Shown here: positions 1 to 64,000 of the stretch, piece after piece | Layout: each line of letters begins with the position of its first letter | How positions within the stretch are numbered: the first letter of the stretch is position 1 | Source: Acidovorax carolinensis | Lineage (GTDB): Bacteria; Pseudomonadota; Gammaproteobacteria; Burkholderiales; Burkholderiaceae_C | Length of the DNA: 64,000 nt | Assembly: GCF_002157145.1 (NCBI RefSeq) | Contig: NZ_CP021361.1 | Location: forward strand, 3,624,501 to 3,688,500 | Direction: 5' to 3' | Program-made: the position numbers and the translations under genes | Notes under the pieces: model-generated | Seen by the model: only the letters and a program-made list of their open reading frames with translations | The model's database searches: none | What the model was told of the DNA's origin: nothing

Positions 1-1035
1 GGCCAGGTCCTGGGCAAGAAGATCGAACTGCTGGTGGCGGACCACCAGAACAAGGCGGATGTCGCCGCCAACAAGGCGCGTGAATGGTTTGACAACGGCA
101 AGGTGGACGCCATCATGGATGTGGCGGTTTCCGCGCCGGCGCTGGCAGTGCTCGAAGTGGCCAAACAAAAGCAGAAGGTCATCATCTTCAACGGTCCCGG
201 CACCGACCGGCTCACCAACGACCTGTGCATGCCCAGCACAGTGCACTACGTCTACGACACTTACGCGCTGGCCAACGTGACGGCCAGCGCCATCACCCAA
301 CGCGGAGGCAAGGAGTGGTACTTCATCACCGCCGACTACGCCTTTGGCCACAGCCTGCAGGAGCAGGCGAGCGCCGTGGTGAACGCCCAAGGCGGCAAGG
401 TGCTCGGAGCCGCCAAGCACCCCATCGCCGCGACCGACTTCGCCTCCTTCCTGCTGAGCGCCCAGAACAGCAAGGCCCAGGTCGTCGGTCTGGCCAATGC
501 CGGCAGCGACACCGTGAACACCATCAAGGCTGCGCGCGAGTTCGGCCTGACCCAGGGCAAGAGCAAGCAAACCCTGGCCGGGCTGCTCATGTACATCAAC
601 GACATCCACGCCATCGGCCTGCGCACGGCGGGCGGCCTGATGCTCACCGAGGCCTTCTACTGGGACATGAACGACGCAACCCGCGCGTGGTCCAAGCGCT
701 ACTTCGAGAAGATGAAGAAGATGCCCAACATGAGTCAGGCAGGCGCCTACTCGTCGACCATGCACTACCTCAAGGCCGTGCAGGCCGCCAAGACCGATGA
801 CACGGCAACGGTCATGGCGCAGATGAAGGCCACGCCCATCAATGACTTCTTCGCCAAGAACGGCCGCATCCGCGAAGACGGCCGCATGGTGCATGACATG
901 TACCTGTTCGAGGTCAAGCAACAGGCCGAGTCCAAGTACCCCTGGGACTACTACAAGCTCGTGGCCACCGTGCCGGGTGACAAGGCCTTCCTGCCGCTGG
1001 CGCAGTCCAAGTGCCCCATGGTCAACAAGAAGTGA
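1..1035 (+). CDS. Branched-chain amino acid-type ABC transporter substrate-binding protein (5' partial)
   Basis: The frame is already open at base 1, so the signal peptide and N-terminus lie outside the window; about 344 residues are visible. The sequence fits the type-1 periplasmic binding fold (Peripla_BP_6, LivJ/UrtA-like), with the typical stretches IIFNGPGTDRLTN, WYFITADYAFGHS and VVGLANAGSDTVN and a C-terminus with lysines. It should bind an amino acid, amide or small organic/aromatic acid in the periplasm and deliver it to a LivHMGF-type importer presumably encoded upstream. It ends 13 bp before the SDR gene, so the two are probably co-transcribed. The family is clear; the ligand cannot be read from sequence. 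Confidence 0.9.
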   Translation, partial: GQVLGKKIELLVADHQNKADVAANKAREWFDNGKVDAIMDVAVSAPALAVLEVAKQKQKVIIFNGPGTDRLTNDLCMPSTVHYVYDTYALANVTASAITQRGGKEWYFITADYAFGHSLQEQASAVVNAQGGKVLGAAKHPIAATDFASFLLSAQNSKAQVVGLANAGSDTVNTIKAAREFGLTQGKSKQTLAGLLMYINDIHAIGLRTAGGLMLTEAFYWDMNDATRAWSKRYFEKMKKMPNMSQAGAYSSTMHYLKAVQAAKTDDTATVMAQMKATPINDFFAKNGRIREDGRMVHDMYLFEVKQQAESKYPWDYYKLVATVPGDKAFLPLAQSKCPMVNKK

Positions 1036-1048
1036 GGGCGCCTTCGCC

Positions 1049-2179
1049 ATGACGACTCCCGGGAAGACCGCCCTCATCGTGGGCGCCACGGGCGTGGTGG
1101 GCCAGGCCTGCCTGCGCCACTTCGCGAGCCTGCCCGGCTGGCGCGCCATCGGCGTGGCCCGCCGCCCGATCACTCCACCGCCCGGGGCTGAAGCCCTGCA
1201 GCTGGACCTGCAGGACAGCGCCGCCTGCGCTGCAGCTCTGGCAAGCCGCGACGACATCACCCATGTGGTTTATGCCGCGGTATACGAGCAGCCCGGCGGA
1301 CTTGTCGGCGGCTGGCGCGACCAGGACCAGATGCGCACCAACCTGCAGATGCTGCGCAACGTGGTCGAACCCCTGGACCGCCCCGGTGGTGCGCTGCGCC
1401 ACGTCACCATCATGCAAGGCGGCAAGGCCTACGGTGTGCACATCCATCCCGAAATCGCGGTGCCCGCGCGCGAGCGCTGGCCGCGCGACGCGCACGAGAA
1501 CTTCTACTGGCTGCAGGAAGACTTCCTGCGCGAACGCCAGGCCAAGGCCTCAACTTCGACGGGATGGCATTTCACCATCATGCGCCCGCGCATCGTGTTT
1601 GGGGATGCCATGGGCAGCCATATGAACCCGATTCCGGCCATCGGCGTCTATGCCTGGCTGCGCCACGAGCAAGGCTTGCCCCTGTCGTACCCCGGAGGGC
1701 CCGCGCGCGTGAACCAGGCCATTGACGCCGACCTGATCGCCCAGGCCTGTGCCTGGGCCGCAGAGGCACCCAACGCGCGCAACGAAACCTTCAACCTCGA
1801 GAACGGCGACGTATTCGTGTGGCAGAACGTCTGGCCTGCCATTGCCGACGCGCTCGGCATGCCTGTGGGCGAGCCCGAGCCGCAGTCCCTGGGCGCCACC
1901 GTACCGGGCCAGCAGAAAGCGTGGGAGCGCATCGTCGACAAGTACCAGCTGGCCGCCCCGCGCGAGCTGGCGGCCTTCATCGGTCAGGGCGCCACCTATG
2001 CCGACTTCCAGATGAACCATGGCAAGACGGGGCCGCTGCCGCCCGTGATCATGAGCTCGGTGAAGATCCGCCAGGCAGGTTTTGCGGCCTGCATGGACAC
2101 CGAAGACATGTTCCGCAAGTGGTTCGGCCAGCTGCAGCAACGCCGGCTGCTGCCCACGCCGGCCGAGGCGCGGGCGTGA
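1049..2179 (+). CDS. NAD-dependent epimerase/dehydratase, PRISE-like SDR
   Basis: 376 residues starting at the ATG 13 bp after the previous stop. The N-terminus carries a Rossmann nucleotide-binding motif (GATGVVGQ, residues about 10-17). The central and C-terminal parts (IMRPRIVFGD, NLENGDVFVWQNVWP, and a tail with MDTEDMFRKW) match the progesterone 5-beta-reductase/iridoid-synthase-like (PRISE) atypical extended SDRs. Members reduce activated enones with NAD(P)H in the cytoplasm. Its stop overlaps the GTG of the next gene by 4 bp, so translation is probably coupled. Substrate unknown; the surrounding catabolic genes suggest a role in organic-acid or terpenoid-like compound breakdown. Confidence 0.85.
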   Translation: MTTPGKTALIVGATGVVGQACLRHFASLPGWRAIGVARRPITPPPGAEALQLDLQDSAACAAALASRDDITHVVYAAVYEQPGGLVGGWRDQDQMRTNLQMLRNVVEPLDRPGGALRHVTIMQGGKAYGVHIHPEIAVPARERWPRDAHENFYWLQEDFLRERQAKASTSTGWHFTIMRPRIVFGDAMGSHMNPIPAIGVYAWLRHEQGLPLSYPGGPARVNQAIDADLIAQACAWAAEAPNARNETFNLENGDVFVWQNVWPAIADALGMPVGEPEPQSLGATVPGQQKAWERIVDKYQLAAPRELAAFIGQGATYADFQMNHGKTGPLPPVIMSSVKIRQAGFAACMDTEDMFRKWFGQLQQRRLLPTPAEARA

Positions 2180-2951
2180 AGATCGAGCGCATCACAAGCA
2201 CCATCGTCGACCTGCGCCTGCAGCGTGCGCACCGGCTGGCGATGACCACGATGGCGGGCCACACCCTGGTGATCGTGCAAATCCACACCGACGAGGACGT
2301 GACCGGGCTGAGAGAGCTGCCCGTGAAGATCGGCACCGGCATCCGCGTGCCAACGTGCAACGCGCCACGGCCATCCGCGACGCCCTGCCCGAGGCAGCCA
2401 CGGTGCGTGTCGACGTCAACCAGGCCTGGGACGAAGCCACGGCGCGCTGGGCGATCCCGGCGCTGCACGCCGGCAGCATTGCGGTGGTGGAGCAGCCCGT
2501 GCATGCGGCCAGCATCGATGCCATGCGGCGCCTGACCCGCGCCAGCCCGATCACCGTGATGGCCGACGAAGCGGTGACCACACCGCAGGAAGCCATGGCC
2601 TATGCAAGCACCCATGCCTGCGACGCACTGTCGATCAAGGTCACGAGACACGGCGGCCTGATGCGCACAGCCCAGTTCGCCCACATGGCCAGCGCGGGGG
2701 GGCTCGCGATTTTTGGCGGCACCATGATAGAAGGGGCCATCGGCACTGCGGCTAGCGCACAGCTGTATTCAACCCTGCCCGACCTGCAATGGGGATGCCA
2801 GCTGTTCGGCCCCCAGCTGCTGGTCGACGACGTGGCCATCAGCGCGCTGCGCTACGACGACTTCGCCCTGTGCGTGCCCGACGGCCCCGGTTTCGGCGCC
2901 ACCCTGGACCCGGAAAAGCTGGCTTACCACCAGCGAAGACAGACCGCCTGA
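2176..2951 (+). pseudogene. Decayed enolase-superfamily gene (muconate cycloisomerase/mandelate racemase-like)
   Basis: Starts with GTG overlapping the SDR stop. The first about 50 codons give a normal enolase-superfamily N-terminus (VKIERITSTIVDLRL, HRLAMTTMAGHTLV), but after VTGL the frame jumps directly to PVKIGTG, which belongs to the KxK region normally more than 100 residues later. Around 2355 the frame must then shift by one base to continue as RATAIRDALPEA, VDVNQAWDE, VVEQPV, ADEAV and SIKVTRHGG, the metal-binding and catalytic strands of the family. So there is an internal deletion of roughly 110-120 codons (capping domain and first catalytic lysine) plus a single-base frameshift. 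About 258 codons remain of about 370. Not expected to be functional. Confidence 0.8.
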
Positions 2952-3035
2952 ACGCAGCCGCCCCTTTTTTTCCGCGGCCACAGAGCCAAGCGCTCATTGC
3001 GCACATTTCTATCCCCCTGTTTGAAGGAGACATCC

Positions 3036-4025
3036 ATGACCCTGTCCTTGAAGCCAGCCACCCGCCGCGCTGCACTGGCGTTCCTGCTCGCCCCCGCTGC
3101 CCTTGCGGCACTGCACGCACAGGCACAGACCTACCCCAGCAAGGCCATCCGCATCATCGTGCCCTTTGCCGCCGGCACGGCGACGGACACGATCGCCCGG
3201 CTGGCAGCGCAACAGCTGTCGGACGCACTGAAGCAACCCGTGGTGGTCGACAACCGGGCCGGCGCCAACGGCGCCATTGGCGCCGAAGCTGTCGCCAAGG
3301 CCCGCCCGGATGGCTACACACTGCTGATCACCACCAACACCACGCAGGCCGCCAACCCCAGCCTGGTGAAGTCGCTTCCCTATGATCCCCAGAAGGACTT
3401 CGCCCCGGTTTCACTGCTCGGCAAAGGGGCTTTCGTGCTCGCCACACGCACCGACGCACCGTTCAACAGCCTGGCGGAGTTCGTCGCCTACGCCAAGACG
3501 AACCCGGGCAAGGCGAGCTATGCCAGTTCCAACAGCTCCGGCATCGTGTCGGGCGCCACCCTGGCGCTCAAGTCTCAGCTGGAGCTGATCCACGTGCCCT
3601 ACAAGAGCGGCCCGGCTGCGATCACCGACGTGCTGGGCGGACAGACATCGACCGTGTTCGTCGACGTGCAGTCTGCCCTGCCGCAGCTGCGCAGCGGAAA
3701 GCTCAAAGCGCTGGGGGTCACCACGGCACAATCGCACCCCTTGCTGCCCGGCGTGTCCAGTCTTTCCAGCGCGCCTGGCATGGCCGGATTTGACCTGGGC
3801 TACTGGATGGCCGTGTACGCGCCGGCGGGCACACCCGCCCCCATCGTTCAGGCACTGAACCAGCAGTTCACGCAATTCACGCAGTCCAAGGACGTCGTGG
3901 ACCGGTTTGCGGGCCTGGGTTTCAGCATCGAAGGTAGCTCCAGTACAGCGCTGGAGCAGTTCACACGCAGCGAAACCATCAAGTGGCGTGATCTCATCGC
4001 CACCGCAGGCATCACACCGGAGTGA
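3036..4025 (+). CDS. Bug-family tripartite tricarboxylate transporter substrate-binding protein (TctC-like)
   Basis: 329 residues. The ATG at 3036 is chosen because GAAGGAG lies just upstream and a signal peptide follows (RRAALAFLLAPAALAAL, cleavage near AQA-QTYPS). The mature start YPSKAIRIIVPFAAGTATDTIAR and later DNRAGANGAIGAE, PDGYTLL, HVPYKSG and YAPAGTP are Bug/TctC hallmarks. Such periplasmic receptors bind carboxylates or other small solutes, often with no dedicated TctAB nearby, as here. It follows the SDR/enolase relic in the same direction and converges on the APH-like gene. Ligand unknown. Confidence 0.93.
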   Translation: MTLSLKPATRRAALAFLLAPAALAALHAQAQTYPSKAIRIIVPFAAGTATDTIARLAAQQLSDALKQPVVVDNRAGANGAIGAEAVAKARPDGYTLLITTNTTQAANPSLVKSLPYDPQKDFAPVSLLGKGAFVLATRTDAPFNSLAEFVAYAKTNPGKASYASSNSSGIVSGATLALKSQLELIHVPYKSGPAAITDVLGGQTSTVFVDVQSALPQLRSGKLKALGVTTAQSHPLLPGVSSLSSAPGMAGFDLGYWMAVYAPAGTPAPIVQALNQQFTQFTQSKDVVDRFAGLGFSIEGSSSTALEQFTRSETIKWRDLIATAGITPE

Positions 4026-4124
4026 TCCTGGGCAGGCGAGCAACCCTGCACAGCCGGGCGAGGGGTTGGCGGGGCTCCCGCCTGCGCCGCGCCAGGAAAA
4101 CGCCAGTCGCCCGGCGGGCCAGCC

Positions 4125-5147
4125 CTACCGCGCTGTATGGCGCTGCGCCCACTCCCAGCCAAGCTGGGCCAGCGGACCGGCCTTGCGGCCGGTTTCCTCG
4201 GCATCTGCCGACGCCGCACTTCCATCGGCTGCGCGCTGTGCAATGCCGTAGAGGATGGCCGCCATGCGAAACAGGTTGTAGGCCATGTAGAACGACCAGT
4301 GACCCTGCGCGTCGCGCCCCGTGGCGGCACGGTAGTTGGCCAGGTACTGCGCCTCGCTCGGGATGCCCAGCGCAGCCAGGTCCAGCCCACCGATGCCGCG
4401 CCATAGCGCAGGCGGCACGTTCCAGGCCATGCAGTGGTAGGCCAGATCGGCCAACGGGTCGCCCAGAGTGGACAGCTCCCAGTCGAGCACGCCGATCACC
4501 TGGGGCTCGGTGGGGTGAAACACCAGGTTGTCGATGCGGTAGTCGCCATGCACGAGCGTGGTTTCGTCGCCCGCAGGCAGATGCGCAGGCAGCCAATCCA
4601 TCAGCGCGCGCATCGCATTGTCCAGCGGCACGGACAGCGCACGGCACTGGCGCGACCAGCGGTCGATCTGGCGTTCGACATAGCGCCCCGTGCGGCCGTA
4701 GTCCGCCAGGCCCAGGGCCACATGGTCCACGCTGTGCAGCGCGGCCATCACGCGACCCATCTCGCGGTAGAGTGCGCCGCGCTCTGCGGGCGTGCTGTCC
4801 GGCAGGGCCGGGTCCATGAACACGCGGCCCTGCAGGAAATCCATCACGTAGAACGGTGTGCCGAGGATGGACGCGTCCTCGCAGTAGGCCCGCATGCGCG
4901 GCACCGGCACGTCGGTTTCCTGTAACGCCCGCATGACGCGGTATTCGCGGTCAATGGCATGGGCCGACGGGGCCAGTACGCCGGCAGGCTTCTTGCGCAC
5001 CACGTAGGCGTGTTCGCCGGCCGTGACGCGGAAGGTGGGGTTCGACTGCCCCCCTGACAGCGCGGCGACCTCGATCGCTTCGTTGCCCGCGAGGCCTTGT
5101 GCGCGCAGGTATTGTGCGAGGGGTTCGATGGGAAACGGTGTGCTCAC
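4125..5147 (-). CDS. APH-family phosphotransferase (acyl-CoA dehydrogenase-associated, ACAD10-like)
   Basis: 340 residues. It shows the aminoglycoside-phosphotransferase/choline-kinase fold: GGQSNPTF nucleotide loop (about residues 32-39), VRKKP lysine, catalytic HGDYRIDNLVF (Brenner-type HxDxxxxN) and VLDWELSTLGDPLADL with the metal-binding aspartate. This subfamily occurs beside acyl-CoA dehydrogenases in fatty-acid and xenobiotic catabolism and is thought to phosphorylate a hydroxyacyl substrate. Its start overlaps the SDR stop by 4 bp, making it the last gene of the leftward ACAD-SDR-APH series. It is not an antibiotic-resistance gene in this context. Confidence 0.88.
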   Translation of the reverse strand: MSTPFPIEPLAQYLRAQGLAGNEAIEVAALSGGQSNPTFRVTAGEHAYVVRKKPAGVLAPSAHAIDREYRVMRALQETDVPVPRMRAYCEDASILGTPFYVMDFLQGRVFMDPALPDSTPAERGALYREMGRVMAALHSVDHVALGLADYGRTGRYVERQIDRWSRQCRALSVPLDNAMRALMDWLPAHLPAGDETTLVHGDYRIDNLVFHPTEPQVIGVLDWELSTLGDPLADLAYHCMAWNVPPALWRGIGGLDLAALGIPSEAQYLANYRAATGRDAQGHWSFYMAYNLFRMAAILYGIAQRAADGSAASADAEETGRKAGPLAQLGWEWAQRHTAR

Positions 5148-5917
5148 AGCGAACTCACCAGGTGTGCGCCATCCACGGCAATAGTCGATCCGGACATCGC
5201 GGCGCCAGCGTCCGATGCCAGCAGCAGCAGCGGACCGTCCAGGTCACTCATCTCGCCAAAGCGCCGGCTCGGAATGCGGCTGCGCAGCTTGTCGCCCGCT
5301 TCGCTGCCAAGAAAATCGCGGTTCAGATCGGTCACCACATAACCCGGTAGCAGGGCGTTGACGCGGATGCGGTGGCGCGCCAGCTCCAGCGCCATGGCTT
5401 TGGTGGCCTGGATGACACCCGCCTTCGAAATGGCGTAGGGCGCCACGCCCGCGGCCACGCGTTCACCCAGGATGGACGCAATGTTGACAATGCTGCCACC
5501 GCGTCCCGCAGCAACCATGCGCCGCGCGGCCTCGGTGGCCACCAGCCAGTTGCCTTTGAGATTGGTGTCCAGCACATGGTCAAAATCTTCTTCGGCCTGC
5601 TCCAGCAGCGGCCGCGTGACGGTGACGCCGGCGTTGTTCACAACGACGTCAGGCGCCCCCCAACTGGCCAGTTCGTCAAAACACTGCCGCACGCTGGCGG
5701 TGTCGGTCACGTCCAGCGACAGTGCGCGCGCCTCGCCCCCATCGTGGATGATGCTGTCCACCACCGACTGCAGCTTGTCGGCACGGCGGGCGGCCAAGGC
5801 CACGCGCGCGCCCACGCTGGCCAGCAGCTGCGCAAAGTGCTGGCCCAGCCCGCCAGATGCGCCGGTGACCAGGGCAATTTTTCCGTCCATCCGGAAACGA
5901 TCCAAAGTCTGGCTCAT
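5144..5917 (-). CDS. SDR-family oxidoreductase
   Basis: 257 residues beginning MSQTLDRFRMDGKIALV; the ATG overlaps the stop of the upstream acyl-CoA dehydrogenase (ATGA), and the stop overlaps the APH start. Classical SDR motifs are present: TGASGGLGQ cofactor loop, VNNAG, the catalytic serine in NIASI, YAISK (Tyr-x-x-x-Lys) and PGYVVTDLN. It probably oxidises a hydroxyacyl or hydroxy intermediate with NAD(P)+ after acyl-CoA dehydrogenation. Tight coupling on both sides places it firmly in the same pathway. Confidence 0.92.
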   Translation of the reverse strand: MSQTLDRFRMDGKIALVTGASGGLGQHFAQLLASVGARVALAARRADKLQSVVDSIIHDGGEARALSLDVTDTASVRQCFDELASWGAPDVVVNNAGVTVTRPLLEQAEEDFDHVLDTNLKGNWLVATEAARRMVAAGRGGSIVNIASILGERVAAGVAPYAISKAGVIQATKAMALELARHRIRVNALLPGYVVTDLNRDFLGSEAGDKLRSRIPSRRFGEMSDLDGPLLLLASDAGAAMSGSTIAVDGAHLVSSL

Positions 5918-7095
5918 TGCGCCGCCTCCGCCTTCTCTGCCAGGTGCACCAGCTTGCGCGCCATGCTCCAGCGATGCACTTCGCTGGGGCCGTCGTAGAT
6001 GCGAAAGGCCCGCATGTCGGTAAAGATGCGCATCACGGGAGATTCCGACGTGACCCCCGAACCACCGAGCATCTGCACGCTGCGGTCGACCACGCGCCAC
6101 TCGGCCTCCGAGCACACCACCTTGGCGCGGCTCGATTCAAAGTTGCACTTTTCTCCCTGGTCCAGCAGCCATGCGGTGTGCCAGATGTGCAGGCGGGCCG
6201 TGTGCAGGTCCATGTCGTTGTCTGCCAGCATGAAGCCCACGCCTTCGTGCTCGGCCAGCGGTTTGCCAAAGGCCTGGCGGCGGCGTGTGTAGGCCAGGGC
6301 CGCATCGTGGGCGCGGCGTGCCTGGCCCAGCCAGCGCATGCAGTGCGTCAGGCGTGCAGGGGCCAGGCGCACCTGTGCGTAGCGAAAGCCCTTGCCGATC
6401 TCGCCCAGCACGTCGGTGGCGGGGATGCGCAGGTTGTCAAAGCGCAGCACGCCATGCCCACCGGTAAAGCAGCTGTCCATGGCATCCATGCTGCGCTCGA
6501 GCGTGATGCCGGGGCGGTCCATGTCGGTGAGGAACATGGTGGCCGAGCCGTCTTCCATGCGCGCCATCACGATGGCGTAGTCCGCGCCCTCGGCACCGGT
6601 GATGAACCACTTGAGGCCATTGATGAGGTAGTCATCGCCGTCGCGTACCGCCGTGGTGGCCAGCATGGAGGGGTCGGCACCCGCGCCGGGCGAGGGCTCG
6701 GTCATGGCAAAACACGAGCGGATGTGACCGGCCACCTGGGGGCGCAGCCAGCGCTCCTTGTGCGCCAACGTTGCCACTTCTTCCATGAGGTGGATGTTGC
6801 CTTCGTCGGGCGCATGGATGTTCAGCGCCGTCGGGCCGAGCCAGGAGTAACCAGCCTCCTCGAACACCGCGGCCTTGGCCACATGGCTCAGGCCCAGGCC
6901 GCCCATCTCGCGGGAGGCGTGGGGCGTGAGCAGGCCGGCGGTGCGGGCGCGGGCGACCAGTTCGCGGCGCAGCGCCTCGCTGGGGCCGTGGGACGATTGG
7001 CGTTCGTCGTTTTCGAGCGGAATGACCTGCTCGGCGATGAACTGTCGCGTCCTGTCGCGCAGTTCCCGGATTTCGGGGGAAAGAGAAAAGTCCAT
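5914..7095 (-). CDS. Acyl-CoA dehydrogenase family protein
   Basis: 393 residues from the ATG at 7095 (MDFSLSPEIRELRDRTRQF), preceded by AAGGA. The frame continues upstream to 7146, but that extension has no family similarity. Conserved flavin and substrate regions are visible: CFAMTEPSPGAGADPS, GLKWFITGA, the QAFGKPLAEHEGV region and the C-terminal MLGGSGVTSESPVMRIFTD and IYDGPSEVHRW motifs. It oxidises an acyl-CoA to the enoyl-CoA with FAD, in the cytoplasm. It lies 20 bp downstream of the CoA-ligase gene and overlaps the SDR, so activation and oxidation are co-expressed. Confidence 0.93.
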   Translation of the reverse strand: MDFSLSPEIRELRDRTRQFIAEQVIPLENDERQSSHGPSEALRRELVARARTAGLLTPHASREMGGLGLSHVAKAAVFEEAGYSWLGPTALNIHAPDEGNIHLMEEVATLAHKERWLRPQVAGHIRSCFAMTEPSPGAGADPSMLATTAVRDGDDYLINGLKWFITGAEGADYAIVMARMEDGSATMFLTDMDRPGITLERSMDAMDSCFTGGHGVLRFDNLRIPATDVLGEIGKGFRYAQVRLAPARLTHCMRWLGQARRAHDAALAYTRRRQAFGKPLAEHEGVGFMLADNDMDLHTARLHIWHTAWLLDQGEKCNFESSRAKVVCSEAEWRVVDRSVQMLGGSGVTSESPVMRIFTDMRAFRIYDGPSEVHRWSMARKLVHLAEKAEAAQ

Positions 7096-7115
7096 GGGAT
7101 AAGTCCTTACAGCGT

Positions 7116-9220
7116 CTACACACCACTTGCCGGCAATGCGGCGCACTCCACCAGGGCATCCACGACTATGGCGCCCTCACCCGCAGCCCCCACCATGACG
7201 GGGTTAAGGTCGATTGATCCGATAGCGCCACCGGCACCGGCAATCACCTTCCCCACGGCCACAGCAATACCGGCCAGCGCCTGCACATCCAGCGGCGGAT
7301 CGCCACGCACGCCCCCAGCAGCGGAGCGATGCGCAGGGTGCCCAGGGCGCGAACCACCTCGTCCTGGCTGAAGGGCGGCAGCAGCACCGCGCAATCCTTG
7401 AGCGCCTCGACGTTCTTGCCGCCATCGCCCACCACGACCACCGGGCCAAAGACCGGGTCGATGCGCGCGCCGACCATGAACTCGTGCCGCCCCTTGCGCG
7501 TAGCGGCCACGATCACGCCGTCGCGCGCCACACCCATCTCCGTCATCTTCGCGTCAAAGCGTTCGTACAGCACACCGGTCTGCTCGGATGTGGCCACGCC
7601 CAGCGCCACCAGGCCATGTTCGGTCTTGTGCGGCACCTCGGCAGAACAGGCCTTGACCACAGCGGGCGCACCACCGATGGCGTCGAACGCATTGCGCGCC
7701 TCCTGCGCCGAGCGGCACAGGTACATCGGGACGGTAGGCACGCCATGGCGCGCCAGCAGCGCCAGGCTGTCGGCCTCGTTCAGGAAGCCCTGCGCGCCCT
7801 TTGGCAGGGCCACCTCGGGCAGCGCTGGCCATGCCACGCGTTGCCGACGCATCAATGCCGTATGGTTCGCGACCTGTGCCAGCACACCCAGTGCCTCGCC
7901 CTCGTTAGGGAAAGTCGCAATTCCCTGCGCGCGGAACGGCTCGGCCACACTCTCCTGCCAGGCAGCCACGGCCACGGGCTTGCCCGTGGTGGCCTCGAAC
8001 GCTGCGGCGTCACGTGCAAAGGCCTGCACGTCGTAGCCCGCACCGGCCACGGGGATATTGATAAAGAAAAGGTCGGCCGCCGGGTCTTGCGCCACCTCCG
8101 GCAGCACCTTGCCGAACAGGCCGCTGTCGCTCAGCAGCGCCGCGGTGACATCGATGGGATTGCTGGCAGTGGCAAACCCCGGCAACTGGGCAGCCACAGC
8201 GGCCTGCGTTTTCTGCGACAGCTCCGCCAGGGGCAGACCCTCGTCTTCCGCCGCATCGGCGCCCATCACGCAGCTGGCGCCCGAGTTGCTGATGATCACC
8301 AGGCGCCTGCCCTCGGGGCGCCAGCCCTTGAGGTAGGCCTGTGCCGCGCGCGCCTGCTCATGCGGGTCGCGCACGCGCCAAATGCCGTGGTGGCGGAAGA
8401 ATGCATCTACCGTGCGGTCCTCGTTCGCCAGCGAGCCCGTGTGCGAGGACGCGGCTTTTTGCCCCTGCGCCGAACGCCCCGCCTTGATGGCAATGATGGG
8501 CAGGTCGCGTTCGCACGCATGGGCGGCCGCGGCGGCCAGCATCTCGGGGTTGGCGATGCTTTCCAGGTACAGCAGCAGCAAACGCACTTCAGGGTCGTGC
8601 GCTACCGCCAGTGCCAACTCGCCCGCAGTCACGTCGGCCTCATTGCCCGTGGCGTGTACGTGCCGCACGCCGAGGCCACGCCCGCGCAGCAGGCCATAGG
8701 TCATGGCGCTCATGCCGCCGCTCTGGCTCACTATGCCGATGGGGCCGTCCATGGGCGGCACTTCGATGAACATGGTGGAGAAGCCCGCGATGGCGCCGGT
8801 GCCGAAGTTGGCCAGCCCCTGGGTATTGGGGCCATACAGCCGCATGCCTGCAGCGCGCGCCTTGGCCACCATGTGGCGCTGCAGCTCCATTCCCTCCGGG
8901 CCCGTTTCGCCAAAGCCAGAGGCAATGATGACGGCCGACTTCACGCCGCGTGCCGCGCACTCCTCCACGGCCGCCACGGTCTTGTCACCACCCACCACCA
9001 CCAGCGCCAGATCCGGAACTTCCGGCAAGGCCGACAGCGAGGCATAGCTCTTGTAGCCCTGGATCTCCTCGCGCGCCGGGTTGACCGGATAGATTGCACC
9101 CCGAAAACCATGGCGCTGCATGTAGTAGATCGGCCGTCCGCCGATCTTGTGGATGTTGTCCGAGGCGCCGATGATGGCCACGGAGCGCGGATTCAGCGCG
9201 GATTCAAGAAGGTCAGTCAT
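7116..9220 (-). CDS. Acetate--CoA ligase family protein (ADP-forming type), frameshifted near its end
   Basis: A fused CoA-binding, succinyl-CoA-ligase-like and ATP-grasp protein of about 700 residues. The N-terminus SALNPRSVAIIGAS and YPVNP form the CoA-binding domain, SSHTGSLA carries the phosphohistidine, and GGAPAVVKACSAEVPHKTE starts the ATP-grasp part. After RIAPLLG the frame is lost: the conserved continuation (VRGDPPLDVQALAG, IDLNPVMV) is in another frame ending at 7116. One extra C in the five-C run at 7312-7316 restores a full-length protein, so I suspect a sequencing error. The enzyme would activate a carboxylic acid to its CoA thioester. Start chosen at MTDLLESALNPRS; an upstream ATG at 9241 is possible. 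Confidence 0.82.
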
Positions 9221-9287
9221 GGTGGAAGCGGGCGCGGGCAACGCGCCAGAGAAAGAGGGTGGATGGGGTGGATGAAGCAGCGCTGGC

Positions 9288-10286
9288 TCAGTCGATCTTG
9301 GCGCCGGAGGCCTTCACCACCTTGGCCCACTTATCGACCTCGGCCTGCAGGAAGGCGCCATAGGCCACCGGTGCGCTCCAGGCTGCCGCAAAACCCTGGG
9401 CGTCGAAGCGCTGGCGAATGTCGGGGCTTTCAAGCACGGCCTTGAGCTCGGTGCTCAGCCGCGCGACCACTTCCTTGGGCGTGCCGGCGGGGGCCAGCAG
9501 GCCGTTCCATGCGATGGCCTCGTAGCCCGACAGGCCGGACTCCGCCACCGTGGGCAGGTCGGGCGCCACGGCGGAGCGCTGGGCACTGGTCACGGCAAGA
9601 GCCTTGAGCTTGCCGCCCTTCACATGCGGCATGGACGACAGCATGGTGTCGAACATCAGGTCCACCTGCCCAGCCATCACATCGGTCAGCGCAGGCGCAC
9701 TGCCCTTGTAGGGCACATGGGTCATCTTCACCCCGGCCATGGCGCTGAACAGTTCGGCCGACAGATGCGTGGACTGGCCATTGCCCGAAGACCCATAGTT
9801 CAACCCGCCACTGCGGCTTTTGGCCAGCGCAATGAGTTCCGCCACATTGTTGGCGGGAAAAGCCGGGTTCGCAACGATCACCAGCGGGCCGCTGGTGAGC
9901 TGAGAAATGGGCGCGAAGTCCTTGAGCAGCGAATAGTTGAGCTTGGCGAACAGCGCGGGGTTGATCGCGTGCGCCGTGGTGGCCACCACCAGCGTGTAGC
10001 CATCAGGCGCGCTGCGTGCCACGGTTTCGGCGCCCAGGTTGGCACCTGCACCGGGCTTGTTGTCCACCACGAAAGGTTGGCCCAGGCGCTCCTGCAGCTT
10101 TTGGGCGACGGCGCGCGCCACGATATCGGTGGGGCCTCCCGGCGGGTAGGGTACGACCAGCTTGACGGGCTTGTTCGGGTAGTCCTGGGCAAATGCCAGC
10201 GGTGACGCCACAGTGCACAGCGCGGCGCAGGCCATGCCGATCCAGTGGCGGCGGGAAGTCAGGTGGGAAATTGCAGTGCTCATCAT
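9288..10286 (-). CDS. Bug-family tripartite tricarboxylate transporter substrate-binding protein
   Basis: 332 residues with an AGGAG 7 bp before the ATG. The N-terminal signal peptide (RRHWIGMACAALCTVASPLAFA, cleaved before QDYPNKP) and the mature motifs VKLVVPYPPGGPTDIVAR, DNKPGAGANLGAE, PDGYTLVV, HVPYKGSAPA and LLAPAGTP identify a periplasmic Bug/TctC receptor. It sits directly upstream of the acyl-CoA synthetase, so it probably captures the acid that the downstream enzymes degrade. Before the IS630 insertion only about 60 bp separated it from the DUF35 gene. It is paralogous to, but clearly different from, the receptor at 3036-4025. Confidence 0.93.
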   Translation of the reverse strand: MMSTAISHLTSRRHWIGMACAALCTVASPLAFAQDYPNKPVKLVVPYPPGGPTDIVARAVAQKLQERLGQPFVVDNKPGAGANLGAETVARSAPDGYTLVVATTAHAINPALFAKLNYSLLKDFAPISQLTSGPLVIVANPAFPANNVAELIALAKSRSGGLNYGSSGNGQSTHLSAELFSAMAGVKMTHVPYKGSAPALTDVMAGQVDLMFDTMLSSMPHVKGGKLKALAVTSAQRSAVAPDLPTVAESGLSGYEAIAWNGLLAPAGTPKEVVARLSTELKAVLESPDIRQRFDAQGFAAAWSAPVAYGAFLQAEVDKWAKVVKASGAKID

Positions 10287-10347
10287 GGCTTGTCTCCTGT
10301 AGTGGTTTATTACGAATGCCGGTCAAAGAACAGAAAATGAAAATGGG

Positions 10348-11433
10348 CTAGTGTCCTGAGTTAGAAATTCGCAGACAAAATCTTTCGATGCTTGCAAGGA
10401 TGTCGTCGGCGGACTTGGCCCAGACGAATGGTTTTGGATCCGCGTTGTTGAGTTCGAGGTATTCGCGGATTGCTTGTTCGAGCTGTCTTGTTGATCTGTG
10501 CGTGCCGCGACGGATGCACTTCTCGGTCAGGGTGGCGAACCAGCGCTCGACCTGGTTCAGCCAGGATGCAGAGGTGGGCGTGAAGTGCACGTGAAACCTG
10601 GGATGTCTGCCGAACCATGCCCTGATTGAGGGGGTCTTGTGCGTGCCGTAGTTGTCCATCACCAGATGCACGTCCAAGCCAGCAGGCACGTTGGCTTCGA
10701 TGGTTCGCAGAAATTGCAGGAACTCCGTGCTGCGATGGCGCCGATGCAACTCCCCGATCACTTCGCCCGTGGCAATGTCCAGCGCCGCAAACAGCGTCGT
10801 CGTGCCATGGCGCATGTAGTCGTGGGTTCGCCGCTCGGGGATGCCCGGTGCCAGCGGCAGGATCGGCTGTGTACGGTCCAGCGCCTGGATCTGGCTCTTC
10901 TCATCCACGCACAACACCATCGCCTTGAGCGGCGGATCCATGTACAGGCCGACAATGTCGCGCACCTTCTCGACGAACAGCGGATCACTGGAGAGTTTGA
11001 AGGTTTCATGGCGGTGCGGCTGCAAGCCGAAAGCCCGCCAGATTCGACTCACAGCCGTCTGTGACACATCCATGGCGCGCGCCATACTGCGCGTGCTCCA
11101 GTGCGTGGCACCAGCGGGCACGGACTCCAGCGTCTTGGCGATGACGGCATCGACTCGGGCATCGTCGATCGTACGCGGTGCACCCGGGCGCGGTGCGTCA
11201 AGCAGACCGTCCAGCCGCAGCTGGACAAACCGACCGCGCCACTTCGATACCGTCTGCTGCGTGACCCGCTGGCGCGCTGCCACCACTTTGTTATCCGAAC
11301 CTTCGGCACAGGCCAGCACGATGCGCGCTCGCAACGCCAGAGCCTGCGCCGTCTTGCGACGCTTGGTCAGCGCGATCAGCTGTTCGCGCTCCGTCACGCT
11401 CAACACCAATGGAGTCTTTGGTCTTCCGCTCAT
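10348..11433 (-). CDS. IS630-family transposase
   Basis: 361 residues from the ATG at 11433 ([12 protein letters not shown]), preceded by GAGGT. The N-terminal third is helix-turn-helix ([20 protein letters not shown]). The catalytic DDE core is complete: [20 protein letters not shown] and [10 protein letters not shown]. The last sense codons come from the left inverted repeat, and the stop TAG is made by the duplicated target TA plus the next host base, so the gene borrows its stop from the insertion site. Intact; presumably still mobile. Confidence 0.93.
10351..10370. repeat. IS630 left terminal inverted repeat
   Basis: Twenty bases starting GTGTCCTGAG directly inside a TA dinucleotide; pairs with 11494-11513 with one mismatch at position 14. 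Confidence 0.9.
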
Positions 11434-11493
11434 GGCCACCTCATCGTGCAATGACACCACACGACTGATTGCATTGGCAGAAAATAATTCAAT

Positions 11494-11513
11494 GAATTTT
11501 TAACTCAGGACAC
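11494..11513. repeat. IS630 right terminal inverted repeat
   Basis: Ends CTCAGGACAC followed by the TA target duplication at 11514-11515. It also precedes the last codon of the neighbouring DUF35 gene. Confidence 0.9.
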
Positions 11514-11905
11514 TAGGGCAATGGCGCAAAACGCACCAGCGTGCGCCCCTGGTGCTCGAAGAAGCCCGCGCGCACGCGCTCGCCTATGCGCACGCCTGGC
11601 ACGGCATGGGCCATGAGGCGCGGGCCTTCGTCGAGCTGCACGATCACCAGCGTGTACGGCGCAAGCGCGCGGAATTCGTCGGACGGAGCGCGTGCCACCT
11701 CGGTGACGGCCAACACCGTGGCCGCGCCCGCCGCGTCGCGCCAGTGCAATGCACCGCGCTCGCCGCAGTGCTGGCAGGCATACCGTGCCAGCGTCTGCGC
11801 GCCGCCGCAGTGGGCGCATTGCTGATAGCGCAGCAGGCCCTCGCGCAGGCCATCGGTGAAAGGTGCGGCCAGGGGGCGCGCGGCGGTGGTTTCGGGGGCA
11901 CTCAT
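11513..11905 (-). CDS. Zn-ribbon OB-fold protein (DUF35 family)
   Basis: 130 residues. An N-terminal rubredoxin-like zinc ribbon (CAHCGG and CQHCGE, about residues 31-50) is followed by the OB-fold part (VTEVARAPS, YTLVIVQLDEGPRLMAH, GERVRAGF). DUF35 proteins are obligate partners of non-classical thiolases and aldolases and bind or channel the acyl-CoA. It lies 3 bp downstream of the thiolase gene, consistent with a two-subunit enzyme. Its TAG stop uses the TA at the IS630 insertion site; the same TAG exists in the reconstructed pre-insertion sequence, so the protein is unaltered. Confidence 0.9.
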   Translation of the reverse strand: MSAPETTAARPLAAPFTDGLREGLLRYQQCAHCGGAQTLARYACQHCGERGALHWRDAAGAATVLAVTEVARAPSDEFRALAPYTLVIVQLDEGPRLMAHAVPGVRIGERVRAGFFEHQGRTLVRFAPLP

Positions 11906-11908
11906 GGC

Positions 11909-13063
11909 TCAATCCTCGCGCGAAAGAATCAGGCTGACATGGGACGACATCACGCCGCCGTCCGCGTGGATGAAGGCGTGGCGCGGCGGCGCGATCTGGC
12001 GTGCGCCGGCCTGGCCGGTCATCTGCCGCCAGGTCTCCACAGCATGGGCCAGGCCGCCGGCCACACCGCAGTGGCCAAACGACAGCAGGCCGCCGTGCGT
12101 ATTGAGGGGCAACGCACCGGTGGGGGCAAAGTCGCCCGCACGGGCGCGTCGGGCCGCCCCGCCGCGGGGGGCGAAGCCAATCTCTTCGAGCAGCATGGCC
12201 AGAGTGATGGTGAACGAGTCGTAGATGCCCAGGTAGTCCACGTCGTCCAGGCCCAGGCCGGCCTCGTCAAAGGCGCGTTGCGCCGCCTCGGCAGCTCCGC
12301 ACTGCATCACATCGTCCATCGCCGTGAGGTGCTGGTGGCGGTGTGCCTGGCCGGCGCCCACCATGGCGACCGCGCCCTGGGCGGCTGGCTCTGCCGACAC
12401 GACGAGCGCCATGGCACCGTCCGAGATCGGGCAGCAGTCCAGCAGCGACAGTGGCCGGGCAATCGGCTTGGAGGCCAGCACCTCCTGCAGCGTGATGGGT
12501 GTGCGCAGGTGCGCGTCCGGGTGGTGGGCCGCGTTGGCGCGCATGAGCACGGCAAATTCGGCCAGGTCCTGCGACGTGACGCCCGTGCGGTGCATGTACT
12601 GCGAGGCCATGAGTGCGTAATACGCGGGCACCGACGCGCCGTTGGGCACCTCGTAATCGGCATCACCCACCTGGGCCAGGGTCTGGATGGAGCTGTCGCG
12701 GGACTGGCCCGTCAGGCGGTTTTCGCCCGCCACCACCAGCACATTGCGGCAGCGGCCCGAACGCACCAGCTCGCGCGCCGCCATCAGCATCGCGGCGCCC
12801 GAGGCGCCGCCCAGCTGCAGCCCGTGTGCGTACTGCGGCCGCAGCGCCAGGCGCTCGCAAAGCAGGGTGGACAGCATCAGGTGCGGCAGCGTGGTGGCAT
12901 AGCCGCACAGCACGCCGTCGATCTGATTGCGCTGCAGGCCGCTGCTCTCGATGGCCTGCGCAGCGGCCACGTCCATCAGATCGAGCGCGCTGCGCCCGTC
13001 GTGGCGCCCAAAAGGCGTGCCGCCTGCTCCGCGCAGGTAAGCGGAACGCAAAGCTGTCGTCAT
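11909..13063 (-). CDS. Thiolase-like protein (SCP2/Ltp2-type, DUF35-partnered)
   Basis: 384 residues from the ATG at 13063, preceded by CAAGGAG. Thiolase-fold features: AAAQAIESSGL, the GGASGAAMLMAARELV nucleophile-elbow region, LGIYDSFTITL, and PLNTHGGLLSFGHCGVAGG near the C-terminus. Where classical thiolases have a nucleophilic cysteine in a CASG motif, this one reads GGASG, so ordinary thiolysis is doubtful. Non-classical homologues paired with DUF35 (for example Ltp2-ChsH2 in steroid side-chain loss) act as retro-aldolases; that role is an inference here. It would perform the C-C cleavage step of the cluster. Confidence 0.88.
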   Translation of the reverse strand: MTTALRSAYLRGAGGTPFGRHDGRSALDLMDVAAAQAIESSGLQRNQIDGVLCGYATTLPHLMLSTLLCERLALRPQYAHGLQLGGASGAAMLMAARELVRSGRCRNVLVVAGENRLTGQSRDSSIQTLAQVGDADYEVPNGASVPAYYALMASQYMHRTGVTSQDLAEFAVLMRANAAHHPDAHLRTPITLQEVLASKPIARPLSLLDCCPISDGAMALVVSAEPAAQGAVAMVGAGQAHRHQHLTAMDDVMQCGAAEAAQRAFDEAGLGLDDVDYLGIYDSFTITLAMLLEEIGFAPRGGAARRARAGDFAPTGALPLNTHGGLLSFGHCGVAGGLAHAVETWRQMTGQAGARQIAPPRHAFIHADGGVMSSHVSLILSRED

Positions 13064-13898
13064 CGAGATGTCTCCTTGAGGGGGATGCGGGTCGGCGGTG
13101 GGCGCGCGTGGCTTCGGCCCAGCGCACCTGACAGACGGTGGCCTCGTGCAGCAGCGCATGGGCCAGGGCCGTCTCGCGCGTGAGGATGCGGTCGTTCAAT
13201 GATGCAATGCTCAGCGCCGCCACGGGGCGCCCTTCAGGATCGAGGATGGCAACGCCAATGCCGCCCATGCGCTCGACCACCACGTCCAGCAGCACGGCAT
13301 AGCCGCGCTCACGCGCCTGGTCGATGCGTTCGCGCAGCAGCGCGGGGGTGATGCGCGGGTAGCGCTCCAGCTGGCCCGACAGCGTCTCCAGCGCTGCCTC
13401 GCGTTCGTCATCGGGCATCGCGGCGAGCAGCGCCAGACTGCCCGCACCCACGCCCAGTGGTCGGCGGCTGCCCACGGTGAGGTAGTTGGCGCGGATGGGG
13501 TAGGTGCCTTCCTCCACGTCGATGCACAGGGACTCCACGCCGCTGCGAATCGAGAGCACCACGGTGTCCTGGAACACGCCCGCCAAGCGCATCAGGCTGG
13601 GCCGTGCCAGAGGGCGCGGGTCAAAGCGCCGCAACGCCGCAGCACCCAGCACCGTGAGCTCGGGCCCCAGGGTGAACTGCTTGCTTTGTGCGTCGCGCTT
13701 CACAAAACCCTCGCGCGCCATCACGTCGAGCAATCGCAGTGCCGTGGCTTTGTCCAGGTCCGCCGCTGACGCAATATCGGTCAGGCGCACACTGCCACCT
13801 TCGGACATCACGCGCAGCACGCGCAAGGCACGCTCCACGGACGAGGTGGCGCCTCGCTCATGGGTGATGACCGCCTTGGGGCGGGTTGAAGTGGGCAT
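13060..13898 (-). CDS. IclR-family transcriptional regulator (C-terminus apparently frameshifted)
   Basis: N-terminal winged helix (SSVERALRVLRVMSEGG, LTDIASAADLDKATALRLLDVM) followed by the IclR effector domain (GTYPIRANYLTVGSRRPLGVGAGSLALLAAMP, GIGVAILDPEGRPVAALSIAS). As printed, the frame has no stop until 12663 and would overlap the thiolase gene by 400 bp, giving 411 residues where about 270-280 is usual. Adding one base late in the gene (for example in the CCC at 13118-13120) leads to a TGA at 13060-13062 that overlaps the thiolase ATG, giving 279 residues and ATGA coupling. I use that end. It probably controls the leftward catabolic series in response to a pathway acid. Confidence 0.8.
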
Positions 13899-13906
13899 GG
13901 AGTTTC

Positions 13907-14000
13907 TTTCGATGAAACCTTCAAGACAGTTCGCGCAATTTAGAGCGCCACCATCACATAGTCAAAACACGACGATCAAGTTTTATTGAATGAAATTTCA
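13907..14000. promoter_or_regulatory. Candidate IclR operator region between iclR-like gene and phosphatase gene
   Basis: The 219-bp divergent gap is AT-richer than its surroundings. It contains a perfect palindrome TGAAATTTCA at 13991-14000, resembling the core of known IclR operators, and an interrupted one, TTTC-GAT-GAAA, at 13907-13917 just upstream of the regulator start. No -35/-10 pair is convincing. Autoregulation of the regulator is the simplest reading. Confidence 0.35.
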
Positions 14001-14117
14001 GCCACCCGCAAGATGATGGCCGCAACATCTGTCGGTGGCGTAAATTTGCTCACGTTTCGATAGCGCAAGTCGCACCAGCGACAACAGCGCAGGCCTGACG
14101 GAAGACACAATCGCGCC

Positions 14118-14789
14118 ATGGGAACCCTTTACCTAGTGCGCCATGGCCAGGCCTCGTTTGGCGCGGACGATTACGACCAGCTCAGCCCGCGCGGGCGCGC
14201 GCAGGCGGTGCGGCTGGGCGAGCACTGGCGCGCACAGGGCCAGGCGTTTGACGCCATCCTCACCGGCACACTGCGGCGCCACACGCAGACGCTCGAAGGC
14301 ATCGCCGAAGGCCTGCAGATCCACCCCGAGCCGCTGCAGATGCCCGGCCTCAATGAATACGACAGCCTGGCGCTCATTCGTGCTATCCACCCGCAACCGC
14401 TGCCCAAACCCGACACGCCCGAGCTCTACCGCCAGCATTTCCGCCTGCTGTGCGACGCGCTGGCGCAATGGATGGCGGGCGTGATCAGCCCGCAGGGCAT
14501 GCCCAGCTGGGACGAATTTGCGGGCGGCGTGCGCGCCGCGCTGGAGCATGTGCGCCACCAGCACGCGGGGCACAACGTGCTGCTGGTCAGCAGCGGCGGC
14601 CCCATTGCGGCGGCGGTGGGCGAAGTGCTGGGCACGGCGCCGGAGGTGACCATTGCGCTGAACATGCGCATCCGCAACAGCGCCGTGACGGAGTTCAGCG
14701 TGTCGCCCAAGCGGCTGATGCTGCAGACCTTCAACACCCTGCCGCACCTGGGCGGGCGCGAGCATGCCGACTGGGTGACGCACGCCTGA
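14118..14789 (+). CDS. Histidine phosphatase family protein (phosphoglycerate mutase-like)
   Basis: 223 residues. The signature VRHGQASFG sits at residues 7-15, with the catalytic histidine in RHG, followed by SPRGRAQAVRLGEHW, ILTGTLRRHTQTLEG and the second histidine region in VSSGGPIAAAVGEVLG, where the usual GHG/SHG histidine is not obvious. It is a cytoplasmic branch-1 phosphatase-superfamily member with unknown substrate. Transcribed alone, divergent from the IclR gene and ending at a palindromic repeat. Confidence 0.88.
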   Translation: MGTLYLVRHGQASFGADDYDQLSPRGRAQAVRLGEHWRAQGQAFDAILTGTLRRHTQTLEGIAEGLQIHPEPLQMPGLNEYDSLALIRAIHPQPLPKPDTPELYRQHFRLLCDALAQWMAGVISPQGMPSWDEFAGGVRAALEHVRHQHAGHNVLLVSSGGPIAAAVGEVLGTAPEVTIALNMRIRNSAVTEFSVSPKRLMLQTFNTLPHLGGREHADWVTHA

Positions 14790-14888
14790 TTCCGTTTCTA
14801 AATCACCCGCGTCGTCGTTGCTTCGCCTTGTCGTGCTACAGCACTGCCTGCGGCTTCGCGCCTAGACACGAATGATTTGGAAACGGAA
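14790..14888. repeat. 99-bp near-palindromic intergenic element
   Basis: The ends TTCCGTTTCTAAATCA (14790-14805) and TGATTTGGAAACGGAA (14873-14888) are inverted repeats with one mismatch, and the centre has a small GTGC-TACA-GCAC hairpin. It begins at the base after the phosphatase stop and lies between two convergent genes. It looks like a REP/BIME- or MITE-type element that may also act as a bidirectional terminator. Confidence 0.7.
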
Positions 14889-14924
14889 TGATCACCGAGG
14901 CATCGGCCCGCTTCATGCAGGCTG

Positions 14925-15755
14925 TCAAAGCCCGCAGCAGGCGCCCAGCACCAGCGCGGCCTCCAGCGTGAAGTCGCCCGCGGCAATGCGCTCGCGCACC
15001 TGCGCGGGGCTCCACAGTTCGAACCGCTCCACCTCGCCATCCTGGTTGCGGGGCTCCAGCCCCTCGGGCACGGTGCAGCGAAACCAGTCGATGCGCTCGA
15101 CCATGTAGCCGATGCCGCCGCCCTCGCGGCTGGGGCGGCTGAAATTCACCTGTCCGCCATGCTCCACACCGTGCAACGCGGGCAGGCGCAAACCCGCCTC
15201 CTCCCAGGTTTCGCGCTCCAGCGCCTGCGTCAGGGTGTCGGCGGCCGAGACCATGCCGCCCATCAGCGTGTCCCACATGCCCGGGTTGTTGGGCTTGGTG
15301 TGTGCGCGCTGCTGCACCCACATGCGGCCATCGGGCGCCAGTCCCACCAGGTGCACGGCCCGCGTGGCCAGGCCCAGCACGCGCACGGCACCGCGCTCAA
15401 TGGTTCCCAACCGCTCGCCCGAGGCGCTGCACACCGCCAGTTGCTCGTTGCGCCACGGGCCGCATTGGCCCTGGGCGCGCAAGGCCTGCGCCAGCAGGTT
15501 GAGCGCGGGCGTGACCGCGTCGGGCGCCACATCAAGGTGCCACACCGGCGTGCCCGATTGATCCTGATTCAGGAGCTGGTAGCGCTTATCGGACAGGCGC
15601 CACAGGTCGATTTGGCTCAGAACCCCTTGCGCCACCGAGCCCACGGCCTGCCCTGCCACCCACAGCGGCAGGCGCTGCTGCGCAGGCGGCTGGCGGGCGG
15701 CCGCGCGGGCCGTGGTCAGCCAGTCGGCGGCAGACGCTGCAGGGGCCCGCGTCAC
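14925..15755 (-). CDS. NUDIX hydrolase with N-terminal DUF4743
   Basis: 276 residues if started at the GTG at 15755, which overlaps the TGA of the upstream quinone oxidoreductase (GTGA). The N-terminal half (PLWVAGQAVGSVAQ, YQLLNQDQSGTPVWHL) is DUF4743. The Nudix box is GGMVSAADTLTQALERETWEEAGL-like: the RETWEEAG core is intact, but the first glutamate of GX5E is aspartate. The family resembles fungal/plant thiamine-diphosphate-related Nudix enzymes, so a house-cleaning pyrophosphatase role is likely. No ATG is available near the expected start. Confidence 0.88.
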   Translation of the reverse strand: MTRAPAASAADWLTTARAAARQPPAQQRLPLWVAGQAVGSVAQGVLSQIDLWRLSDKRYQLLNQDQSGTPVWHLDVAPDAVTPALNLLAQALRAQGQCGPWRNEQLAVCSASGERLGTIERGAVRVLGLATRAVHLVGLAPDGRMWVQQRAHTKPNNPGMWDTLMGGMVSAADTLTQALERETWEEAGLRLPALHGVEHGGQVNFSRPSREGGGIGYMVERIDWFRCTVPEGLEPRNQDGEVERFELWSPAQVRERIAAGDFTLEAALVLGACCGL

Positions 15756-16735
15756 AGCGTGAGGATGGTCGAACCGGTAGTCTTGCGCGCTTCGAGGTCG
15801 CGGTGCGCCTGTTGCACCTCGGCGAGCGGGTAGCGCTGGTCGATGTGGATCTTTACCTGGCCGCTGGCCACCACCGCAAACAGGTCGTCGGCCATGGCCT
15901 GCGTGCCCTCGCGCGTGGCGATGTGGGTGAACAGCGTCTGGCGCGTGACGTAGAGCGAGCCCTTGGCGCCCAGCGAGCCCGGCGCGAACGGTGCCACGGG
16001 ACCCGAGGCATTGCCGAAGCTGGCCATCAGGCCAAACGGCCGCAGGCATTCGAGCGACTTGTCCCAGGTGTCCTTGCCCACCGAGTCGTACACCACCTTC
16101 ACGCCCTTGCCACCGGTGATCTCCTTCACGCGCGCGGCAAAGTCTTCAGTGGCGTAGTTGATGGCATGGGCCGCGCCATTGACCAGCGCCAGCTGGCACT
16201 TGGCATCGGTGCCGGCGGTGGCAATGAGCTGCAGGCCCAGGGCGCGGGCCCACTGGCAGGCGATCAGGCCCACGCCACCGGCGGCGGCATGGAACAACAC
16301 ATGGTCGCCGGGCTGCAGCCCCTCCACCGGCAGCGTCTTTTTCAGCAGGTATTGCGCCGTGAGGCCCTTGAGCATCATGGCCGCGCCGGTCTCAAAACTG
16401 ATGGCGTCGGGCAGCTTGCACACGCATTTGGCGGGCATCACGCGCGCCTCGCAATAGGCACCGGGGGGCTGGCTGGCATAGGCGGCGCGGTCGCCTACCT
16501 TGAGGTGCGTAACCCCCTCGCCCACGGCTTCGACCACGCCGGCGGCTTCCATGCCGATGGTGGCGGGCATGTTCAGCGGGTACAGGCCCGTGCGGTGGTA
16601 CACGTCGATGAAGTTCAGGCCGACGGCGCGGTGGCGGATGCGGATTTCGCCCGGCCCGGGCTCTCCCACGGCCACGTCAACCAGGTGGAGTTCTTCGGGG
16701 CCACCATGCTGGCGGATCTGGACGGCAAGGCTCAT
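15752..16735 (-). CDS. NADPH:quinone oxidoreductase family protein
   Basis: 327 residues from the ATG at 16735, with CAGGAGA upstream. A zeta-crystallin-type medium-chain reductase: GLNFIDVYHRTGLYP, TIGMEAAGVVEAVG, VLFHAAAGGVGLIACQWARALG (nucleotide loop AAGGVG), YDSVGKDTWDKSLECLRPFG and a C-terminal TGSTIL motif. No zinc ligands are present. It reduces quinones or related electrophiles with NADPH in the cytoplasm. Translationally coupled to the Nudix gene; divergent from the EamA transporter at 16829. Confidence 0.93.
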   Translation of the reverse strand: MSLAVQIRQHGGPEELHLVDVAVGEPGPGEIRIRHRAVGLNFIDVYHRTGLYPLNMPATIGMEAAGVVEAVGEGVTHLKVGDRAAYASQPPGAYCEARVMPAKCVCKLPDAISFETGAAMMLKGLTAQYLLKKTLPVEGLQPGDHVLFHAAAGGVGLIACQWARALGLQLIATAGTDAKCQLALVNGAAHAINYATEDFAARVKEITGGKGVKVVYDSVGKDTWDKSLECLRPFGLMASFGNASGPVAPFAPGSLGAKGSLYVTRQTLFTHIATREGTQAMADDLFAVVASGQVKIHIDQRYPLAEVQQAHRDLEARKTTGSTILTL

Positions 16736-16828
16736 GAAAACGGTCTCCTGTAAGGGGTGCGACAAGCAGTCGCCATCCTGCCATGAATCTGCAAGCCTTG
16801 CCCACCGCAGCGCCGTTACAGTGGCGGC

Positions 16829-17728
16829 ATGACTCAACGACTGACGCCCGGCACCGCGGCGCTGCTGGTGACGGCGCCGCTGCTGTGGGCCGGCAATGCC
16901 GTGGTGGGCCGCATGGTGCACGACCTGGTGCCGCCCATCACCCTCAATTTCTTGCGCTGGGTGCTGGCCCTGGCGCTGCTGCTGCCGTTCACGCACCAGG
17001 TGCTGCGCCCGGGCAGCCCGCTGTGGCCGCACTGGCGGCGCTATGCGCTGCTGGGGCTGCTGGGGGTGGGCCTGTACAACGCGCTGCAATACCTGGCGCT
17101 GCAGACCTCCACGCCCATCAACGTGACGCTGGTGGGCTCCAGCATGCCGGTGTGGATGCTGGCGGTGGGCGCGCTGTTTTTTGGCGTGCGCGTCACCCGC
17201 CAGCAGCTGGCGGGCGCGGCCCTGTCGATGGTCGGCGTGCTCACGGTGCTCAGCCGGGGCGAGTGGAGCCAGCTGCTGGCGCTGCGCCTGGTGGCGGGCG
17301 ATCTGTTCATGCTGCTGGCCACGATTTCGTGGTCGTTCTACAGCTGGCTGCTGGTGCGCACCAGCGAACCCGCCAGCGTGCGCGGCGACTGGGCGGCCTT
17401 TCTGACCGGGCAGATGGTGTTTGGCCTGGCCTGGTCGGGCGCCTTTGCCAGCGCCGAGTGGGCCACGGGGCACACGCACATCGCATGGGGCTGGCCGCTG
17501 GTGGCAGCGCTGCTGTTCATTGCCATCGGCCCGGCGCTGGCGGCCTACCGCTGCTGGGGCATCGGGGTGCAGCGGGCCGGGCCGGCGGTGGCCGGGTTTT
17601 TCTCCAACCTGACGCCGCTGTTTGCGGCCCTGCTGTCGGCGGCGTTTCTGGGCGAAGCGCCCAGCGGCTACCACGCCGTGGCGTTTGCGCTGATCGTGGG
17701 CGGAATTGTGGTGTCGTCGCGTCGCTGA
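16829..17728 (+). CDS. DMT-superfamily (EamA) transporter
   Basis: 299 residues with ten predicted hydrophobic segments in two EamA repeats (for example LLVTAPLLWAGNAVVGR near the start and LTPLFAALLSAAFLGEAPS near the end). It is an inner-membrane drug/metabolite exporter with unknown substrate, standing alone between a divergent and a convergent gene. The ATG lies 93 bp from the divergent start of the quinone oxidoreductase. Confidence 0.9.
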   Translation: MTQRLTPGTAALLVTAPLLWAGNAVVGRMVHDLVPPITLNFLRWVLALALLLPFTHQVLRPGSPLWPHWRRYALLGLLGVGLYNALQYLALQTSTPINVTLVGSSMPVWMLAVGALFFGVRVTRQQLAGAALSMVGVLTVLSRGEWSQLLALRLVAGDLFMLLATISWSFYSWLLVRTSEPASVRGDWAAFLTGQMVFGLAWSGAFASAEWATGHTHIAWGWPLVAALLFIAIGPALAAYRCWGIGVQRAGPAVAGFFSNLTPLFAALLSAAFLGEAPSGYHAVAFALIVGGIVVSSRR

Positions 17729-17730
17729 GC

Positions 17731-17779
17731 AAAAAACGGCGATGACGCTTACTGCATCAGCGCAAGCAGCTATCAAAAG
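17731..17779. repeat. Palindromic repeat family A, copy 1 (reverse, degenerate)
   Basis: Reverse orientation: GCTTTTGATAGCTGCTTGCG on the minus strand, then CTGATGCAG and GTAAGCG. It lies 2 bp after the EamA stop and just before the convergent cyclodeaminase stop. Confidence 0.55.
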
Positions 17780-17786
17780 CAGAGTT

Positions 17787-18887
17787 TCAAGGCGCTTTTC
17801 CCAGCGCCCCTTCAAGCCCCGGCGCAGCAGCCCGCTGGCTGACGCTGGCCGCCGACTGGCGCAACGCGCCAAACAGGTTCTTGGGGTCGGGCAGTGCGGG
17901 GATCAGCGCCATGTGCTCGCCCATGCCCAGCTCGACAGCCGCGTCGCGCATGTAGCGCAGGGCGGAAAAATCCTCCAGAGCAAACCCCACCGAATCGAAC
18001 ACGGTGGCCTGCGCGGCATGCGTGCGCCCTGGCTCGTGGCCGGCCAGCACTTGCCACAGTTCGGTCACGGCAAAGTCGGCCGGCAGTTGCTGGATGTCGC
18101 CCTCCAGTCGCGTCTGCGGGGCGTATTCGACAAACACGCTGGCCTGGCGCAGCAGGTCGGCATGCAGCTCGGTCTTGCCGGGGCAGTCGCCGCCCACGGC
18201 ATTGAGGTGCATGCCCGGCTCCACCATGGCGGGCGCGAGGATGGTGGCGCGGGTCTTGTCGGCGGTGAGGGTGGTCACGATGTCGGCGCCGCGCACGGCC
18301 TCGGCCACGCTGGCGCAAACCGTCAGTTGCAGGCCCGTGCCGTCGAGGTTGGCAACCAGCTTGGCCGTGGCAGCCGGGTCGGTATCAAACAGGCGCAGCG
18401 TGGTGATGCCCACGAGGCGCTGGAACGCCAGGGCCTGGAACTCGCTTTGCGCGCCGTTGCCGATGAGCGCCATCACCCGGCTGTCGGGCCGCGCCAGGGC
18501 GCTTGCCGCCACCGCCGACATGGCGGCGGTGCGCAGGGCCGTGGTGTAGGTGAGCTCGCTGAGCAACAGCGGCACGCCCGTGGCCACATCGGCCAGCACG
18601 CCGAAGGCCATCACGGTGGGCAGGCCCCGCTGCGTGTTGCGGGGATGGCCGTTGACGTATTTGAAGGTGTAGGTGGCGGCATCCGCAATGGGCATGAGTT
18701 CGATCACACCGTCGGGCGAATGGCTGGCCACGCGGGCCGATTTTTCGAACTGCGGCCAGCGCAAGAAATCTTCGCGGATGCAGGCCGCAATGCCGGCGAT
18801 GCAGTGGCCCACGCCCTTGCGGCCGATCAACCCGGCCATGGCGGGGGCACTGAGGTACAGGGTGGAGGTGGGGGCGGTGGCGCTCAT
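17787..18887 (-). CDS. Ornithine cyclodeaminase/mu-crystallin family protein
   Basis: 366 residues from the ATG at 18887, with GGAGA upstream. Family motifs: NTQRGLPTVMAFGVLADVATGVPLLLSE-like segment, ALIGNGAQSEFQALAF (NAD-binding loop GNGAQ), VTTLTADKTRATIL, NAVGGDCPGKTEL and LEDFSALRYM. Members are NAD-dependent cyclodeaminases or imine reductases acting on amino acids. The sequence is of normal length and complete. Single gene, leftward, 131 bp downstream of the next SDR gene; substrate not determinable. Confidence 0.92.
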   Translation of the reverse strand: MSATAPTSTLYLSAPAMAGLIGRKGVGHCIAGIAACIREDFLRWPQFEKSARVASHSPDGVIELMPIADAATYTFKYVNGHPRNTQRGLPTVMAFGVLADVATGVPLLLSELTYTTALRTAAMSAVAASALARPDSRVMALIGNGAQSEFQALAFQRLVGITTLRLFDTDPAATAKLVANLDGTGLQLTVCASVAEAVRGADIVTTLTADKTRATILAPAMVEPGMHLNAVGGDCPGKTELHADLLRQASVFVEYAPQTRLEGDIQQLPADFAVTELWQVLAGHEPGRTHAAQATVFDSVGFALEDFSALRYMRDAAVELGMGEHMALIPALPDPKNLFGALRQSAASVSQRAAAPGLEGALGKAP

Positions 18888-19018
18888 GGCGGAAAAGTCT
18901 CCAGGGGTTGGAGTGCAGTTTCCCCGAGCGGCACGGCCATGGGAATGCGCCAATTTGCAACCAGATGCTGCGCAGGCGCATCGGGGGCGCCGCGCCGCAG
19001 GGTCAGCCGCTCAACCGT

Positions 19019-19849
19019 TCAGAACGCGCCCGGGTAGGCGCCGCCATCGGCCAGCAGGTTCTGGCCCGTGATGTAGCCCGCATGCACGCTGCACAGAAAT
19101 GCGCAGATGGCGCCAAACTCTTCGGGGGTGCCAAAGCGGCCGGCCGGAATCTGCGTCTGCTGGGCCCGGCGGATGTCGTCCAGGCTCTTGCCGGTCTTGG
19201 TGGCGGCTGCGCCCAGCGTGGTGGCGAGGCGGTCGGTGTCGAACTTGCCGGGCAGCAGGTTGTTCATCGTCACGCCCTGCCCCGCAACCTTGCTGCGCGC
19301 GGCGCCGGCCACAAAGCCGGTAAGCCCGCTGCGTGCGCCATTGGACAGGCCCAGGATGTCGATGGGCGCCTTCACCGCGCTGGAGGTGATGTTGATGACG
19401 CGGCCAAAGCCCCGCGCGGACATGCCGTCCACCGTGGCCTTGATGAGTTCGATGGGCGTGAGCATGTTGGCGTCCATCGCCTTGATCCAGGCGTCGCGGT
19501 CCCAGTCGCGAAAGTCTCCCGTGGGCGGGCCACCTGCGTTGGTGACCACGATGTCAAAGTCGCGCCCCGGCCCACCGGGCACCGCAAACACGGCGGCCCG
19601 GCCTTCGGGGGTGGTGATGTCGGCAGCCACCGTCAGCACCACGGGCTGGGTGCCATTTTGGCCTCTGGCGCTTGCAGCGTCTGCGCCAGCAGCTATTAAT
19701 TTAGAAGCAGCCAGCTGCAGCGCTTCGGCATTGCGCGCGTTGATGACTACGTTCACCCCTTCGCGCACCAGCGCTTGCGCGCAGCCAAACCCCAGCCCCT
19801 TGCTGGCGCCACACACCAGCGCCCACTTGCCCGCGATACCCAGATCCAT
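19019..19849 (-). CDS. SDR-family oxidoreductase carrying a repeat-derived insertion
   Basis: 276 residues from the ATG at 19849 (MDLGIAGKWALV), with GGGAG upstream. SDR motifs: VCGASKGLGFGCA, VTNAGGPPTGDF, INITSSAVK and the usual YxxxK segment altered to LSNGARSGLTGFV, so the tyrosine is replaced, as in the 3-oxoacyl-ACP-reductase-like subfamily with N-x-A-R. Between residues about 49 and 66 the protein contains LIAAGADAASARGQNG, encoded by a family A palindromic repeat read in frame; relatives lack this stretch as far as I can judge. The insertion falls in a surface loop before the VAADIT strand, so function may persist. Confidence 0.88.
   Translation of the reverse strand: MDLGIAGKWALVCGASKGLGFGCAQALVREGVNVVINARNAEALQLAASKLIAAGADAASARGQNGTQPVVLTVAADITTPEGRAAVFAVPGGPGRDFDIVVTNAGGPPTGDFRDWDRDAWIKAMDANMLTPIELIKATVDGMSARGFGRVINITSSAVKAPIDILGLSNGARSGLTGFVAGAARSKVAGQGVTMNNLLPGKFDTDRLATTLGAAATKTGKSLDDIRRAQQTQIPAGRFGTPEEFGAICAFLCSVHAGYITGQNLLADGGAYPGAF
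19656..19706 (-). repeat. Palindromic repeat family A, copy 2 (inside SDR gene, in frame)
   Basis: On the coding strand it reads TTAATAGCTGCTGGCGCAGA, then a short loop and AAGCGCCAGAGGCCAAAATG, a near-consensus copy. It is translated as LIAAGADAASARGQN without interrupting the gene. Confidence 0.75.
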
Positions 19850-19984
19850 AAAAAACTCCCGATTGCTGGCCGCAACATGCAGCCGTTTCAAATTATCAGT
19901 GGGGCCTGCACGGGCAACAGCCCTGGCCCGGCGGTGCCCCCACGGCGCGGTCGGTTGACCCGGCGGGTAGTGTGCCTGCGGGTA

Positions 19985-20932
19985 TCAACGCACCGGGTGG
20001 CGCGACATGCGCGTGAACACGAAAATGCCGGCAGTCACCAGCGCGGTGCCCGCGGCCACCCACAGCGTGAAGGGCTCGCCCAGTATCCACACCCCCATGA
20101 GGATGGTGGACAGCGGGCCGACCATGCCGGTCTGCGCGGCCATGCCGGCGCCAATGCGCTCGATGGCCATCATCACCATGAGCACCGGCGCGGCCGTGCA
20201 CAGCGTGGCGTTGAGCACCGACAGCCAGATCACCTCGGGCGCCACCATCGCCGCGCTCAGCGGCCGCAGCAGCACAAACTGCAGCAGGCAGCACAGGCAG
20301 GCCACCGTGGTGGCCAGGCCCACCAGCCGCAGCGAGCCAATGCGCTGCACCATCTCACCGCTGTAGACCATGTAGATGGCGTAGCTCACGGCGCTCAGAA
20401 ACACCAGCAGCGCGCCCCAGGCCGCATCGGCGCCTTGCAGCCGGGCCTCCAGGCCAAACACCAGCACCACGCCGCTGTAGCTGATGGCCATGCCGAGCGC
20501 CTGGCCCCAGCGGATGGCGCGGCCATACAGCGCCCAGCCCAGCAGCATCACCAGCGTGGGGTTGAGGTAGAGGATGAGCCGCTCCAGGCTGGCGCTGATG
20601 TAGGCCAGCCCGGCAAAGTCGAGATAACTGGCCAGGTAATAGCCCGTGACGCCCAGGCCCACCACGCCCAGCCAGTCGCGGCGCGAGAGTGGCGGCTTGC
20701 CCCGGCTGGCCCACCACGCCATCACGGCAAAGATGGGCAGCGCAAACAGCATGCGGTACATGATGAGTGTGACTGCATCGACGCCGTGGCGGTAGGCCAG
20801 CTTGACGATGATGGCCTTGCCGCTGAAGGCGATGGCGCCGAACAGCGCCAACGCCAAACCGGTTGCTACCTTTTTTCTAGCTGCTTGCGCTTGCTGAGAT
20901 TGGGCTGCAGGCACTTTTTGATTAAAACTCAC
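19985..20932 (-). CDS. DMT-superfamily (EamA) transporter
   Basis: About 315 residues from a GTG at 20932; the exact start is uncertain because no ATG precedes the first membrane segment. Ten hydrophobic helices in two EamA repeats are visible (GLALALFGAIAFSGKAIIVKL, SGVVLVFGLEARL, GMVGPLSTILMGVWILGEPF). Inner-membrane exporter or carboxylate/amino-acid-type transporter, substrate unknown. The cytoplasmic N-terminal leader NQKVPAAQSQQAQAARKK appears to be encoded by a degenerate family A repeat. The upstream gamma-glutamyltransferase stop is only 10 bp away, so the two are likely co-transcribed. Confidence 0.87.
   Translation of the reverse strand: MSFNQKVPAAQSQQAQAARKKVATGLALALFGAIAFSGKAIIVKLAYRHGVDAVTLIMYRMLFALPIFAVMAWWASRGKPPLSRRDWLGVVGLGVTGYYLASYLDFAGLAYISASLERLILYLNPTLVMLLGWALYGRAIRWGQALGMAISYSGVVLVFGLEARLQGADAAWGALLVFLSAVSYAIYMVYSGEMVQRIGSLRLVGLATTVACLCCLLQFVLLRPLSAAMVAPEVIWLSVLNATLCTAAPVLMVMMAIERIGAGMAAQTGMVGPLSTILMGVWILGEPFTLWVAAGTALVTAGIFVFTRMSRHPVR
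20871..20920 (+). repeat. Palindromic repeat family A, copy 3 (degenerate, in EamA 5' end)
   Basis: Plus strand TTTTTTCTAGCTGCTTGCGC, then TTGCTGAGATT and GCTGCAGGCACTTTTT. It overlaps the first codons of the minus-strand transporter and is read there in the opposite orientation. Confidence 0.45.
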
Positions 20933-20942
20933 GCCTACGCAT

Positions 20943-22565
20943 TCAAAAACCGGCCGCCAGGCCGTCGCGGCGCGCATCGCTGGCCGCCAGATAGCCGTGC
21001 ACCTGGGGGTCGCCCATGCGCCAGATGAACTGGCCGGCGCCGAAGTCCTGGTAGGAGTCCTGCAGCACATCGATGCGGTGGCCCAGCGCCTGCAGGCCCT
21101 GCACGGTGGCCGGCTGCATCGACGCCTCTACATTGATCGACAGCCCCGCATTGAAGCGCCAGCGCGGCGCGTCGCAGGCCATCTGCGGGTTCTGGCCGTG
21201 GTCGAGCATGCGCACCAGTGTCTGCATGTGGCCCTGGGGCTGCATGTTGGCGCCCATCACGCCATAGCTCATGACGGGCTGCCCGTCCTTCGTGACAAAG
21301 GCTGGAATGATGGTGTGAAACGGCCGCTTGCCCGGCGCCACCAGATTGGCCCGGTTGGCACCTGCCGGGTCGGTGCTGAACCCAAAGCCCCGGTTTTGCA
21401 GGCTGATGCCGAACGTGGGCTCCACGCAGCCCGAGCCAAAGCCGGTGAAGTTGCTCTGGATGAAGCTCACCATCATGCCGTTCTCGTCGGCCGCTGTGAG
21501 GTAGATGGTGCCGCCCTTGACCGGGTTGCCCGCCCCAAAATCCTGCGCCTGGTTCATGCGGATGAGTCTGGCACGGGAAGCGAGGTAGCCGTCATCGAGC
21601 ATTTGCGCGGGGGTCACCTCCATCCAAGAAGGCTCGGCCACATAGCGGTACACATCGGCAAACGCCAGCTTCATGGCCTCGATCTGCAGGTGCTGGGCCT
21701 CGGGCCCGTCCACCGGCAGGCTGGCCAGGTCAAACTGCTCCAGGATGCCCAGCGCAATCAGGGCGGCAATGCCCTGGCCGCTGGGCGGAATCTCGTGCAG
21801 CGTGTAGCCCCGGTAGTTGCGGGCAATGGGCGTCACCCATTCGGGCCGGTGCGCGCCCAGGTCCGCCAGGCTGAGGCTGCCGCCGTGGGCCTGCGCAAAG
21901 GCAGCCATGGCCTGGGCGATTTCGCCGGTGTAAAAGGCCTCGCCGCGCGTGGCACCAATGGCGCGCAAGGCGCGCGCGGCGGCCGGAAACTGGAACAGCT
22001 CGCCCACCTGCGGCGCGCGCCCCCAGGGCATGAAGCTTTGCGCAAAACCGGGCTGCGATTGCAGTTCGGGCACAGCGGCGGCCCACTTTTGCTGCACCAC
22101 CACGGGCACCAGGTAGCCACGCTCGGCGATCTCGATGGCGGGTGCCATGAGGTCGGCAAACGGCAGCTTGCCAAAGCGCTCTGACAGCGCCACCCAGGCG
22201 CTCACGGCGCCGGGCACGGTGACAGAGTCGATGCCGCGCTTGGGCGGCGTGGCCGCACCGGTGCCGTAGCGGCGATGAAAATACTCCGGCGTCCACGCCT
22301 GCGGTGCGCGGCCCGACGCATTCAAGCCATGCAGCGCCTTCCCGTCCCACAAGATGCAGAACGCATCGCTGCCCAGGCCGTTGCTGACTGGCTCACACAG
22401 CGTCATGGCGGCGGCGGCGGCCACGGCGGCATCCACCGCATTGCCGCCCTGCTGCAGCATGCGCAAACCGGCCTGCGCGGCCAGCGGGTGCGAGGTGGAA
22501 CAGAGGTTGCGCGCAAACACCGGCAGGCGGGTGCTGGCATAAGGTGAGGAATAGCGAAATGGCAT
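20943..22565 (-). CDS. Gamma-glutamyltransferase family protein
   Basis: 540 residues from the ATG at 22565 (MPFRYSSPYAST). Recognisable Ntn-hydrolase features: QQGGNAVDAAVAAAAAMTLCEPVSNGLGSD, IPPSGQGIAALIALGIL, and KGGTIYLTAADENGMMVSFIQSNF, where the threonine of GGT is the likely autoprocessing site and nucleophile. No export signal is evident at the chosen start, and the set resembles the cephalosporin-acylase-like/GGT branch of cytoplasmic or short-leader type. It would transfer or hydrolyse gamma-glutamyl groups. Confidence 0.9.
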   Translation of the reverse strand: MPFRYSSPYASTRLPVFARNLCSTSHPLAAQAGLRMLQQGGNAVDAAVAAAAAMTLCEPVSNGLGSDAFCILWDGKALHGLNASGRAPQAWTPEYFHRRYGTGAATPPKRGIDSVTVPGAVSAWVALSERFGKLPFADLMAPAIEIAERGYLVPVVVQQKWAAAVPELQSQPGFAQSFMPWGRAPQVGELFQFPAAARALRAIGATRGEAFYTGEIAQAMAAFAQAHGGSLSLADLGAHRPEWVTPIARNYRGYTLHEIPPSGQGIAALIALGILEQFDLASLPVDGPEAQHLQIEAMKLAFADVYRYVAEPSWMEVTPAQMLDDGYLASRARLIRMNQAQDFGAGNPVKGGTIYLTAADENGMMVSFIQSNFTGFGSGCVEPTFGISLQNRGFGFSTDPAGANRANLVAPGKRPFHTIIPAFVTKDGQPVMSYGVMGANMQPQGHMQTLVRMLDHGQNPQMACDAPRWRFNAGLSINVEASMQPATVQGLQALGHRIDVLQDSYQDFGAGQFIWRMGDPQVHGYLAASDARRDGLAAGF

Positions 22566-22594
22566 GCCGCGATTATCGGCGGCAGGCCCAGGGT

Positions 22595-23890
22595 TCAGTG
22601 GGTGCGGAAAACGCGGTGGTGCAGCCGGCGCAGCGACCACCACACGCCCACCGCCACCACCGGAATCGCCACGGCCGCCGTGGTCTCGGCCGACAGCGGC
22701 CAGCCCAGCTTTTGTGCGCCCTTGGCCAGGTAGCTCACCAGGCCCACGATGTAGTAGGTGATGGCCGCCACCGACAGGCCCTCCACGGTGGACTGCAGCT
22801 TGAGCTGCAGGTCCTGGCGCTGGTTCATGGTGGTCAGCAGCGCCTGGCTGCTTTGCTGCTGCTCGATCTCCACCCGCGTGCGCAGCAGGTTGCTCATGCG
22901 CGAGACACGCTGCGACAGCGCGTCCTGGCGCCGCGTGGCCCACTCGCAGGTGCTGCGCGCGGGCGTAAGCCGGCGGTCCATGAACTCGCGAATAGTCTGC
23001 ATGCCGGCCAGGCGCGATTCGGCGATGTCCTGGATGCGGCGGTCCACCAGTTCAAAGTAGGCCGCGCTGGCCGAAAAGCGAGAGTGCGTGGCGGCGTACT
23101 GGCTTTCCACCTGCCCGGCCAGGCGGGTCAGTCGGTCGAGCAGCGCGGGCTCGGCATCGCGGTTGGCGGTGCGGATGGCATCGGCCAGCTCGGCCAGTTC
23201 GCGCTCGGCAAAGGCCAGCACGGTGGCGGCCTCGCGCGCCGCAGGCAGGCCCAGCAGTGCGGCCATGCGGTAGGTTTCGATCTCCAGCAGGCGCTGCACC
23301 AGCCGACCCAGGCGGCGCGGCGTCATGCCGCCCGCCAGCAGCACCATGCGCGAGAAGCCATCGGCGTGGATGGCAAAGTCGGTGTACAGCTCGCCATGCC
23401 CGTCGGCCACGGTGGAGGCCACCAGCGTGTCCTCGTGCAGCACATGCTTGACCAGCGAGCCCGAGCCAAACTGCTGCGTGGGCAGCACCCACAGGTTCAG
23501 GCTGCACAGGCAATGGCCCGGCAGGGCGGCCAGCCATTCGTGTGGAACCACATCGATGGCGCTGGTGGGCTCGCGCTCGCCAAAGGCCTCGGCGGACGCC
23601 GGGACCATGAAGGTCCAGGTGACGAACTCGGTGTGCAGCTCCCAGCGCAGCCGAAAAGCACCCAGGTCCATCCGCAAGTGGGTGGTCTGGGCATCGGGCA
23701 GCGCCATGTGGTGGTCGCGCAGCAGTGCCGCCACATGGGCGCGGCTGGCTTCGCGGCCCGCCGCATCGGCCAGCATGACGATGTGGGCAATGGCCAGCGG
23801 TGCTGCCAGGGCCTCGGGCGGGCGGGCGTGGATCTCGTTGTGCAGCATGACCCGGTGCGGGTGCTGCGTGGGGCGGTTGGGTGGTTGCAT
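22595..23890 (-). CDS. DUF3422 family membrane-anchored protein
   Basis: 431 residues from the ATG at 23890 (MQPPNRPTQHPHRVMLHNEIHARPPE; the NEIHARPPE motif is the signature of the family). The middle is soluble and helical (AERELAELADAIRTANRD, RLAGQVESQYAATHSRFSAS), and two hydrophobic helices close the protein (AAITYYIVGLVSYLAKG, TTAAVAIPVVAVGVWW). Function unknown; it probably sits on the inner membrane facing the cytoplasm. It lies 29 bp upstream of the gamma-glutamyltransferase gene, in the same direction. Confidence 0.88.
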   Translation of the reverse strand: MQPPNRPTQHPHRVMLHNEIHARPPEALAAPLAIAHIVMLADAAGREASRAHVAALLRDHHMALPDAQTTHLRMDLGAFRLRWELHTEFVTWTFMVPASAEAFGEREPTSAIDVVPHEWLAALPGHCLCSLNLWVLPTQQFGSGSLVKHVLHEDTLVASTVADGHGELYTDFAIHADGFSRMVLLAGGMTPRRLGRLVQRLLEIETYRMAALLGLPAAREAATVLAFAERELAELADAIRTANRDAEPALLDRLTRLAGQVESQYAATHSRFSASAAYFELVDRRIQDIAESRLAGMQTIREFMDRRLTPARSTCEWATRRQDALSQRVSRMSNLLRTRVEIEQQQSSQALLTTMNQRQDLQLKLQSTVEGLSVAAITYYIVGLVSYLAKGAQKLGWPLSAETTAAVAIPVVAVGVWWSLRRLHHRVFRTH

Positions 23891-23949
23891 GCGGTCCTCG
23901 GTGCGCCATTGTGTACCGGGCCTTCGCCCTTTCCACCGAGTCACCGCCC

Positions 23950-23985
23950 CAAAAAGCAACGGCACCCGAAGGTGCCGCTGTGCTT
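23950..23985 (-). terminator. Rho-independent terminator after tctBA
   Basis: On the minus strand GCGGCACC-TTCG-GGTGCCG is followed by TTGCTTTTT: a stable stem with a UUCG-type tetraloop and a T-tract, 45 bp after the tctA stop. Confidence 0.85.
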
Positions 23986-24030
23986 GCAGCCGGGGCCCGC
24001 GCTGCGGGACCGGCGAACGGGGTAAGGGGC

Positions 24031-25542
24031 TCAGTCTTCGACGAAGGCCTCTTCGCGCTTGTTCTTCACGGCGGGCAGCAGCACGATGACGAGCAGCAGG
24101 GCAGCAGCCGCCAGCAGGCCGGCCGACAGCGGACGCGTGACAAACACGCTCCAGTCGCCGCGCGACAGCAGCAGCGCACGGCGCAGGTTTTCTTCCATCA
24201 TCGGGCCCAGGATCAAGCCAAGCAGCAAGGGCGCAGGCTCGGTACCCAGCTTGTGGAAGATGTAGCCAATCAGACCAAAGATACCCACCATCCAGACGTC
24301 AAAGGTGTTGTTGTTGGTGGAATACACACCCACCGCGCAGAACAGCACGATGGACGGGTACAGCCAGCGGTAGGGCACCGTGAGCAGCTTGATCCAGATG
24401 CCGATCAGCGGCAGATTCAGGATCACCAGCATGGCATTGCCGATCCACATCGAGGCGATCAGGCCCCAGAACAGCTCGGGGTTGCTGGTCATCACCTGGG
24501 GACCCGGCTGAATGTTGTGGATGGTCATCGCACCCACCATCAGCGCCATCACGGCGTTGGGAGGAATGCCCAGCGTCAGCAGCGGGATGAACGAGGTTTG
24601 CGAACCCGCGTTGTTGGCGGCCTCAGGCGCAGCCACTCCGCGGATGTTGCCCTGGCCAAAGGGCACTTCGCCGGGGTGCAGCTTGGTTTTCTTCTCAATG
24701 GTGTAGGCAGCAAAAGCCGACAGCAAGGCACCGCCGCCGGGCAGGATGCCCAGGGCAGAGCCCAGGGCCGTGCCACGCAGCACCGCGGGGAACATGCGCT
24801 TGAAGTCCTGCGCCGTGGGGAACAGCCCCTCGACCTTGGCCGTGAACACCTCGCGCTCGTCTTCGGGGCGCGAGAGGTTGGCAATGATTTCGCCATAACC
24901 GAACACGCCCATGGCGATGGTCACGAAGCCGATGCCGTCGGTCAGCTCGGGAATGTCAAAGCTGAAGCGGGCCACGCCCGAGTTCACGTCGGTACCCACC
25001 AGACCAATCAGCAGACCCAGCACGATCATGCCCACGGCCTTGAGCAGCGAGCCCGAGGCCAGCACCACGGCGCCGATCAGGCCCAGCACCATCAGCGAGA
25101 AGTACTCGGCAGGGCCGAACTTGAAGGCCACTTCGGTCAGGGGTGGCGCAAACGCCGCCAGGATCAGCGTGCCCACGCAACCGGCAAAGAAAGAGCCCAG
25201 GCCAGCAGCCGCCAGCGCCGGCCCCGCACGGCCCTTGCGCGCCATCTGGTAGCCGTCGATCACAGTCACCACCGAGGACGATTCGCCCGGCAGGTTCACC
25301 AGGATGGCGGTGGTGGAGCCACCGTATTGCGCGCCGTAATAGATACCGGCCAGCATGATCAGCGCAGCCACGGGCGGCAGCGCGTAGGTGGCGGGCAGCA
25401 GCATGGCGATGGTGGCCACGGGGCCGATGCCAGGCAACACGCCGATCAGCGTGCCCAAAAGGCAGCCGACAAAGCAGTAAACGAGGTTCTGAAACGTGAA
25501 GGCGACGCCGAAGCCGAGCGCCAGGTTGTCAAACAATTCCAT
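24031..25542 (-). CDS. tctA: Tripartite tricarboxylate transporter permease TctA
   Basis: 503 residues with about twelve membrane segments. TctA hallmarks are present: GCLLGTLIGVLPGIGPVATIAMLLP, YGAQYGGSTTAILVNLPGESSSVVT, the GGALLSAFAAYTIEKK region and GIFGLIGYIFHKLG. It is the large inner-membrane subunit that takes carboxylates from a Bug/TctC receptor using the proton or sodium gradient. It lies 18 bp after tctB and ends at a strong terminator. No receptor gene is adjacent; candidates are the two Bug genes elsewhere in the window. Confidence 0.95.
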   Translation of the reverse strand: MELFDNLALGFGVAFTFQNLVYCFVGCLLGTLIGVLPGIGPVATIAMLLPATYALPPVAALIMLAGIYYGAQYGGSTTAILVNLPGESSSVVTVIDGYQMARKGRAGPALAAAGLGSFFAGCVGTLILAAFAPPLTEVAFKFGPAEYFSLMVLGLIGAVVLASGSLLKAVGMIVLGLLIGLVGTDVNSGVARFSFDIPELTDGIGFVTIAMGVFGYGEIIANLSRPEDEREVFTAKVEGLFPTAQDFKRMFPAVLRGTALGSALGILPGGGALLSAFAAYTIEKKTKLHPGEVPFGQGNIRGVAAPEAANNAGSQTSFIPLLTLGIPPNAVMALMVGAMTIHNIQPGPQVMTSNPELFWGLIASMWIGNAMLVILNLPLIGIWIKLLTVPYRWLYPSIVLFCAVGVYSTNNNTFDVWMVGIFGLIGYIFHKLGTEPAPLLLGLILGPMMEENLRRALLLSRGDWSVFVTRPLSAGLLAAAALLLVIVLLPAVKNKREEAFVED

Positions 25543-25560
25543 AGTGTGGGTGCTCCTGCC

Positions 25561-26049
25561 TTAACCGGAAATAAAACTGGGCCACACCGGGAACTGAAGC
25601 TTCAGCGCCCAGACGAATGCCACATAGCTGCCCACGGCGAGCACCGTGGCAAGTACAAACACCGACTTCGCATGGAACTCGTTGCCTGCCAGGCTGGCAA
25701 TGAAGGTCAGCGCATAGATGCCGACGATCAGGCCCATGGCGGGAATACCCAGGCTGGGCAGGCCGGCCAGCAAAATGCCGAAGGCAAAGTTGGCGGCCAG
25801 AATGAAGAACAGCGGCTTCCAGGCCCATTTGCCGATCTTTTCACCGTCCACGGTTTCCACCACGGTGGCCTTGAACGTAATAACGCCGCCGATGATGGCC
25901 AGCAAAATACCCAGCAACAGGGGGAAATAGCCCGGTCCCATGCGGGCGCCGGTGCCGACGTTGTAAGTTGTGGCGCCCCAGGCGAAGGCCACGCCGACGC
26001 CCATGAACATGAGGCCGGCAAAAAAGTCTTTTTGACTCTTGATTTTCAC
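25561..26049 (-). CDS. tctB: Tripartite tricarboxylate transporter TctB family protein
   Basis: 162 residues with four hydrophobic segments (FFAGLMFMGVGVAFAWGA, YFPLLLGILLAIIGGVI, WKPLFFILAANFAFGILL, SVFVLATVLAVGSYVAFV). The RMGPGYFP motif is typical of TctB, the small membrane subunit of the transporter. AAGGAGAC precedes the ATG. First gene of a two-gene tctBA operon. Confidence 0.93.
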   Translation of the reverse strand: MKIKSQKDFFAGLMFMGVGVAFAWGATTYNVGTGARMGPGYFPLLLGILLAIIGGVITFKATVVETVDGEKIGKWAWKPLFFILAANFAFGILLAGLPSLGIPAMGLIVGIYALTFIASLAGNEFHAKSVFVLATVLAVGSYVAFVWALKLQFPVWPSFISG

Positions 26050-26193
26050 GAATGTCTCCTTGGCGGAATCTCAACCACGGGATTGTGCGGGGAATGTGGG
26101 CGCATAGCGATGTGGATTCCACCTACATCCCGTCACAATCGCCGCCCGCTGCGGTGCGGCGCCCTGGGTGAGTGCGGGTTTACCCCGACTTGA

Positions 26194-27987
26194 TCAATCG
26201 AGCGGCGGCGTCGCCGCAATCACCTCGTCCAGCGTGGTCAGCCCTTCGGCCACCCGCAGAGCGCCGGCCAGGCGCAAGGGGCGCATGCCGTCGGCCACCG
26301 CCTGGCGGCGCAGCACCTCGATCGAAGGCGCCTGGGTGATCTTGTCCTTGAGCGCCTCGCTCACCGTCAGCAGCTCGTAAAGCCCCATGCGCCCCAGAAA
26401 GCCCCCCATGCGGCAGTCCACGCAGCCCACGGGCTTGTAGGGCTGGTAGGCGCCCGTGATCTTCCAGGGCTTGACCACCTCGACCAGCGCCTCGGGGGTG
26501 GCCAACGTATCGGGCTGCTTGCACTGTTTGCACAGCGTGCGCACCAGCCGCTGGGCCAGCACGCCCAGCAGCGTGGCGTTGATCAGGTAGGACGGCACGC
26601 CCAGCTCCATCATGCGGGTGATGGCCGAGGGTGCATCGTTGGTGTGCAGCGTCGAGAACACCAGGTGGCCCGTCAGCGCCGCCTGGATAGCCATCTCGGC
26701 GGTTTCCAGATCGCGGATTTCGCCCACCATGATGATGTCCGGGTCCTGGCGCATCAGGGCGCGCAGGCCTTCGGCGAAGTTGAAGTCGAGCTGCGGCTGC
26801 ACCTGCGTCTGGTTGAAGCTGGGCTCGATCATTTCGATCGGGTCTTCCACGGTGCTCACGTTCACCTCTTCGGTGGCCACGCGCTTCAAGGTGGCGTACA
26901 GCGTGGTGGTCTTGCCCGAGCCGGTGGGCCCGGTCACCAGGATGATGCCGTGCGGGCGCTTGACGAGCTGCTCCCAGCGCTGCGCGTCGTGCGGTGCGAA
27001 GCCCAGCGCGTCGAGGTCCTTGACGGTGTTGTCGGGGTCAAAAATCCGCATCACCATCTTCTCGCCAAACGCCGTGGGCAGCGTGGACAGGCGCATTTCC
27101 ACCTCGTCGCCGCGCTGGTTGCGGGTCTTGATGCGGCCGTCCTGCGGGCGGCGCTTTTCCACCACGTCGATGCGGCCCAGCAGCTTGATGCGCGACACCA
27201 TGGCGTTGTGCACGCCCATGGGCATCTGGTAGACCGGGTGCAGCACGCCATCGATGCGAAAGCGGATCACGCCCTGCTCGCGGCGCGGCTCCAGGTGGAT
27301 GTCGCTGGCGCGCTGATCAAACGCGTATTGCCACAGCCAGTCCACCACCTTCACGACGCCCTGGTCGTTGGCATCGAGCTGCTTGTTGCTTTGGCCCAGC
27401 TCCACCAGCTGCTCAAAGCTGCTGCCCCCCGAGTTGCCGCCCGCCTTCTGCGCCGCCCGCACCGATTTGGCCAGCGCAAAAAACTCGGCCGTGAAGCGGT
27501 GAATATCCTGCGGGTTGGCCACCACCCGGCGCACCGTGCGGCGCGACTGGCGCTCCACCTCGGCCACCCAGTCGTCGATGAAGGGCTCGGCCGTGGCCAC
27601 CACCACCTCCTTGGCCGTCACCTGCACCGGCAGCACCTTGTGCCGCTCGGCATACGAGGCGCTCATGGTGTCGGCCACGCGGCCCACGTCCACCTTGAGC
27701 GGATCGATGCGCAGGTAGTGCAGCCCGGCGCGCTGGGCCAGGTATTCGGTCAGCGATTCAATATCGAGCGGCTTGCCATCGCTGGCGCGCGCCATGGCGA
27801 CGCTGGCCAGCCGCACCAGCGGATGCTGCGAGCTTTCGGCCTGCGAGCAGCGGGCGATGGTGCGGTGCGCCTCTTGCGGCGAGATCACGCCATCGGAGCG
27901 CAGCCAGCCCACCATGCTGCGCCAGTCCAGCGGACCCGCATGGGCCGCAGGCGCAGCGGGCGCGGGGAATTCGGTGAAGGTTTTCAT
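26194..27987 (-). CDS. GspE/PulE-family secretion/pilus ATPase
   Basis: 597 residues. The N-terminal MshEN/GspE-N-like part (AQRAGLHYLRIDPLKVD) is followed by the hexameric ATPase: Walker A GPTGSGKTTTLYATL, Asp box VEDPIEMIEP, Walker B LRQDPDIIMVGEIRD-like stretch with His box GHLVFSTLHTNDAPSAI, and a zinc-binding pair CKQCKQ and CVDCRMGG. Such ATPases drive type II secretion or type IV pilus assembly in the cytoplasm. No other pilus or secretion genes are adjacent, so it is an orphan here, as is common for PilB/GspE homologues in betaproteobacteria. Confidence 0.93.
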   Translation of the reverse strand: MKTFTEFPAPAAPAAHAGPLDWRSMVGWLRSDGVISPQEAHRTIARCSQAESSQHPLVRLASVAMARASDGKPLDIESLTEYLAQRAGLHYLRIDPLKVDVGRVADTMSASYAERHKVLPVQVTAKEVVVATAEPFIDDWVAEVERQSRRTVRRVVANPQDIHRFTAEFFALAKSVRAAQKAGGNSGGSSFEQLVELGQSNKQLDANDQGVVKVVDWLWQYAFDQRASDIHLEPRREQGVIRFRIDGVLHPVYQMPMGVHNAMVSRIKLLGRIDVVEKRRPQDGRIKTRNQRGDEVEMRLSTLPTAFGEKMVMRIFDPDNTVKDLDALGFAPHDAQRWEQLVKRPHGIILVTGPTGSGKTTTLYATLKRVATEEVNVSTVEDPIEMIEPSFNQTQVQPQLDFNFAEGLRALMRQDPDIIMVGEIRDLETAEMAIQAALTGHLVFSTLHTNDAPSAITRMMELGVPSYLINATLLGVLAQRLVRTLCKQCKQPDTLATPEALVEVVKPWKITGAYQPYKPVGCVDCRMGGFLGRMGLYELLTVSEALKDKITQAPSIEVLRRQAVADGMRPLRLAGALRVAEGLTTLDEVIAATPPLD

Positions 27988-28034
27988 CAGGGGCTTCGGT
28001 GTTCAGTTCAATGGCGAGGCGGAGCGGCGGACGG

Positions 28035-28799
28035 TCAGCCCGCCACGGGTTTGAACACGCGCAGCCATTTGGCCGAAGGGATGTCCCAGCGCGCCTGGAT
28101 GGCCTCGGCCCGCGCGGCCAGCTCGGTGCGCTTGGGCCGGCTGGGCGTGCGCTGCGCCAGCACCACGGTGTTGCCCTCGCGGGTGGGCTTGAAGGCCCAC
28201 AGGGCGTCTTCGCCAAAGGCGCTGGCCATGCTCTTGAGGCTGCGCTCGAAGCTCGACGCCCGGCCAAACAGGTTCACGGTCATGCAGCCGTCCTCGGTCA
28301 GCAACGCGCGGCAGTCGGCATAAAAAGCGGGGCTGTCTAGCACCGGCGCCGCGGCTTCGTGGTCGTACAGATCGACCGCCAGGGCGTCCACGGTGCCCAG
28401 CCACATCGGGTTGCGGATTTCCTCGGCCGCATCGGCCAGCACCACGCGCAGCTTGGAGCCATCGGGCGGCAGCTTGAACCACTGGCGGCACACCGCCAGC
28501 ACCTGCGGGTTGAGCTCGATGGCGGTGGTGCACAGGCGCAGTTTCTTGTGGCAAAACTTGGTGATGGCCCCGGCCCCCAGCCCCAACTGCATGGCGTGGC
28601 GCTTGGTGACACTGGCGGGCTCAACAAACAGCAGCCAGGCCATCATGCGCTGCACATACTGCAACTCGATCTCGAACGGCTCGGCCACGCGCATGGAGCC
28701 CTGGATCCAGGGCGTGCCCAGGTGCAGGTGGCGCACCTCGCCATCGTCAGAGACGCTCACTTCGGGCAGTTCAACTTCGGTCTTTTTATTGCGGGCCAT
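28035..28799 (-). CDS. Spermidine synthase-like methyltransferase-fold protein
   Basis: 254 residues. The aminopropyltransferase Rossmann fold is visible: MQLGLGAGAITKFC (SAM-type loop), AIELNPQVLAVCRQWF with the acidic residue at the end of beta-2, LADAAEEI and VDALAVDLYDHEAAAP. Relatives are annotated as spermidine synthase or fused MFS/spermidine synthase without the MFS part; true polyamine synthesis is unproven. The start codon abuts the stop of the DNA glycosylase gene (TGAATG), so the two are translationally linked. Confidence 0.85.
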   Translation of the reverse strand: MARNKKTEVELPEVSVSDDGEVRHLHLGTPWIQGSMRVAEPFEIELQYVQRMMAWLLFVEPASVTKRHAMQLGLGAGAITKFCHKKLRLCTTAIELNPQVLAVCRQWFKLPPDGSKLRVVLADAAEEIRNPMWLGTVDALAVDLYDHEAAAPVLDSPAFYADCRALLTEDGCMTVNLFGRASSFERSLKSMASAFGEDALWAFKPTREGNTVVLAQRTPSRPKRTELAARAEAIQARWDIPSAKWLRVFKPVAG

Positions 28800-29375
28800 T
28801 CACACCAATCCATGCCGGGCCAGCAGTTCGGCCCAGGCGTTCAATTTACGTTCAAAACTCCACGACGCGTTGGCTGGGCTGGTGGAAGGCAGGCGGTGCA
28901 CCGCCACCCCCAGCAACGCCGTGCTGCGCGCATGCTTGAAGCTTTCCCCGCCATTGTGGGCGATGGCCGCCAGCCGGGGACAGCGCGCGCGCAGGCTGGC
29001 GAAGTCGTTGACCTGCGCATTGCGGATGCGGGTGTCCAGGCTGCCCACCCGCTCACAGCTGGCGTACACGTCCCACAGGCCCAGCCCGCGCGCCAGCAGC
29101 CAGTCGCAGCGCTCGCCATAGTGCGCTGCGCCGGGCAGCGGGTGCTGCGGCCAGAGCGCCTGCAGGATGCGCCAGAAATGGTTTTGCGGGTGCGCATAGT
29201 ATTGCCCCGCCCGCAGCGAGGCCGCGCCCGGAAAGCTGCCCAGCACCAGCACCACCGTGCGTTCGGACACCACGGGCGCCAGCCCCGTCAGGCGCTCGCC
29301 GCCGGGCGACGAGAGCGGTCTGGGCACATCGCGGGGTCGGGTGGCGCGGCCTGATGCCGCCTTGTTTTCCTTCAT
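28800..29375 (-). CDS. DNA-deoxyinosine/uracil glycosylase (UDG superfamily)
   Basis: 191 residues from the ATG at 29375. The motif LGSFPGAASLRAGQYYAHPQNHFWRIL is characteristic of the hypoxanthine/deoxyinosine-type DNA glycosylases of the UDG superfamily, followed by LGLWDVYASCERVGSLD and the C-terminal RLPSTSPANASWS loop. It removes deaminated bases from DNA in the cytoplasm. Leading gene of a pair with the spermidine-synthase-like gene; a family A repeat lies 39 bp upstream of the start and may be in its leader. Confidence 0.9.
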   Translation of the reverse strand: MKENKAASGRATRPRDVPRPLSSPGGERLTGLAPVVSERTVVLVLGSFPGAASLRAGQYYAHPQNHFWRILQALWPQHPLPGAAHYGERCDWLLARGLGLWDVYASCERVGSLDTRIRNAQVNDFASLRARCPRLAAIAHNGGESFKHARSTALLGVAVHRLPSTSPANASWSFERKLNAWAELLARHGLV

Positions 29376-29413
29376 GGTCCGATTCTGGCCTGAATCCCGA
29401 CATGCGGCCTTTT

Positions 29414-29469
29414 CACTATCAAATAAATAGCTGTCAGCGCTTATCTGAAAAGCGCCAGAGGCCAAAAAT
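29414..29469 (+). repeat. Palindromic repeat family A, copy 4 (intergenic)
   Basis: Near-consensus: AAATAGCTGTCAGCGCTTAT, then CTGA and AAAGCGCCAGAGGCCAAAAA. It lies between the tatD stop (29473) and the glycosylase start, both on the minus strand. Confidence 0.8.
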
Positions 29470-29472
29470 ACC

Positions 29473-30387
29473 TCAAGCTTCCTGCACCAGCCCGGCCAGG
29501 CGCGGCAGCGCCGCACAGGCGTTGGCGGTGGTGCTGCGGGCCAATGCCTCCAGCGGCAGACCGCGCAGGCCCGCCACTACCGCGGCGATGCGCGGCAGCT
29601 CGGCCGGGGCGTTGCGCCCCTGGGGTTGTCCGGCGGCCCGCTGCCCGGCCGTGGTGTAAAGCCAGTGCGGCGGGATGTCGGGCGCGTCGGTTTCCAGCAC
29701 CAGGGCCGATTCGGGCAACTCGGCCGCCAGCCGGCGCAATTGCAGTGCCCGGTCATAAGTCACCGCGCCGCCAAACCCCAGCTTGAAACCCAGCGCGATG
29801 AACGCCTGCGCCTGCTGCAGGCTGCCGTTGAAGGCATGGGCAATGCCGCCCGGCACGGCAATGTCGCGCAGGCCCTTGAGCAGCCTGTCCGCCGAGCGGC
29901 GCACATGCAGGATCACCGGCAAGTCAAACCGGCGCGCCAGTTGCAGCTGGGCACGGTAAAACTGCTCCTGCCGCGCGGGATCGCGCCCATCGACTGAACC
30001 ATACCCCCACGCTCCCTCACTGCGTGTGGTCGCTGCCTCCCCAGGGGGCCGCTTTTGGCCTTGAGGCGGCCCGCCGGCAAAAGAATCAAGCCCGATTTCG
30101 CCGACGGCCACCAGGCGCGGGTCGTGGCGGTGCTGCTCCAGCGCCTGGGCCAGCAGCGCCAGGTCGGCATCGGCCGCCCGCGCGGTGTACAGCGGGTGAA
30201 TGCCCAGGGCGTAGCTGTCGCCATGGCGGTGCGCCAGCTGGCGCACGGCGTCCCAGTTGGCGCGCTCCACCGCCGGAATCACGCAGTGCGCCACGCCCGC
30301 GGCAGCGGCCTGCTGGCGCACGGCCTCGCGGTCGGCGGCGAACTCGGCGGCGTCCAGGTGGCAATGCGTATCGATCCAGGAAGACAT
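29473..30387 (-). CDS. TatD-family hydrolase with repeat-derived insertion
   Basis: 304 residues from the ATG at 30387 (MSSWIDTHCHLDAAEF). Metal-binding and catalytic signatures: DTHCHLD, VGEIGLD, PVILHVRRSADRLL, GGIAHAFNGSLQQA and LVLETDAPDIPP. It is a metal-dependent 3'-5' DNase/deacylase-type enzyme. Directly after the GEIGLD motif there is an extra Pro/Gly-rich stretch of about 27 residues (about 105-131, including GGPPQGQKRPPGEAATTR) before DPARQEQFY resumes. The DNA of this stretch has the look of a dispersed GC-rich repeat (29995-30075) and keeps the frame. Whether the insert disturbs the active site is unknown. Confidence 0.9.
   Translation of the reverse strand: MSSWIDTHCHLDAAEFAADREAVRQQAAAAGVAHCVIPAVERANWDAVRQLAHRHGDSYALGIHPLYTARAADADLALLAQALEQHRHDPRLVAVGEIGLDSFAGGPPQGQKRPPGEAATTRSEGAWGYGSVDGRDPARQEQFYRAQLQLARRFDLPVILHVRRSADRLLKGLRDIAVPGGIAHAFNGSLQQAQAFIALGFKLGFGGAVTYDRALQLRRLAAELPESALVLETDAPDIPPHWLYTTAGQRAAGQPQGRNAPAELPRIAAVVAGLRGLPLEALARSTTANACAALPRLAGLVQEA
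29995..30075. repeat. GC-rich dispersed-repeat-like insertion within tatD
   Basis: About 80 bp beginning ACCATACCCCCACGCTCCCT and ending TTGGCCTTGAGGCGGCCC, with GCCGC...GCGGC self-complementarity. It interrupts a conserved TatD region in frame. I recognise similar CCCCACGCTCCCTCACTGCG sequences from Comamonadaceae intergenic regions, from memory only. Confidence 0.5.
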
Positions 30388-30614
30388 GCCGACATGATGC
30401 CCGACCAGCGCGCACCTGGCAGCGGCCCGGCAGCGGCCCGGCCACACAGCGGTCTGCATCAACCGGCGATCCGTGCTACTGTCAAACCCGTGCGCCACGC
30501 TCCGGCGCGACATTCCGTTTCCTCACCCCCGCGTGCCTGCAAAGGCGCGGCGCCCACAGCCCCCAAGGCGTGCGCACGGGCCGGGAAATGGCCATGGAAC
30601 CAGAAGGTGACAGC

Positions 30615-31535
30615 ATGCCCCGGCCCGCCCTCTACAGCAGTTCCCGCCCCACCCGGCGCCCGGCAGAACCGGTGGCCGCAGTGGCCAGCGCGCCGCAGCC
30701 GTCACCACCGCTGGCACCGCCCGCCGAGGCATCCGCAACCACTGTCGCCCCGCGCAACCACCTGCGCGCCCTGTGGGCCACCGTGGTGCTGCTCACCGCG
30801 CTGCTGCTGGCCAGCGTGTGGCTGCACCCGGGCACCACGCCCCGCCGCATCACGCAGGACGACATCGACGCTGCCGTGCTGCGCACCCTGGAGACCACCA
30901 CCTTTCCATCGCCCGCCACAGCGGCAGTGGAGGCCGTGGCGCCCTCGGTGGTGCGTGTGGCGAGCTACACGCGCAGCAAGAACGGCAAGAAAGAGCTCGA
31001 GCGCGGCATTGGCACGGGCGTGGTGATTGTGGATTCGGGAATCATCCTCACCAACCTGCATGTGGTGCAGGGCGCCAGCCGCATCACCGTCACTTTTCAC
31101 GATGGGCTGGAAACCACCGCCAGCATCACCGGTGTCCAGCCCGAAAACGACCTGGCCGTACTGCAGGCCCACAAGGTGCCCGACGACCTGGCCGCCGCGC
31201 CGCTGCGCTCCACCCAAGACCTGCGGGCGGGCGACCAGGTGGTGGCCATCGGTTTTCCGTTCGGCATCGGGCCATCGGCGTCGGCGGGCGTGGTGTCGGG
31301 CCTGGACCGTGAATTCGATCCGCCCGAAGGCACCCGTCCGCTCACCAACCTGATCCAGTTCGACGCGGCCGCCAACCCCGGCAATTCGGGCGGCCCGCTG
31401 GTCACCATGGACGGCGAGGTGGTGGGCATCGTCACCGCCATCCTCAACCCCACCGAGGCCCGCACCTTCATCGGCATCGGCTTTGCCGTGCCCATTGAAA
31501 ACGCCGCTGCAGCCGTGGGCATGCCGCCGTTCTAG
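30615..31535 (+). CDS. S1C-family trypsin-like serine protease (membrane-anchored, HtrA/Do-like without PDZ)
   Basis: 306 residues from the ATG at 30615, chosen for AAGGTG upstream; in-frame ATGs at 30588 and 30594 are alternatives. After a Pro/Ala-rich cytoplasmic leader, one transmembrane helix (ALWATVVLLTALLLASVWL, about residues 53-71) anchors the protein. The protease domain has the complete triad: NLHVV (His), ENDLAVL (Asp) and PGNSGGPLV (Ser). It ends right after the domain (VPIENAAAAVGM), so no PDZ is present. It probably acts in periplasmic protein quality control. It precedes the MoxR gene by 26 bp. Confidence 0.9.
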   Translation: MPRPALYSSSRPTRRPAEPVAAVASAPQPSPPLAPPAEASATTVAPRNHLRALWATVVLLTALLLASVWLHPGTTPRRITQDDIDAAVLRTLETTTFPSPATAAVEAVAPSVVRVASYTRSKNGKKELERGIGTGVVIVDSGIILTNLHVVQGASRITVTFHDGLETTASITGVQPENDLAVLQAHKVPDDLAAAPLRSTQDLRAGDQVVAIGFPFGIGPSASAGVVSGLDREFDPPEGTRPLTNLIQFDAAANPGNSGGPLVTMDGEVVGIVTAILNPTEARTFIGIGFAVPIENAAAAVGMPPF

Positions 31536-31561
31536 TTTCCACCCGTTTGTGCAAGGACGCC

Positions 31562-32623
31562 ATGACACCCACCGCCACGCCCCCGGCCTACGGCCCCCAC
31601 GCCCATATCGCCGCATCCACCGCCACGCTGATGGAACAGGTGCTCTACGAAGTCAAACGCGTCGTGGTCGGCCAAGACCGCTTTCTGGAGCGCGTGATGG
31701 TCGCCATGCTGGCCCAGGGCCATCTGCTGGTCGAAGGCGTGCCCGGCCTGGCCAAGACACTTACCGTCAAGACGCTGGCCAGCACCATCCAGGGCAGCTT
31801 CAAGCGCATCCAGTTCACGCCCGATCTGGTGCCCGCCGACCTGGTGGGCACGCGCATGTACAACCAGAAGACGGGCGAGTTCAGCACCACGCTGGGCCCG
31901 GTGTTCACCCACCTGCTGCTGGCCGACGAAATCAACCGCGCGCCCGCCAAGGTGCAAAGCGCCCTGCTGGAGGTGATGCAGGAGCGCCAGGTCACTATTG
32001 CCGGCGAAACCCACAAGGTGCCCGAGCCCTTTCTGGTGATGGCCACGCAGAACCCCATCGAGACCGAAGGTACCTACGCCCTGCCCGAGGCGCAGGTGGA
32101 CCGCTTCATGATGAAGGTGCTGCTCGACTACCCCACCGAGGAAGAAGAGTTCGTGATTGCCCAGCGCGCGCTCGATGCGCCCGTGCAGGTACTGCCCGTG
32201 GCCACCACGGCACAGCTGTCGGCCTTACAGGCCGAGTGCCGCGCCGTGTATGTGGACCCGTCGCTGCTGCAATATGCGGTGAAGCTGGTGGCAGCCACAC
32301 GGGCGCCCGCGCAGCACGGCATCCCGGATATTGCGCCGTTCATTGCCTGTGGCGCCAGCCCGCGCGCCACCATCTGCCTGGCCGAAGGCGCCCAGGCCCT
32401 GGCCATGCTGCGCGGGCGCGCCTACGTGCTGCCCGAGGACATGACCGACCTGGCGCCCGATGTGCTGCGCCACCGGCTGTCGCTGTCGTACGAGGCGCTG
32501 TCGGACGGGCTCGATGCCGATGCGCTGATTGCCCGCATCATGGCCAAGATACAGGCGCCTGCACGGCCTTTGCACCACGTGCAAAACAGCTTGAGCCCTC
32601 GCCATGAGCAAAAAGCCGCCTGA
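31562..32623 (+). CDS. MoxR-family AAA+ ATPase
   Basis: 353 residues from the ATG at 31562, with CAAGGAC upstream. Walker A GVPGLAKT (about residue 60), Walker B LLLADEINRAPAKVQSALLEVMQE, sensor 1 VMATQNPIETEGTYALPEAQ and arginine-finger region DRFMMKVLLDYP are all intact. MoxR ATPases act as chaperones that insert cofactors or activate VWA proteins. The next two genes (DUF58, VWA) are its usual partners, and the DUF58 start overlaps its end by 20 bp. Confidence 0.95.
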   Translation: MTPTATPPAYGPHAHIAASTATLMEQVLYEVKRVVVGQDRFLERVMVAMLAQGHLLVEGVPGLAKTLTVKTLASTIQGSFKRIQFTPDLVPADLVGTRMYNQKTGEFSTTLGPVFTHLLLADEINRAPAKVQSALLEVMQERQVTIAGETHKVPEPFLVMATQNPIETEGTYALPEAQVDRFMMKVLLDYPTEEEEFVIAQRALDAPVQVLPVATTAQLSALQAECRAVYVDPSLLQYAVKLVAATRAPAQHGIPDIAPFIACGASPRATICLAEGAQALAMLRGRAYVLPEDMTDLAPDVLRHRLSLSYEALSDGLDADALIARIMAKIQAPARPLHHVQNSLSPRHEQKAA

Positions 32624-33617
32624 AACCACCCCCGGGCAGCCTCCACCCAGCTTGCCCGGCCAGGCCGACCGCCTGCTGCGGCAGCTGGAGTGGCATGTCA
32701 TCCGGCGGCTCGACGGTCTGCTGCAGGGCGACTACCGCACCCTGGTGCGCGGCAGCGGGCTGGACCTGGCCGACCTGCGCGAATACCAGCCCCACGACGA
32801 TGTGCGCCACATCGACTGGAATGTGACGGCGCGCCTGAACGCGCCCCATGTGCGCGTGTTCACCGAAGACCGCGAAATGTCGGCCTGGTTCCTGCTGGAC
32901 CTCAGCCCCTCCATCCACTTTGGCCCGCAGGGCCACGCCAAGCGCGACATCCTCACCGGCTTTGTGGCCGTGCTGGCGCGCCTGCTCACGCGCCACGGCA
33001 ACCGCGTGGGCGCCATGCTGTATGGCGCAGGCGGCACAACAGATGCAGAGGGCGGCGGCGCGCGCGCGATCGATGCCGTGCTGCCCCCGCGCAGCAGCCG
33101 CGCGCAGGTGCTGCACCTGGTGCACCGGTTGCTGCAGCAGGGCATCGTCAAGTCCGCCGGCGGCACGCAGCTAGGCTTGCTGCTGCAGGCCGGGCTGGGC
33201 GGCATTCGCCGGCGCTCCACGGTGTTCGTGGTGTCGGACTTCATCAGCGCGCCCGGCTGGGAAAAGCCGCTGGCCCAGCTGGCGCAACGCCACGACGTGG
33301 TGACCGTGCGCCTGTTCGACCCGCTCGAACTGGAGTTGCCCGACCTGGGCCTGGTGCTGTTGCGCGACGCCGAAACCGGCGAACAACTGCAGGTCGACAC
33401 GCACGACAAGGCCTTCCGCCAGCGCTTTGCCCGCCTGGCCGCCGAGCGCGAGGCCACCCTGCGCACCGGCCTGGCCGCGGCGGGCGCCGACACGCTGGAG
33501 TTGCGCACCGATGACGACCTGATCGACGCCCTGTTGCGGTTCATGGACCTGCGCCAGCGCCGGGCCGGCCCGCGGCTGAGCGCTTTCAAACCCAGCCCCC
33601 GCACCGCCGCCGTTTAG
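32604..33617 (+). CDS. DUF58 domain-containing protein
   Basis: 337 residues. The family signature GDYRTLVRGSGLDLADLREYQPHDDVRHIDWNVTAR-like segment (read in parts: LREYQPHDDVR, IDWNVTARL) and the VWA-like part (FLLDLSPSIHFG, VFVVSDFISAPGW) are clear. DUF58 proteins are found with MoxR ATPases and VWA proteins and are thought to be their membrane-associated partner. The start lies within the end of the MoxR gene, indicating translational coupling. Confidence 0.93.
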   Translation: MSKKPPETTPGQPPPSLPGQADRLLRQLEWHVIRRLDGLLQGDYRTLVRGSGLDLADLREYQPHDDVRHIDWNVTARLNAPHVRVFTEDREMSAWFLLDLSPSIHFGPQGHAKRDILTGFVAVLARLLTRHGNRVGAMLYGAGGTTDAEGGGARAIDAVLPPRSSRAQVLHLVHRLLQQGIVKSAGGTQLGLLLQAGLGGIRRRSTVFVVSDFISAPGWEKPLAQLAQRHDVVTVRLFDPLELELPDLGLVLLRDAETGEQLQVDTHDKAFRQRFARLAAEREATLRTGLAAAGADTLELRTDDDLIDALLRFMDLRQRRAGPRLSAFKPSPRTAAV

Positions 33618-33656
33618 GCCGCTGACTGACATCGACAAACCCAAGGACACCCGACC

Positions 33657-34700
33657 ATGGTTTTTCTCTGGCCCACCCTGCTCTGGCTGCTGCTGGCGGT
33701 GCCGCTGCTGGTGGCGCTGTATGCCTGGCTGCTGCACCGGCGCAAGCAGCAGGCGCTGAACTACCCCAGCCTCGGGCTGGTGCGCGCGGCGCTCGGCCCC
33801 GGCCAGCGCCTGCGCCGCCATATCCCGCCCGCGCTCTTTCTGCTGGCGCTGGTGGCCCTGCTGCTGGCGGCGGCGCGCCCGCTGGCCGTCATCACGCTGC
33901 CCTCGGAGCAGCAGACCATCATGCTGGCCATGGATGTATCGGGCAGCATGCGCGCCGCCGACGTGGAGCCCGACCGCATCACCGCCGCGCAAAACGCCGC
34001 CAAGGCCTTCATCGCCGAGCTGCCGCGCCATGTGCGCGTGGGCATCGTGGCGTTTGCGGGCAGCGCCCAGCTGGCGCAACTGCCCACCCAGAGCCATGAA
34101 GACCTGATCAAGGCCATCGACAGCTTTCAGCTGCAGCGCGGCACGGCCACGGGAAACGGCATCATGCTGGCGCTGGCCACGCTGTTCCCCGACGCGGGTA
34201 TCGACATTGCGGCGCTGGGCGGGCGCCAGGCCATGCGGCCGAGCTCACTCGACGAGGTCACCAGGCAGGACCCAGCCAAGACCTTCACGCCCGTAGCCCC
34301 GGGCTCCTACAACTCGGCCGCCATCATCATGCTGACCGACGGCCAGCGCACCACCGGGGTGGACCCGCTCGAAGCCGCCCAATGGGCCGCCGACCGGGGC
34401 GTGCGCGTGTACACCGTGGGCGTGGGCACGGTGCAGGGCGAAACCATCGGTTTTGAGGGCTGGTCGATGCGCGTGCGGCTCGATGAAGAAACCCTCAAGG
34501 CCGTGGCCTTGCGCACCCAGGCCGAATATTTCCACGCCGCCACGGCCGCCGACCTGAAGAAGGTTTATGAAACCCTGAGTTCGCGCCTCACGGTGGAAAA
34601 GCGAGAAACCGAAATCTCGGCCCTGCTGGCGCTGGTGGGTGCAGCGCTGGCGGTGCTGGCCGCCGGGCTGTCGGTGTGGTGGTTTGGGCGGGTGATGTAG
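33657..34700 (+). CDS. VWA domain-containing membrane protein (BatA-like)
   Basis: 347 residues. Two N-terminal hydrophobic helices (LLWLLLAVPLLVALYAWLL, ALFLLALVALLLAAARPL), then a von Willebrand A domain with an intact MIDAS motif DVSGSM (about residue 97), threonine/aspartate motif IIMLTDGQRTTG, and a C-terminal helix (ALVGAALAVLAAGLSVWWFG). Third gene of the moxR-DUF58-vwa set. It likely assembles a metal-dependent complex on the periplasmic or cytoplasmic face, controlled by MoxR. Confidence 0.93.
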   Translation: MVFLWPTLLWLLLAVPLLVALYAWLLHRRKQQALNYPSLGLVRAALGPGQRLRRHIPPALFLLALVALLLAAARPLAVITLPSEQQTIMLAMDVSGSMRAADVEPDRITAAQNAAKAFIAELPRHVRVGIVAFAGSAQLAQLPTQSHEDLIKAIDSFQLQRGTATGNGIMLALATLFPDAGIDIAALGGRQAMRPSSLDEVTRQDPAKTFTPVAPGSYNSAAIIMLTDGQRTTGVDPLEAAQWAADRGVRVYTVGVGTVQGETIGFEGWSMRVRLDEETLKAVALRTQAEYFHAATAADLKKVYETLSSRLTVEKRETEISALLALVGAALAVLAAGLSVWWFGRVM

Positions 34701-34710
34701 TCATCATCAC

Positions 34711-34762
34711 TATCAAAAAAGTAGCTGCTACCGCTTACCACATAAGCACTAGAGACCAAAAT
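34711..34762 (+). repeat. Palindromic repeat family A, copy 5 (intergenic)
   Basis: TATCAAAAAAGTAGCTGCTA followed by CCGCTTACCACATAAGC and ACTAGAGACCAAAAT, ten bases after the VWA stop. Slightly diverged from consensus. Confidence 0.75.
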
Positions 34763-34776
34763 CACCTGATTAGCGA

Positions 34777-34890
34777 CATACCTCAGATAACTTGCCCCCA
34801 TCCGTTCGGGCTGAGCCTGTGGAAGCCAGGGCACTGCTTTGGCACGGCCCTTCGACAAGCTCAGGGCGAACGGGGTTGGTCTGAGGTATG
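34777..34890. repeat. 114-bp nested inverted repeat (REP pair/MITE-like)
   Basis: Outer ends CATACCTCAGA (34777-34787) and TCTGAGGTATG (34880-34890) are a perfect 11-bp inverted repeat. Inside, CCGTTCGGGCTGAGCCTGTG (from 34802) and CTTCGACAAGCTCAGGGCGA (from 34850) form a second arm pair of the widespread CTTCGACAAGCTCAG REP type. It lies between convergent genes and could terminate both. Confidence 0.75.
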
Positions 34891-34923
34891 CACCCAATCA
34901 GGCAAAAACACCAAAAGTCTCTA

Positions 34924-35781
34924 TTAATCAACCAGTCCCCCGGGGCCATCCACCAAAGTGGCCAGCGGCAGATCGTGCAGTTCCTGCAGCAGCCGCACCA
35001 GTTGCTGCCCGGCAGCATCCACCACCGCCCGGCCCTTGTCGGCCGTGGCGGCGGCGGCATTGCCCACGGCACCGGCGACGTGGTAGTCCTGCATCTGCCA
35101 GCCCAGCTTGGCGCTTTTGCCGTTGCCCAGGATGGCGTAGCGCTCGGCGCGGTCCTGCGAGGTGGAGCGGAAGTCGCGCGCGTGCTCCATGTTCACCGTG
35201 GCGGGCGCCAGGTGCAGCATCATTGATGTCTCGATCTCGCCCGCATGGATGCCAAAGCGGTGCTCGTCGGCGCTGAACTGGCCGGCCACCGCATCGGGCA
35301 GCGGCAGGCTGAACCAGCTGGCGCTGTAGACCAGCAGATGGCTGCGCGTGCGCAACTCACGCGCCACGATGTCCATCACGCTGACCTGGCCGCCGTGGCC
35401 GTTGAACAGCAACAGTTTTTTCACCCCGGCGCGCGCCACGCATTCGCCAATCTCGGTCCACAGCGCGATCACCGTGGCGGGCGACAGCGTGAGCGTGCCC
35501 GGAAAGCGGATGTGCTCGGGGCTCAGCCCCACCACCTGCGGCGGCAGGAACAACGCGGGCAGCGCCGCGGGCAGCAACGGCAGCGCGGCGTCGATCACGC
35601 CCTGCAGCAGCGTCGCATCCACCGACAGCGGCAGGTGCGGCCCATGCTGCTCGATGGCCGCCACGGGCAGCACGGCCACCGTCTGCCGGGCCTGGCCGCT
35701 GGTGCGCAGCCGGGTGAAATCGCGGGTGGAGAGGTCGGCCCAGAAGCGCGACGGCAGGGGTGGGGTGGCAGCGGCGGTCAT
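34924..35781 (-). CDS. Creatininase family protein
   Basis: About 285 residues from an ATG at 35781; an ATG at 35790 and a TTG at 35826 are alternatives and no Shine-Dalgarno decides. Creatininase-fold metal ligands are visible: LPVAAIEQHGPHLPL (Glu/His), LSVDATL (Asp), LLFNGHGGQ (His) and HAGEIETSMML (Glu). Members are metal-dependent amidohydrolases acting on creatinine, mycofactocin precursors or formamidopyrimidines. The neighbourhood gives no substrate. Leftward gene, convergent with the VWA gene across two repeats. Confidence 0.88.
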   Translation of the reverse strand: MTAAATPPLPSRFWADLSTRDFTRLRTSGQARQTVAVLPVAAIEQHGPHLPLSVDATLLQGVIDAALPLLPAALPALFLPPQVVGLSPEHIRFPGTLTLSPATVIALWTEIGECVARAGVKKLLLFNGHGGQVSVMDIVARELRTRSHLLVYSASWFSLPLPDAVAGQFSADEHRFGIHAGEIETSMMLHLAPATVNMEHARDFRSTSQDRAERYAILGNGKSAKLGWQMQDYHVAGAVGNAAAATADKGRAVVDAAGQQLVRLLQELHDLPLATLVDGPGGLVD

Positions 35782-35844
35782 GGGTGCCATGGTAGTGGCA
35801 GCGGGGCCGGCGCCGATGCACGACAAAAACGACAGGAAACCACG

Positions 35845-36219
35845 TCACCGCAGCGCCGTGGTCACCAGCCAGTAAAGCAGGTGGCCCGCGCCCATGGCCA
35901 GCAGCAGAACCACCGCCCAACTGCTGGCCCGCGTGCTGAACCCACGGTGGCGCTGCCACGCACGCACCAGCAGCGCCATGACCAGCCCCACGCCGGCCAG
36001 CACGCCCCAGACCATCCAGATGAGGCCCAGGTAAATGCAGCCGAAGTTCTCGCAATACACCGTGAAGCCGTGGTACGACAACACTGCCAGCAACGCACAC
36101 AGGCCCAGCAGCAGCCAGCCGCTGCCGCGCAACAGGCGGGTGAGCGAGCGTGACCAGAACGTCGCTCCAGGAACAACCACAGAAGCAGCAGAAGAAGAAG
36201 AAGAAGATGAGGAATGCAT
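35845..36219 (-). CDS. Small membrane protein of unknown function
   Basis: 124 residues from the ATG at 36219. After MH comes an eight-serine run, encoded by a GAA/GAT-type trinucleotide tract on the plus strand (about 36188-36212), then three hydrophobic helices (GWLLLGLCALLAVLSYHGF, IYLGLIWMVWGVLAGVGLVMALL, SWAVVLLLAMGAGHLLYWLV). No recognised family. The serine tract is a simple-sequence repeat whose length could vary between strains. It lies 63 bp upstream of the creatininase-like gene on the same strand. Confidence 0.6.
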   Translation of the reverse strand: MHSSSSSSSSAASVVVPGATFWSRSLTRLLRGSGWLLLGLCALLAVLSYHGFTVYCENFGCIYLGLIWMVWGVLAGVGLVMALLVRAWQRHRGFSTRASSWAVVLLLAMGAGHLLYWLVTTALR

Positions 36220-36408
36220 GGGAGTGGCTTTGCCCAACAGGAGCGTGACCGCCCCAACTATCCACCAGTTTGCAGCACCCCGGCCCACGGGTTGCAACGG
36301 CTTACCCCAACGGGCCGACAACGGGGACAATAGCGGCTCGCGCGCGGTCATTTGTCTTTTTGCAACCACCCTCCTGGGACTGCGGCGCCCACCTTCTGCA
36401 AGTCCGCC

Positions 36409-39400
36409 ATGTCTTTGTCCCTGCGCTCTGTGTCCTTTGCTTCCTTGCGCCAGCACCGCTGGTTGCGCCGTGCCGCTGTTGCACTGGCGACCTTGATCGT
36501 GGTGTGGCTGGTCACCTGGCTGGCCGTTCCATCGCTGGCGAAAGGCCCGCTCGAGCGCATCGCCAGCGAACAGCTGGGCCGCCCGCTCACCGTGGGCACC
36601 ATCGAGTTCACGCCCTGGACGCTGGAAATCACCCTGCGCGACATCGCCATCGGCGGCGCCCAGGGTGGCCCGCCGCAGCTGACCATTGCGCGCATCTATG
36701 CCGATGCCGAGCTGCAGTCGCTGCTGCGCCTGGCGCCGGTGGTGGACGCACTCACCATCGACGCACCCCACCTGCGGCTTGCGCACCTGACCGACGGCCA
36801 CTACGACGTGGACGACATCCTGGCCCGGCTCACCGCCCCAGCGACAAACCCGCCAGCGGCCCCGTGCGGCTGGCGCTGCACAACCTCACGCTGAACGACG
36901 GCGCCATCGACTTCGACGACCGCACGGTGGACAAGACCCACGCCGTGCGCCAGCTGTCCCTCAAGGTGCCTTTCATCAGCACCCTGCCCGCGCAGCGCGA
37001 TATCAAGGTCGAGCCGCACCTGTCGTTCGAGGCCGGAGGCAGCCGGTTTGACTCGTCGGCGCAGGCCACCCCGTTTGCCCAGTCCGGCAAGGGCGATGCC
37101 ACGGTGAAGTGGGCGGGGCTCGATCTGGCGCCCTATTTGCCCTACCTGCCCGCCAGCCTGCCGGTGCGGGTGCAGGGCGCTGTCCTCGACCTGGACCTGA
37201 AGGTGGCGTTCGAGCAGGCACCGCGCCTGGCCGTGACGCTGTCGGGCCAGGTGCAGACGCACAACGTGCAGATCACCGACCGCAACCAGCAGCCCCTGCT
37301 GTCCTACGAGCGCCTCACGGTGGACATGGCCGATGTGCGGCCGCTCGACCAGGTGGTGCGACTGGCCCGCGTGGAGCTGGCATCGCCCGTCGTGACGGCC
37401 ACGCGCAATGCCCGGGGCGAGATCAACCTCGCGCAGCTGGCCGTACCGGCTGCATCCCCCACAGCCAAACCAGCCACGCCTGCTGCACCGCCCCCCCAGG
37501 CCGCCGCCAGCGGCGCAAACCCACCGGCCAGCGGCGCCAGCAGCGCAACCCCGCCCGCAGCCGCGGCCCCGGCTGGACCGTGGCCGTGGCGCAGGCCGCC
37601 GTGCGCCAGGGCCAGCTGCGCTGGAGCGACCAGAGCACCCGGCCCGCCGCCGCGCTGCAGGCCACCGACTTCACGCTGGATGTGACCGATGTGACCTACC
37701 CCTTCAAGGCGCCGCTCACCTTCACGGGCGCACTGGGCGTGCAGGGCAGCAGCCTGTCGTTCAAGGGCCAGGCCACCGACCGGGCCGCCGAGGTGAACCT
37801 GTCGGCGAAGGCCCTCGCCCTGCAGCTGGCCGCGCCCTACCTGGCGCAGACCCTGGAGCCGGCCCTGACCGGCCAGATCAACGGCGAGATGGCCGTGCAG
37901 TGGCAAGCGCCCGCTGGCGACGCCGCCAAGGCAGGCGCTACGGGCATCACGCTTGGCGCCGGCCCCCTGGCGCTGGAGCAACTGGCGCTGCAACAGGGCA
38001 AGACCACGCTGGCCAGCGTGGGCAAGCTGGCGCTGGACGGCCTCAAGCTGAACCTGGACACCCGCACCGTGGACATCGCACGCCTGGGCATCACCCAGCC
38101 CAAAGCCACGGTGGAGCGCACCCCCGATGGCCGCTGGATGGTTGAGCGCTGGCTCAAGGCCGCGCCCGCCGCCTCGCCCGCCAGCGCCACCACGGCGGCA
38201 GCGCCCGCCTGGCGCGTGCGCCTGGGCGAGCTGGCCGTGGACGAGGGCAGCGTGGCCTTTGCCGACCGCGCCCAGCCCCGCCCCGTGGCGCTGAACCTGT
38301 CGGCGCTGAGCCTGCAGGCCCGCAACCTGGCGCTGGACGGCAGCAAGCCCGAGTCGCTGAATCTCTCGACACGGGTGGCTGCAGGCCGGGGCAACGCCGG
38401 CAAACTCGACTACCGGGGCACGCTGACGCCCCAACCCTTTGCCACGCAAGGCCGCCTGGAAGCCAGCCGCCTGCCCCTGCACGCCCTGGACGGCTACCTG
38501 GCCGACCAGTTCGCCATCGAACTGCTGCGCGCCGACGTGGGTTTTCGCGGCCAGGTGGCGATGTCCCAAAGCCCGCGCGGCACCACGCTGCGCGTGAGCG
38601 GCGATGCCGCCATCGACGAGCTGCGCGCCAACAGCACGGCCGCCGCCACGCCCAAGACCGCCGAGCAGGTGGGCGAAGAACTGCTGGCCTGGAAAAGCCT
38701 GGGCCTGCGCGGCCTGAGCGTGGCCCTGGCACCGAACACCGCCCCCCGCGTGGAGGTGAAGGAAACCAGCCTGGCCGACTTTTATGCGCGCATCACCATC
38801 AACGAAAACGGCCGCATCAACCTGAGCGACATCGCCAAAAGCCCTGCCGAGGTCAACAACACGCCTGCGGCAGCGGCCCAGCCCCCGCAAAGGCGGCACC
38901 CGCCGATACCGTGGCCTCGGCCAGCAGCCCGCCGCCCCCATCCCCACAGCCCCCGCCCGACCCGATGGCGCCGGTGGTGGTGTTCGGCCCGGTGAGCCTG
39001 GTCAATGGCAAGGTGCTGTTCTCGGACTTTTTCATCAAGCCCAACTACTCGGCCGACCTGACCGAGCTGACCGGCAAGCTCAGCGCGTTCTCTTCCCAAC
39101 CCGCGGGCAGCGAGCCCGTGCTGGCCGACCTGGAACTGCGCGGCCGCGCCGAGGGCTCGGCCTCGCTGGAAATTACCGGCAAGCTCAACCCGCTGGCCAA
39201 GCCGCTGGCGCTGGACATTGTGGGCAAGGTGCGTGACCTCGAATTGCCGCCCCTCTCGCCCTATTCCGTCAAATACGCGGGCCACGGCATCGAGCGCGGC
39301 AAGCTCAGCATGGATGTCTCTTACAAGGTGCTGCCGAGCGGCCAGCTCACGGCCAGCAACAAGCTGGTGCTCAACCAGCTCACCTTCGGCGACCCCGTGG

Positions 39401-40149
39401 AGGGCGCCCCCAACAGCCTGCCGGTGCGGCTGGCCGTGGCCCTGCTGGCCGACAGCCATGGCGTGATCGACCTCGATCTGCCCATCAGCGGCTCGCTGAA
39501 CGACCCGCAGTTCCGCATCGGCCCGGTCATCTTCAAGATCATCGTCAACCTGATCGGCAAGGCCATCACGGCGCCGTTCAGCCTGCTGGCCCGTGCCTTT
39601 GGCGGCGGCGACGAACTCAGCAGCGTGGCCTTTGCCCCGGGCAGCGCCACGCTCACGCCCGAGGCCCGGCAAAACCTGGACAAGGTGGCCAAGGCGCTGA
39701 CCGAGCGGCCCGCGCTCAAGATCACCGTGACCGGCACGGCCAGCCTGGAGCGCGAGCGCGACGCCATCCAGCGCGAGCGCCTGCAAGAGCTGGTGCGCGC
39801 CGCCAAGCGCCGTGCAACCCCTGCCGACACCACCCCTGTGCAGGCCGCCGAATACCCGGCGCTGCTCAAGGAGGTGTACCGCCGCGCCGACATGCCCAAG
39901 CCGCGCAACCTGGTGGGCATGGCCAAGGACCTGCCCGTGCCCGAGATGGAGGCCCTGCTGCTGGCCCACCTGCCCGCCGCCACCGAAGACCTGGCCACCG
40001 AGCTGGCCACGCACCGCGGCCAGGCCGTCAAGGCCTATCTGGCCGAGCAAAAGCTGCCCGACGAGCGCCTGTTCCTGGCCGCACCCAAAACCACCGCGGC
40101 GGACGACAAATGGACGCCCCAGGCGCAGCTGAGCCTGGCGACACAATAG
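36409..40149 (+). CDS. DUF748 domain-containing (AsmA-like) protein, three apparent frameshifts
   Basis: A protein of about 1250 residues is spread over four frames. It has an N-terminal membrane helix (AVALATLIVVWLVTWLAVP), the family start GPLERIASEQLGRPLTVGTIEF, repeated DUF748 blocks (AELQSLLRLAPVVDALTI, QLSLKVPFISTLP, LGELAVDEGSVAFADRA, LTELTGKLSAFSSQP) and a C-terminal OmpA-like-resembling tail (FAPGSATLTPEARQNLDKVAKAL). Each break is healed by one extra C: in the runs at 36836-36839, 37567-37570 and 38882-38886. Sequencing error is therefore more likely than decay. AsmA-like proteins span the periplasm and are linked to lipid transfer and envelope integrity. Confidence 0.85.
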
Positions 40150-40262
40150 CGGTGACACATTTGACAGCGCCACGCGCAGGGTGCCCAGCGCCCGGCGCGC
40201 CCTGCCAAAGCGCACCGGAGCACCGGAACCAACCGCTGCGCCAGCGCTCACACCCTGTAACC

Positions 40263-42496
40263 ATGCCTCATCGTCTGCTCTCGCGCCTCTTTTTCGCTCT
40301 GCTTTTCATAGCTGCTAGCGCTTTATGGATGGGCGCCAGCGCCCAATTCAGCCCAAAAATGGGGGCCAGCACCGGCAGCGTGGTCACCACGCCCCGTGTG
40401 CGCGCCGAACTCATCGCGCACGGCCCCGAAGGCGTGGGCCCCGGCCAGCCGCTGTGGCTGGGCCTGCAAATCACCCACCAGCCCGAGTGGCACACCTACT
40501 GGAAGAACCCCGGCGACTCGGGCCTGCCCACCGAGCTGACCTGGACGCTTCCCGCCGGCCTGACCGCCGGCGAAATCGCCTGGCCCGTGCCCCACACCAT
40601 CCGCATCGGCACGCTGGCCAACCATGGCTATGAAGGCCAGGTGCTGCTGCCCGTACCAGTGCAGGTGGGCCCTGACTTCCAGGCGCCGCTGGCGGGCAAC
40701 GGCACGCTCGATGTGCGCCTGCGCGCCACCTGGCTGGTGTGCCGCGTCGAGTGCATTCCCGAAGAAGGCGAATTTGCACTGCAACTGCCGGTGCGTGGCT
40801 CCACCGCGCTGCACGCCACCGCCTTTGCCCAGAGCCAGGCCGACCAGCCGCTGGCGCTGGTGGGCGACGGCCGGGGCGGCCAGGTGCGGGTGCAAGGCGA
40901 GCGCCTGCAGCTGACCGTGCGCGGGCTGCCCGCTGCCGCACGCGGCCAGCCGCTGGCCCTGTTTGCCGAAACGCCCGAAGTGCTGATCCCCGCCGCCGTG
41001 CCCGGCAAGGACTGGACGCAGGCCTGGAACGGCGATGTCTGGACTGCCGACCTGCCGCTGTCGCCCCAGCGCGGCGACACCCCCGCCAGCCTGCCGCTGG
41101 TGCTTGCGCTCGACCAGCGCCCCGCCGACCGGCAAGCCCCCCACGCCTGGCGCACCGTGGCCAGCGTGAGCGGCACCTGGGCCGCCGCCCGCGCGCCAGC
41201 GTGTCGCCCGCCCTCGCGGCGGCGCTGGCGGCCAACCAGGCCGAGTCCGCGCCGCCTGCTGCCCCCGCCAGCGCTCCGCTGGGCACGCTGCTGGCGGCGC
41301 TGGTCGGCGGGCTGCTGGGCGGCCTGCTGCTCAACCTCATGCCCTGCGTGTTTCCGGTGCTGGCCATCAAGGTGCTGGGCTTTGCGCAGCACGGCAGCAA
41401 CCGGCGCGCGCAGCGCCTGGCCGGCGCGGCCTACACGGCAGGCGTGGTGCTGTCGTTTCTGGCGCTGGGCGGCCTGCTGCTGGGCCTGCGCGCGGCGGGC
41501 GAGCAGTTGGGCTGGGGTTTTCAGCTGCAGTCGCCCGCCGTGGTGGCCCTGCTGGCCGGGCTGTTCACGCTGATCGGGCTCAACCTGGCGGGCCTGTTCG
41601 AGTTTGGCCAGTTCGTGCCGGGGCGACTGGCCACGCTGCAGGCGCGCCACCCGGTAGGCGATGCGTTTTTGTCGGGCGTGCTGGCAGTGGCCATTGCCTC
41701 GCCCTGCACCGCGCCGTTCATGGGCGCATCGCTGGGCTTTGCCGTGGGCATGCCCGCCGCGCAGGCGCTGGCCGTATTTGCCGCGCTCGGCGTGGGCATG
41801 GCCCTGCCCTACCTTGCCGCCAGCCTGGTGCCCGCCGTGGTGGGCTGGCTGCCCCGCCCCGGCCCGTGGATGGTCACCTTCCGCCGCGCCATGGCGTTTC
41901 CCATGTTCGCCACGGTGGTCTGGCTGGTGTGGGTGCTGGGCCAGCAAAGCGGCATCGACGGCGCGGGCGCGCTGCTGGCGCTGCTGGTGGCCGGCAGCGC
42001 GCTGGTGTGGTCGCTTACGCTGCGCGGCCGCACCCGGGTGGTGATTGCTTCTGTTTTGATAGCTGGCAGCGCTTGGCTGATAAGCGCCATTGGCCAAAAT
42101 GTCACCAAACCGGTGGAGAGCGCCGCCCAGGTTGCCGCCGACGCTGGCAGCGCCCCCCATGCCTGGCAGCTCTGGTCCGCAGACCGCGCGGCCGCGCTGA
42201 TCGCCGCGGGCCAGCCGGTGTTTGTGGATTTCACCGCCGCCTGGTGCGTGACCTGCCAGTACAACAAGCGCACCACGCTGGTCGACCGCAGCGTGCTGGC
42301 CGATTTTGCCGACCGCAAGGTGGCCCTGCTGCGCGCCGACTGGACGCGCCGCGACCCCGCCATCACCGCCGCCCTCACCCAGCTCGGCCGCAGCGGCGTG
42401 CCGGTGTATGTGCTGTATGCACCCGGCAAGGCGCCGGTGGTGCTGACCGAGATCCTCAGCGTGGCCGAAGTGCGGCAAGCGCTGGCGGCGCTGTAG
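40263..42496 (+). CDS. dsbD: Thiol:disulfide interchange protein DsbD, one apparent frameshift
   Basis: 744 residues after correction. It has a signal peptide (LLSRLFFALLFIAASALW, cleaved near ASA-QFS) and an N-terminal periplasmic domain with a redox-type pair (VCRVECIPEEG). The membrane domain carries LNLMPCVFPVLAIKVLGFAQH and IASPCTAPFMGASLGFA (the transmembrane redox cysteines), and the C-terminal thioredoxin domain has FTAAWCVTCQYNK. The frame breaks near 41188 and is restored by one C in that CCC run. DsbD carries electrons from cytoplasmic thioredoxin to periplasmic thiols. Two family A repeats are translated within it: one forms the signal peptide, the other the linker helix at about residues 597-612. 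Confidence 0.9.
40302..40359 (+). repeat. Palindromic repeat family A, copy 6 (forms the DsbD signal peptide)
   Basis: CTTTTCATAGCTGCTAGCGC, then TTTATGGATGG and GCGCCAGCGCCCAATTCAG followed by CCCAAAAAT. Translated as LFIAASALWMGASAQFSPK, it supplies the hydrophobic core and the A-x-A cleavage site. Confidence 0.75.
42053..42100 (+). repeat. Palindromic repeat family A, copy 7 (inside dsbD, in frame)
   Basis: GTTTTGATAGCTGGCAGCGC, TTGGCTGAT, AAGCGCCATTGGCCAAAAT. Translated as VLIAGSAWLISAIGQN between the membrane domain and the thioredoxin domain. Confidence 0.8.
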
Positions 42497-42563
42497 CCGC
42501 CAACGCATCCGGCCTGCGGCGCGGGGCGGGCGGGGGCAGACGCGCTTGCGTACACTGCCCCGC

Positions 42564-43079
42564 ATGAGCCGCACCCCCGACACCATCAGCACCCTGCGCG
42601 ACGTGCTGGGCCGCTGCCGCACCATTGCGGTGGTGGGCCTGTCGCCGCAGTGGCACCGCCCCAGTTTCTTTGCCGCCAAATACATGCAGGCGCACGGCTA
42701 CCGCATCGTGCCGGTGAACCCGGTGGTGGCGCAGGGCGGCGGCAGCATTCTGGGCGAGCCCTGCTTTGCCAGCCTGCACGAGGCCGAGCAGGCCATCGCC
42801 CGCCAGGGCGGGCGCATCGACATGGTGGACTGTTTTCGCAAGAGCGAAGACATCGCGCCGCTGGCCGAGGAGGCCATCGCCATCGGCGCCAGCTGCCTGT
42901 GGCTGCAGCTCGGCGTGGTCAATGAAGCCGCCGCCCGGCGCGCCGAGGACGCGGGCCTGCAGGTAATCCAGAACCGCTGCGTAAAAATTGAGCATGCGCG
43001 CCTCTTCGGCGGCCTGGGCTGGATGGGCGTGAACACCGGCGTGATCACCGCCAAGCGGCTGCGGCAACTCCCTTATTGA
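42564..43079 (+). CDS. CoA-binding protein (YccU-like)
   Basis: 171 residues from the ATG at 42564 (MSRTPDTISTLRDVL). A single Rossmann-type CoA-binding domain: TIAVVGLSPQWHRPS, YRIVPVNPVV, IDMVDCFRKSEDIAPLAEEAI, CLWLQLGVVNEAAA and CVKIEHARL. The family is small, cytoplasmic and of unproven role. The last two codons and the TGA stop lie in the left arm of a family A repeat. The next gene, metY, starts 42 bp later. Confidence 0.9.
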   Translation: MSRTPDTISTLRDVLGRCRTIAVVGLSPQWHRPSFFAAKYMQAHGYRIVPVNPVVAQGGGSILGEPCFASLHEAEQAIARQGGRIDMVDCFRKSEDIAPLAEEAIAIGASCLWLQLGVVNEAAARRAEDAGLQVIQNRCVKIEHARLFGGLGWMGVNTGVITAKRLRQLPY

Positions 43080-43120
43080 TAGCTGCCAGCGCTTTTCGCA
43101 AAAGCGCTGGAGGCATTTTT
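43073..43120 (+). repeat. Palindromic repeat family A, copy 8 (stop codon and Shine-Dalgarno donor)
   Basis: TTATTGATAGCTGCCAGCGC followed by the hairpin CGCTTTTCGCAAAAGCG and CTGGAGGCATTTTT. The TGA at 43077-43079 ends the upstream gene, and GGAGG at 43109-43113 sits 8 bp before the metY ATG at 43122. Confidence 0.85.
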
Positions 43121-43121
43121 C

Positions 43122-44456
43122 ATGCAAATAACCATGGCCCACACCCCTTCTTCCGGCGCCGACCACGCCTACGGCTTTGGCACCCGCGCCATCCACGCGG
43201 GCGCCCAGCCCGACCCCGTGACCGGTGCGCGCGCCACGCCCATCCACCAGACCACCAGCTTTGTGTTTGACGATGCCGAGCACGCCAGCAGCCTGTTCAA
43301 CCTGCAGACCTTTGGCAACGTCTACAGCCGCATCAGCAACCCCACGGTGGCGGTGCTGGAAGAGCGCATCGCCAGCCTCGAAAACGGCCGCGCCGCCCTG
43401 GCCTGCGCCAGCGGCATGGCCGCGCAGATGGCGGCGCTGCTGGCCATTCTGAAAACCGGCGACCACATCGTGGCGGCCAACACGCTGTATGGCGGCACGG
43501 TGGGGCAATTGGGCGTGGGGTTCAGCCGGCTGGGCATCGAGACCACCTTTGTGGACCCGGCCGACCCCGAGAACTTTGCCCGCGCCATGCGCCCCAACAC
43601 CCGCGCCGTGTACGGCGAAACCATCGGCAACCCGCTGGTCAACGTGCTCGACATCGCCGCGATTGCGGAGGTGGCGCACGCCCACGGCGTGCCGCTGGTC
43701 ATCGACAACACGGTGGCCAGCCCCTACCTGTGCAATCCGCTCGATTTTGGCGCCGACATCGTGGTGCACAGCGCCACCAAATACATCGGCGGCCACGGCA
43801 CCACCATGGGCGGCGTGGTGGTGGAAGGCGGCAAGTTCCCGTGGGACAACGGCAAGTTCCCCGAGATGGTGGAGCCCAGCCGCGCCTACCACGGCGTGAA
43901 GTTCTACGAGACCTTTGGCGACTTCGGCTACACCATGAAGGCGCGCATGGAGGTCAACCGCACCTTTGGCGGCGTGCTCTCGCCCATGAACGCCTGGCAG
44001 CTGCTGCAGGGCGCCGAGACGCTGCACCTGCGCATGCGCGAGCACTGCCGCAACGCGCTGAAAGTGGCGCAGTTCCTGCAGGGCCACCCGAAGGTGCAGT
44101 GGGTCAACTACCCCGGTTTGAGTGGCTCGCCGTACCACGCGCTGGCACACAAGCAGTTCCGCGCGGTGGACGGTCACCCCGGCGCCTCGGGCATCCTGAC
44201 CTTCGGCGCCAAGGGCGGGGCTGCCGCAGGCGAGAAGTTCATCGACGCCTGCGAGTTTTTGAGCCACCTGGCCAACATCGGCGACGCCAAGACGCTGGTG
44301 ATCCACCCGGCCTCGACCACGCACCGCCAGCTCAGCGAAGACGAACTCGCCCGCGCCGGTGTCAGCGCCGACATGGTGCGCCTGAGCGTCGGCATCGAGG
44401 ACGTGGACGACATCCTCTGGGACATCGACCAGGCGCTGGAGCGCGCCACGGCATAG
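43122..44456 (+). CDS. metY: O-acetylhomoserine aminocarboxypropyltransferase (sulfhydrylase)
   Basis: 444 residues. PLP-dependent Cys/Met-metabolism fold: FGTRAIHAGAQPDPVTGA, TTSFVFDDAEHA, YSRISNPTVAVLEERIASLE, ASGMAAQMAAL, TLYGGTVGQL, DNTVASPYLCNPLDFGADIVVHS and SATKYIGGHG with the PLP lysine. The length and internal DNGKFPEMVEPSRAYHG segment fit the long OAH sulfhydrylases rather than MetB/MetC. It makes homocysteine or methionine precursors from O-acetylhomoserine and sulfide. Start at 43122 uses GGAGG from the upstream repeat; an ATG at 43134 is possible. Confidence 0.93.
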   Translation: MQITMAHTPSSGADHAYGFGTRAIHAGAQPDPVTGARATPIHQTTSFVFDDAEHASSLFNLQTFGNVYSRISNPTVAVLEERIASLENGRAALACASGMAAQMAALLAILKTGDHIVAANTLYGGTVGQLGVGFSRLGIETTFVDPADPENFARAMRPNTRAVYGETIGNPLVNVLDIAAIAEVAHAHGVPLVIDNTVASPYLCNPLDFGADIVVHSATKYIGGHGTTMGGVVVEGGKFPWDNGKFPEMVEPSRAYHGVKFYETFGDFGYTMKARMEVNRTFGGVLSPMNAWQLLQGAETLHLRMREHCRNALKVAQFLQGHPKVQWVNYPGLSGSPYHALAHKQFRAVDGHPGASGILTFGAKGGAAAGEKFIDACEFLSHLANIGDAKTLVIHPASTTHRQLSEDELARAGVSADMVRLSVGIEDVDDILWDIDQALERATA

Positions 44457-44468
44457 GAGCCTGGGCTG

Positions 44469-45050
44469 TCAGTGCTCCTCTGGCGGCATGCGCCGGGCTG
44501 CCACGCGGCAGCGCTGCCAGCGTCGCCCCCGCTGCACGGCCGGCGCCAGCCACAGGATGTGCACCACCACATACCCCAGCGCCGCCAGCAGTACGCCCAG
44601 CCCGGGCAGCCCCACCAGCAGTGGCACACCCAGGGCCTGCACCCACGCGGCCAGGGCCTGCAGGGTGAAGTCGCCCCCGGGCGCCACGCTGCCCCAGGCG
44701 GGCATGACCTGCTCTCCCGGCATCACCAGCGCGCCCAGGTAAAAGGCCAGCGCATACAGCGGCACGATCGTCAGGGGGTTGGTATAGAACGTGGTCATGC
44801 CCCCCGCCACCACATTGCCCCGCAGCCAGGCGCAAGCCAGCAGGGTGCCGGGCAACTGCAGCGGGCCGGGAATGAGCCCGCAGAACATCCCCGCTGCCAC
44901 GCCCCGGGCCAGGGGCTGGCGCTGAAAACGGAACAGCGCGCGCTGCTCCAGCCAGGGCTGCAGGCTCAGCAGCCAGGGCCAGTCCATGTGGCCCCGCACG
45001 CGGGGCTCCAGCCCCCGCAACCAGCGGCGCAAGCTGCACAGCATCTGCAT
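44469..45050 (-). CDS. DUF2062 domain-containing membrane protein
   Basis: 193 residues from the ATG at 45050 (MQMLCSLRRWLRGL). Family motif: ARGVAAGMFCGLIPGPLQLPGTLLAC and the GMTTFYTNPLTIVPLYALAFYLG segment, with a last helix (LLVGLPGLGVLLAALGYVVVHIL). Inner-membrane protein of unknown function, often near glycosyltransferase or metal-transport genes. Lies 12 bp downstream of terC on the same strand; convergent with metY. Confidence 0.88.
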   Translation of the reverse strand: MQMLCSLRRWLRGLEPRVRGHMDWPWLLSLQPWLEQRALFRFQRQPLARGVAAGMFCGLIPGPLQLPGTLLACAWLRGNVVAGGMTTFYTNPLTIVPLYALAFYLGALVMPGEQVMPAWGSVAPGGDFTLQALAAWVQALGVPLLVGLPGLGVLLAALGYVVVHILWLAPAVQRGRRWQRCRVAARRMPPEEH

Positions 45051-45062
45051 GGCGGCCAAAGC

Positions 45063-46034
45063 TCAGCCCTTGGGAGGCAGGGCAGGCGAGCCTTGGCTCG
45101 ACGCCCGCAGCGACAGCACGATGGAACCGGCAATCAGCGTGGCCGTGACCAGCAGCGCGTAGCCGATCGGAATCTTCACCAGGTCAATCAGCAGCATCTT
45201 GCCGCCGATGAACACCAGCACCAGCGCCAGGCCGTAAGCCAGCAGGTGGAAGCGGTTGGCCAGGTCGGCCAGCAAAAAGTACAGCGCGCGCAGGCCCAGG
45301 ATGGCGAAGATGTTGGCCGTGAGCACGATGAACGGGTCGCTGGTGATGGCAAAAATCGCCGGAATGCTGTCCACCGCAAAGATGATGTCGGTGGTGCCGA
45401 TCAGCACCAGCACCACGAACAGCGGGGTGTAGTGCTTGATGCCGCCGATCATGGTGCTGAGTTTTTCGCCGTCAAACCGGTCGGTGATGCGCATGCGCTT
45501 TTTCAGCAGCGTGAGCACCGGGTTGGTGGCGATGTCGGGTTCCTGCCCGGCGGCAAACCACATCTTCGCGCCGGTAAACACCAGAAACGCGCCAAACACA
45601 TACAGCAGCCAGTGGAAGGTGGCAAGCAGCCAGGCGCCCACCAGAATCAGCAGGGTGCGCAGCACGATGGCGCCGATGATGCCGATGATGAGCGCGCGCT
45701 TTTGATACTGCGGCGGCACGGCAAAGTAGCTGAACAGCATCAAAAAGACAAAGATGTTGTCGATCGACAGGCTCTTTTCGACCAGATAGCCGGTGATGAA
45801 CTGCATCGACACCGTGTTGGCCACCTCGCGGCCCTGGCTGCCATCGAGGTACCACCACAAAATGGCCACAAACACAAAGGCCAGTGAGAACCACAGCAGG
45901 CTCCAGCGCACGGCCTCTTTCATCGTGACCCTGTGCGCGCCCTGGCGCTCCATCACCAGCAGGTCGATGGCAATCGCCACCACCACAAAGACCGCAAAGC
46001 CCGCCCACATCCACCAGGTGCCTATCGTTTCCAT
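45063..46034 (-). CDS. TerC-family integral membrane protein
   Basis: 323 residues with about eight to nine membrane helices. TerC signatures: VEKSLSIDNIFVFLMLFSYF (acidic, metal-coordinating helix), GTTDIIFAVDSIPAIFAITSDPFIVLTANIFAILGLRALYF and IGGKMLLIDLVKIP. The Alx/TerC family exports manganese or related metals across the inner membrane. Divergent from an NhaR-like regulator and followed by the DUF2062 gene. A G/C-rich hairpin lies in its leader. Confidence 0.93.
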   Translation of the reverse strand: METIGTWWMWAGFAVFVVVAIAIDLLVMERQGAHRVTMKEAVRWSLLWFSLAFVFVAILWWYLDGSQGREVANTVSMQFITGYLVEKSLSIDNIFVFLMLFSYFAVPPQYQKRALIIGIIGAIVLRTLLILVGAWLLATFHWLLYVFGAFLVFTGAKMWFAAGQEPDIATNPVLTLLKKRMRITDRFDGEKLSTMIGGIKHYTPLFVVLVLIGTTDIIFAVDSIPAIFAITSDPFIVLTANIFAILGLRALYFLLADLANRFHLLAYGLALVLVFIGGKMLLIDLVKIPIGYALLVTATLIAGSIVLSLRASSQGSPALPPKG

Positions 46035-46062
46035 GGTTTTTCTCCAAAAGGGGATTCATCCT

Positions 46063-46081
46063 GCCGGGCACTTCACCCGGC
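46063..46081 (-). other. Leader hairpin upstream of terC
   Basis: GCCGGG-TGAAGTG-CCCGGC on the minus strand, about 30 bp before the terC ATG. No T-tract follows, so it is more likely an mRNA structure than a terminator. I do not see the conserved core of the yybP-ykoY manganese riboswitch. Confidence 0.4.
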
Positions 46082-46188
46082 CAAAGACCTGCACTGTAGG
46101 GGTGGCATGGCTCCTTAAAAACCTGTGATATTGGTAGCATGGGTTCGGTTTTTACGCACCAAACCGGTTTCCCCCTCGAAAGACTCCC

Positions 46189-47094
46189 ATGAGCCAGAGC
46201 TTCAACTACCGCCATCTTTTCTACTTCTGGGTGGTGGCCAAGGAAGGCGGCATTGCCCGCGCCGCCGAGCGGCTGGACATGGCCGTGCAGACCATCAGCG
46301 CCCAGGTGCGCGAGCTGGAAAAGTCGCTGGGCGTAAGCCTGCTGCGCAGCGAGGGCCGCAACCTGGTGCTGACCGACGCCGGTGTGGCCGCGCTGCACGA
46401 GGCCGACCACATCTTTGCCCTGGGCGAGCTGCTGCCCCAGCGCGTGCGCGAAGCCGCCAGCGGCCCCACGCTGCGGCTGAACCTGGGCATCTCCGACGGC
46501 ATTGCCAAGCTGGCCGTGCACCGGCTGCTCAAGCCCGTGCTGGACGAGCCCCACCTGCGGCTGCTGTGCCACGAGGGCGAGTTTCAGCCCCTGCTGGGCG
46601 AGCTGGCGCTGCACAAGCTCGACGCGGTGCTGGCCGACCGCGCGGCGCCGCCCAACCCCACCCTGCGCACCACCAGCCAGCTGCTGGGCAGCAGCGCCAT
46701 CGCCTGGTATGCCCCGCCGCTGTGGGCCGAGGCGACAGCCAACGGCTTTCCGCACAGCCTGGCCGTGGTTCCCGTGCTGCTGCCCACCGACCACGCCGCC
46801 ATGCGCGCGCGCATCGACCACTGGCTGGAGCGCGAGCGCATCCGCCCGCGCATTGCCGGCGAGTTTGAAGACAGCGCCCTCTTGAGCACCTTTGCCGCCA
46901 CCGGCATGGGCGTGATGCCCGCGCCCGTGTCGCTGGGCGAACACCTGGCGCAAACGCATGGCCTGGTGCAGGTGGGCAGCACGCCCGATGTGCAGGAGCA
47001 GTTCCACCTGATCTACAGCGCGCGCAAGGTGATGCACCCACTGCTGCCGCGGCTGCTGGCGTCGGGGCAGAGTGGCACGCTACTGAATCAATAG
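46189..47094 (+). CDS. nhaR: LysR-family transcriptional regulator, NhaR-like
   Basis: 301 residues. It opens with FNYRHLFYFWVVAKEGGIARAAERLDMAVQTISAQVRELE, read as the NhaR-type winged helix (HLFYFWVVAKEGG is diagnostic). The LysR effector domain includes LRLNLGISDGIAKLAVHRLL and LLSTFAATGMGVMPAPVSL. NhaR controls sodium/proton or cation-stress genes; here the divergent terC is the obvious target. The final codons NQ and the TAG stop overlap a family A repeat. Confidence 0.88.
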   Translation: MSQSFNYRHLFYFWVVAKEGGIARAAERLDMAVQTISAQVRELEKSLGVSLLRSEGRNLVLTDAGVAALHEADHIFALGELLPQRVREAASGPTLRLNLGISDGIAKLAVHRLLKPVLDEPHLRLLCHEGEFQPLLGELALHKLDAVLADRAAPPNPTLRTTSQLLGSSAIAWYAPPLWAEATANGFPHSLAVVPVLLPTDHAAMRARIDHWLERERIRPRIAGEFEDSALLSTFAATGMGVMPAPVSLGEHLAQTHGLVQVGSTPDVQEQFHLIYSARKVMHPLLPRLLASGQSGTLLNQ

Positions 47095-47132
47095 CTGCCA
47101 GCGTTTATCCATCAAGCGCCAGCGGCCAAAAA
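47089..47132 (+). repeat. Palindromic repeat family A, copy 9 (provides the nhaR-like stop)
   Basis: CAATAGCTGCCAGCGTTTAT, CCATCAAGCGCCAGCGGCC, AAAAA. The TAG of ATAGCTG at 47092-47094 is the regulator's stop codon. Confidence 0.8.
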
Positions 47133-47324
47133 CACCTTCAGTGATGCCACCGCACGCCCGCGCGCCCCGGCCATCCCGTCCATCACCACTCGCAAGCACA
47201 TCCACCCGAAGCAGCGCAAACCGGGCATCGCGGCTATCCTCGCAGCACGTCGCCGGCATGACCGGCAGCACGCTCGACTGCCGGCTCCACCCGAACCTTC
47301 ATCGACCCCTTCCAACCAGCGCTC

Positions 47325-48904
47325 ATGTCGTCGCCCTCAACCTCTTTGTGGAGCCCCCTGCGCCAGACCGCGTTCCGGGGCCTGTGGATCTGCGGCGGCG
47401 TGTTCTTTGTCGGCAACGGCATGCAGACCATGGCGGCGGCCTGGCTCATGGTGGAGCTCACGGGCTCGTCGTTTCTGGCGGCGCTGGTGCAAACGGCCGT
47501 ATTCATGCCGATGTTTTTGCTCGCGCTGCCCGCCGGCGTGCTGGCCGACACCACCGACCGCCGGCGCCTGATTTCGGGTGCGCTGCTGGCCCAGACTGGT
47601 GCCTGCGCGCTGCTGGCGCTGCTGGCGCTGCGGGGCTGGAGCGGCCCGGCCTCGGTACTTTTCCTCGTTTTTGTGTGCGGCTGCTGCACGGCCATGCTCA
47701 CCCCCGCCTGGAATTCGTCGGTGATCGACCCGGTGCCGCGCGACGAGTGGCCGCAGGCCATCACCGCCGTCAGCATTGCCTACAACGCCGCGCGCGCCGT
47801 GGGGCCCACGCTGGCGGGGCTGCTGTTTGCGCTGCTGGGGGCCGGCTGGGTATTTGCCGTCACGGTGGCTACCACGCTGGTGATGTGGGAGTCCATTCGC
47901 CGCTGGCCGCCCAAAGCGCACCCGCCATCCAAACTGCCCGCCGAACGCCTGTGGGGCGGCACGCTCAGTGGGCTGCGGTTTGCCTGGCATTCGCGCATGA
48001 TCCTGGCGCAACTGGTGCGCGTGACCGCCTTTGGCGCAGCGGGCTCGGCCCTGTGGGCGTTGCTGCCGGTGATTGCCCAGCGCCTGGGCACGGGCGCGCA
48101 GGGCTTTGGCCTGCTGATGGGCTGCCTGGGCACGGGCGCGGTGCTGGTGGCCTGGTGCTGGGACGGCTGCGCGCGCGCTTCGGGCTGGAGGTCATTGTGG
48201 GCACCGCGGGCGGGGTGTTTGCCGCCGCCATGCTGGTGTCCGCGCTCACGCAGCGGGCCTGGTTCGTCTATTTGTGGCTGCTGCTGGCGGGCGCGGCGTG
48301 GATGTCGGCCATGTCCACCTTCAACACCGCCACCCAGGCCAGCGCGCCGCAGTGGGTACGCTCGCGCGCCGTGGCCATGCACATGGTGGCGGCGCTGGGC
48401 GCATTTGCCATGGGCTCGGCGTTCTGGGGCGCCTCGTCCGACCTGATCGGCCTCACGCCCACGCTGTGCGTGGCGGCTGCGTGCATGGTGGCCAGCCTGC
48501 TGCTGGCCAAGCCCATGCCGCTGCGCATGGGCGCCCTGCACGAGGTGACCCAGGCCACCCCCTGGGACGAACTTTTCATCGAAGCCGAGCCCCTGCCCGA
48601 GGCCGGCCCCGTGGCCGTGGAGGTGGGTTACCGCATTGCGCCGGGCACCGACGCCGCGTTTCTGGACACCATCAGCCGCATGAAGGCCCCGCGCCGGCGC
48701 GACGGCGCCACCTTCTGGCGCGTCTACAAAGACCTGGGCGAGCCCTCCCGCTATGTCGAGCGCTTCATCGTCGAATCCTGGGCGGGCTACCTGCACCAGC
48801 GCGCCCGCGCCACCCTGGCCGACCAGGCGCTGGAGACCGAGGTGCGCGCCTTCCTGGCGCCCGGCGAGACGGCGCGCATGTCGCACTACATCGCCGAACG
48901 CTGA
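47325..48904 (+). CDS. MFS transporter (MFS_3 type) with C-terminal soluble domain, one apparent frameshift
   Basis: About 526 residues after correction. Starts at ATG 47325 ([21 protein letters not shown]). Twelve helices in the first 410 residues ([40 protein letters not shown] as the loop 2-3 motif). The last about 110 residues ([48 protein letters not shown]) resemble an antibiotic-biosynthesis-monooxygenase-like ferredoxin fold, as in many MFS_3 proteins. The frame breaks near 48167 and is restored by one C (GGC-TGC to GGC-CTGC). Inner-membrane exporter, substrate unknown. Confidence 0.88.
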
Positions 48905-48948
48905 CAGCGCGCAAGCCCGTGGCGCCCGGCCCTGAGACAATCAGGGGC

Positions 48949-50067
48949 ATGAGCACCACCTTCGCCCCCCTGCAAAACGACACCTTCCTGCGCGCCTGCC
49001 GCCGCCAAGCCACCGATTACACCCCCCTGTGGCTGATGCGCCAGGCGGGCCGCTACTTGCCCGAATACAAGGCCACGCGCGCCCAGGCTGGCAGCTTCAT
49101 GGGCCTGGCCACCAATGTGGACTTCGCCACCGAGGTCACGCTGCAGCCGCTGGAGCGCTTCCCGCTCGACGCCGCCATTTTGTTCAGCGACATCCTCACC
49201 GTGCCCGACGCCATGGGCCTGGGCCTGACCTTTGCCGAAGGCGAGGGCCCGCGCTTTGCCAAGGTGGTGCGCGACGAGGCCGCTGTGGAACAACTCGCCG
49301 TGCCCGACATGGACAAGCTGCGCTACGTGTTCGACGCCGTCACCAGCATCCGCAAGGCGCTCAATGGCCGCGTGCCGCTGATCGGCTTTTCGGGCAGCCC
49401 CTGGACCCTGGCCTGCTACATGGTCGAGGGCAAGGGCAGTGACGACTATCGCCTGGTCAAGACCCTGATGTACAGCCGCCCCGACCTGATGCACCGCATC
49501 CTGGCCATCAATGCCGACAGCGTGGCGCAATACCTCAACGCCCAGATCGACGCGGGCGCCCAGGCCGTGATGATTTTTGACAGCTGGGGCGGCGTGCTGG
49601 CCGATGGCGCCTTCCAGGAGTTCAGCCTGGCTTACACCAAGCGCGTGCTGGCGCAACTCAAGCGCACCGGAACCGACGGCCAGGACGTGCCGCGCATCGT
49701 CTTCACCAAGGGCGGCGGCATCTGGCTCGACGACATGAAAGACATCGACTGCGAAGTGCTAGGCCTGGACTGGACGGCCAACCTGGGCAAGGCGCGCGCC
49801 ATCGTCGGTGGCCAGGTGGGCGGCCCCGGCAAGGCGCTGCAGGGCAACATCGACCCCAACGTGCTGTTTGCCCCGCCCGCGCAGATCGTCACCCAGGTGC
49901 ACAAGGTGCTCGACAGCTTTGGCCAGCCGCACACCGACAAGACCACCCCCGGCCCCACGCACATCTTCAACCTGGGCCACGGCATCAGCCAGTTCACCCC
50001 GCCCGAGCATGTGGCGGCACTGGTCGAGGCGGTGCACGGCTACTCTCGCGCGCAGCGCCAGCGCTGA
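48949..50067 (+). CDS. hemE: Uroporphyrinogen decarboxylase
   Basis: 372 residues from the ATG at 48949. Highly conserved motifs are intact: [16 protein letters not shown] near the N-terminus (substrate-binding arginine), [41 protein letters not shown] and FNLGHGI near the C-terminus. It decarboxylates uroporphyrinogen III to coproporphyrinogen III in heme biosynthesis. Single gene, followed by a long AT-richer gap with DnaA boxes and then priA. Confidence 0.97.
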
Positions 50068-50116
50068 ACGAACGGGGCCGCCGCCCATGCACCACGCGGT
50101 GGCATCCCCACCACGG

Positions 50117-50125
50117 TTATGCACA
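50117..50125 (+). promoter_or_regulatory. DnaA box (TTATGCACA)
   Basis: Perfect match to TTATNCACA, 50 bp after the hemE stop. Confidence 0.6.
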
Positions 50126-50313
50126 AAATGGGGCAGTGCCAGTCGCCCCGCTGCGGCGCATGCACAACGTTCCAATGATCTGCATCATTTCAATAAAAAA
50201 GCGCTAAGTGGTTGATTTTCAATGGATTAATCACAATGCCTTTTTTGTAAGCAACCCAACGGGAGCGCGTCATTTCAAGGACTTGCAAGCCAAATCCCGA
50301 GATATCAACAAAG

Positions 50314-50322
50314 TTATCCACA
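50314..50322 (+). promoter_or_regulatory. DnaA box (TTATCCACA)
   Basis: Perfect R1-type box in the first copy of the 20-bp direct repeat. Confidence 0.65.
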
Positions 50323-50460
50323 GAAATTCTGGATTTCATGCAAATTTCCCATGAAATCAATCACTTGCAGGCCAAAGTGAAGAAATTTTTGAGGAACAGC
50401 ATCTGTGGCTAGCATAAATTGGGGGCATTTTCCCCTCTTGACGAACCCTGGCTGTACGAC

Positions 50461-50469
50461 TTATGCACA
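50461..50469 (+). promoter_or_regulatory. DnaA box (TTATGCACA)
   Basis: Perfect match, 72 bp upstream of the AT-rich stretch. Confidence 0.6.
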
Positions 50470-50648
50470 CAAATCGTGGTGCGGCGCAGCAAATAACCGG
50501 ACGACCGTGCTAACACAAAATTTCCCCATGAAATCCTTCAGATGATTGATTTATAAGGTTTTTTTGTTCATGCCCTTTTTCCGTGCAATCTGTTGCAGCC
50601 CAGTGTTCATGCGGCCTGGCAGGGCATCCTGACAGGATGTCAACAAAG

Positions 50649-50657
50649 TTATCCACA
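50649..50657 (+). promoter_or_regulatory. DnaA box (TTATCCACA)
   Basis: Perfect R1-type box in the second copy of the direct repeat, 82 bp before the priA ATG. Confidence 0.65.
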
Positions 50658-50739
50658 GAAAACAGGAATTACCTGCCGGCACCAGCCAAATCAAGCACTT
50701 AGCCGCCACAACCCCACATCACTTCAAGATGCGCCCCTA

Positions 50740-52874
50740 ATGTCCGCCCGCCCCTCCATCGTCCATGTGGCCCTGCAGACCCCCTCGCACAGCGGCGTGG
50801 GTGACCTGCTGAGCTACGCCAGTGAGCGCCCGCTTGCGCCCGGCACGCTGGTGCGCGTGCCACTGGGCGCGCGCGAGGTGCTGGGCGTGGTGTGGGATGC
50901 CGACGAGGCCACGGGCGAGCTGCCCGAGGGCGCCACGATGCGCGCCATTGCCGGGGTGCTCGATGGCGTGGCGCCGCTCGATCTGCCCTGGCGCCGCCTG
51001 GTGGCGTTTGCGGCACGCTATTACCAGCGCGCCCTCGGCGAAGTCGCCCTGGCCGCCCTGCCCCCGCAACTACGCGACCTGAAACCCGAGCAGCTGGCGC
51101 GCCGCCTGCGCCGCCCGGCCACGGCGGTGGGCGACAACTCAAACGCTATACAAAACATAGCGCTTACCGCAGAGCAGGAAAGCGCCAGGGCCCGAATTGC
51201 TGCGGGAAAAGGCCCGTTCCTGCTGTTTGGTAGCACCGGCAGCGGCAAGACCGAGGTGTACCTGCGCTGCGTGCAAGAGATCCTGGAGGCCGACAAGGGC
51301 GATGGATTTCCGGCCCAGGCGCTGGTGATGGTGCCCGAGATCAACCTCACGCCCCAGCTCGAAGAGCGCTTTGTGGGCCGCTTTGCCCCGCGTTTTGGCC
51401 CCGGCGCCGTGGTGTCGCTGCACAGCGGCATGACCAACCCGCAGCGCCTCAAGAGCTGGCTGGCCGCCCACTGCGGCAGCGCGCGCATCGTGCTGGGAAC
51501 GCGCATGGCGGTGTTTGCCAGCCTGCCGGGGCTGCAACTCATCGTGGTCGATGAGGAGCATGACCCCAGCTACAAGCAGCAGGAAGGCGCCCGCTACTCG
51601 GCGCGCGACCTGGCCATCTGGCGCGGGCGCGAGCAAGGCGCCAAGGTGCTGCTGGGATCGGCCACGCCCTCGCTGGAAAGCTGGCACGCCAGCCGCCCCC
51701 CACACCCGAAGACCCTGAAGGCGGCCGCTACCTGCGGCTGCACATGCCCAGCCGCATTGGCGCGGGCGCGCTGGCCCGCGTGCGGCGGGTAGACATGAAC
51801 CAGCAGCCCCGGCGCACCGTGTTCAGCGCCCCGCTGCTGCAGGCCATCACCGAGCGCGTGGCGCGCGGCGAGCAAAGCATGATTTTGCTGAACCGCCGCG
51901 GCTACGCCCCCGTGCTGCACTGCGTGGACTGCGGCTGGAAAAGCGACTGCCCGCACTGCAGCGCGCACCAGGTCTTCCACAAGACCGACCGAACGCTGCG
52001 CTGCCACCACTGCGGGTTCGCGGTGCGCGTGCCCTACCACTGCCCCAGCTGCGGCAGCCCCGACATCCAGCCCATGGGCCGGGGCACCGAGCAGCTCGAA
52101 GAACAACTGGGCGCCCTGCTGCGCAACGTGCAGCGCCCCGACGGCGACCCCGCCCGCATCGCACGCATCGACGCCGACACCACCAAGGCCAAGGGCGCGC
52201 TGGAGGAGCAACTGGCACAGGTGCACTCGGGCGAGGTGGATGTGCTGGTGGGCACGCAAATGATTGCCAAGGGCCATGACTTTCGCCGCATTACGCTGGT
52301 GGCCGCCGTGCAGCCCGACGGCGCCCTGTTCAGCAGCGACTTTCGCGCGCCCGAGCGGCTGTTTGCGCTGCTCATGCAGGCGGCCGGCCGCGCGGGCCGC
52401 GACGCCGCCTACATGGCCGCGCAGGGCACGCAATGCGAGATGTGGGTGCAGAGCTTTCACCCCCAGCACGCCGTGTTCGAGGCCCTGCGCACGCACAACT
52501 ACGAGGCTTTTGCCGCCCAGCAACTCAAGGAGCGCGAAGAGGCCGCCATGCCACCCTTCTCATACCAGGCCCTGGTGCGGGCCGACGCGCGCACGCAGGA
52601 GGTGGCGCAGGGTTTTCTGAGTGCCGCCACCGCCGCGGCCCATGCAGCCGGCCTGCCGGGGATTGACCTGGTAACCCTGTTTCCCCCCGTGCCGCTCACC
52701 ATCCAGCGCGTGGCCAATGTGGAGCGCGCCCAGATGCTCATGGAAAGCCCCAGCCGCGCCGCACTGCAGCGCTTTCTGGCCGCGTGGCAGCCGGTGCTGC
52801 AAACCACCCGCAGCCAGCCCGAGCACAAGGGCTTGATTCGCTGGCTGGTGGATGTGGATCCGCTGGCGATTTGA
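50740..52874 (+). CDS. priA: Primosomal protein N' (replication restart helicase PriA), one apparent frameshift
   Basis: 711 residues after correction, from ATG 50740 (MSARPSIVHVALQTP). Walker A FGSTGSGKTEV (about residue 164), DEEHD box, GSATPSLESW, paired zinc cysteines (CVDCGWKSDCPHC, CHHCGF, CPSCGS), GRGTEQLEEQL and QAAGRAGRD are all present. The frame is lost at the six-C run 51696-51701 and resumes one base later; adding one C gives an intact protein. PriA reloads the replisome at stalled forks and is normally needed for healthy growth, so sequence error is likely. The linker before the helicase core contains a degenerate family A repeat. Confidence 0.93.
51151..51197 (+). repeat. Palindromic repeat family A, copy 10 (degenerate, inside priA)
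   Basis: AAAACATAGCGCTTACCGCA, then GAGCAGG and AAAGCGCCAGGGCCCGAATT. The right arm fits the consensus well, the left arm is shortened. Translated as IALTAEQESARARI, overlapping the conserved LT...Q start of the helicase domain, so its repeat origin is less certain. Confidence 0.4.
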
Positions 52875-52898
52875 GGTCGCTTGAGGTGGCTTGAGGGG

Positions 52899-52950
52899 TT
52901 TTAGGGCCCCAGCGCTTGCGAATCAAGCGCCTAAAGCTATCAGAAATGAA
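52899..52950 (-). repeat. Palindromic repeat family A, copy 11 (intergenic, reverse)
   Basis: On the minus strand TTTCTGATAGCTTTAGGCGC, TTGATTCGC, AAGCGCTGGGGCCCTAAAA. Lies between the priA stop and the convergent PEP-CTERM gene. Confidence 0.75.
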
Positions 52951-52996
52951 GCACTCCGCAGAGTCGCCGGAGATTGCGCTCTGACCCTATCGTTGC

Positions 52997-53608
52997 TCAG
53001 CGCACATTCGAGCGGCGCGACGCCACGCCCAGACCGACCAGCGCCAGGCCCATCAAGGCCATCGTGCCTGGTTCTGGCACCTGGTTCGCCGACACATTCA
53101 TCACATAGGTGGCGCTGGCGCCAAGCGCGCCGCCGCTCACGGCAAAAGCGTTCCCAAAGCTGCAACTGAAACGGCATACCCCGATGAAGTAGTTACCCGC
53201 AGCCACATTGAAGTTGACAATGGCGGCATCCAAAACAGAACCACCAGAGTCGTAGTTGTCGTCGTCGTTCGCCGCCAACAAAATGCCCGCAGCGTTCCAC
53301 AGGCCAACTTCCATGTCCGTGTTGTCATTGTTGACTCTGTCGAAATCAATCGTGACGGGGCCACCGGATGTGCCAAAGGTGTAGAAGTCATACGCAGTCC
53401 TCAACCCGTTCGGCCGTGTGACCTCGACATGGGGCTGCGTGGTCGAGTTGGTCACGGTAGAAACAAAGTTGGTCGAAAACAGGCTTGCTCCAAGAACTTG
53501 CGCGGTGGCGGCACTGCCAGCGCCGATGGACGCCACAGGCAAGGCATGGGCGGAGAACCCGGCAACACTGATGGCAGCGGCAAGCGCTATTTTGGAGAAG
53601 ATGGTCAT
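52997..53608 (-). CDS. PEP-CTERM sorting domain-containing protein
   Basis: 203 residues from ATG 53608, with AGGAAG upstream. N-terminal signal peptide (SKIALAAAISVAGFSAHA), a secreted beta-rich domain (TIDFDRVNNDNTDMEVGLWN, AAGNYFIGVC), and a C-terminal sorting signal VPEPGTMALMGLALVGLGVASRR: PEP motif, hydrophobic helix, arginine cluster. Such proteins are processed by exosortase (XrtA) and exported with exopolysaccharide. No exosortase gene is in the window, but two XrtA-type glycosyltransferase genes lie just beyond. A candidate sigma-54 promoter lies 82 bp upstream. Confidence 0.92.
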   Translation of the reverse strand: MTIFSKIALAAAISVAGFSAHALPVASIGAGSAATAQVLGASLFSTNFVSTVTNSTTQPHVEVTRPNGLRTAYDFYTFGTSGGPVTIDFDRVNNDNTDMEVGLWNAAGILLAANDDDNYDSGGSVLDAAIVNFNVAAGNYFIGVCRFSCSFGNAFAVSGGALGASATYVMNVSANQVPEPGTMALMGLALVGLGVASRRSNVR

Positions 53609-53690
53609 GGGACTTCCTGTTTCTTCGGGAGGGGTAAATGGAGTCCCGTTGGTTCGTTCAGCACGATTGCCTTGGGTCCGCGACCTCATA

Positions 53691-53706
53691 AGCACATTTC
53701 GCGCCA
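53691..53706 (-). promoter_or_regulatory. Candidate sigma-54 (RpoN) promoter of the PEP-CTERM gene
   Basis: Minus strand TGGCGCGAAATGTGCT against consensus TGGCACGNNNNTTGCW: the essential GG and GC dinucleotides have the exact 10-bp spacing, with two mismatches elsewhere. PEP-CTERM genes in XrtA systems are known to be sigma-54/PrsR regulated. Confidence 0.55.
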
Positions 53707-53731
53707 CAAACGAATTTTTTTGCTAGATTCG

Positions 53732-53754
53732 TTACAAATCAAATACTTACAAAT
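53732..53754 (-). promoter_or_regulatory. Direct repeat upstream of the sigma-54-like promoter (possible activator site)
   Basis: TTACAAAT occurs at 53732-53739 and 53747-53754, 15 bp apart, in an AT-rich stretch. The placement suits an enhancer-binding response regulator, but no binding consensus is confirmed. Confidence 0.3.
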
Positions 53755-53850
53755 GTTGCAGCGTGCGACCTCGATCCAGAAGGGCCGAGAGTGTAAAGCG
53801 GGCCGACACTGCGCCCGGAAGAACGGACCTGCTGTGGGCTGGACATATCG

Positions 53851-54090
53851 GTAAGGGCGCGCAGTCCCCATGTTGACCGCCGATGACGGCCATGGTTGTT
53901 GATCAGGTGCTGGTGGTGACAGGCTGCCAGCGGTGGGGCAGCAGCAGTTCCTGCACGCGGCCGGCCTTGTGCGTGGCAGCCGCGTCAGCACATCCTTGAG
54001 GTAGGCGTGGGGCCATGCCCGTTCATGCGGGTCGACTGGATCGGGCCCATGACGGCAACCGCAAGCGGGCCTGCGCGGAAGTTACCAGCG
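53851..54090 (-). mobile_element. IS66-family remnant (3' end of tnpC and right end)
   Basis: On the minus strand AVMGPIQSTRMNGHGPHAYLKDVL and, one base shifted, THKAGRVQELLLPHRWQP are the conserved C-terminus of IS66 TnpC. The sequence then runs to GTAAGGGCGCGCAGTCCC at 53851, an IS66-like GTAA end. Only about 240 bp survive, and the tnpC frame needs one added base. Non-functional. Confidence 0.75.
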
Positions 54091-54377
54091 AAACTCCGTC
54101 AACCCTGGCACTCTACTTTTGCAGTCGCTATGGCTTGGGCTGTGTGCGACTTGCGTCCACGCCGAATCATTCCCAACTCGCTGATTGGTGGTCAGATTGC
54201 AGCTTTGGATCACCGGGCCGGAAGTCCGTTTTGGGCCGGCACCGGCCTTTCGAGGCATTTCGCCGCATCCGCACGCAGCGGATGGCTTTCCACGGCAGTC
54301 GGGCGGCGCAGCCCGACTGCGCGAACCCAAGCCATTTACCGATGGCCTTTTTTCACAGACCGTCATAGAGTGCAACA
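54091..54377. other. Gap upstream of glycosyltransferase, no gene
   Basis: Short frames here resemble no family. The stretch contains a strong inverted repeat (54295-54320) and may carry the glycosyltransferase promoter. A TGGCAC...TTGCA pair near 54105 has the wrong spacing for sigma-54. Together with the IS66 remnant and the PEP-CTERM leader it makes a 769-bp non-coding interval. Confidence 0.5.
54295..54320. repeat. Perfect 10-bp stem hairpin
   Basis: GCAGTCGGGC-GGCGCA-GCCCGACTGC, 57 bp before the glycosyltransferase start, without a T-tract. Confidence 0.6.
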
Positions 54378-55571
54378 ATGCACGTCCCACCCTGTCATGT
54401 CACCCACCTTGTCTATCGGCTTGCCACCGGTGGCATGGAAAACGTGGTGGTGCAACTCATCCGGCACTTGCCGCGCACATCGTTTCGGCACACCGTCATA
54501 GCGCTCTGTGACATCGACCCCGAGTTTGCCCGCCGTCTTGACGGAACGGCGGTAGAACTGATCGCGCTCAACAAGCCGCCGGGGCAGCCCTATGCCCTGT
54601 ATCCCACGGTCTATCGACTGTTGCGTCACCTGCGGCCCGACGTGCTGCACAGCTGCAACCTGGCAGCGCTGGAGTTCGTGCCCGTGGCGGCACTTGCGCA
54701 GGTTCCGCTGCGTGTGCATGTAGAGCACGGACTGGACTTGCTTGAAATCAATGGCAAAGCGGCGCGCTACCGCCTGCTCAGACGGCTCTACCGCCCGTTT
54801 GTGAACCAATATGTAGCCGTGTCGGTGGACCAGGCGCGCCAGTGTGCGCAGTTAGGAGCGGCAGCCGAGCGCGTGCATCTGATCCCCAATGGCGTGGACA
54901 CACGCGTGTTTCGTCCGCGCACCAGCGGCGATCCCTTGCCAGTGGGCTTTCCGTTCCAGCGCGAACAGCACTGGGTCATTGGCACGGTGGGGCGCCAGGC
55001 GGATATCAAGAACCCCTTGCTGCTGGTGGACGCCTTTGTCCAGCTGGCGCATTCGGGCGCTCCCGGCTCGGAACGCCTCAGGCTGGCCATGGTCGGGGAC
55101 GGGCCATTGCACCGCGAGATTGCGCAGCGCCTGCACAACGCAGGGTTGAGCGACCGCGCCTGGCTGCCGGGCGCGCGTTCGGACATTGCCGACATCCTGA
55201 GAGCCTTCGACTGTTTCGTCCTCCCTTCGCTTTCCGAAGCGACGTCTTGCGCCCTCCAGGAGGCCATGGCCACGGGCCTGGCCATTGTGGCCACCGACGT
55301 GGGCGGAAACGCGGACGTCCTGGACCAGGGCCGGTGCGGCAGCCTGGTGCCCTCGGGCGACGTCACCGCACTGGCGACCGAACTGCAGCGGCTTAGCCAA
55401 TCGGGCCAACCGAACGCCCAGGCGCAAGAAGCGCTCACATCGGTGCAGCGCCGATACAGCCTTGAGACGGTGATCCAGCGCTATGGCGACCTCTTCCTGA
55501 ACGCGCCCGCCCATGCCCCCCGTGACGCATGGGCGCAGCAGCCCGCACCCCCTCAAGACAGCTTGCATTGA
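54378..55571 (+). CDS. Glycosyltransferase, TIGR03088 (PEP-CTERM/XrtA-associated) type
   Basis: 397 residues. GT-B fold of family 4: VYRLATGGMENVVVQLI, RPDVLHSCNLAALEFVPVA, VHVEHGLDLLEINGKAARYRLLRRLYRPF, IPNGVDTRVFRP, the donor-binding VGRQADIKNPLLLVDAF and FVLPSLSEATSCALQEAMATGLAIVATDVGGN with the EX7E-type motif. These segments, especially HGLDLLE...ARYRLLRRL, match the glycosyltransferases of XrtA exopolysaccharide clusters. It would add a sugar to the lipid-linked EPS precursor in the cytoplasm. First of two rightward glycosyltransferase genes. Confidence 0.87.
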   Translation: MHVPPCHVTHLVYRLATGGMENVVVQLIRHLPRTSFRHTVIALCDIDPEFARRLDGTAVELIALNKPPGQPYALYPTVYRLLRHLRPDVLHSCNLAALEFVPVAALAQVPLRVHVEHGLDLLEINGKAARYRLLRRLYRPFVNQYVAVSVDQARQCAQLGAAAERVHLIPNGVDTRVFRPRTSGDPLPVGFPFQREQHWVIGTVGRQADIKNPLLLVDAFVQLAHSGAPGSERLRLAMVGDGPLHREIAQRLHNAGLSDRAWLPGARSDIADILRAFDCFVLPSLSEATSCALQEAMATGLAIVATDVGGNADVLDQGRCGSLVPSGDVTALATELQRLSQSGQPNAQAQEALTSVQRRYSLETVIQRYGDLFLNAPAHAPRDAWAQQPAPPQDSLH

Positions 55572-55647
55572 CCCCCATGCAAAGAAGCTGATTCACAAAC
55601 CGTATCGCCCCCTCTTTGCGTCCGAACGTCACCATTTTTCTATCGCC

Positions 55648-56829
55648 ATGAAAATACTTACGTTCTCTACCCTCTACCCCAATGCCGTCAAACAGCACCA
55701 CGGGATCTTCACGGAAACTGCGCTGAAGAAGGTCATGGAGACGGGCACGATCGAAACGGTGGTGGTGGCCCCGGTGCCGTGGTTTCCGTTCAAGCACAAG
55801 ATGTTCGGCGACTATGCAGGTTTTGCGAAAGTGCCCAAAGAGGAAATGCGCATGGGCGTGCGCGTGTTGCACCCCCGGTACTTTCTGCCCCCCAAGATGG
55901 GCATGCATGTTGCGCCGTTTCTGATGGCCCTGGCGTCCAGGCCCGCGATAGCCAGACTGATGGACGAAGGCTTCGATTTTGACGTCATCGATGCGCATTA
56001 CTTTTACCCCGATGGGGTCGCAGCAACGCTGCTGGGGCGCTATTTCAACAAGCCGGTTGTCATCAGCGCCCTCGGAACCGACATCAACCTGATCCCCAAG
56101 TTTTACCTGCCGCGGAAAATGATCCTCTGGGCAGGAAAAAATGCTGCGGCCGTCGTGACGGTCTGTGAAGCGCTGAAGACTGAACTGAAAAAGATTGGCT
56201 TGGCGCGCGAAGACATCATGCCGCTGCGCAACGGTGTCGATCTGGAATTGTTCCAGCCAGTCGACAGGCTCGTCACGCGGTCAGAGCTGGGAATCAGCGG
56301 CTTTACCTTGCTGTCGGTGGGTTACCTGGTGGCACGCAAAGGGCATCACCGCGCCATTGCTGCGCTTCAGTTGATGCCCGACGTCACCCTTGCCATCGCA
56401 GGCGGCGGCCCCGACGAATACAAACTCAAAAAACTGGCCATGGATCTCGGTGTTCAGAACCGCGTCAAGTTTCTGGGTGTGCTGTCGCAAAAAGAGCTTT
56501 GCCGGTACTACGGTGCGTGCGACGCCCTGGTTTTGGCCTCGAGCCGGGAAGGCTGGGCCAACGTGCTCCTGGAGTCGATGGCATGCGGCACCCCCGTGGT
56601 CGCCAGCAACATATGGGGAACACCCGAGGTCATTACCTCACCAGAGGCCGGTGTGCTGATGCCCAGCAATACGCCGGCCGGCATTGCCCAGGCGGTGGCG
56701 CACCTGCGCAGCAACTACCCTTTGCACACAACCACCCGCGCCTATGCCGAACGATTCAGCTGGTCCGACACCACGGCGAAAAAAGTAGGGATCTACAGCC
56801 GCGTGCGCCAGCAATCAGCATCCGTGTAG
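55648..56829 (+). CDS. Glycosyltransferase family 4 protein
   Basis: 393 residues from ATG 55648 (MKILTFSTLYPNAVKQHHG). GT4 features: HHGIFTETALKKV, DVIDAHYFYPDG, VISALGTDINLIPKFYLPR, LRNGVDLELFQP, LLSVGYLVARKGHHRAIAAL, IAGGGPDEYKLKKLA and LVLASSREGWANVLLESMACGTPVVASN. Codon use is visibly less GC-rich than in neighbours (many AAA, TTT, ATC/ATT alternations), which may indicate transfer with an EPS locus. Likely a cytoplasmic EPS sugar transferase working with the preceding gene, 76 bp upstream. Confidence 0.9.
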   Translation: MKILTFSTLYPNAVKQHHGIFTETALKKVMETGTIETVVVAPVPWFPFKHKMFGDYAGFAKVPKEEMRMGVRVLHPRYFLPPKMGMHVAPFLMALASRPAIARLMDEGFDFDVIDAHYFYPDGVAATLLGRYFNKPVVISALGTDINLIPKFYLPRKMILWAGKNAAAVVTVCEALKTELKKIGLAREDIMPLRNGVDLELFQPVDRLVTRSELGISGFTLLSVGYLVARKGHHRAIAALQLMPDVTLAIAGGGPDEYKLKKLAMDLGVQNRVKFLGVLSQKELCRYYGACDALVLASSREGWANVLLESMACGTPVVASNIWGTPEVITSPEAGVLMPSNTPAGIAQAVAHLRSNYPLHTTTRAYAERFSWSDTTAKKVGIYSRVRQQSASV

Positions 56830-56906
56830 TGAGTTTTTATAGGGCAGCCGGACTGGCAATCGCCCGTGTTTGACGACGCACGCCCCCGCCATCCACCCCA
56901 TAGCAC

Positions 56907-57869
56907 TCAGGTCAACAGCGCCACCGCCCCCGAAAAGCTCAAGAACGCCAGCGCCGTGGACACCAGAATGATGCGCGCGATGCGCCCGTTGTGGGCGCCG
57001 AAGCGCTCGGCCAGCAGCGACACATTGCTGGCGCTGGGCAGGGCGGCCAGCAGCACCAGCACCGTGAGCGCAAATGGCGCAAGCGGCACACCCACGGCGA
57101 TGGCTGCCGTACCCACGGCCCACACCAGCAGCGGGTGCAACAGCAGTTTGGCCAGGGCAATGGGCACGTAGTCGCGCACCAGCACGCGTTCGTGCTGGTT
57201 CATCTGCGAGCGCGCCAGCACGGCACCGATGGTGAACAGCGCCACGGGCGAGGCGGCGTCGGCCAGCATGCCCACGGTCTTGTCGGCCGGGCCGGGCAGG
57301 GTGAACTGCAGTGCCGAGGCCAGCGCCCCCAGCGCAATCGACCAGGGCATGGGGTTGGTGGCCATGCCCCGCAAGGCACTCTTCAGCGCCACCGCCACGC
57401 CATGCGTGCCAGCGCCGTCCAGGCGCGACAGGGCAATGCACAGCGACGTGGTGATCACCATATCCAGCACGATGGTGAGGATGACTGGCCCCGCGCTCTG
57501 CGCACCCAGCAACGCCACCAACAGCGGCACACCCATGAAGCCGGTGTTGGGAAAGGCGGCCACCAGCGCGCCAAAGGCGGCGTCGTTCCAGCCGATGCGC
57601 GCATTGCGTGTGAGGGCCACCGTGCCGCCCACCATGACCAGTGCGCACAGCAGGTACACGCCGGCCACGGCCGGGTCGAGCAGCTGCCCGATGGGGGTGC
57701 TGGCGCCAAAGCGGTACAGCATGCAGGGCAGCGCAAAGTACAGCACGAAAGCGTTCAGGCCCGGAATGGCCGGTTGCGGCAACACGCCGCTGCGCGCGGC
57801 CAGGTAGCCGCAGAGCACGAGCGCGAAGAAAGGAAAGGTAACAACCAGAACAGACAGCACGGCGGGCAT
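56907..57869 (-). CDS. AEC-family transporter (auxin efflux carrier type)
   Basis: 320 residues with about ten membrane helices in the inverted-repeat AEC arrangement (LSVLVVTFPFFALVLCGYLAARSG at the start; AFPNTGFMGVPLLVALLG, the conserved N-x-G-F-M-G-x-P motif; ALPSASNVSLLAERFGA in the second half). It exports or imports carboxylates such as malate or other small acids. Single gene, convergent with the glycosyltransferases and divergent from rep; no substrate clue. Confidence 0.9.
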   Translation of the reverse strand: MPAVLSVLVVTFPFFALVLCGYLAARSGVLPQPAIPGLNAFVLYFALPCMLYRFGASTPIGQLLDPAVAGVYLLCALVMVGGTVALTRNARIGWNDAAFGALVAAFPNTGFMGVPLLVALLGAQSAGPVILTIVLDMVITTSLCIALSRLDGAGTHGVAVALKSALRGMATNPMPWSIALGALASALQFTLPGPADKTVGMLADAASPVALFTIGAVLARSQMNQHERVLVRDYVPIALAKLLLHPLLVWAVGTAAIAVGVPLAPFALTVLVLLAALPSASNVSLLAERFGAHNGRIARIILVSTALAFLSFSGAVALLT

Positions 57870-58009
57870 TCTCGCAGGCCGGGGCTGCGCGGGCGCCGCT
57901 TCGCCATGTGAAATTTTTTACGCCTGCGATGGGCGCAGCCGCTCGACCCGGCTCTGTATCATTGCGCGCTCTGTCGTCCCCCGCTTCGCGCTCTCGCTCC
58001 CTCCTCCCC

Positions 58010-60091
58010 ATGTCCGCCGGTCTCAACCTCGCCCAGCTCCAGGCTGTCCATTACACCGACGGTGCCTGCCTGGTGCTGGCCGGTGCCGGCTCGGGCAAGA
58101 CGCGGGTGATCACGCACAAGATCGCACACATGATCGAGCGCGGCATGGAGCCCAAGCGCATCGCCGCCATCACCTTCACCAACAAGGCCGCCGCCGAAAT
58201 GCGCGAGCGCGCCAAGGGCCTGATCGGGCGCCGTGCCAAGGATGTGCTGGTGTGCACCTTCCACGCCCTGGGCGTGCGCATGGTGCGCGAAGACGGCGCG
58301 GTGCTAGGCCTCAAACCCCAGTTCAGCATCATGGATGCCGATGACGTGGCCGGCATTTTGAAAGACGCAGCCGGCGGCACCACCGACCTGGCCACGGCGC
58401 GCCAGTGGCAGTGGACCATCAGCAAGTGGAAGAACATGGGCCTGACCTCCGGGCAGGCGCTGGCCCAGGCGACGGATGACAATGAGCGCAGCATTGCCGT
58501 GGTGATGGCGCGCTACGAAGAGCGCCTGGCGGCCTACCAGAGCGTGGATTTTGACGACCTCATCGGCATGCCGCTCAAGCTGCTGCGCGACTTTCCCGAG
58601 GTGCGCGCCAAATGGCAGGCGGCCCTGGCCCATGTGCTGGTCGATGAATACCAGGACACCAATGCCACCCAGTACGAACTGCTCAAGCTGCTGGTGGGCG
58701 AGCGCGGCCACTTCACCGCCGTGGGCGACGATGACCAGTCCATCTATGGCTGGCGCGGCGCCACGCTCGACAACCTCAAGAAGCTGCCGCTGGACTACCC
58801 CGCGCTCAAGGTCATCAAGCTGGAGCAGAACTACCGCTCCACCAGCGCCATCCTGCGCGCGGCCAACAACGTGATCGGGCCCAACCCCAAGCTGTTTCCC
58901 AAGACGCTGTTCAGCGAACTGGGCGAGGGCGATCCGGTGCGCGTGGTCGATGCCGATACCGAAGAGCACGAGGCCGACCGCGCCGTGGCCCGCATCCAGA
59001 GCCTGCGCGCTGCCGCCAACCCGCCGCCTGCGTGGAAGGACTTCGCCATCCTGTACCGCGCCAACCACCAGGCCAAGCCGTTCGAGAAGGCGCTGCGCAG
59101 GGCGAACATTCCGTACAAGGTGTCGGGCGGCACCAGCTTTTTCGACCGCGCCGAAATCAAGGACCTGTGCGCCTGGTTTCGCCTGTGGATCAACAACGAC
59201 GACGACCCGGCATTTTTGCGCGCCATCGGCAGCCCCAAACGTGGCATCGGCCACACCACGCTGGCCGCTTTAGGCGCGTTTGCCACGCAGCACAAGCAAA
59301 GCATGTTTGGCGCGCTGTTCAACGGCATGCTGCCCGCGGCCGTGCCCAAACGCGCGCTCGATGGCCTGCACGAGTTTGGCCGCTACATCAACGACCTGGA
59401 GCACCGCGCCCGCCACACGCATGGCGCCGAAGCTTCGCGCGCCTTTCTGGCCGACTGGCTCAAGGAAATCGGCTACGAGCAGCACCTGTACGACGGTGAA
59501 GACAGCGAAAAAGTGGCCGCCGCCCGCTGGACCAACGTGCTGGAGTTTTGCGACTGGATGGCCCAGCGCGCCGGCGGCCAGATCGACGACACCGCAGGCG
59601 CCGTGGTGGCCAAGGAGACCAAGAGCCTGCTGGAGGTGTCGCAGACCATTGCGCTGCTCTCCACCATCAGCGAGCGCGAGCAGGAGCAGGACATGGTCAC
59701 GCTCTCCACGCTGCACGCCAGCAAGGGGCTGGAATGGCCGCATGTCATTTTGGTGGGCGTCACCGAGGGCATGCTGCCCTTCAAGCTCGACGACGACGAA
59801 GGCCGCCAGCTCAAGGTGGCCGACGACACCCTGCAGCGCCTGCAGGAAGAGCGCCGCCTCATGTATGTAGGCATCACCCGCGCCCAGCGCACGCTGGCCG
59901 TGAGCTGGACCAAAAAGCGCAAGAAGGGTCGCGAAATGGTGGCCGCGCGGCCCAGCCGCTTCATTGCCGAGATGGGCCTGGACAAGGCCACCACGCGCGA
60001 AGACCCGCGCGAAAAACTCAAGGCTCTGCGCGCCGAATTTGCCGCCAAGGCCCAGGCCGCCAGCGCCGCCAATGCGGCCCCCACGGCATGA
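58010..60091 (+). CDS. rep: UvrD/Rep-type ATP-dependent DNA helicase
   Basis: 693 residues from ATG 58010 (MSAGLNLAQLQAVHYTDGACLVLAGAGSGKTRV, read in parts; the LNLAQLQAV Q-motif and AGAGSGKT Walker A are clear). Further motifs: AITFTNKAAAEMRERA (Ia), VDEYQDTNATQYELL (II), VGDDDQSIYGWRGA (III), LEQNYRST (IV), VTLSTLHASKGLEWPHV (V) and RLMYVGITRAQ (VI). Length and the KKRKKGREMVAARPSRF tail fit Rep rather than UvrD. It clears protein blocks ahead of forks. Its TGA overlaps the ATG of the next gene. Confidence 0.92.
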   Translation: MSAGLNLAQLQAVHYTDGACLVLAGAGSGKTRVITHKIAHMIERGMEPKRIAAITFTNKAAAEMRERAKGLIGRRAKDVLVCTFHALGVRMVREDGAVLGLKPQFSIMDADDVAGILKDAAGGTTDLATARQWQWTISKWKNMGLTSGQALAQATDDNERSIAVVMARYEERLAAYQSVDFDDLIGMPLKLLRDFPEVRAKWQAALAHVLVDEYQDTNATQYELLKLLVGERGHFTAVGDDDQSIYGWRGATLDNLKKLPLDYPALKVIKLEQNYRSTSAILRAANNVIGPNPKLFPKTLFSELGEGDPVRVVDADTEEHEADRAVARIQSLRAAANPPPAWKDFAILYRANHQAKPFEKALRRANIPYKVSGGTSFFDRAEIKDLCAWFRLWINNDDDPAFLRAIGSPKRGIGHTTLAALGAFATQHKQSMFGALFNGMLPAAVPKRALDGLHEFGRYINDLEHRARHTHGAEASRAFLADWLKEIGYEQHLYDGEDSEKVAAARWTNVLEFCDWMAQRAGGQIDDTAGAVVAKETKSLLEVSQTIALLSTISEREQEQDMVTLSTLHASKGLEWPHVILVGVTEGMLPFKLDDDEGRQLKVADDTLQRLQEERRLMYVGITRAQRTLAVSWTKKRKKGREMVAARPSRFIAEMGLDKATTREDPREKLKALRAEFAAKAQAASAANAAPTA

Positions 60092-60588
60092 AGCGACCGC
60101 CTGAAAGACCGATGCTTCAGCCCTCCATCCGGCCCACGATTGCTTTTATTTTGATAGCTATCAGCGCTTGTCCTACAAGCGTCATAGGCCAAAATGACCC
60201 AAAATCCACGGCAGCTTGCCCGGCGGCGGCCGACATGACGCACCAGCACCTGCAGGGCCGATGGCACGCCACGCTGCAGCCCGCCACACCCGGTGTGGTG
60301 CCCCAACCCGCCACGACGGCCGTGCTGCAACTGGGCCCCCATCCCGAGCTGGCCGAAAGTGTGCGCGGCACCCTACAGCGCGGCGAAACCCGTGCGCAAC
60401 TGAGCGGCGATGTGGATGCAGGCGAGCTGACCCTGGAAGAATCAATCAACGGCACCAACATCAGCGCCACCTGGACAGGCCAGGTGGTCGACGGAAGTTG
60501 TGGCAAGGAAATACACGGAACATGGACCAACGCCCACCCCACCACCACCCTGCCTTTCATACTGCGCAAGCAGGCGGGCTGGCAATGA
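60088..60588 (+). CDS. Small secreted/lipoprotein-like protein of unknown function
   Basis: 166 residues. The ATG overlaps the rep stop (ATGA), and its TGA overlaps the pldA ATG, so it is translationally embedded between them. The signal region IRPTIAFILIAISACPTS includes a lipobox-like ISAC, followed by a soluble domain (MTHQHLQGRWHATLQ, AQLSGDVDAGELTLEESINGTNISATWTGQV, IHGTWTNAHP) that looks like a beta-barrel-type stress or inhibitor domain. The hydrophobic core is encoded by a family A palindromic repeat. No family recognised; envelope location is inferred. Confidence 0.75.
   Translation: MKRPPERPMLQPSIRPTIAFILIAISACPTSVIGQNDPKSTAACPAAADMTHQHLQGRWHATLQPATPGVVPQPATTAVLQLGPHPELAESVRGTLQRGETRAQLSGDVDAGELTLEESINGTNISATWTGQVVDGSCGKEIHGTWTNAHPTTTLPFILRKQAGWQ
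60146..60194 (+). repeat. Palindromic repeat family A, copy 12 (forms the signal peptide of the small protein)
   Basis: TATTTTGATAGCTATCAGCG, CTTGTCCTACAAG, CGTCATAGGCCAAAATG. Translated in the same phase as the DsbD and SDR copies, giving FILIAISACPTSVIGQN. Confidence 0.8.
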
Positions 60589-61802
60589 GCGCGCGCCATG
60601 GCGCCGCCCTGGCGCTGGCGCTGCTGGCACCGGCCGGCGCCGCCCTGGCCCAGCAGACGCCGGCCGCCGGCAACGCAACAACCACCTCGGCGCCCACCAG
60701 CGCCGACACCGCATGGCGCCGGTGCGCAGCCCTGGGCGACGACAACCAGGCACGCCTGGCCTGTTTCGACCAGTGGGCTGGCCAGCAGGCCTGGCAGGCG
60801 CCCGGGGCTTCGGCCAAAGCAGGTGCAGCGGGCGCAGCGGGTGCAGCCGTCCAGCAGGGCGCCGACGCCTCGGCGGTTGCGCTGCCGGTGGACACCCGGC
60901 TGCCGGCCACCCGCATCATCGATGTGTCGAGCACCGCAGGTTGCCGGGACACGCAGTACAGCGACATCTCGCGCTTTTGGGAGCTGGAATCGGGCAGTGA
61001 CTGCGGCACGTTCAGCTTTCGCGGCTACCGGCCCATCACCGTGTCGGTGGTCGCATCGAGCAGCGTGAACCGCCAGCCCAGCTCGGACGCCGAGGGGCGA
61101 ACCGCCACCGAAGCCACGCCCTACCGGCGCACCGAGAACCGCATCCAGCTGTCGGTGCGCACGAAAATCGCCCAGGGCATGCTTACCCGGGGCCACCCCA
61201 CACTCAAGGATTCGCTGTGGTTTGGCTACACGCAGCAGTCGCACTGGCAGCTGTTCAGCTCCAATATATCGCGCCCCTTCCGCACCACGGATCACGAGCC
61301 CGAGGTGATTTACGTGTATCCCACCGATGCGCAACTGCCCTTTGGATGGCGCTGGCGCTACAGCGGCGCCGGGCTGGTGCACCAGTCCAACGGCCAGAGC
61401 AACCCCTTGTCGCGCAGCTGGAACCGCGTCTATCTCATGACTGGCATGGAGCTGGACAACCGCTGGAACGTGCGTGCACGCGTCTGGAAGCGTCTGTCCG
61501 AAAACAGCACCAACGACGACAACCCCCGCATCAGTGACTACATCGGCCGCGGCGAGGTGCAGGTGTTCTGGAACATGGACAAGGACAACACCCTGGGCGC
61601 CACGGTGCGCCACTCGCTGTCCAGCACCGGGCGCGGCTCGGCCCGGCTGGAATGGCTGCAAACCCTGGGCACCGGCCTGGGCGGCGGCAAAAGCAACCTG
61701 CGCCTGCACACCCAGCTGTTCAGCGGCTACGGCGACAGCATGATCGACTACAACCACAAGCGCACCGTGTTCAGCCTGGGGTTGAGCCTGGTGGATTTTT
61801 AG
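60585..61802 (+). CDS. pldA: Outer-membrane phospholipase A
   Basis: 405 residues from ATG 60585. Signal peptide (AALALALLAPAGAALA), a variable N-terminal part with paired cysteines (WRRCAALGDDNQARLACFDQW), then the OMPLA barrel: LWFGYTQQSHWQLF, FRTTDHEPEVIY, GAGLVHQSNGQSNPLSRSWNRVYL containing the catalytic His-x-Ser and the downstream Asn, and a C-terminal aromatic residue (LSLVDF) for outer-membrane insertion. It hydrolyses phospholipids that reach the outer leaflet. Translation is coupled to the small upstream gene. Confidence 0.93.
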   Translation: MSARHGAALALALLAPAGAALAQQTPAAGNATTTSAPTSADTAWRRCAALGDDNQARLACFDQWAGQQAWQAPGASAKAGAAGAAGAAVQQGADASAVALPVDTRLPATRIIDVSSTAGCRDTQYSDISRFWELESGSDCGTFSFRGYRPITVSVVASSSVNRQPSSDAEGRTATEATPYRRTENRIQLSVRTKIAQGMLTRGHPTLKDSLWFGYTQQSHWQLFSSNISRPFRTTDHEPEVIYVYPTDAQLPFGWRWRYSGAGLVHQSNGQSNPLSRSWNRVYLMTGMELDNRWNVRARVWKRLSENSTNDDNPRISDYIGRGEVQVFWNMDKDNTLGATVRHSLSSTGRGSARLEWLQTLGTGLGGGKSNLRLHTQLFSGYGDSMIDYNHKRTVFSLGLSLVDF

Positions 61803-62192
61803 CGTACATCCCCCTGAGGCGCTTGCGCGCCTTCCCCCTTCTCTCGAATTGCTGCGCAATCCGGGAAGGGGGACGACGCCCTCGCTGCGGGGCGGCCCTT
61901 GCTCGGCGTCCCGCGCCTGGGGCGCGCCAGTATCGTGCGCCGCTGCCCCTTGCGCGCTGTGGAGAGTCCGGAGCAAAGGCCATCAGCGCACAAGGCCCCA
62001 AACTCACTCACAACTCGTTACGACATCGTCCTCAGGTTTTGCGCACTCCTGCCGACGCGCCGCCACAATGGCACGCGCACAGACGCCGGCATGGCCCCTG
62101 CGGAAGGCTCCCGAAAAGAGCTGTTTTCCCGCCCTTTACCCGCCTTTGCCTGCGCCGTGCGCCCTCGACAATGCCGCTAAAGAGGAACTCCC
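61803..62192. repeat. GC-rich repeat region downstream of pldA; remainder of gap holds nothing recognised
   Basis: 61810-61930 has the look of a dispersed Comamonadaceae intergenic repeat: CCCCTGAGGCGCTTGCGCGC, then nested arms CCCCCTTC (61834-61841)/GAAGGGGG (61865-61872) and ATTGC/GCAAT (61848-61860), followed by GACGACGCCCTCGCTGCGGG. It begins 7 bp after the pldA stop and could terminate transcription. The rest, to 62192, has no gene; GAGGAAC before 62193 is the Shine-Dalgarno of the next gene. Confidence 0.55.
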
Positions 62193-62579
62193 ATGGACAT
62201 GCAATACCAGCTCAAGGCAGGCAGCTACTACCTGTACGACATGCGTGACACCCCCAGCGCTGTCACGGGCGAGCGCCGGTTCAAGCTGAAAACCGACACG
62301 GTGGCGATTGCATTCGATGTGCACACAGGCGAGGTGCACCAGCACGGCAGCCCCACGCGCATCCAGTCGTGGGCCAACAACACGCGGCGGCGCCTGCGCG
62401 CAGCGGGCGCCCAAGATGTGGCCAACGACATCGTGGTGGTGTCGGGCCCGCTGCCGGTGGACGAGCTCAACAAATGCCTGTGGGTGAACGGCTATGTGCG
62501 GCGCATGTTCAAGCGCCTTGCCAGCCTGCCGCACGGCAAGCTGCAGCGCACGGCGGAACCGTTTCGCAAGGCCGCCTGA
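62193..62579 (+). CDS. Conserved hypothetical protein
   Basis: 128 residues, strong AGAGGAAC ribosome-binding site. No recognised domain. The first half is mixed beta (MQYQLKAGSYYLYDMRD, TVAIAFDVHTGEVHQHGSP), the second half basic and helical (NNTRRRLRAAGAQDVAND, VDELNKCLWVNGYVRRMFKRL). No signal peptide or membrane segment. The gene stands alone, ends at a perfect terminator hairpin, and has normal codon usage for the window, so it is very likely real. Function not inferable. Confidence 0.75.
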   Translation: MDMQYQLKAGSYYLYDMRDTPSAVTGERRFKLKTDTVAIAFDVHTGEVHQHGSPTRIQSWANNTRRRLRAAGAQDVANDIVVVSGPLPVDELNKCLWVNGYVRRMFKRLASLPHGKLQRTAEPFRKAA

Positions 62580-62613
62580 AGCCGCCCAAGCCTTTACTCT
62601 CCTCTCTTCCAAC

Positions 62614-62642
62614 GCCAAGGGCCGCTGTCAGCGGCCCTTGGC
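62614..62642. terminator. Bidirectional hairpin terminator
   Basis: GCCAAGGGCCGC-TGTCA-GCGGCCCTTGGC, a perfect 12-bp stem with a 5-base loop between convergent genes (stops at 62579 and 62654). T-tracts are weak (CTTTACTCTCC on one side), so termination is inferred from position and stem strength. Confidence 0.7.
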
Positions 62643-62653
62643 GCATCTGCGGC

Positions 62654-63139
62654 TCAGGCTGCCACGTCTGCGGCACCTTGCTCCACATCGTCCTCCTGCT
62701 CCGGCACCTCGGGGTGCTTCACGATGGTCACCGGCACCGGGCTGGAATGCGCCAGCTCTTGCGACACCGATCCCAGCAACGCACTGCTGATGGCGCCCTG
62801 GCCGCGCGCACCGATGATGACCATGTCGCAGCCTGAGCTTTCGATGATGTCCACCAGCACATGCGCCGGGTCGCCCACGCCCACGGCGGTTTCGCAGCTC
62901 AAGCCGGCCGCCTGCAGCAGCACGCGGGCCGGGGCCATCAAGTGCTCACCCGCCTCCACGCTGGCAGCGGCGATCAGGTCGGGGTCGCGCGACACCACCA
63001 GTTCATACAGCGACGCGGGTTCTTGCACATTGGCCAGCACCACGCTGGCGCGCAGGCCGTCCTGCACCAGCCGCAGCACATGGTGCACGGCGTCGAGCGA
63101 GAGGGCCGAGCCATCCACGGCGATGAGTATCTTGATCAT
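62654..63139 (-). CDS. Universal stress protein (UspA family)
   Basis: 161 residues from ATG 63139, with AAGGAG 8 bp upstream. UspA fold: IKILIAVDGSALSLDAVHHVL at the N-terminus and the ATP-binding motif IIGARGQGAISSALLGSVSQEL (G-2x-G-9x-G-S) near the C-terminus, so it is of the ATP-binding type. The tail is acidic (PEQEDDVEQGAADVAA). Cytoplasmic stress-responsive protein; divergent from tgt with a 103-bp gap. Confidence 0.93.
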   Translation of the reverse strand: MIKILIAVDGSALSLDAVHHVLRLVQDGLRASVVLANVQEPASLYELVVSRDPDLIAAASVEAGEHLMAPARVLLQAAGLSCETAVGVGDPAHVLVDIIESSGCDMVIIGARGQGAISSALLGSVSQELAHSSPVPVTIVKHPEVPEQEDDVEQGAADVAA

Positions 63140-63242
63140 GGCAACAACTCCTTTTATTGAACGGTTCGAACCAGTGTAGCGGCGCGTTGGCAGCGCGCGG
63201 GCCAGCGGCAGGTAGATGGCCCCATCTGGGACAATCGCGCCC

Positions 63243-64000
63243 ATGCTCCAGTTTGACCTTCTCACCACCGACCCCACCAGCCACGCCCGCCGTGGCACGC
63301 TCACGCTCAACCACGGCGTGGTGCAAACCCCCATCTTCATGCCCGTGGGCACCTACGGCACCGTCAAGGGCGTCATGCCGCAAAGCCTGCACGACATGGG
63401 CGCGCAGATCATCCTGGGCAACACCTTTCACCTGTGGATGCGCCCCGGCCAGGAGGTCATGCAAAGCTTTGGCGGCCTGCATGGCTTTGAAAAGTGGGAC
63501 AAGCCCATCCTCACCGACTCTGGCGGTTTTCAGGTCTGGAGCCTGGGCGCCATGCGCAAGATCACCGAAGAGGGCGTGCACTTTGCGTCTCCCGTCAACG
63601 GCGACAAGCTGTTCATGTCGCCGGAGGTGAGCATGCAGATCCAGACCACGCTCAACTCCGACATCGTGATGCAGCTCGACGAGTGCACCCCCTATGAAAC
63701 CAAGGGGCACCTGACCACCGAGCGCGAAGCACGCCAGTCGATGGAGATGAGCCTGCGCTGGGCCCAGCGCAGCAAGGACGAGTTTGCGCGGCTTGAAAAC
63801 CCCAACGCCCTCTTTGGCATCGTGCAAGGCGGCATGTTTGAGAACCTGCGCGCCGAGTCGCTGGAGCGCCTGGTCGCCATGGACTTCCCCGGCTATGCCG
63901 TGGGCGGCGTGAGCGTGGGCGAGCCCAAGGACGAAATGCTGCGCATCATGGCGCACACGCCGCACCGGCTGCCCGCCCACAAGCCGCGCTACCTGATGGG
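63243..64000 (+). CDS. tgt: Queuine tRNA-ribosyltransferase (3' partial)
   Basis: 252 residues are visible from ATG 63243 ([20 protein letters not shown]); the gene runs off the right edge. Conserved TGT motifs: [44 protein letters not shown] (first catalytic aspartate), [21 protein letters not shown] and [12 protein letters not shown]. It exchanges guanine for queuine precursor at position 34 of tRNAs with GUN anticodons. The zinc-binding C-terminus lies outside the window. Confidence 0.97.

Follow-up and report, generated by a model that had tools for sequence, protein, structure and literature searches.

A repeat family in the window and in the chromosome

The 64,000-nucleotide stretch of the Acidovorax carolinensis chromosome analysed here (the window) carries thirteen copies of a quasi-palindromic, AT-rich motif, distributed between genes, across gene ends and within coding sequences that include dsbD, priA, a NUDIX-domain gene and an SDR gene (Table 1). 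An earlier note on this DNA had described twelve copies of a palindromic element of 45-60 bp. The family is certainly real: a trained profile recovers all twelve and adds one, at 15557-15625, that was absent from that list. The length needs correction, the true unit being 69 bp long with sharply defined ends (70 copies examined) and its centre measuring 7 nt in all but one of 71 copies. The motif (consensus NNYGCTMYNNAWTWNATAGCTRYTNGCGCTTNNYNNRYAAGCGCTRSMGSCNNWTTTNNYNNNAAWNNN) has a GC content of 44.7%, partial dyad symmetry and an information content of 54.8 bits, 34.2 in the left half and 20.6 in the right.

Table 1. Copies of the 69-bp motif in the window, with the genomes (G numbers) that have a copy at the corresponding place.
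Position	Strand	Context	Score (bits)	Also in
15557..15625	+	inside gene 14925-15755 (-), which has a Pfam NUDIX domain; antisense	55.3	congener G223
17720..17788	-	between two convergent genes, reaching a few bases into the 3' end of each	46.4	
19643..19711	-	inside SDR gene 19019-19849 (-); sense, ATA-GCT phase	53.1	G223, G202
20862..20930	+	intergenic	57.8	G202
29412..29480	+	overlaps 3' end of gene 29473-30387 (-)	72.6	G223
34706..34774	+	intergenic, 5 bp past 3' end of 33657-34700 (+)	60.7	G223, G202
40293..40361	+	encodes DsbD signal peptide; sense, ATA-GCT phase	62.8	
42044..42112	+	in DsbD transmembrane segment; sense, ATA-GCT phase	60.1	G223, G211; weaker in G238
43064..43132	+	over 3' end of gene 42564-43079, supplying its stop codon	69.5	element-like sequence in G223, G214, G216, G202, G213
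47076..47144	+	over 3' end of LysR-type gene 46189-47094 (+) (best model NhaR, score under the model cut-off)	54.7	G216
51142..51210	+	inside priA, weaker copy; sense, ATA-GCT phase	38.2	
52887..52955	-	between convergent genes	51.0	
60139..60207	+	intergenic	74.4	

A pattern scan of the window allowing up to 3 mismatches gave 13 matches where 1.16 were expected, a number reached by none of 100 shuffles. Genome-wide, a 16-mer allowing at most one mismatch matched 202 times (108 forward, 94 reverse) and its reversed control not once. With the profile, 212 copies (105 plus, 107 minus) were found in the 1.244 Mb of chromosome sampled, against none in shuffled sequence; this density of ~170 copies/Mb corresponds to some 700 copies in the genome. 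They are dispersed all round the chromosome at a median spacing of 3 kb, with near-Poisson counts per 20 kb, and no strand or position pattern was found along it. Copies are on average 50% identical, with a maximum of 0.84; no pair reaches at least 90% identity and there is no sign of recent copying. The motif is common to many Comamonadaceae, but its occurrence is uneven, both from one related genus to another and inside single genera.

Copies in genes and at gene ends

The family is mainly extragenic and depleted in genes, which hold 61 of the 212 sampled copies compared with the ~78% expected at random; where copies overlap a gene end, it is usually the 3' end (48 of 57). The earlier note had proposed that the element is recruited into genes in one fixed reading phase, ATA-GCT. 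This phase is correct for both dsbD copies and the SDR copy, the weaker priA copy shares it, and more sense copies use it than any other (19 of 30); it is not the sole one. The fifth wholly genic copy of the window, in the NUDIX gene, is antisense, as are 31 of the 61 genic copies, and all six frames are used (sense 19/3/8, antisense 8/19/4), so that a single fixed phase is not supported. A model in which copies survive wherever the frame stays open predicts 17.6 sense phase-0 copies where 19 are seen, but fails across the six frames together (p 5e-16).

We compared 13 genic copies in 10 genes, not randomly chosen, with their homologues. Element-sized extra segments occur at two: GluQRS has ~21 extra residues at the element relative to 17 outgroup loci, and MoeA a segment that distinguishes it from 14 of 15 outgroup loci. 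These two suggest that some copies may have come as insertions. The SDR copy coincides with 12 residues more than the closest solved homologue has at the site, and the remaining ten show a difference of 0 to ~7 residues. Alignments with element-free homologues are collinear or almost so for LpxB, GspF and the two DsbD sites, and for PriA, EarP, AroE and MiaA the difference amounts to a few residues; in PriA, where the copy precedes the Walker A motif (IALTAEQESARARI), the segment is 3 residues shorter than in the solved structure. At the DsbD transmembrane site, four genomes that lack the element (G214, G222, G216 and G213) have 66-69 bases and a fifth (G202) has 78-81. For gspF, 7 of 10 element-rich genomes have the copy and 3 lack it; its positional conservation crosses genera, and it is also present in three genomes with 0-1 strict 16-mer matches.

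The DsbD signal peptide (LFFALLFIAASALWMGASAQF in the window) is encoded by the motif in 28 of the 29 genomes of the genus in which the locus covers the site, our own included. All 28 use the rare isoleucine codon ATA, which makes up 331 of 14,992 Ile codons. The notion that the element can yield a hydrophobic, Ala-rich and functional peptide holds for this signal peptide, whereas the addition of peptides by insertion finds no support in most of the genes compared.

The Rickettsia palindromic elements (RPE), some copies of which are read in frame as parts of proteins, had been offered as the model. A coding palindrome of this kind, inserted and recruited in one phase for a tolerated or useful peptide, would agree with the commonest sense phase, the DsbD signal peptide and the extra segments of GluQRS and MoeA, and in both families some copies are read within proteins. 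However, the depletion in genes, the antisense copies, the use of six frames, the scarcity of element-sized insertions in the genes compared and a codon choice maintained beyond what the peptide demands (see below) all oppose it; collinear orthologues and the six-frame spread have already largely refuted this reading, which we regard as very improbable.

The preference for gene 3' ends could also be read as that of an RNA-level element, a terminator or mRNA-stabilising hairpin, and the folds of 60 extragenic copies are indeed more stable than those of shuffled sequences (mean z of -3.2 for one strand and -2.9 for the other). Yet joining halves of unrelated copies gives chimeras with folds just as good, genic copies lie on both strands, and no clear compensatory changes are apparent, the largest pairing excess being 0.61 against 0.54. 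Conservation of hairpin pairing, a criterion for REP with RAYT, was not found, all 31 dyad pairs lying within ~0.07 of expectation, although the innermost pairs are almost invariant and so uninformative for covariation. The window has no Rfam match. We give a role in RNA next to no credence.

Maintenance of the motif in the DNA

In lpxB the element has the same 69-nt length, collinear, in all 30 genomes of the genus that were examined, with motif scores graded from 57.4 to 5.8. In 29 of the 30 the score exceeds that of all 500 synonymous recodings; the A/T fraction at third positions is 0.545 within the element compared with 0.188 outside, and codon differences within it comprise 160 synonymous and 143 non-synonymous changes. 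The same recoding comparison over the sampled genic copies was won by 59 of 61. In lpxB, gspF and dsbD, where the coding sequence is collinear and the motif is written through codon choice, the copies were therefore built or are held by base substitutions: an origin in place, by point substitution within the coding sequence, applies to lpxB, the DsbD signal peptide and GspF, but not to GluQRS. Outside genes, 45 orthologue pairs show a mismatch of 0.153 in motif columns and 0.435 in low-information columns, with 0.468/0.511 in their ungapped flanks, and pairwise comparison of seven syntenic regions found extragenic elements present 94 times and absent 7 times; across the genus the motif keeps its positions as the DNA on either side changes.

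The more native the codon usage of a 20-kb stretch, the more copies it has (rho 0.67, p 5e-9). Five stretches without any copy have a GC content of 0.601-0.635; one contains conjugation genes, and another, which need not be foreign, a SecY-domain protein. Scarcity in foreign DNA is here judged by composition only. With one motif copy as query, phage records gave no match and plasmid records matched in 4 of 72,556 cases.

Conservation of this sort might reflect a putative binding site for a chromosome-structuring or DNA-repair protein (of the nucleoid, segregation or gyrase type), kept by ordinary selection at ~700 places and with no part in DNA uptake. Partial dyad symmetry, a fixed length and 7-nt centre, conserved motif columns, maintenance at the codon level and copies all round the chromosome would suit such a site. 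Against it stand the lack of a strand or position pattern, the near-Poisson counts and the patchy distribution across and within genera; moreover, ~55 bits would be far above the need for locating 700 sites in a 4-Mb genome. We consider this alternative somewhat unlikely.

Known repeat families and uptake sequences

REP/BIME repeats with their RAYT transposases are palindromic, numerous, mainly extragenic and found near gene 3' ends, and in all these respects the Comamonadaceae motif resembles them. It might be a REP- or MITE-like repeat whose spread preceded the radiation of the genera and which has been retained, or is decaying, since then; the single transposase of the Y1 (RAYT-like) type may be linked to it. 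The fixed ends and the extra GluQRS residues would fit. Our genome has one Y1_Tnp gene with a 32.4-bit copy, missed by the 16-mer scan, over its 3' end, and with 8 of the 16 other element-rich genomes having a copy at the same place (9 of 17 in all, antisense), a REP-like origin is possible; two more genomes (G190 and G010) have one at the start of or inside the Y1 gene. However, the copy at Y1 is one-sided rather than flanking the gene, copy-bearing loci are 10 of 16 for Y1 versus 7 of 18 for controls (Fisher p 0.30), and since positional conservation across genera is seen at gspF too, the copy at Y1 may be nothing special. Of the element-rich genomes, three (G095, G141 and G196) are missing from the set with a Y1 match; of 177 other genomes, 127 have one. 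Also unlike REP/RAYT are the lack of clear covariation and the collinear coding copies, as in LpxB and GspF; there are no near-identical copies, and atypical stretches hold few. Clean empty sites, as MITE-like mobility would leave, were sought in 20 comparisons where a copy is absent (few independent events), and no net-zero site was found. On balance, we think such a repeat unlikely.

The BRE, a betaproteobacterial repeat that includes the Comamonadaceae and is mostly intergenic with some genic copies (Hot 2011, PMC3110155), has in Bordetella 75-91 bp, 69% GC, occasional tandem arrangement, up to 29 copies per genome and an only moderately conserved gene context. Compared by that description, our motif, with 69 bp, 44.7% GC, dispersed copies 3 kb apart (median) and conserved positions, differs from the BRE.

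The reading that we favour, with rather less than even confidence, is that of a double-stranded DNA recognition motif, maintained at the DNA level and working like an uptake sequence. Some sequence-specific DNA-handling machine, most likely a type IV pilus/competence import system, would recognise the motif and bias its retention, so that it would mark self DNA as the uptake sequences of the Neisseriaceae (DUS) and Pasteurellaceae (USS) do. Points against this reading are the length of the motif, the element-sized segments in GluQRS and MoeA, the copy at the Y1 gene, the exceptions at gspF and the 143 non-synonymous changes in lpxB. Possible, if more speculative, is a putative uptake (self-recognition) sequence of the Comamonadaceae that was spread by biased import and recombination, rewriting codons and furnishing a signal peptide as it went. 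That peptide would be a by-product, frame 0 of the motif giving a hydrophobic, Ala-rich sequence able to act as a signal.

Like DUS/USS, the motif has hundreds of copies in both orientations, inside and outside genes; the collinear, codon-spelled coding copies and the scarcity in atypical DNA are further likenesses. Some intergenic DUS/USS form inverted repeats (PMC2346458), and the association of these sequences is with core genes, not foreign ones (PMC4212676). But DUS/USS are ~10-12 bp long (core ~9-12 bp), whereas our motif is a fixed quasi-palindrome of other sequence with a 7-nt centre, and because of its 69 bp and ~55 bits we class it not as a DUS/USS but only as working like one. The window's genome has ComEC, as do 23 of 23 element-rich genomes, but being nearly universal (190 of 200) it has no discriminating power.

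Selective natural transformation has been published for Verminephrobacter eiseniae (PMC4212676). In the same source, A. temperans was transformed by same-species DNA only (given as data not shown), and it was not transformed when the donor was A. facilis or A. defluvii. Records of both latter species contain the motif too; the motif alone therefore cannot account for the A. temperans barrier.

If an uptake-like role is correct, an environmental betaproteobacterial family would tag its DNA with a sequence of its own, providing a candidate for what underlies selective transformation in Verminephrobacter and A. temperans and, beside the Neisseriaceae and Pasteurellaceae, a further lineage in which to study the evolution of uptake tags. 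Even if another protein were the reader, a 55-bit motif that codon choice maintains in conserved genes would represent DNA-level selection overriding codon usage, of which the DsbD signal peptide would be a testable by-product.

Size, number and placement of the element

The earlier note described a repeat family of at least twelve copies in this stretch, and all 12 are recovered among the 13 copies that a profile of the element finds in the window; the family is larger than was described. A scan of the window with the left arm gave 13 matches at no more than 3 mismatches against 1.16 expected, a count reached by 0 of 100 shuffles. Over the whole genome of A. carolinensis (G000; one contig of 4,122,625 bases, in which the window occupies 3,624,501-3,688,500), a 16-mer of the element occurs, with at most 1 mismatch, 108 times forward and 94 times in reverse, and the reversed control gave 0. 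The profile, built from the window plus 20-kb stretches taken at 20 evenly spaced places, detects 71 copies in 464 kb, where shuffled sequence at an unchanged threshold yields 0. The centre is 7 nt long in 70 of the 71, and column information (70 copies) starts and stops sharply, indicating a unit of 69 bp, which has an information content of 54.8 bits. With 39 stretches added, for a total of 1.244 Mb, 212 copies score at least 12 bits and shuffled sequence gives 0; this count leaves out copies below 12 bits (5 at 6-12 bits), and the sequence counted had also served to train the profile. The density is about 170 per Mb, which extrapolates to about 700 for the genome. In the same 1.244 Mb there are also 39 matches of at least 18 bits to the right half only, outside full copies (0 in shuffles), and just 5 to the left half only; these would be partial or differently spaced sites.

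A scan of the window at the Rfam gathering threshold gave no match. Identity with the Beta-proteobacterial repeat element (BRE) was rejected, the composition and layout of that element being different, and helical phasing of the AT tracts was dropped, since the strongest period of the column profile is about 8 and not 10.5. A hairpin RNA or a cruciform was also considered, and folding of 60 extragenic copies does beat shuffles (mean z -3.2 and -2.9 on the two strands). However, 120 chimeras of unrelated halves fold as well as the real copies (-16.6 vs -16.5 kcal/mol), and pairing at the 31 pairs of the dyad, over the 212 copies, is within about 0.07 of the column-based expectation (largest excess 0.61 vs 0.54), the innermost GC pairs being almost invariant and thus uninformative. 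Both structures were therefore rejected.

By gene context, 100 of the 212 copies are intergenic, 51 lie across a gene end and 61 within a gene, whereas 78% of random 69-mers fall within genes (20,000 placements in the 464-kb sample). Overlaps with gene ends (n=57) involve the 3' end in 48 instances and the 5' end in 9; the gene calls were made here from codon usage and are not an annotation, so that predicted starts are rough. The strands are balanced (105 plus, 107 minus) and every 0.4-Mb bin has both, from 3/4 to 13/6, on which grounds a replication-oriented site was rejected.

Copies are a median of 3.0 kb apart and number 3.37 per 20 kb on average, with a variance of 4.0 (mean 4.12 and variance 3.26 for the 41 stretches of native composition). 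The more native the codon usage of a stretch, the more copies it has (Spearman 0.67, p 5e-9), and the five stretches devoid of copies have low codon scores and a GC of 0.601-0.635. The 10 proteins scanned from them include conjugation genes in one stretch and a metal-type ATPase with an RND pump, or restriction genes, in others; one stretch encodes a SecY-domain protein and so need not be foreign. Element-free stretches at three loci (L027, L029 and L009; see table), with MMPL, RND, metal-type ATPase and type IV conjugation genes, are possibly genomic islands. With one diverged copy as the only query, hence with limited sensitivity, 50,697 phage records gave no match and 72,556 plasmid records gave weak matches in 4.

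Coordinates of individual features (L numbers denote sequence loci)
Feature	Location	Score
Copy in DsbD signal peptide	window 40293	
Apparent split of dsbD	window 40260-41250	
dsbD segment compared among congeners	window 41450-42330	
Copy in DsbD transmembrane segment	window 42044	
Copy over 3' end of Y1 transposase gene	L001:1111-1179 (contig near 3,444,100)	32.4 bits
MoeA, second, weak copy	L015 3233	24 bits
MoeA copy	L015 3666	
Element-free stretch	L027:519-2783	
Element-free stretch	L029:9625-18903	
Element-free stretch	L009:7137-13772	

Copies within genes

The earlier note held that the element is recruited into genes in one fixed reading phase, ATA-GCT (phase 0). Among the 61 genic copies, 30 are in sense (phases 0/1/2: 19/3/8) and 31 in antisense (8/19/4), so that ATA-GCT is the commonest frame only jointly with antisense phase 1, at 19 copies each, yet all six frames are in use. 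The phases are indeed uneven rather than evenly spread, as that proposal anticipated, but the family is mainly extragenic and half of its genic copies are antisense; a coding palindromic element confined to one phase was thus rejected. The excess of sense phase 0 has a binomial p of 0.004 against one sixth of all genic copies and of 0.0007 against one third of the sense copies. Extragenic copies (n=151) are open in sense phase 0 in 40% of cases, in antisense phase 1 in 36% and in sense phase 2 in 2%, and a model in which genic frames merely reflect open-frame survival predicts 17.6 sense phase-0 copies, with 19 seen. This simple stop-avoidance model is right for sense phase 0 but was rejected when all frames were taken together (chi-square p 5e-16), the reason being that sense phase 2 and antisense phase 0 are more often open among genic copies than among extragenic ones. 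The host genes checked are real: of 53 distinct host proteins, 30 were compared with Pfam, and each of these 30 matched a family.

Recruitment itself, as proposed earlier, is not supported for most of the genes examined, whose homologues have an equally or almost equally long segment that lacks the motif. The comparison covers 13 genic copies in 10 genes, picked for strength and available homologues and not at random. Against solved homologues, LpxB and the weak second copy in MoeA show no gap across the element; PriA has 3 residues fewer, AroE 5 more, EarP about 4 and 3-6 more at its two copies, MiaA 4 more or 7 fewer, and the SDR 12 more. Two sites differ further. GluQRS has 24 residues at the element where 17 of 17 outgroup loci, one of them from the same family, have 2-3 (18 of 30 loci used), and at the other MoeA copy there are 23 residues, against 0-3 in 14 of the 15 outgroup loci (16 of 30 loci used); one family member that lacks a 16-mer match has an unrelated 25-residue loop at the MoeA site. 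In the genes examined, then, genic copies are mostly not element-sized insertions.

For lpxB, as for dsbD, 30 loci were examined among 47 matching genomes. In all 30 of these genomes of the genus, own included, the lpxB site is exactly 69 nt long and the peptide well conserved, and the motif scores range from 57.4 down to 5.8. Third-position A/T is 0.545 within the element and 0.188 elsewhere, the element being the maximum of the gene, and codon differences to G000 within it are 160 synonymous and 143 non-synonymous. When each peptide was randomly back-coded 500 times with the codon usage of the genome, 29 of the 30 lpxB orthologues scored above all recodings (mean recoded scores -9 to -29 bits), as did 59 of the 61 genic copies of G000. 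For gspF, 30 of 113 family members were examined, and in 27 of them the site is of the same 69-nt length; 12 score at least 14 bits and the others go down to -69, with higher scores in genomes that have more copies (Spearman 0.52, p 0.003). Seven of the ten element-rich genomes among the 30 (at least 10 16-mer matches) have the gspF copy and three (G010, G072, G088) have none. Copies of 33-37 bits are found in G050 (L332), G019 (L336) and G027 (L334) despite 0-1 strict 16-mer matches, possibly because the motif has a sequence dialect there. Assignment of the element-bearing T2SSF gene in L025 to pilC was rejected, NCBIfam giving gspF.

In dsbD, the first copy codes for the signal peptide, which is built of the element in 28 of the 29 genomes whose locus covers the site, own included; L121 (G236), where the start of dsbD is not covered, was left out. 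All 28 such peptides contain the rare codon ATA (331 of 14,992 Ile codons, 2.2%, in sampled G000 genes), and G241 has a signal peptide of equal length without the element. The second copy, in a transmembrane segment, is found in G000, G223 and G211 and more weakly in G238; an element-less segment takes its place in G214, G222, G216 and G213 (66-69 bases) and in G202 (78-81). Between the four genomes with this copy (G000, G223, G238 and G211) and the other congeners, dsbD identity is only about 76%, while the adjacent gene is 79-94% identical in congeners with a long match to it; dsbD of these four may have a different history, with exchange between lineages possible. The gene also appears split in G000, the signal peptide and the membrane domain being in different frames; they share one open frame in G223, G202 and G214, and the split is either a sequencing error or a real frameshift.

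Persistence of sites and distribution among relatives

Stability in place was assessed in seven syntenic regions, those of the window and of six relatives, by looking for the elements of each region in every other one. Extragenic elements were found in 94 comparisons and missing in 7, and genic ones were found in 17 and missing in 13, 10 of which concern the DsbD transmembrane copy. No clean 69-bp gap was seen at the absent sites, which represent few independent events. Over 45 extragenic orthologue pairs, mismatch is 0.153 at the 27 columns of at least 1 bit and 0.435 at the 12 columns below 0.3 bit; in the 25-nt flanks it is 0.468 and 0.511, values that include misalignment as the comparison was ungapped. 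Mean identity between the copies of G000 is 50%, and the closest pair reaches 84%. Low identity between copies, positional conservation and the pattern of mismatch together indicate old sites whose motif columns are kept and which have not been copied recently.

Within the bacterial family, 66 of 200 genomes have at least one 16-mer match and 23 have at least 10, with a maximum of 444 and a patchy distribution even within genera; none of 146 genomes from other families of the order exceeds 3. The carriers named among the listed stretches (80 of 107) belong to Acidovorax, Simplicispira, Giesbergeria, Comamonas, Extensimonas and Paenacidovorax, and the 13 further copies in 128 kb beside Acidovorax matches agree with the element in consensus. 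Congeners can differ strongly in copy number (138 vs 0 in G128 and G374; 406 vs 34 in G015 and G146).

A probable recognition motif and its possible readers

In favour of a REP-like origin, in which the element would be linked to a Y1 transposase, is a copy over the 3' end of the single Y1 (RAYT-like) gene of G000, a copy that the 16-mer scan misses and the profile finds. The chance of some copy in this 3.3-kb locus is 0.43. The same position is occupied in 8 of 16 other element-rich genomes (L350-L365), always antisense to the gene, and in G190 and G010 a copy lies at the start of or within it. Copies are present at 10 of 16 Y1 loci and at 7 of 18 control loci (Fisher p 0.30), or at 7 of 9 against the same 7 of 18 for the nine genomes with controls (p 0.10). 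A Y1 match occurs in 20 of 23 element-rich genomes, G095, G141 and G196 not being among the matching genomes, and in 147 of 200 overall. Since gspF has similar positional conservation across genera, the Y1-gene copy may be just one more old site. These copies make a REP-like origin somewhat less improbable than before, though we still think it unlikely, and they slightly lower our expectation of a role in DNA uptake.

That role, by analogy with the uptake sequences of Neisseriaceae and Pasteurellaceae, is the reading that we tentatively favour, at somewhat less than an even chance. Among known systems, uptake sequences are those whose behaviour is like that of the element. Such sequences are described, in excerpts of PMC2346458, as over-represented inside and outside genes in both orientations and, in excerpts of PMC4212676, as associated with core and not foreign genes. 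The element resembles them in these respects, including its scarcity in atypical DNA, but differs in size, at 69 bp and 54.8 bits. The same excerpts of PMC4212676 report natural transformation of V. eiseniae that is selective for its own DNA and lost in pilus mutants, and (as data not shown) of A. temperans by same-species DNA only; they name no uptake sequence for either species. The literature searched yielded no report of a "DNA uptake sequence" in Comamonadaceae and no match to the sequence words of the motif, and the genus names have 0 occurrences in PMC3733652 and PMC2817692. ComEC, found in 23 of the 23 element-rich genomes, also occurs in 190 of 200 overall; being near-universal, it permits the uptake hypothesis and does not test it. 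Against uptake are the size of the element, the GluQRS segment, the Y1-gene copy and the inability of DNA from A. facilis or A. defluvii to transform A. temperans (excerpts of PMC4212676), as records of both species carry the motif. Recombination barriers could explain this last point.

Besides the REP-like origin, the other main rival to uptake is that a chromosome-structuring protein reads the motif. Whatever its reader, the element is held by codon choice in conserved genes in either orientation, kept in position outside genes, scarce in atypical DNA, unpaired and not recently copied. The best explanation is thus a recognition motif of double-stranded DNA that is subject to selection or drive at the level of the DNA itself.
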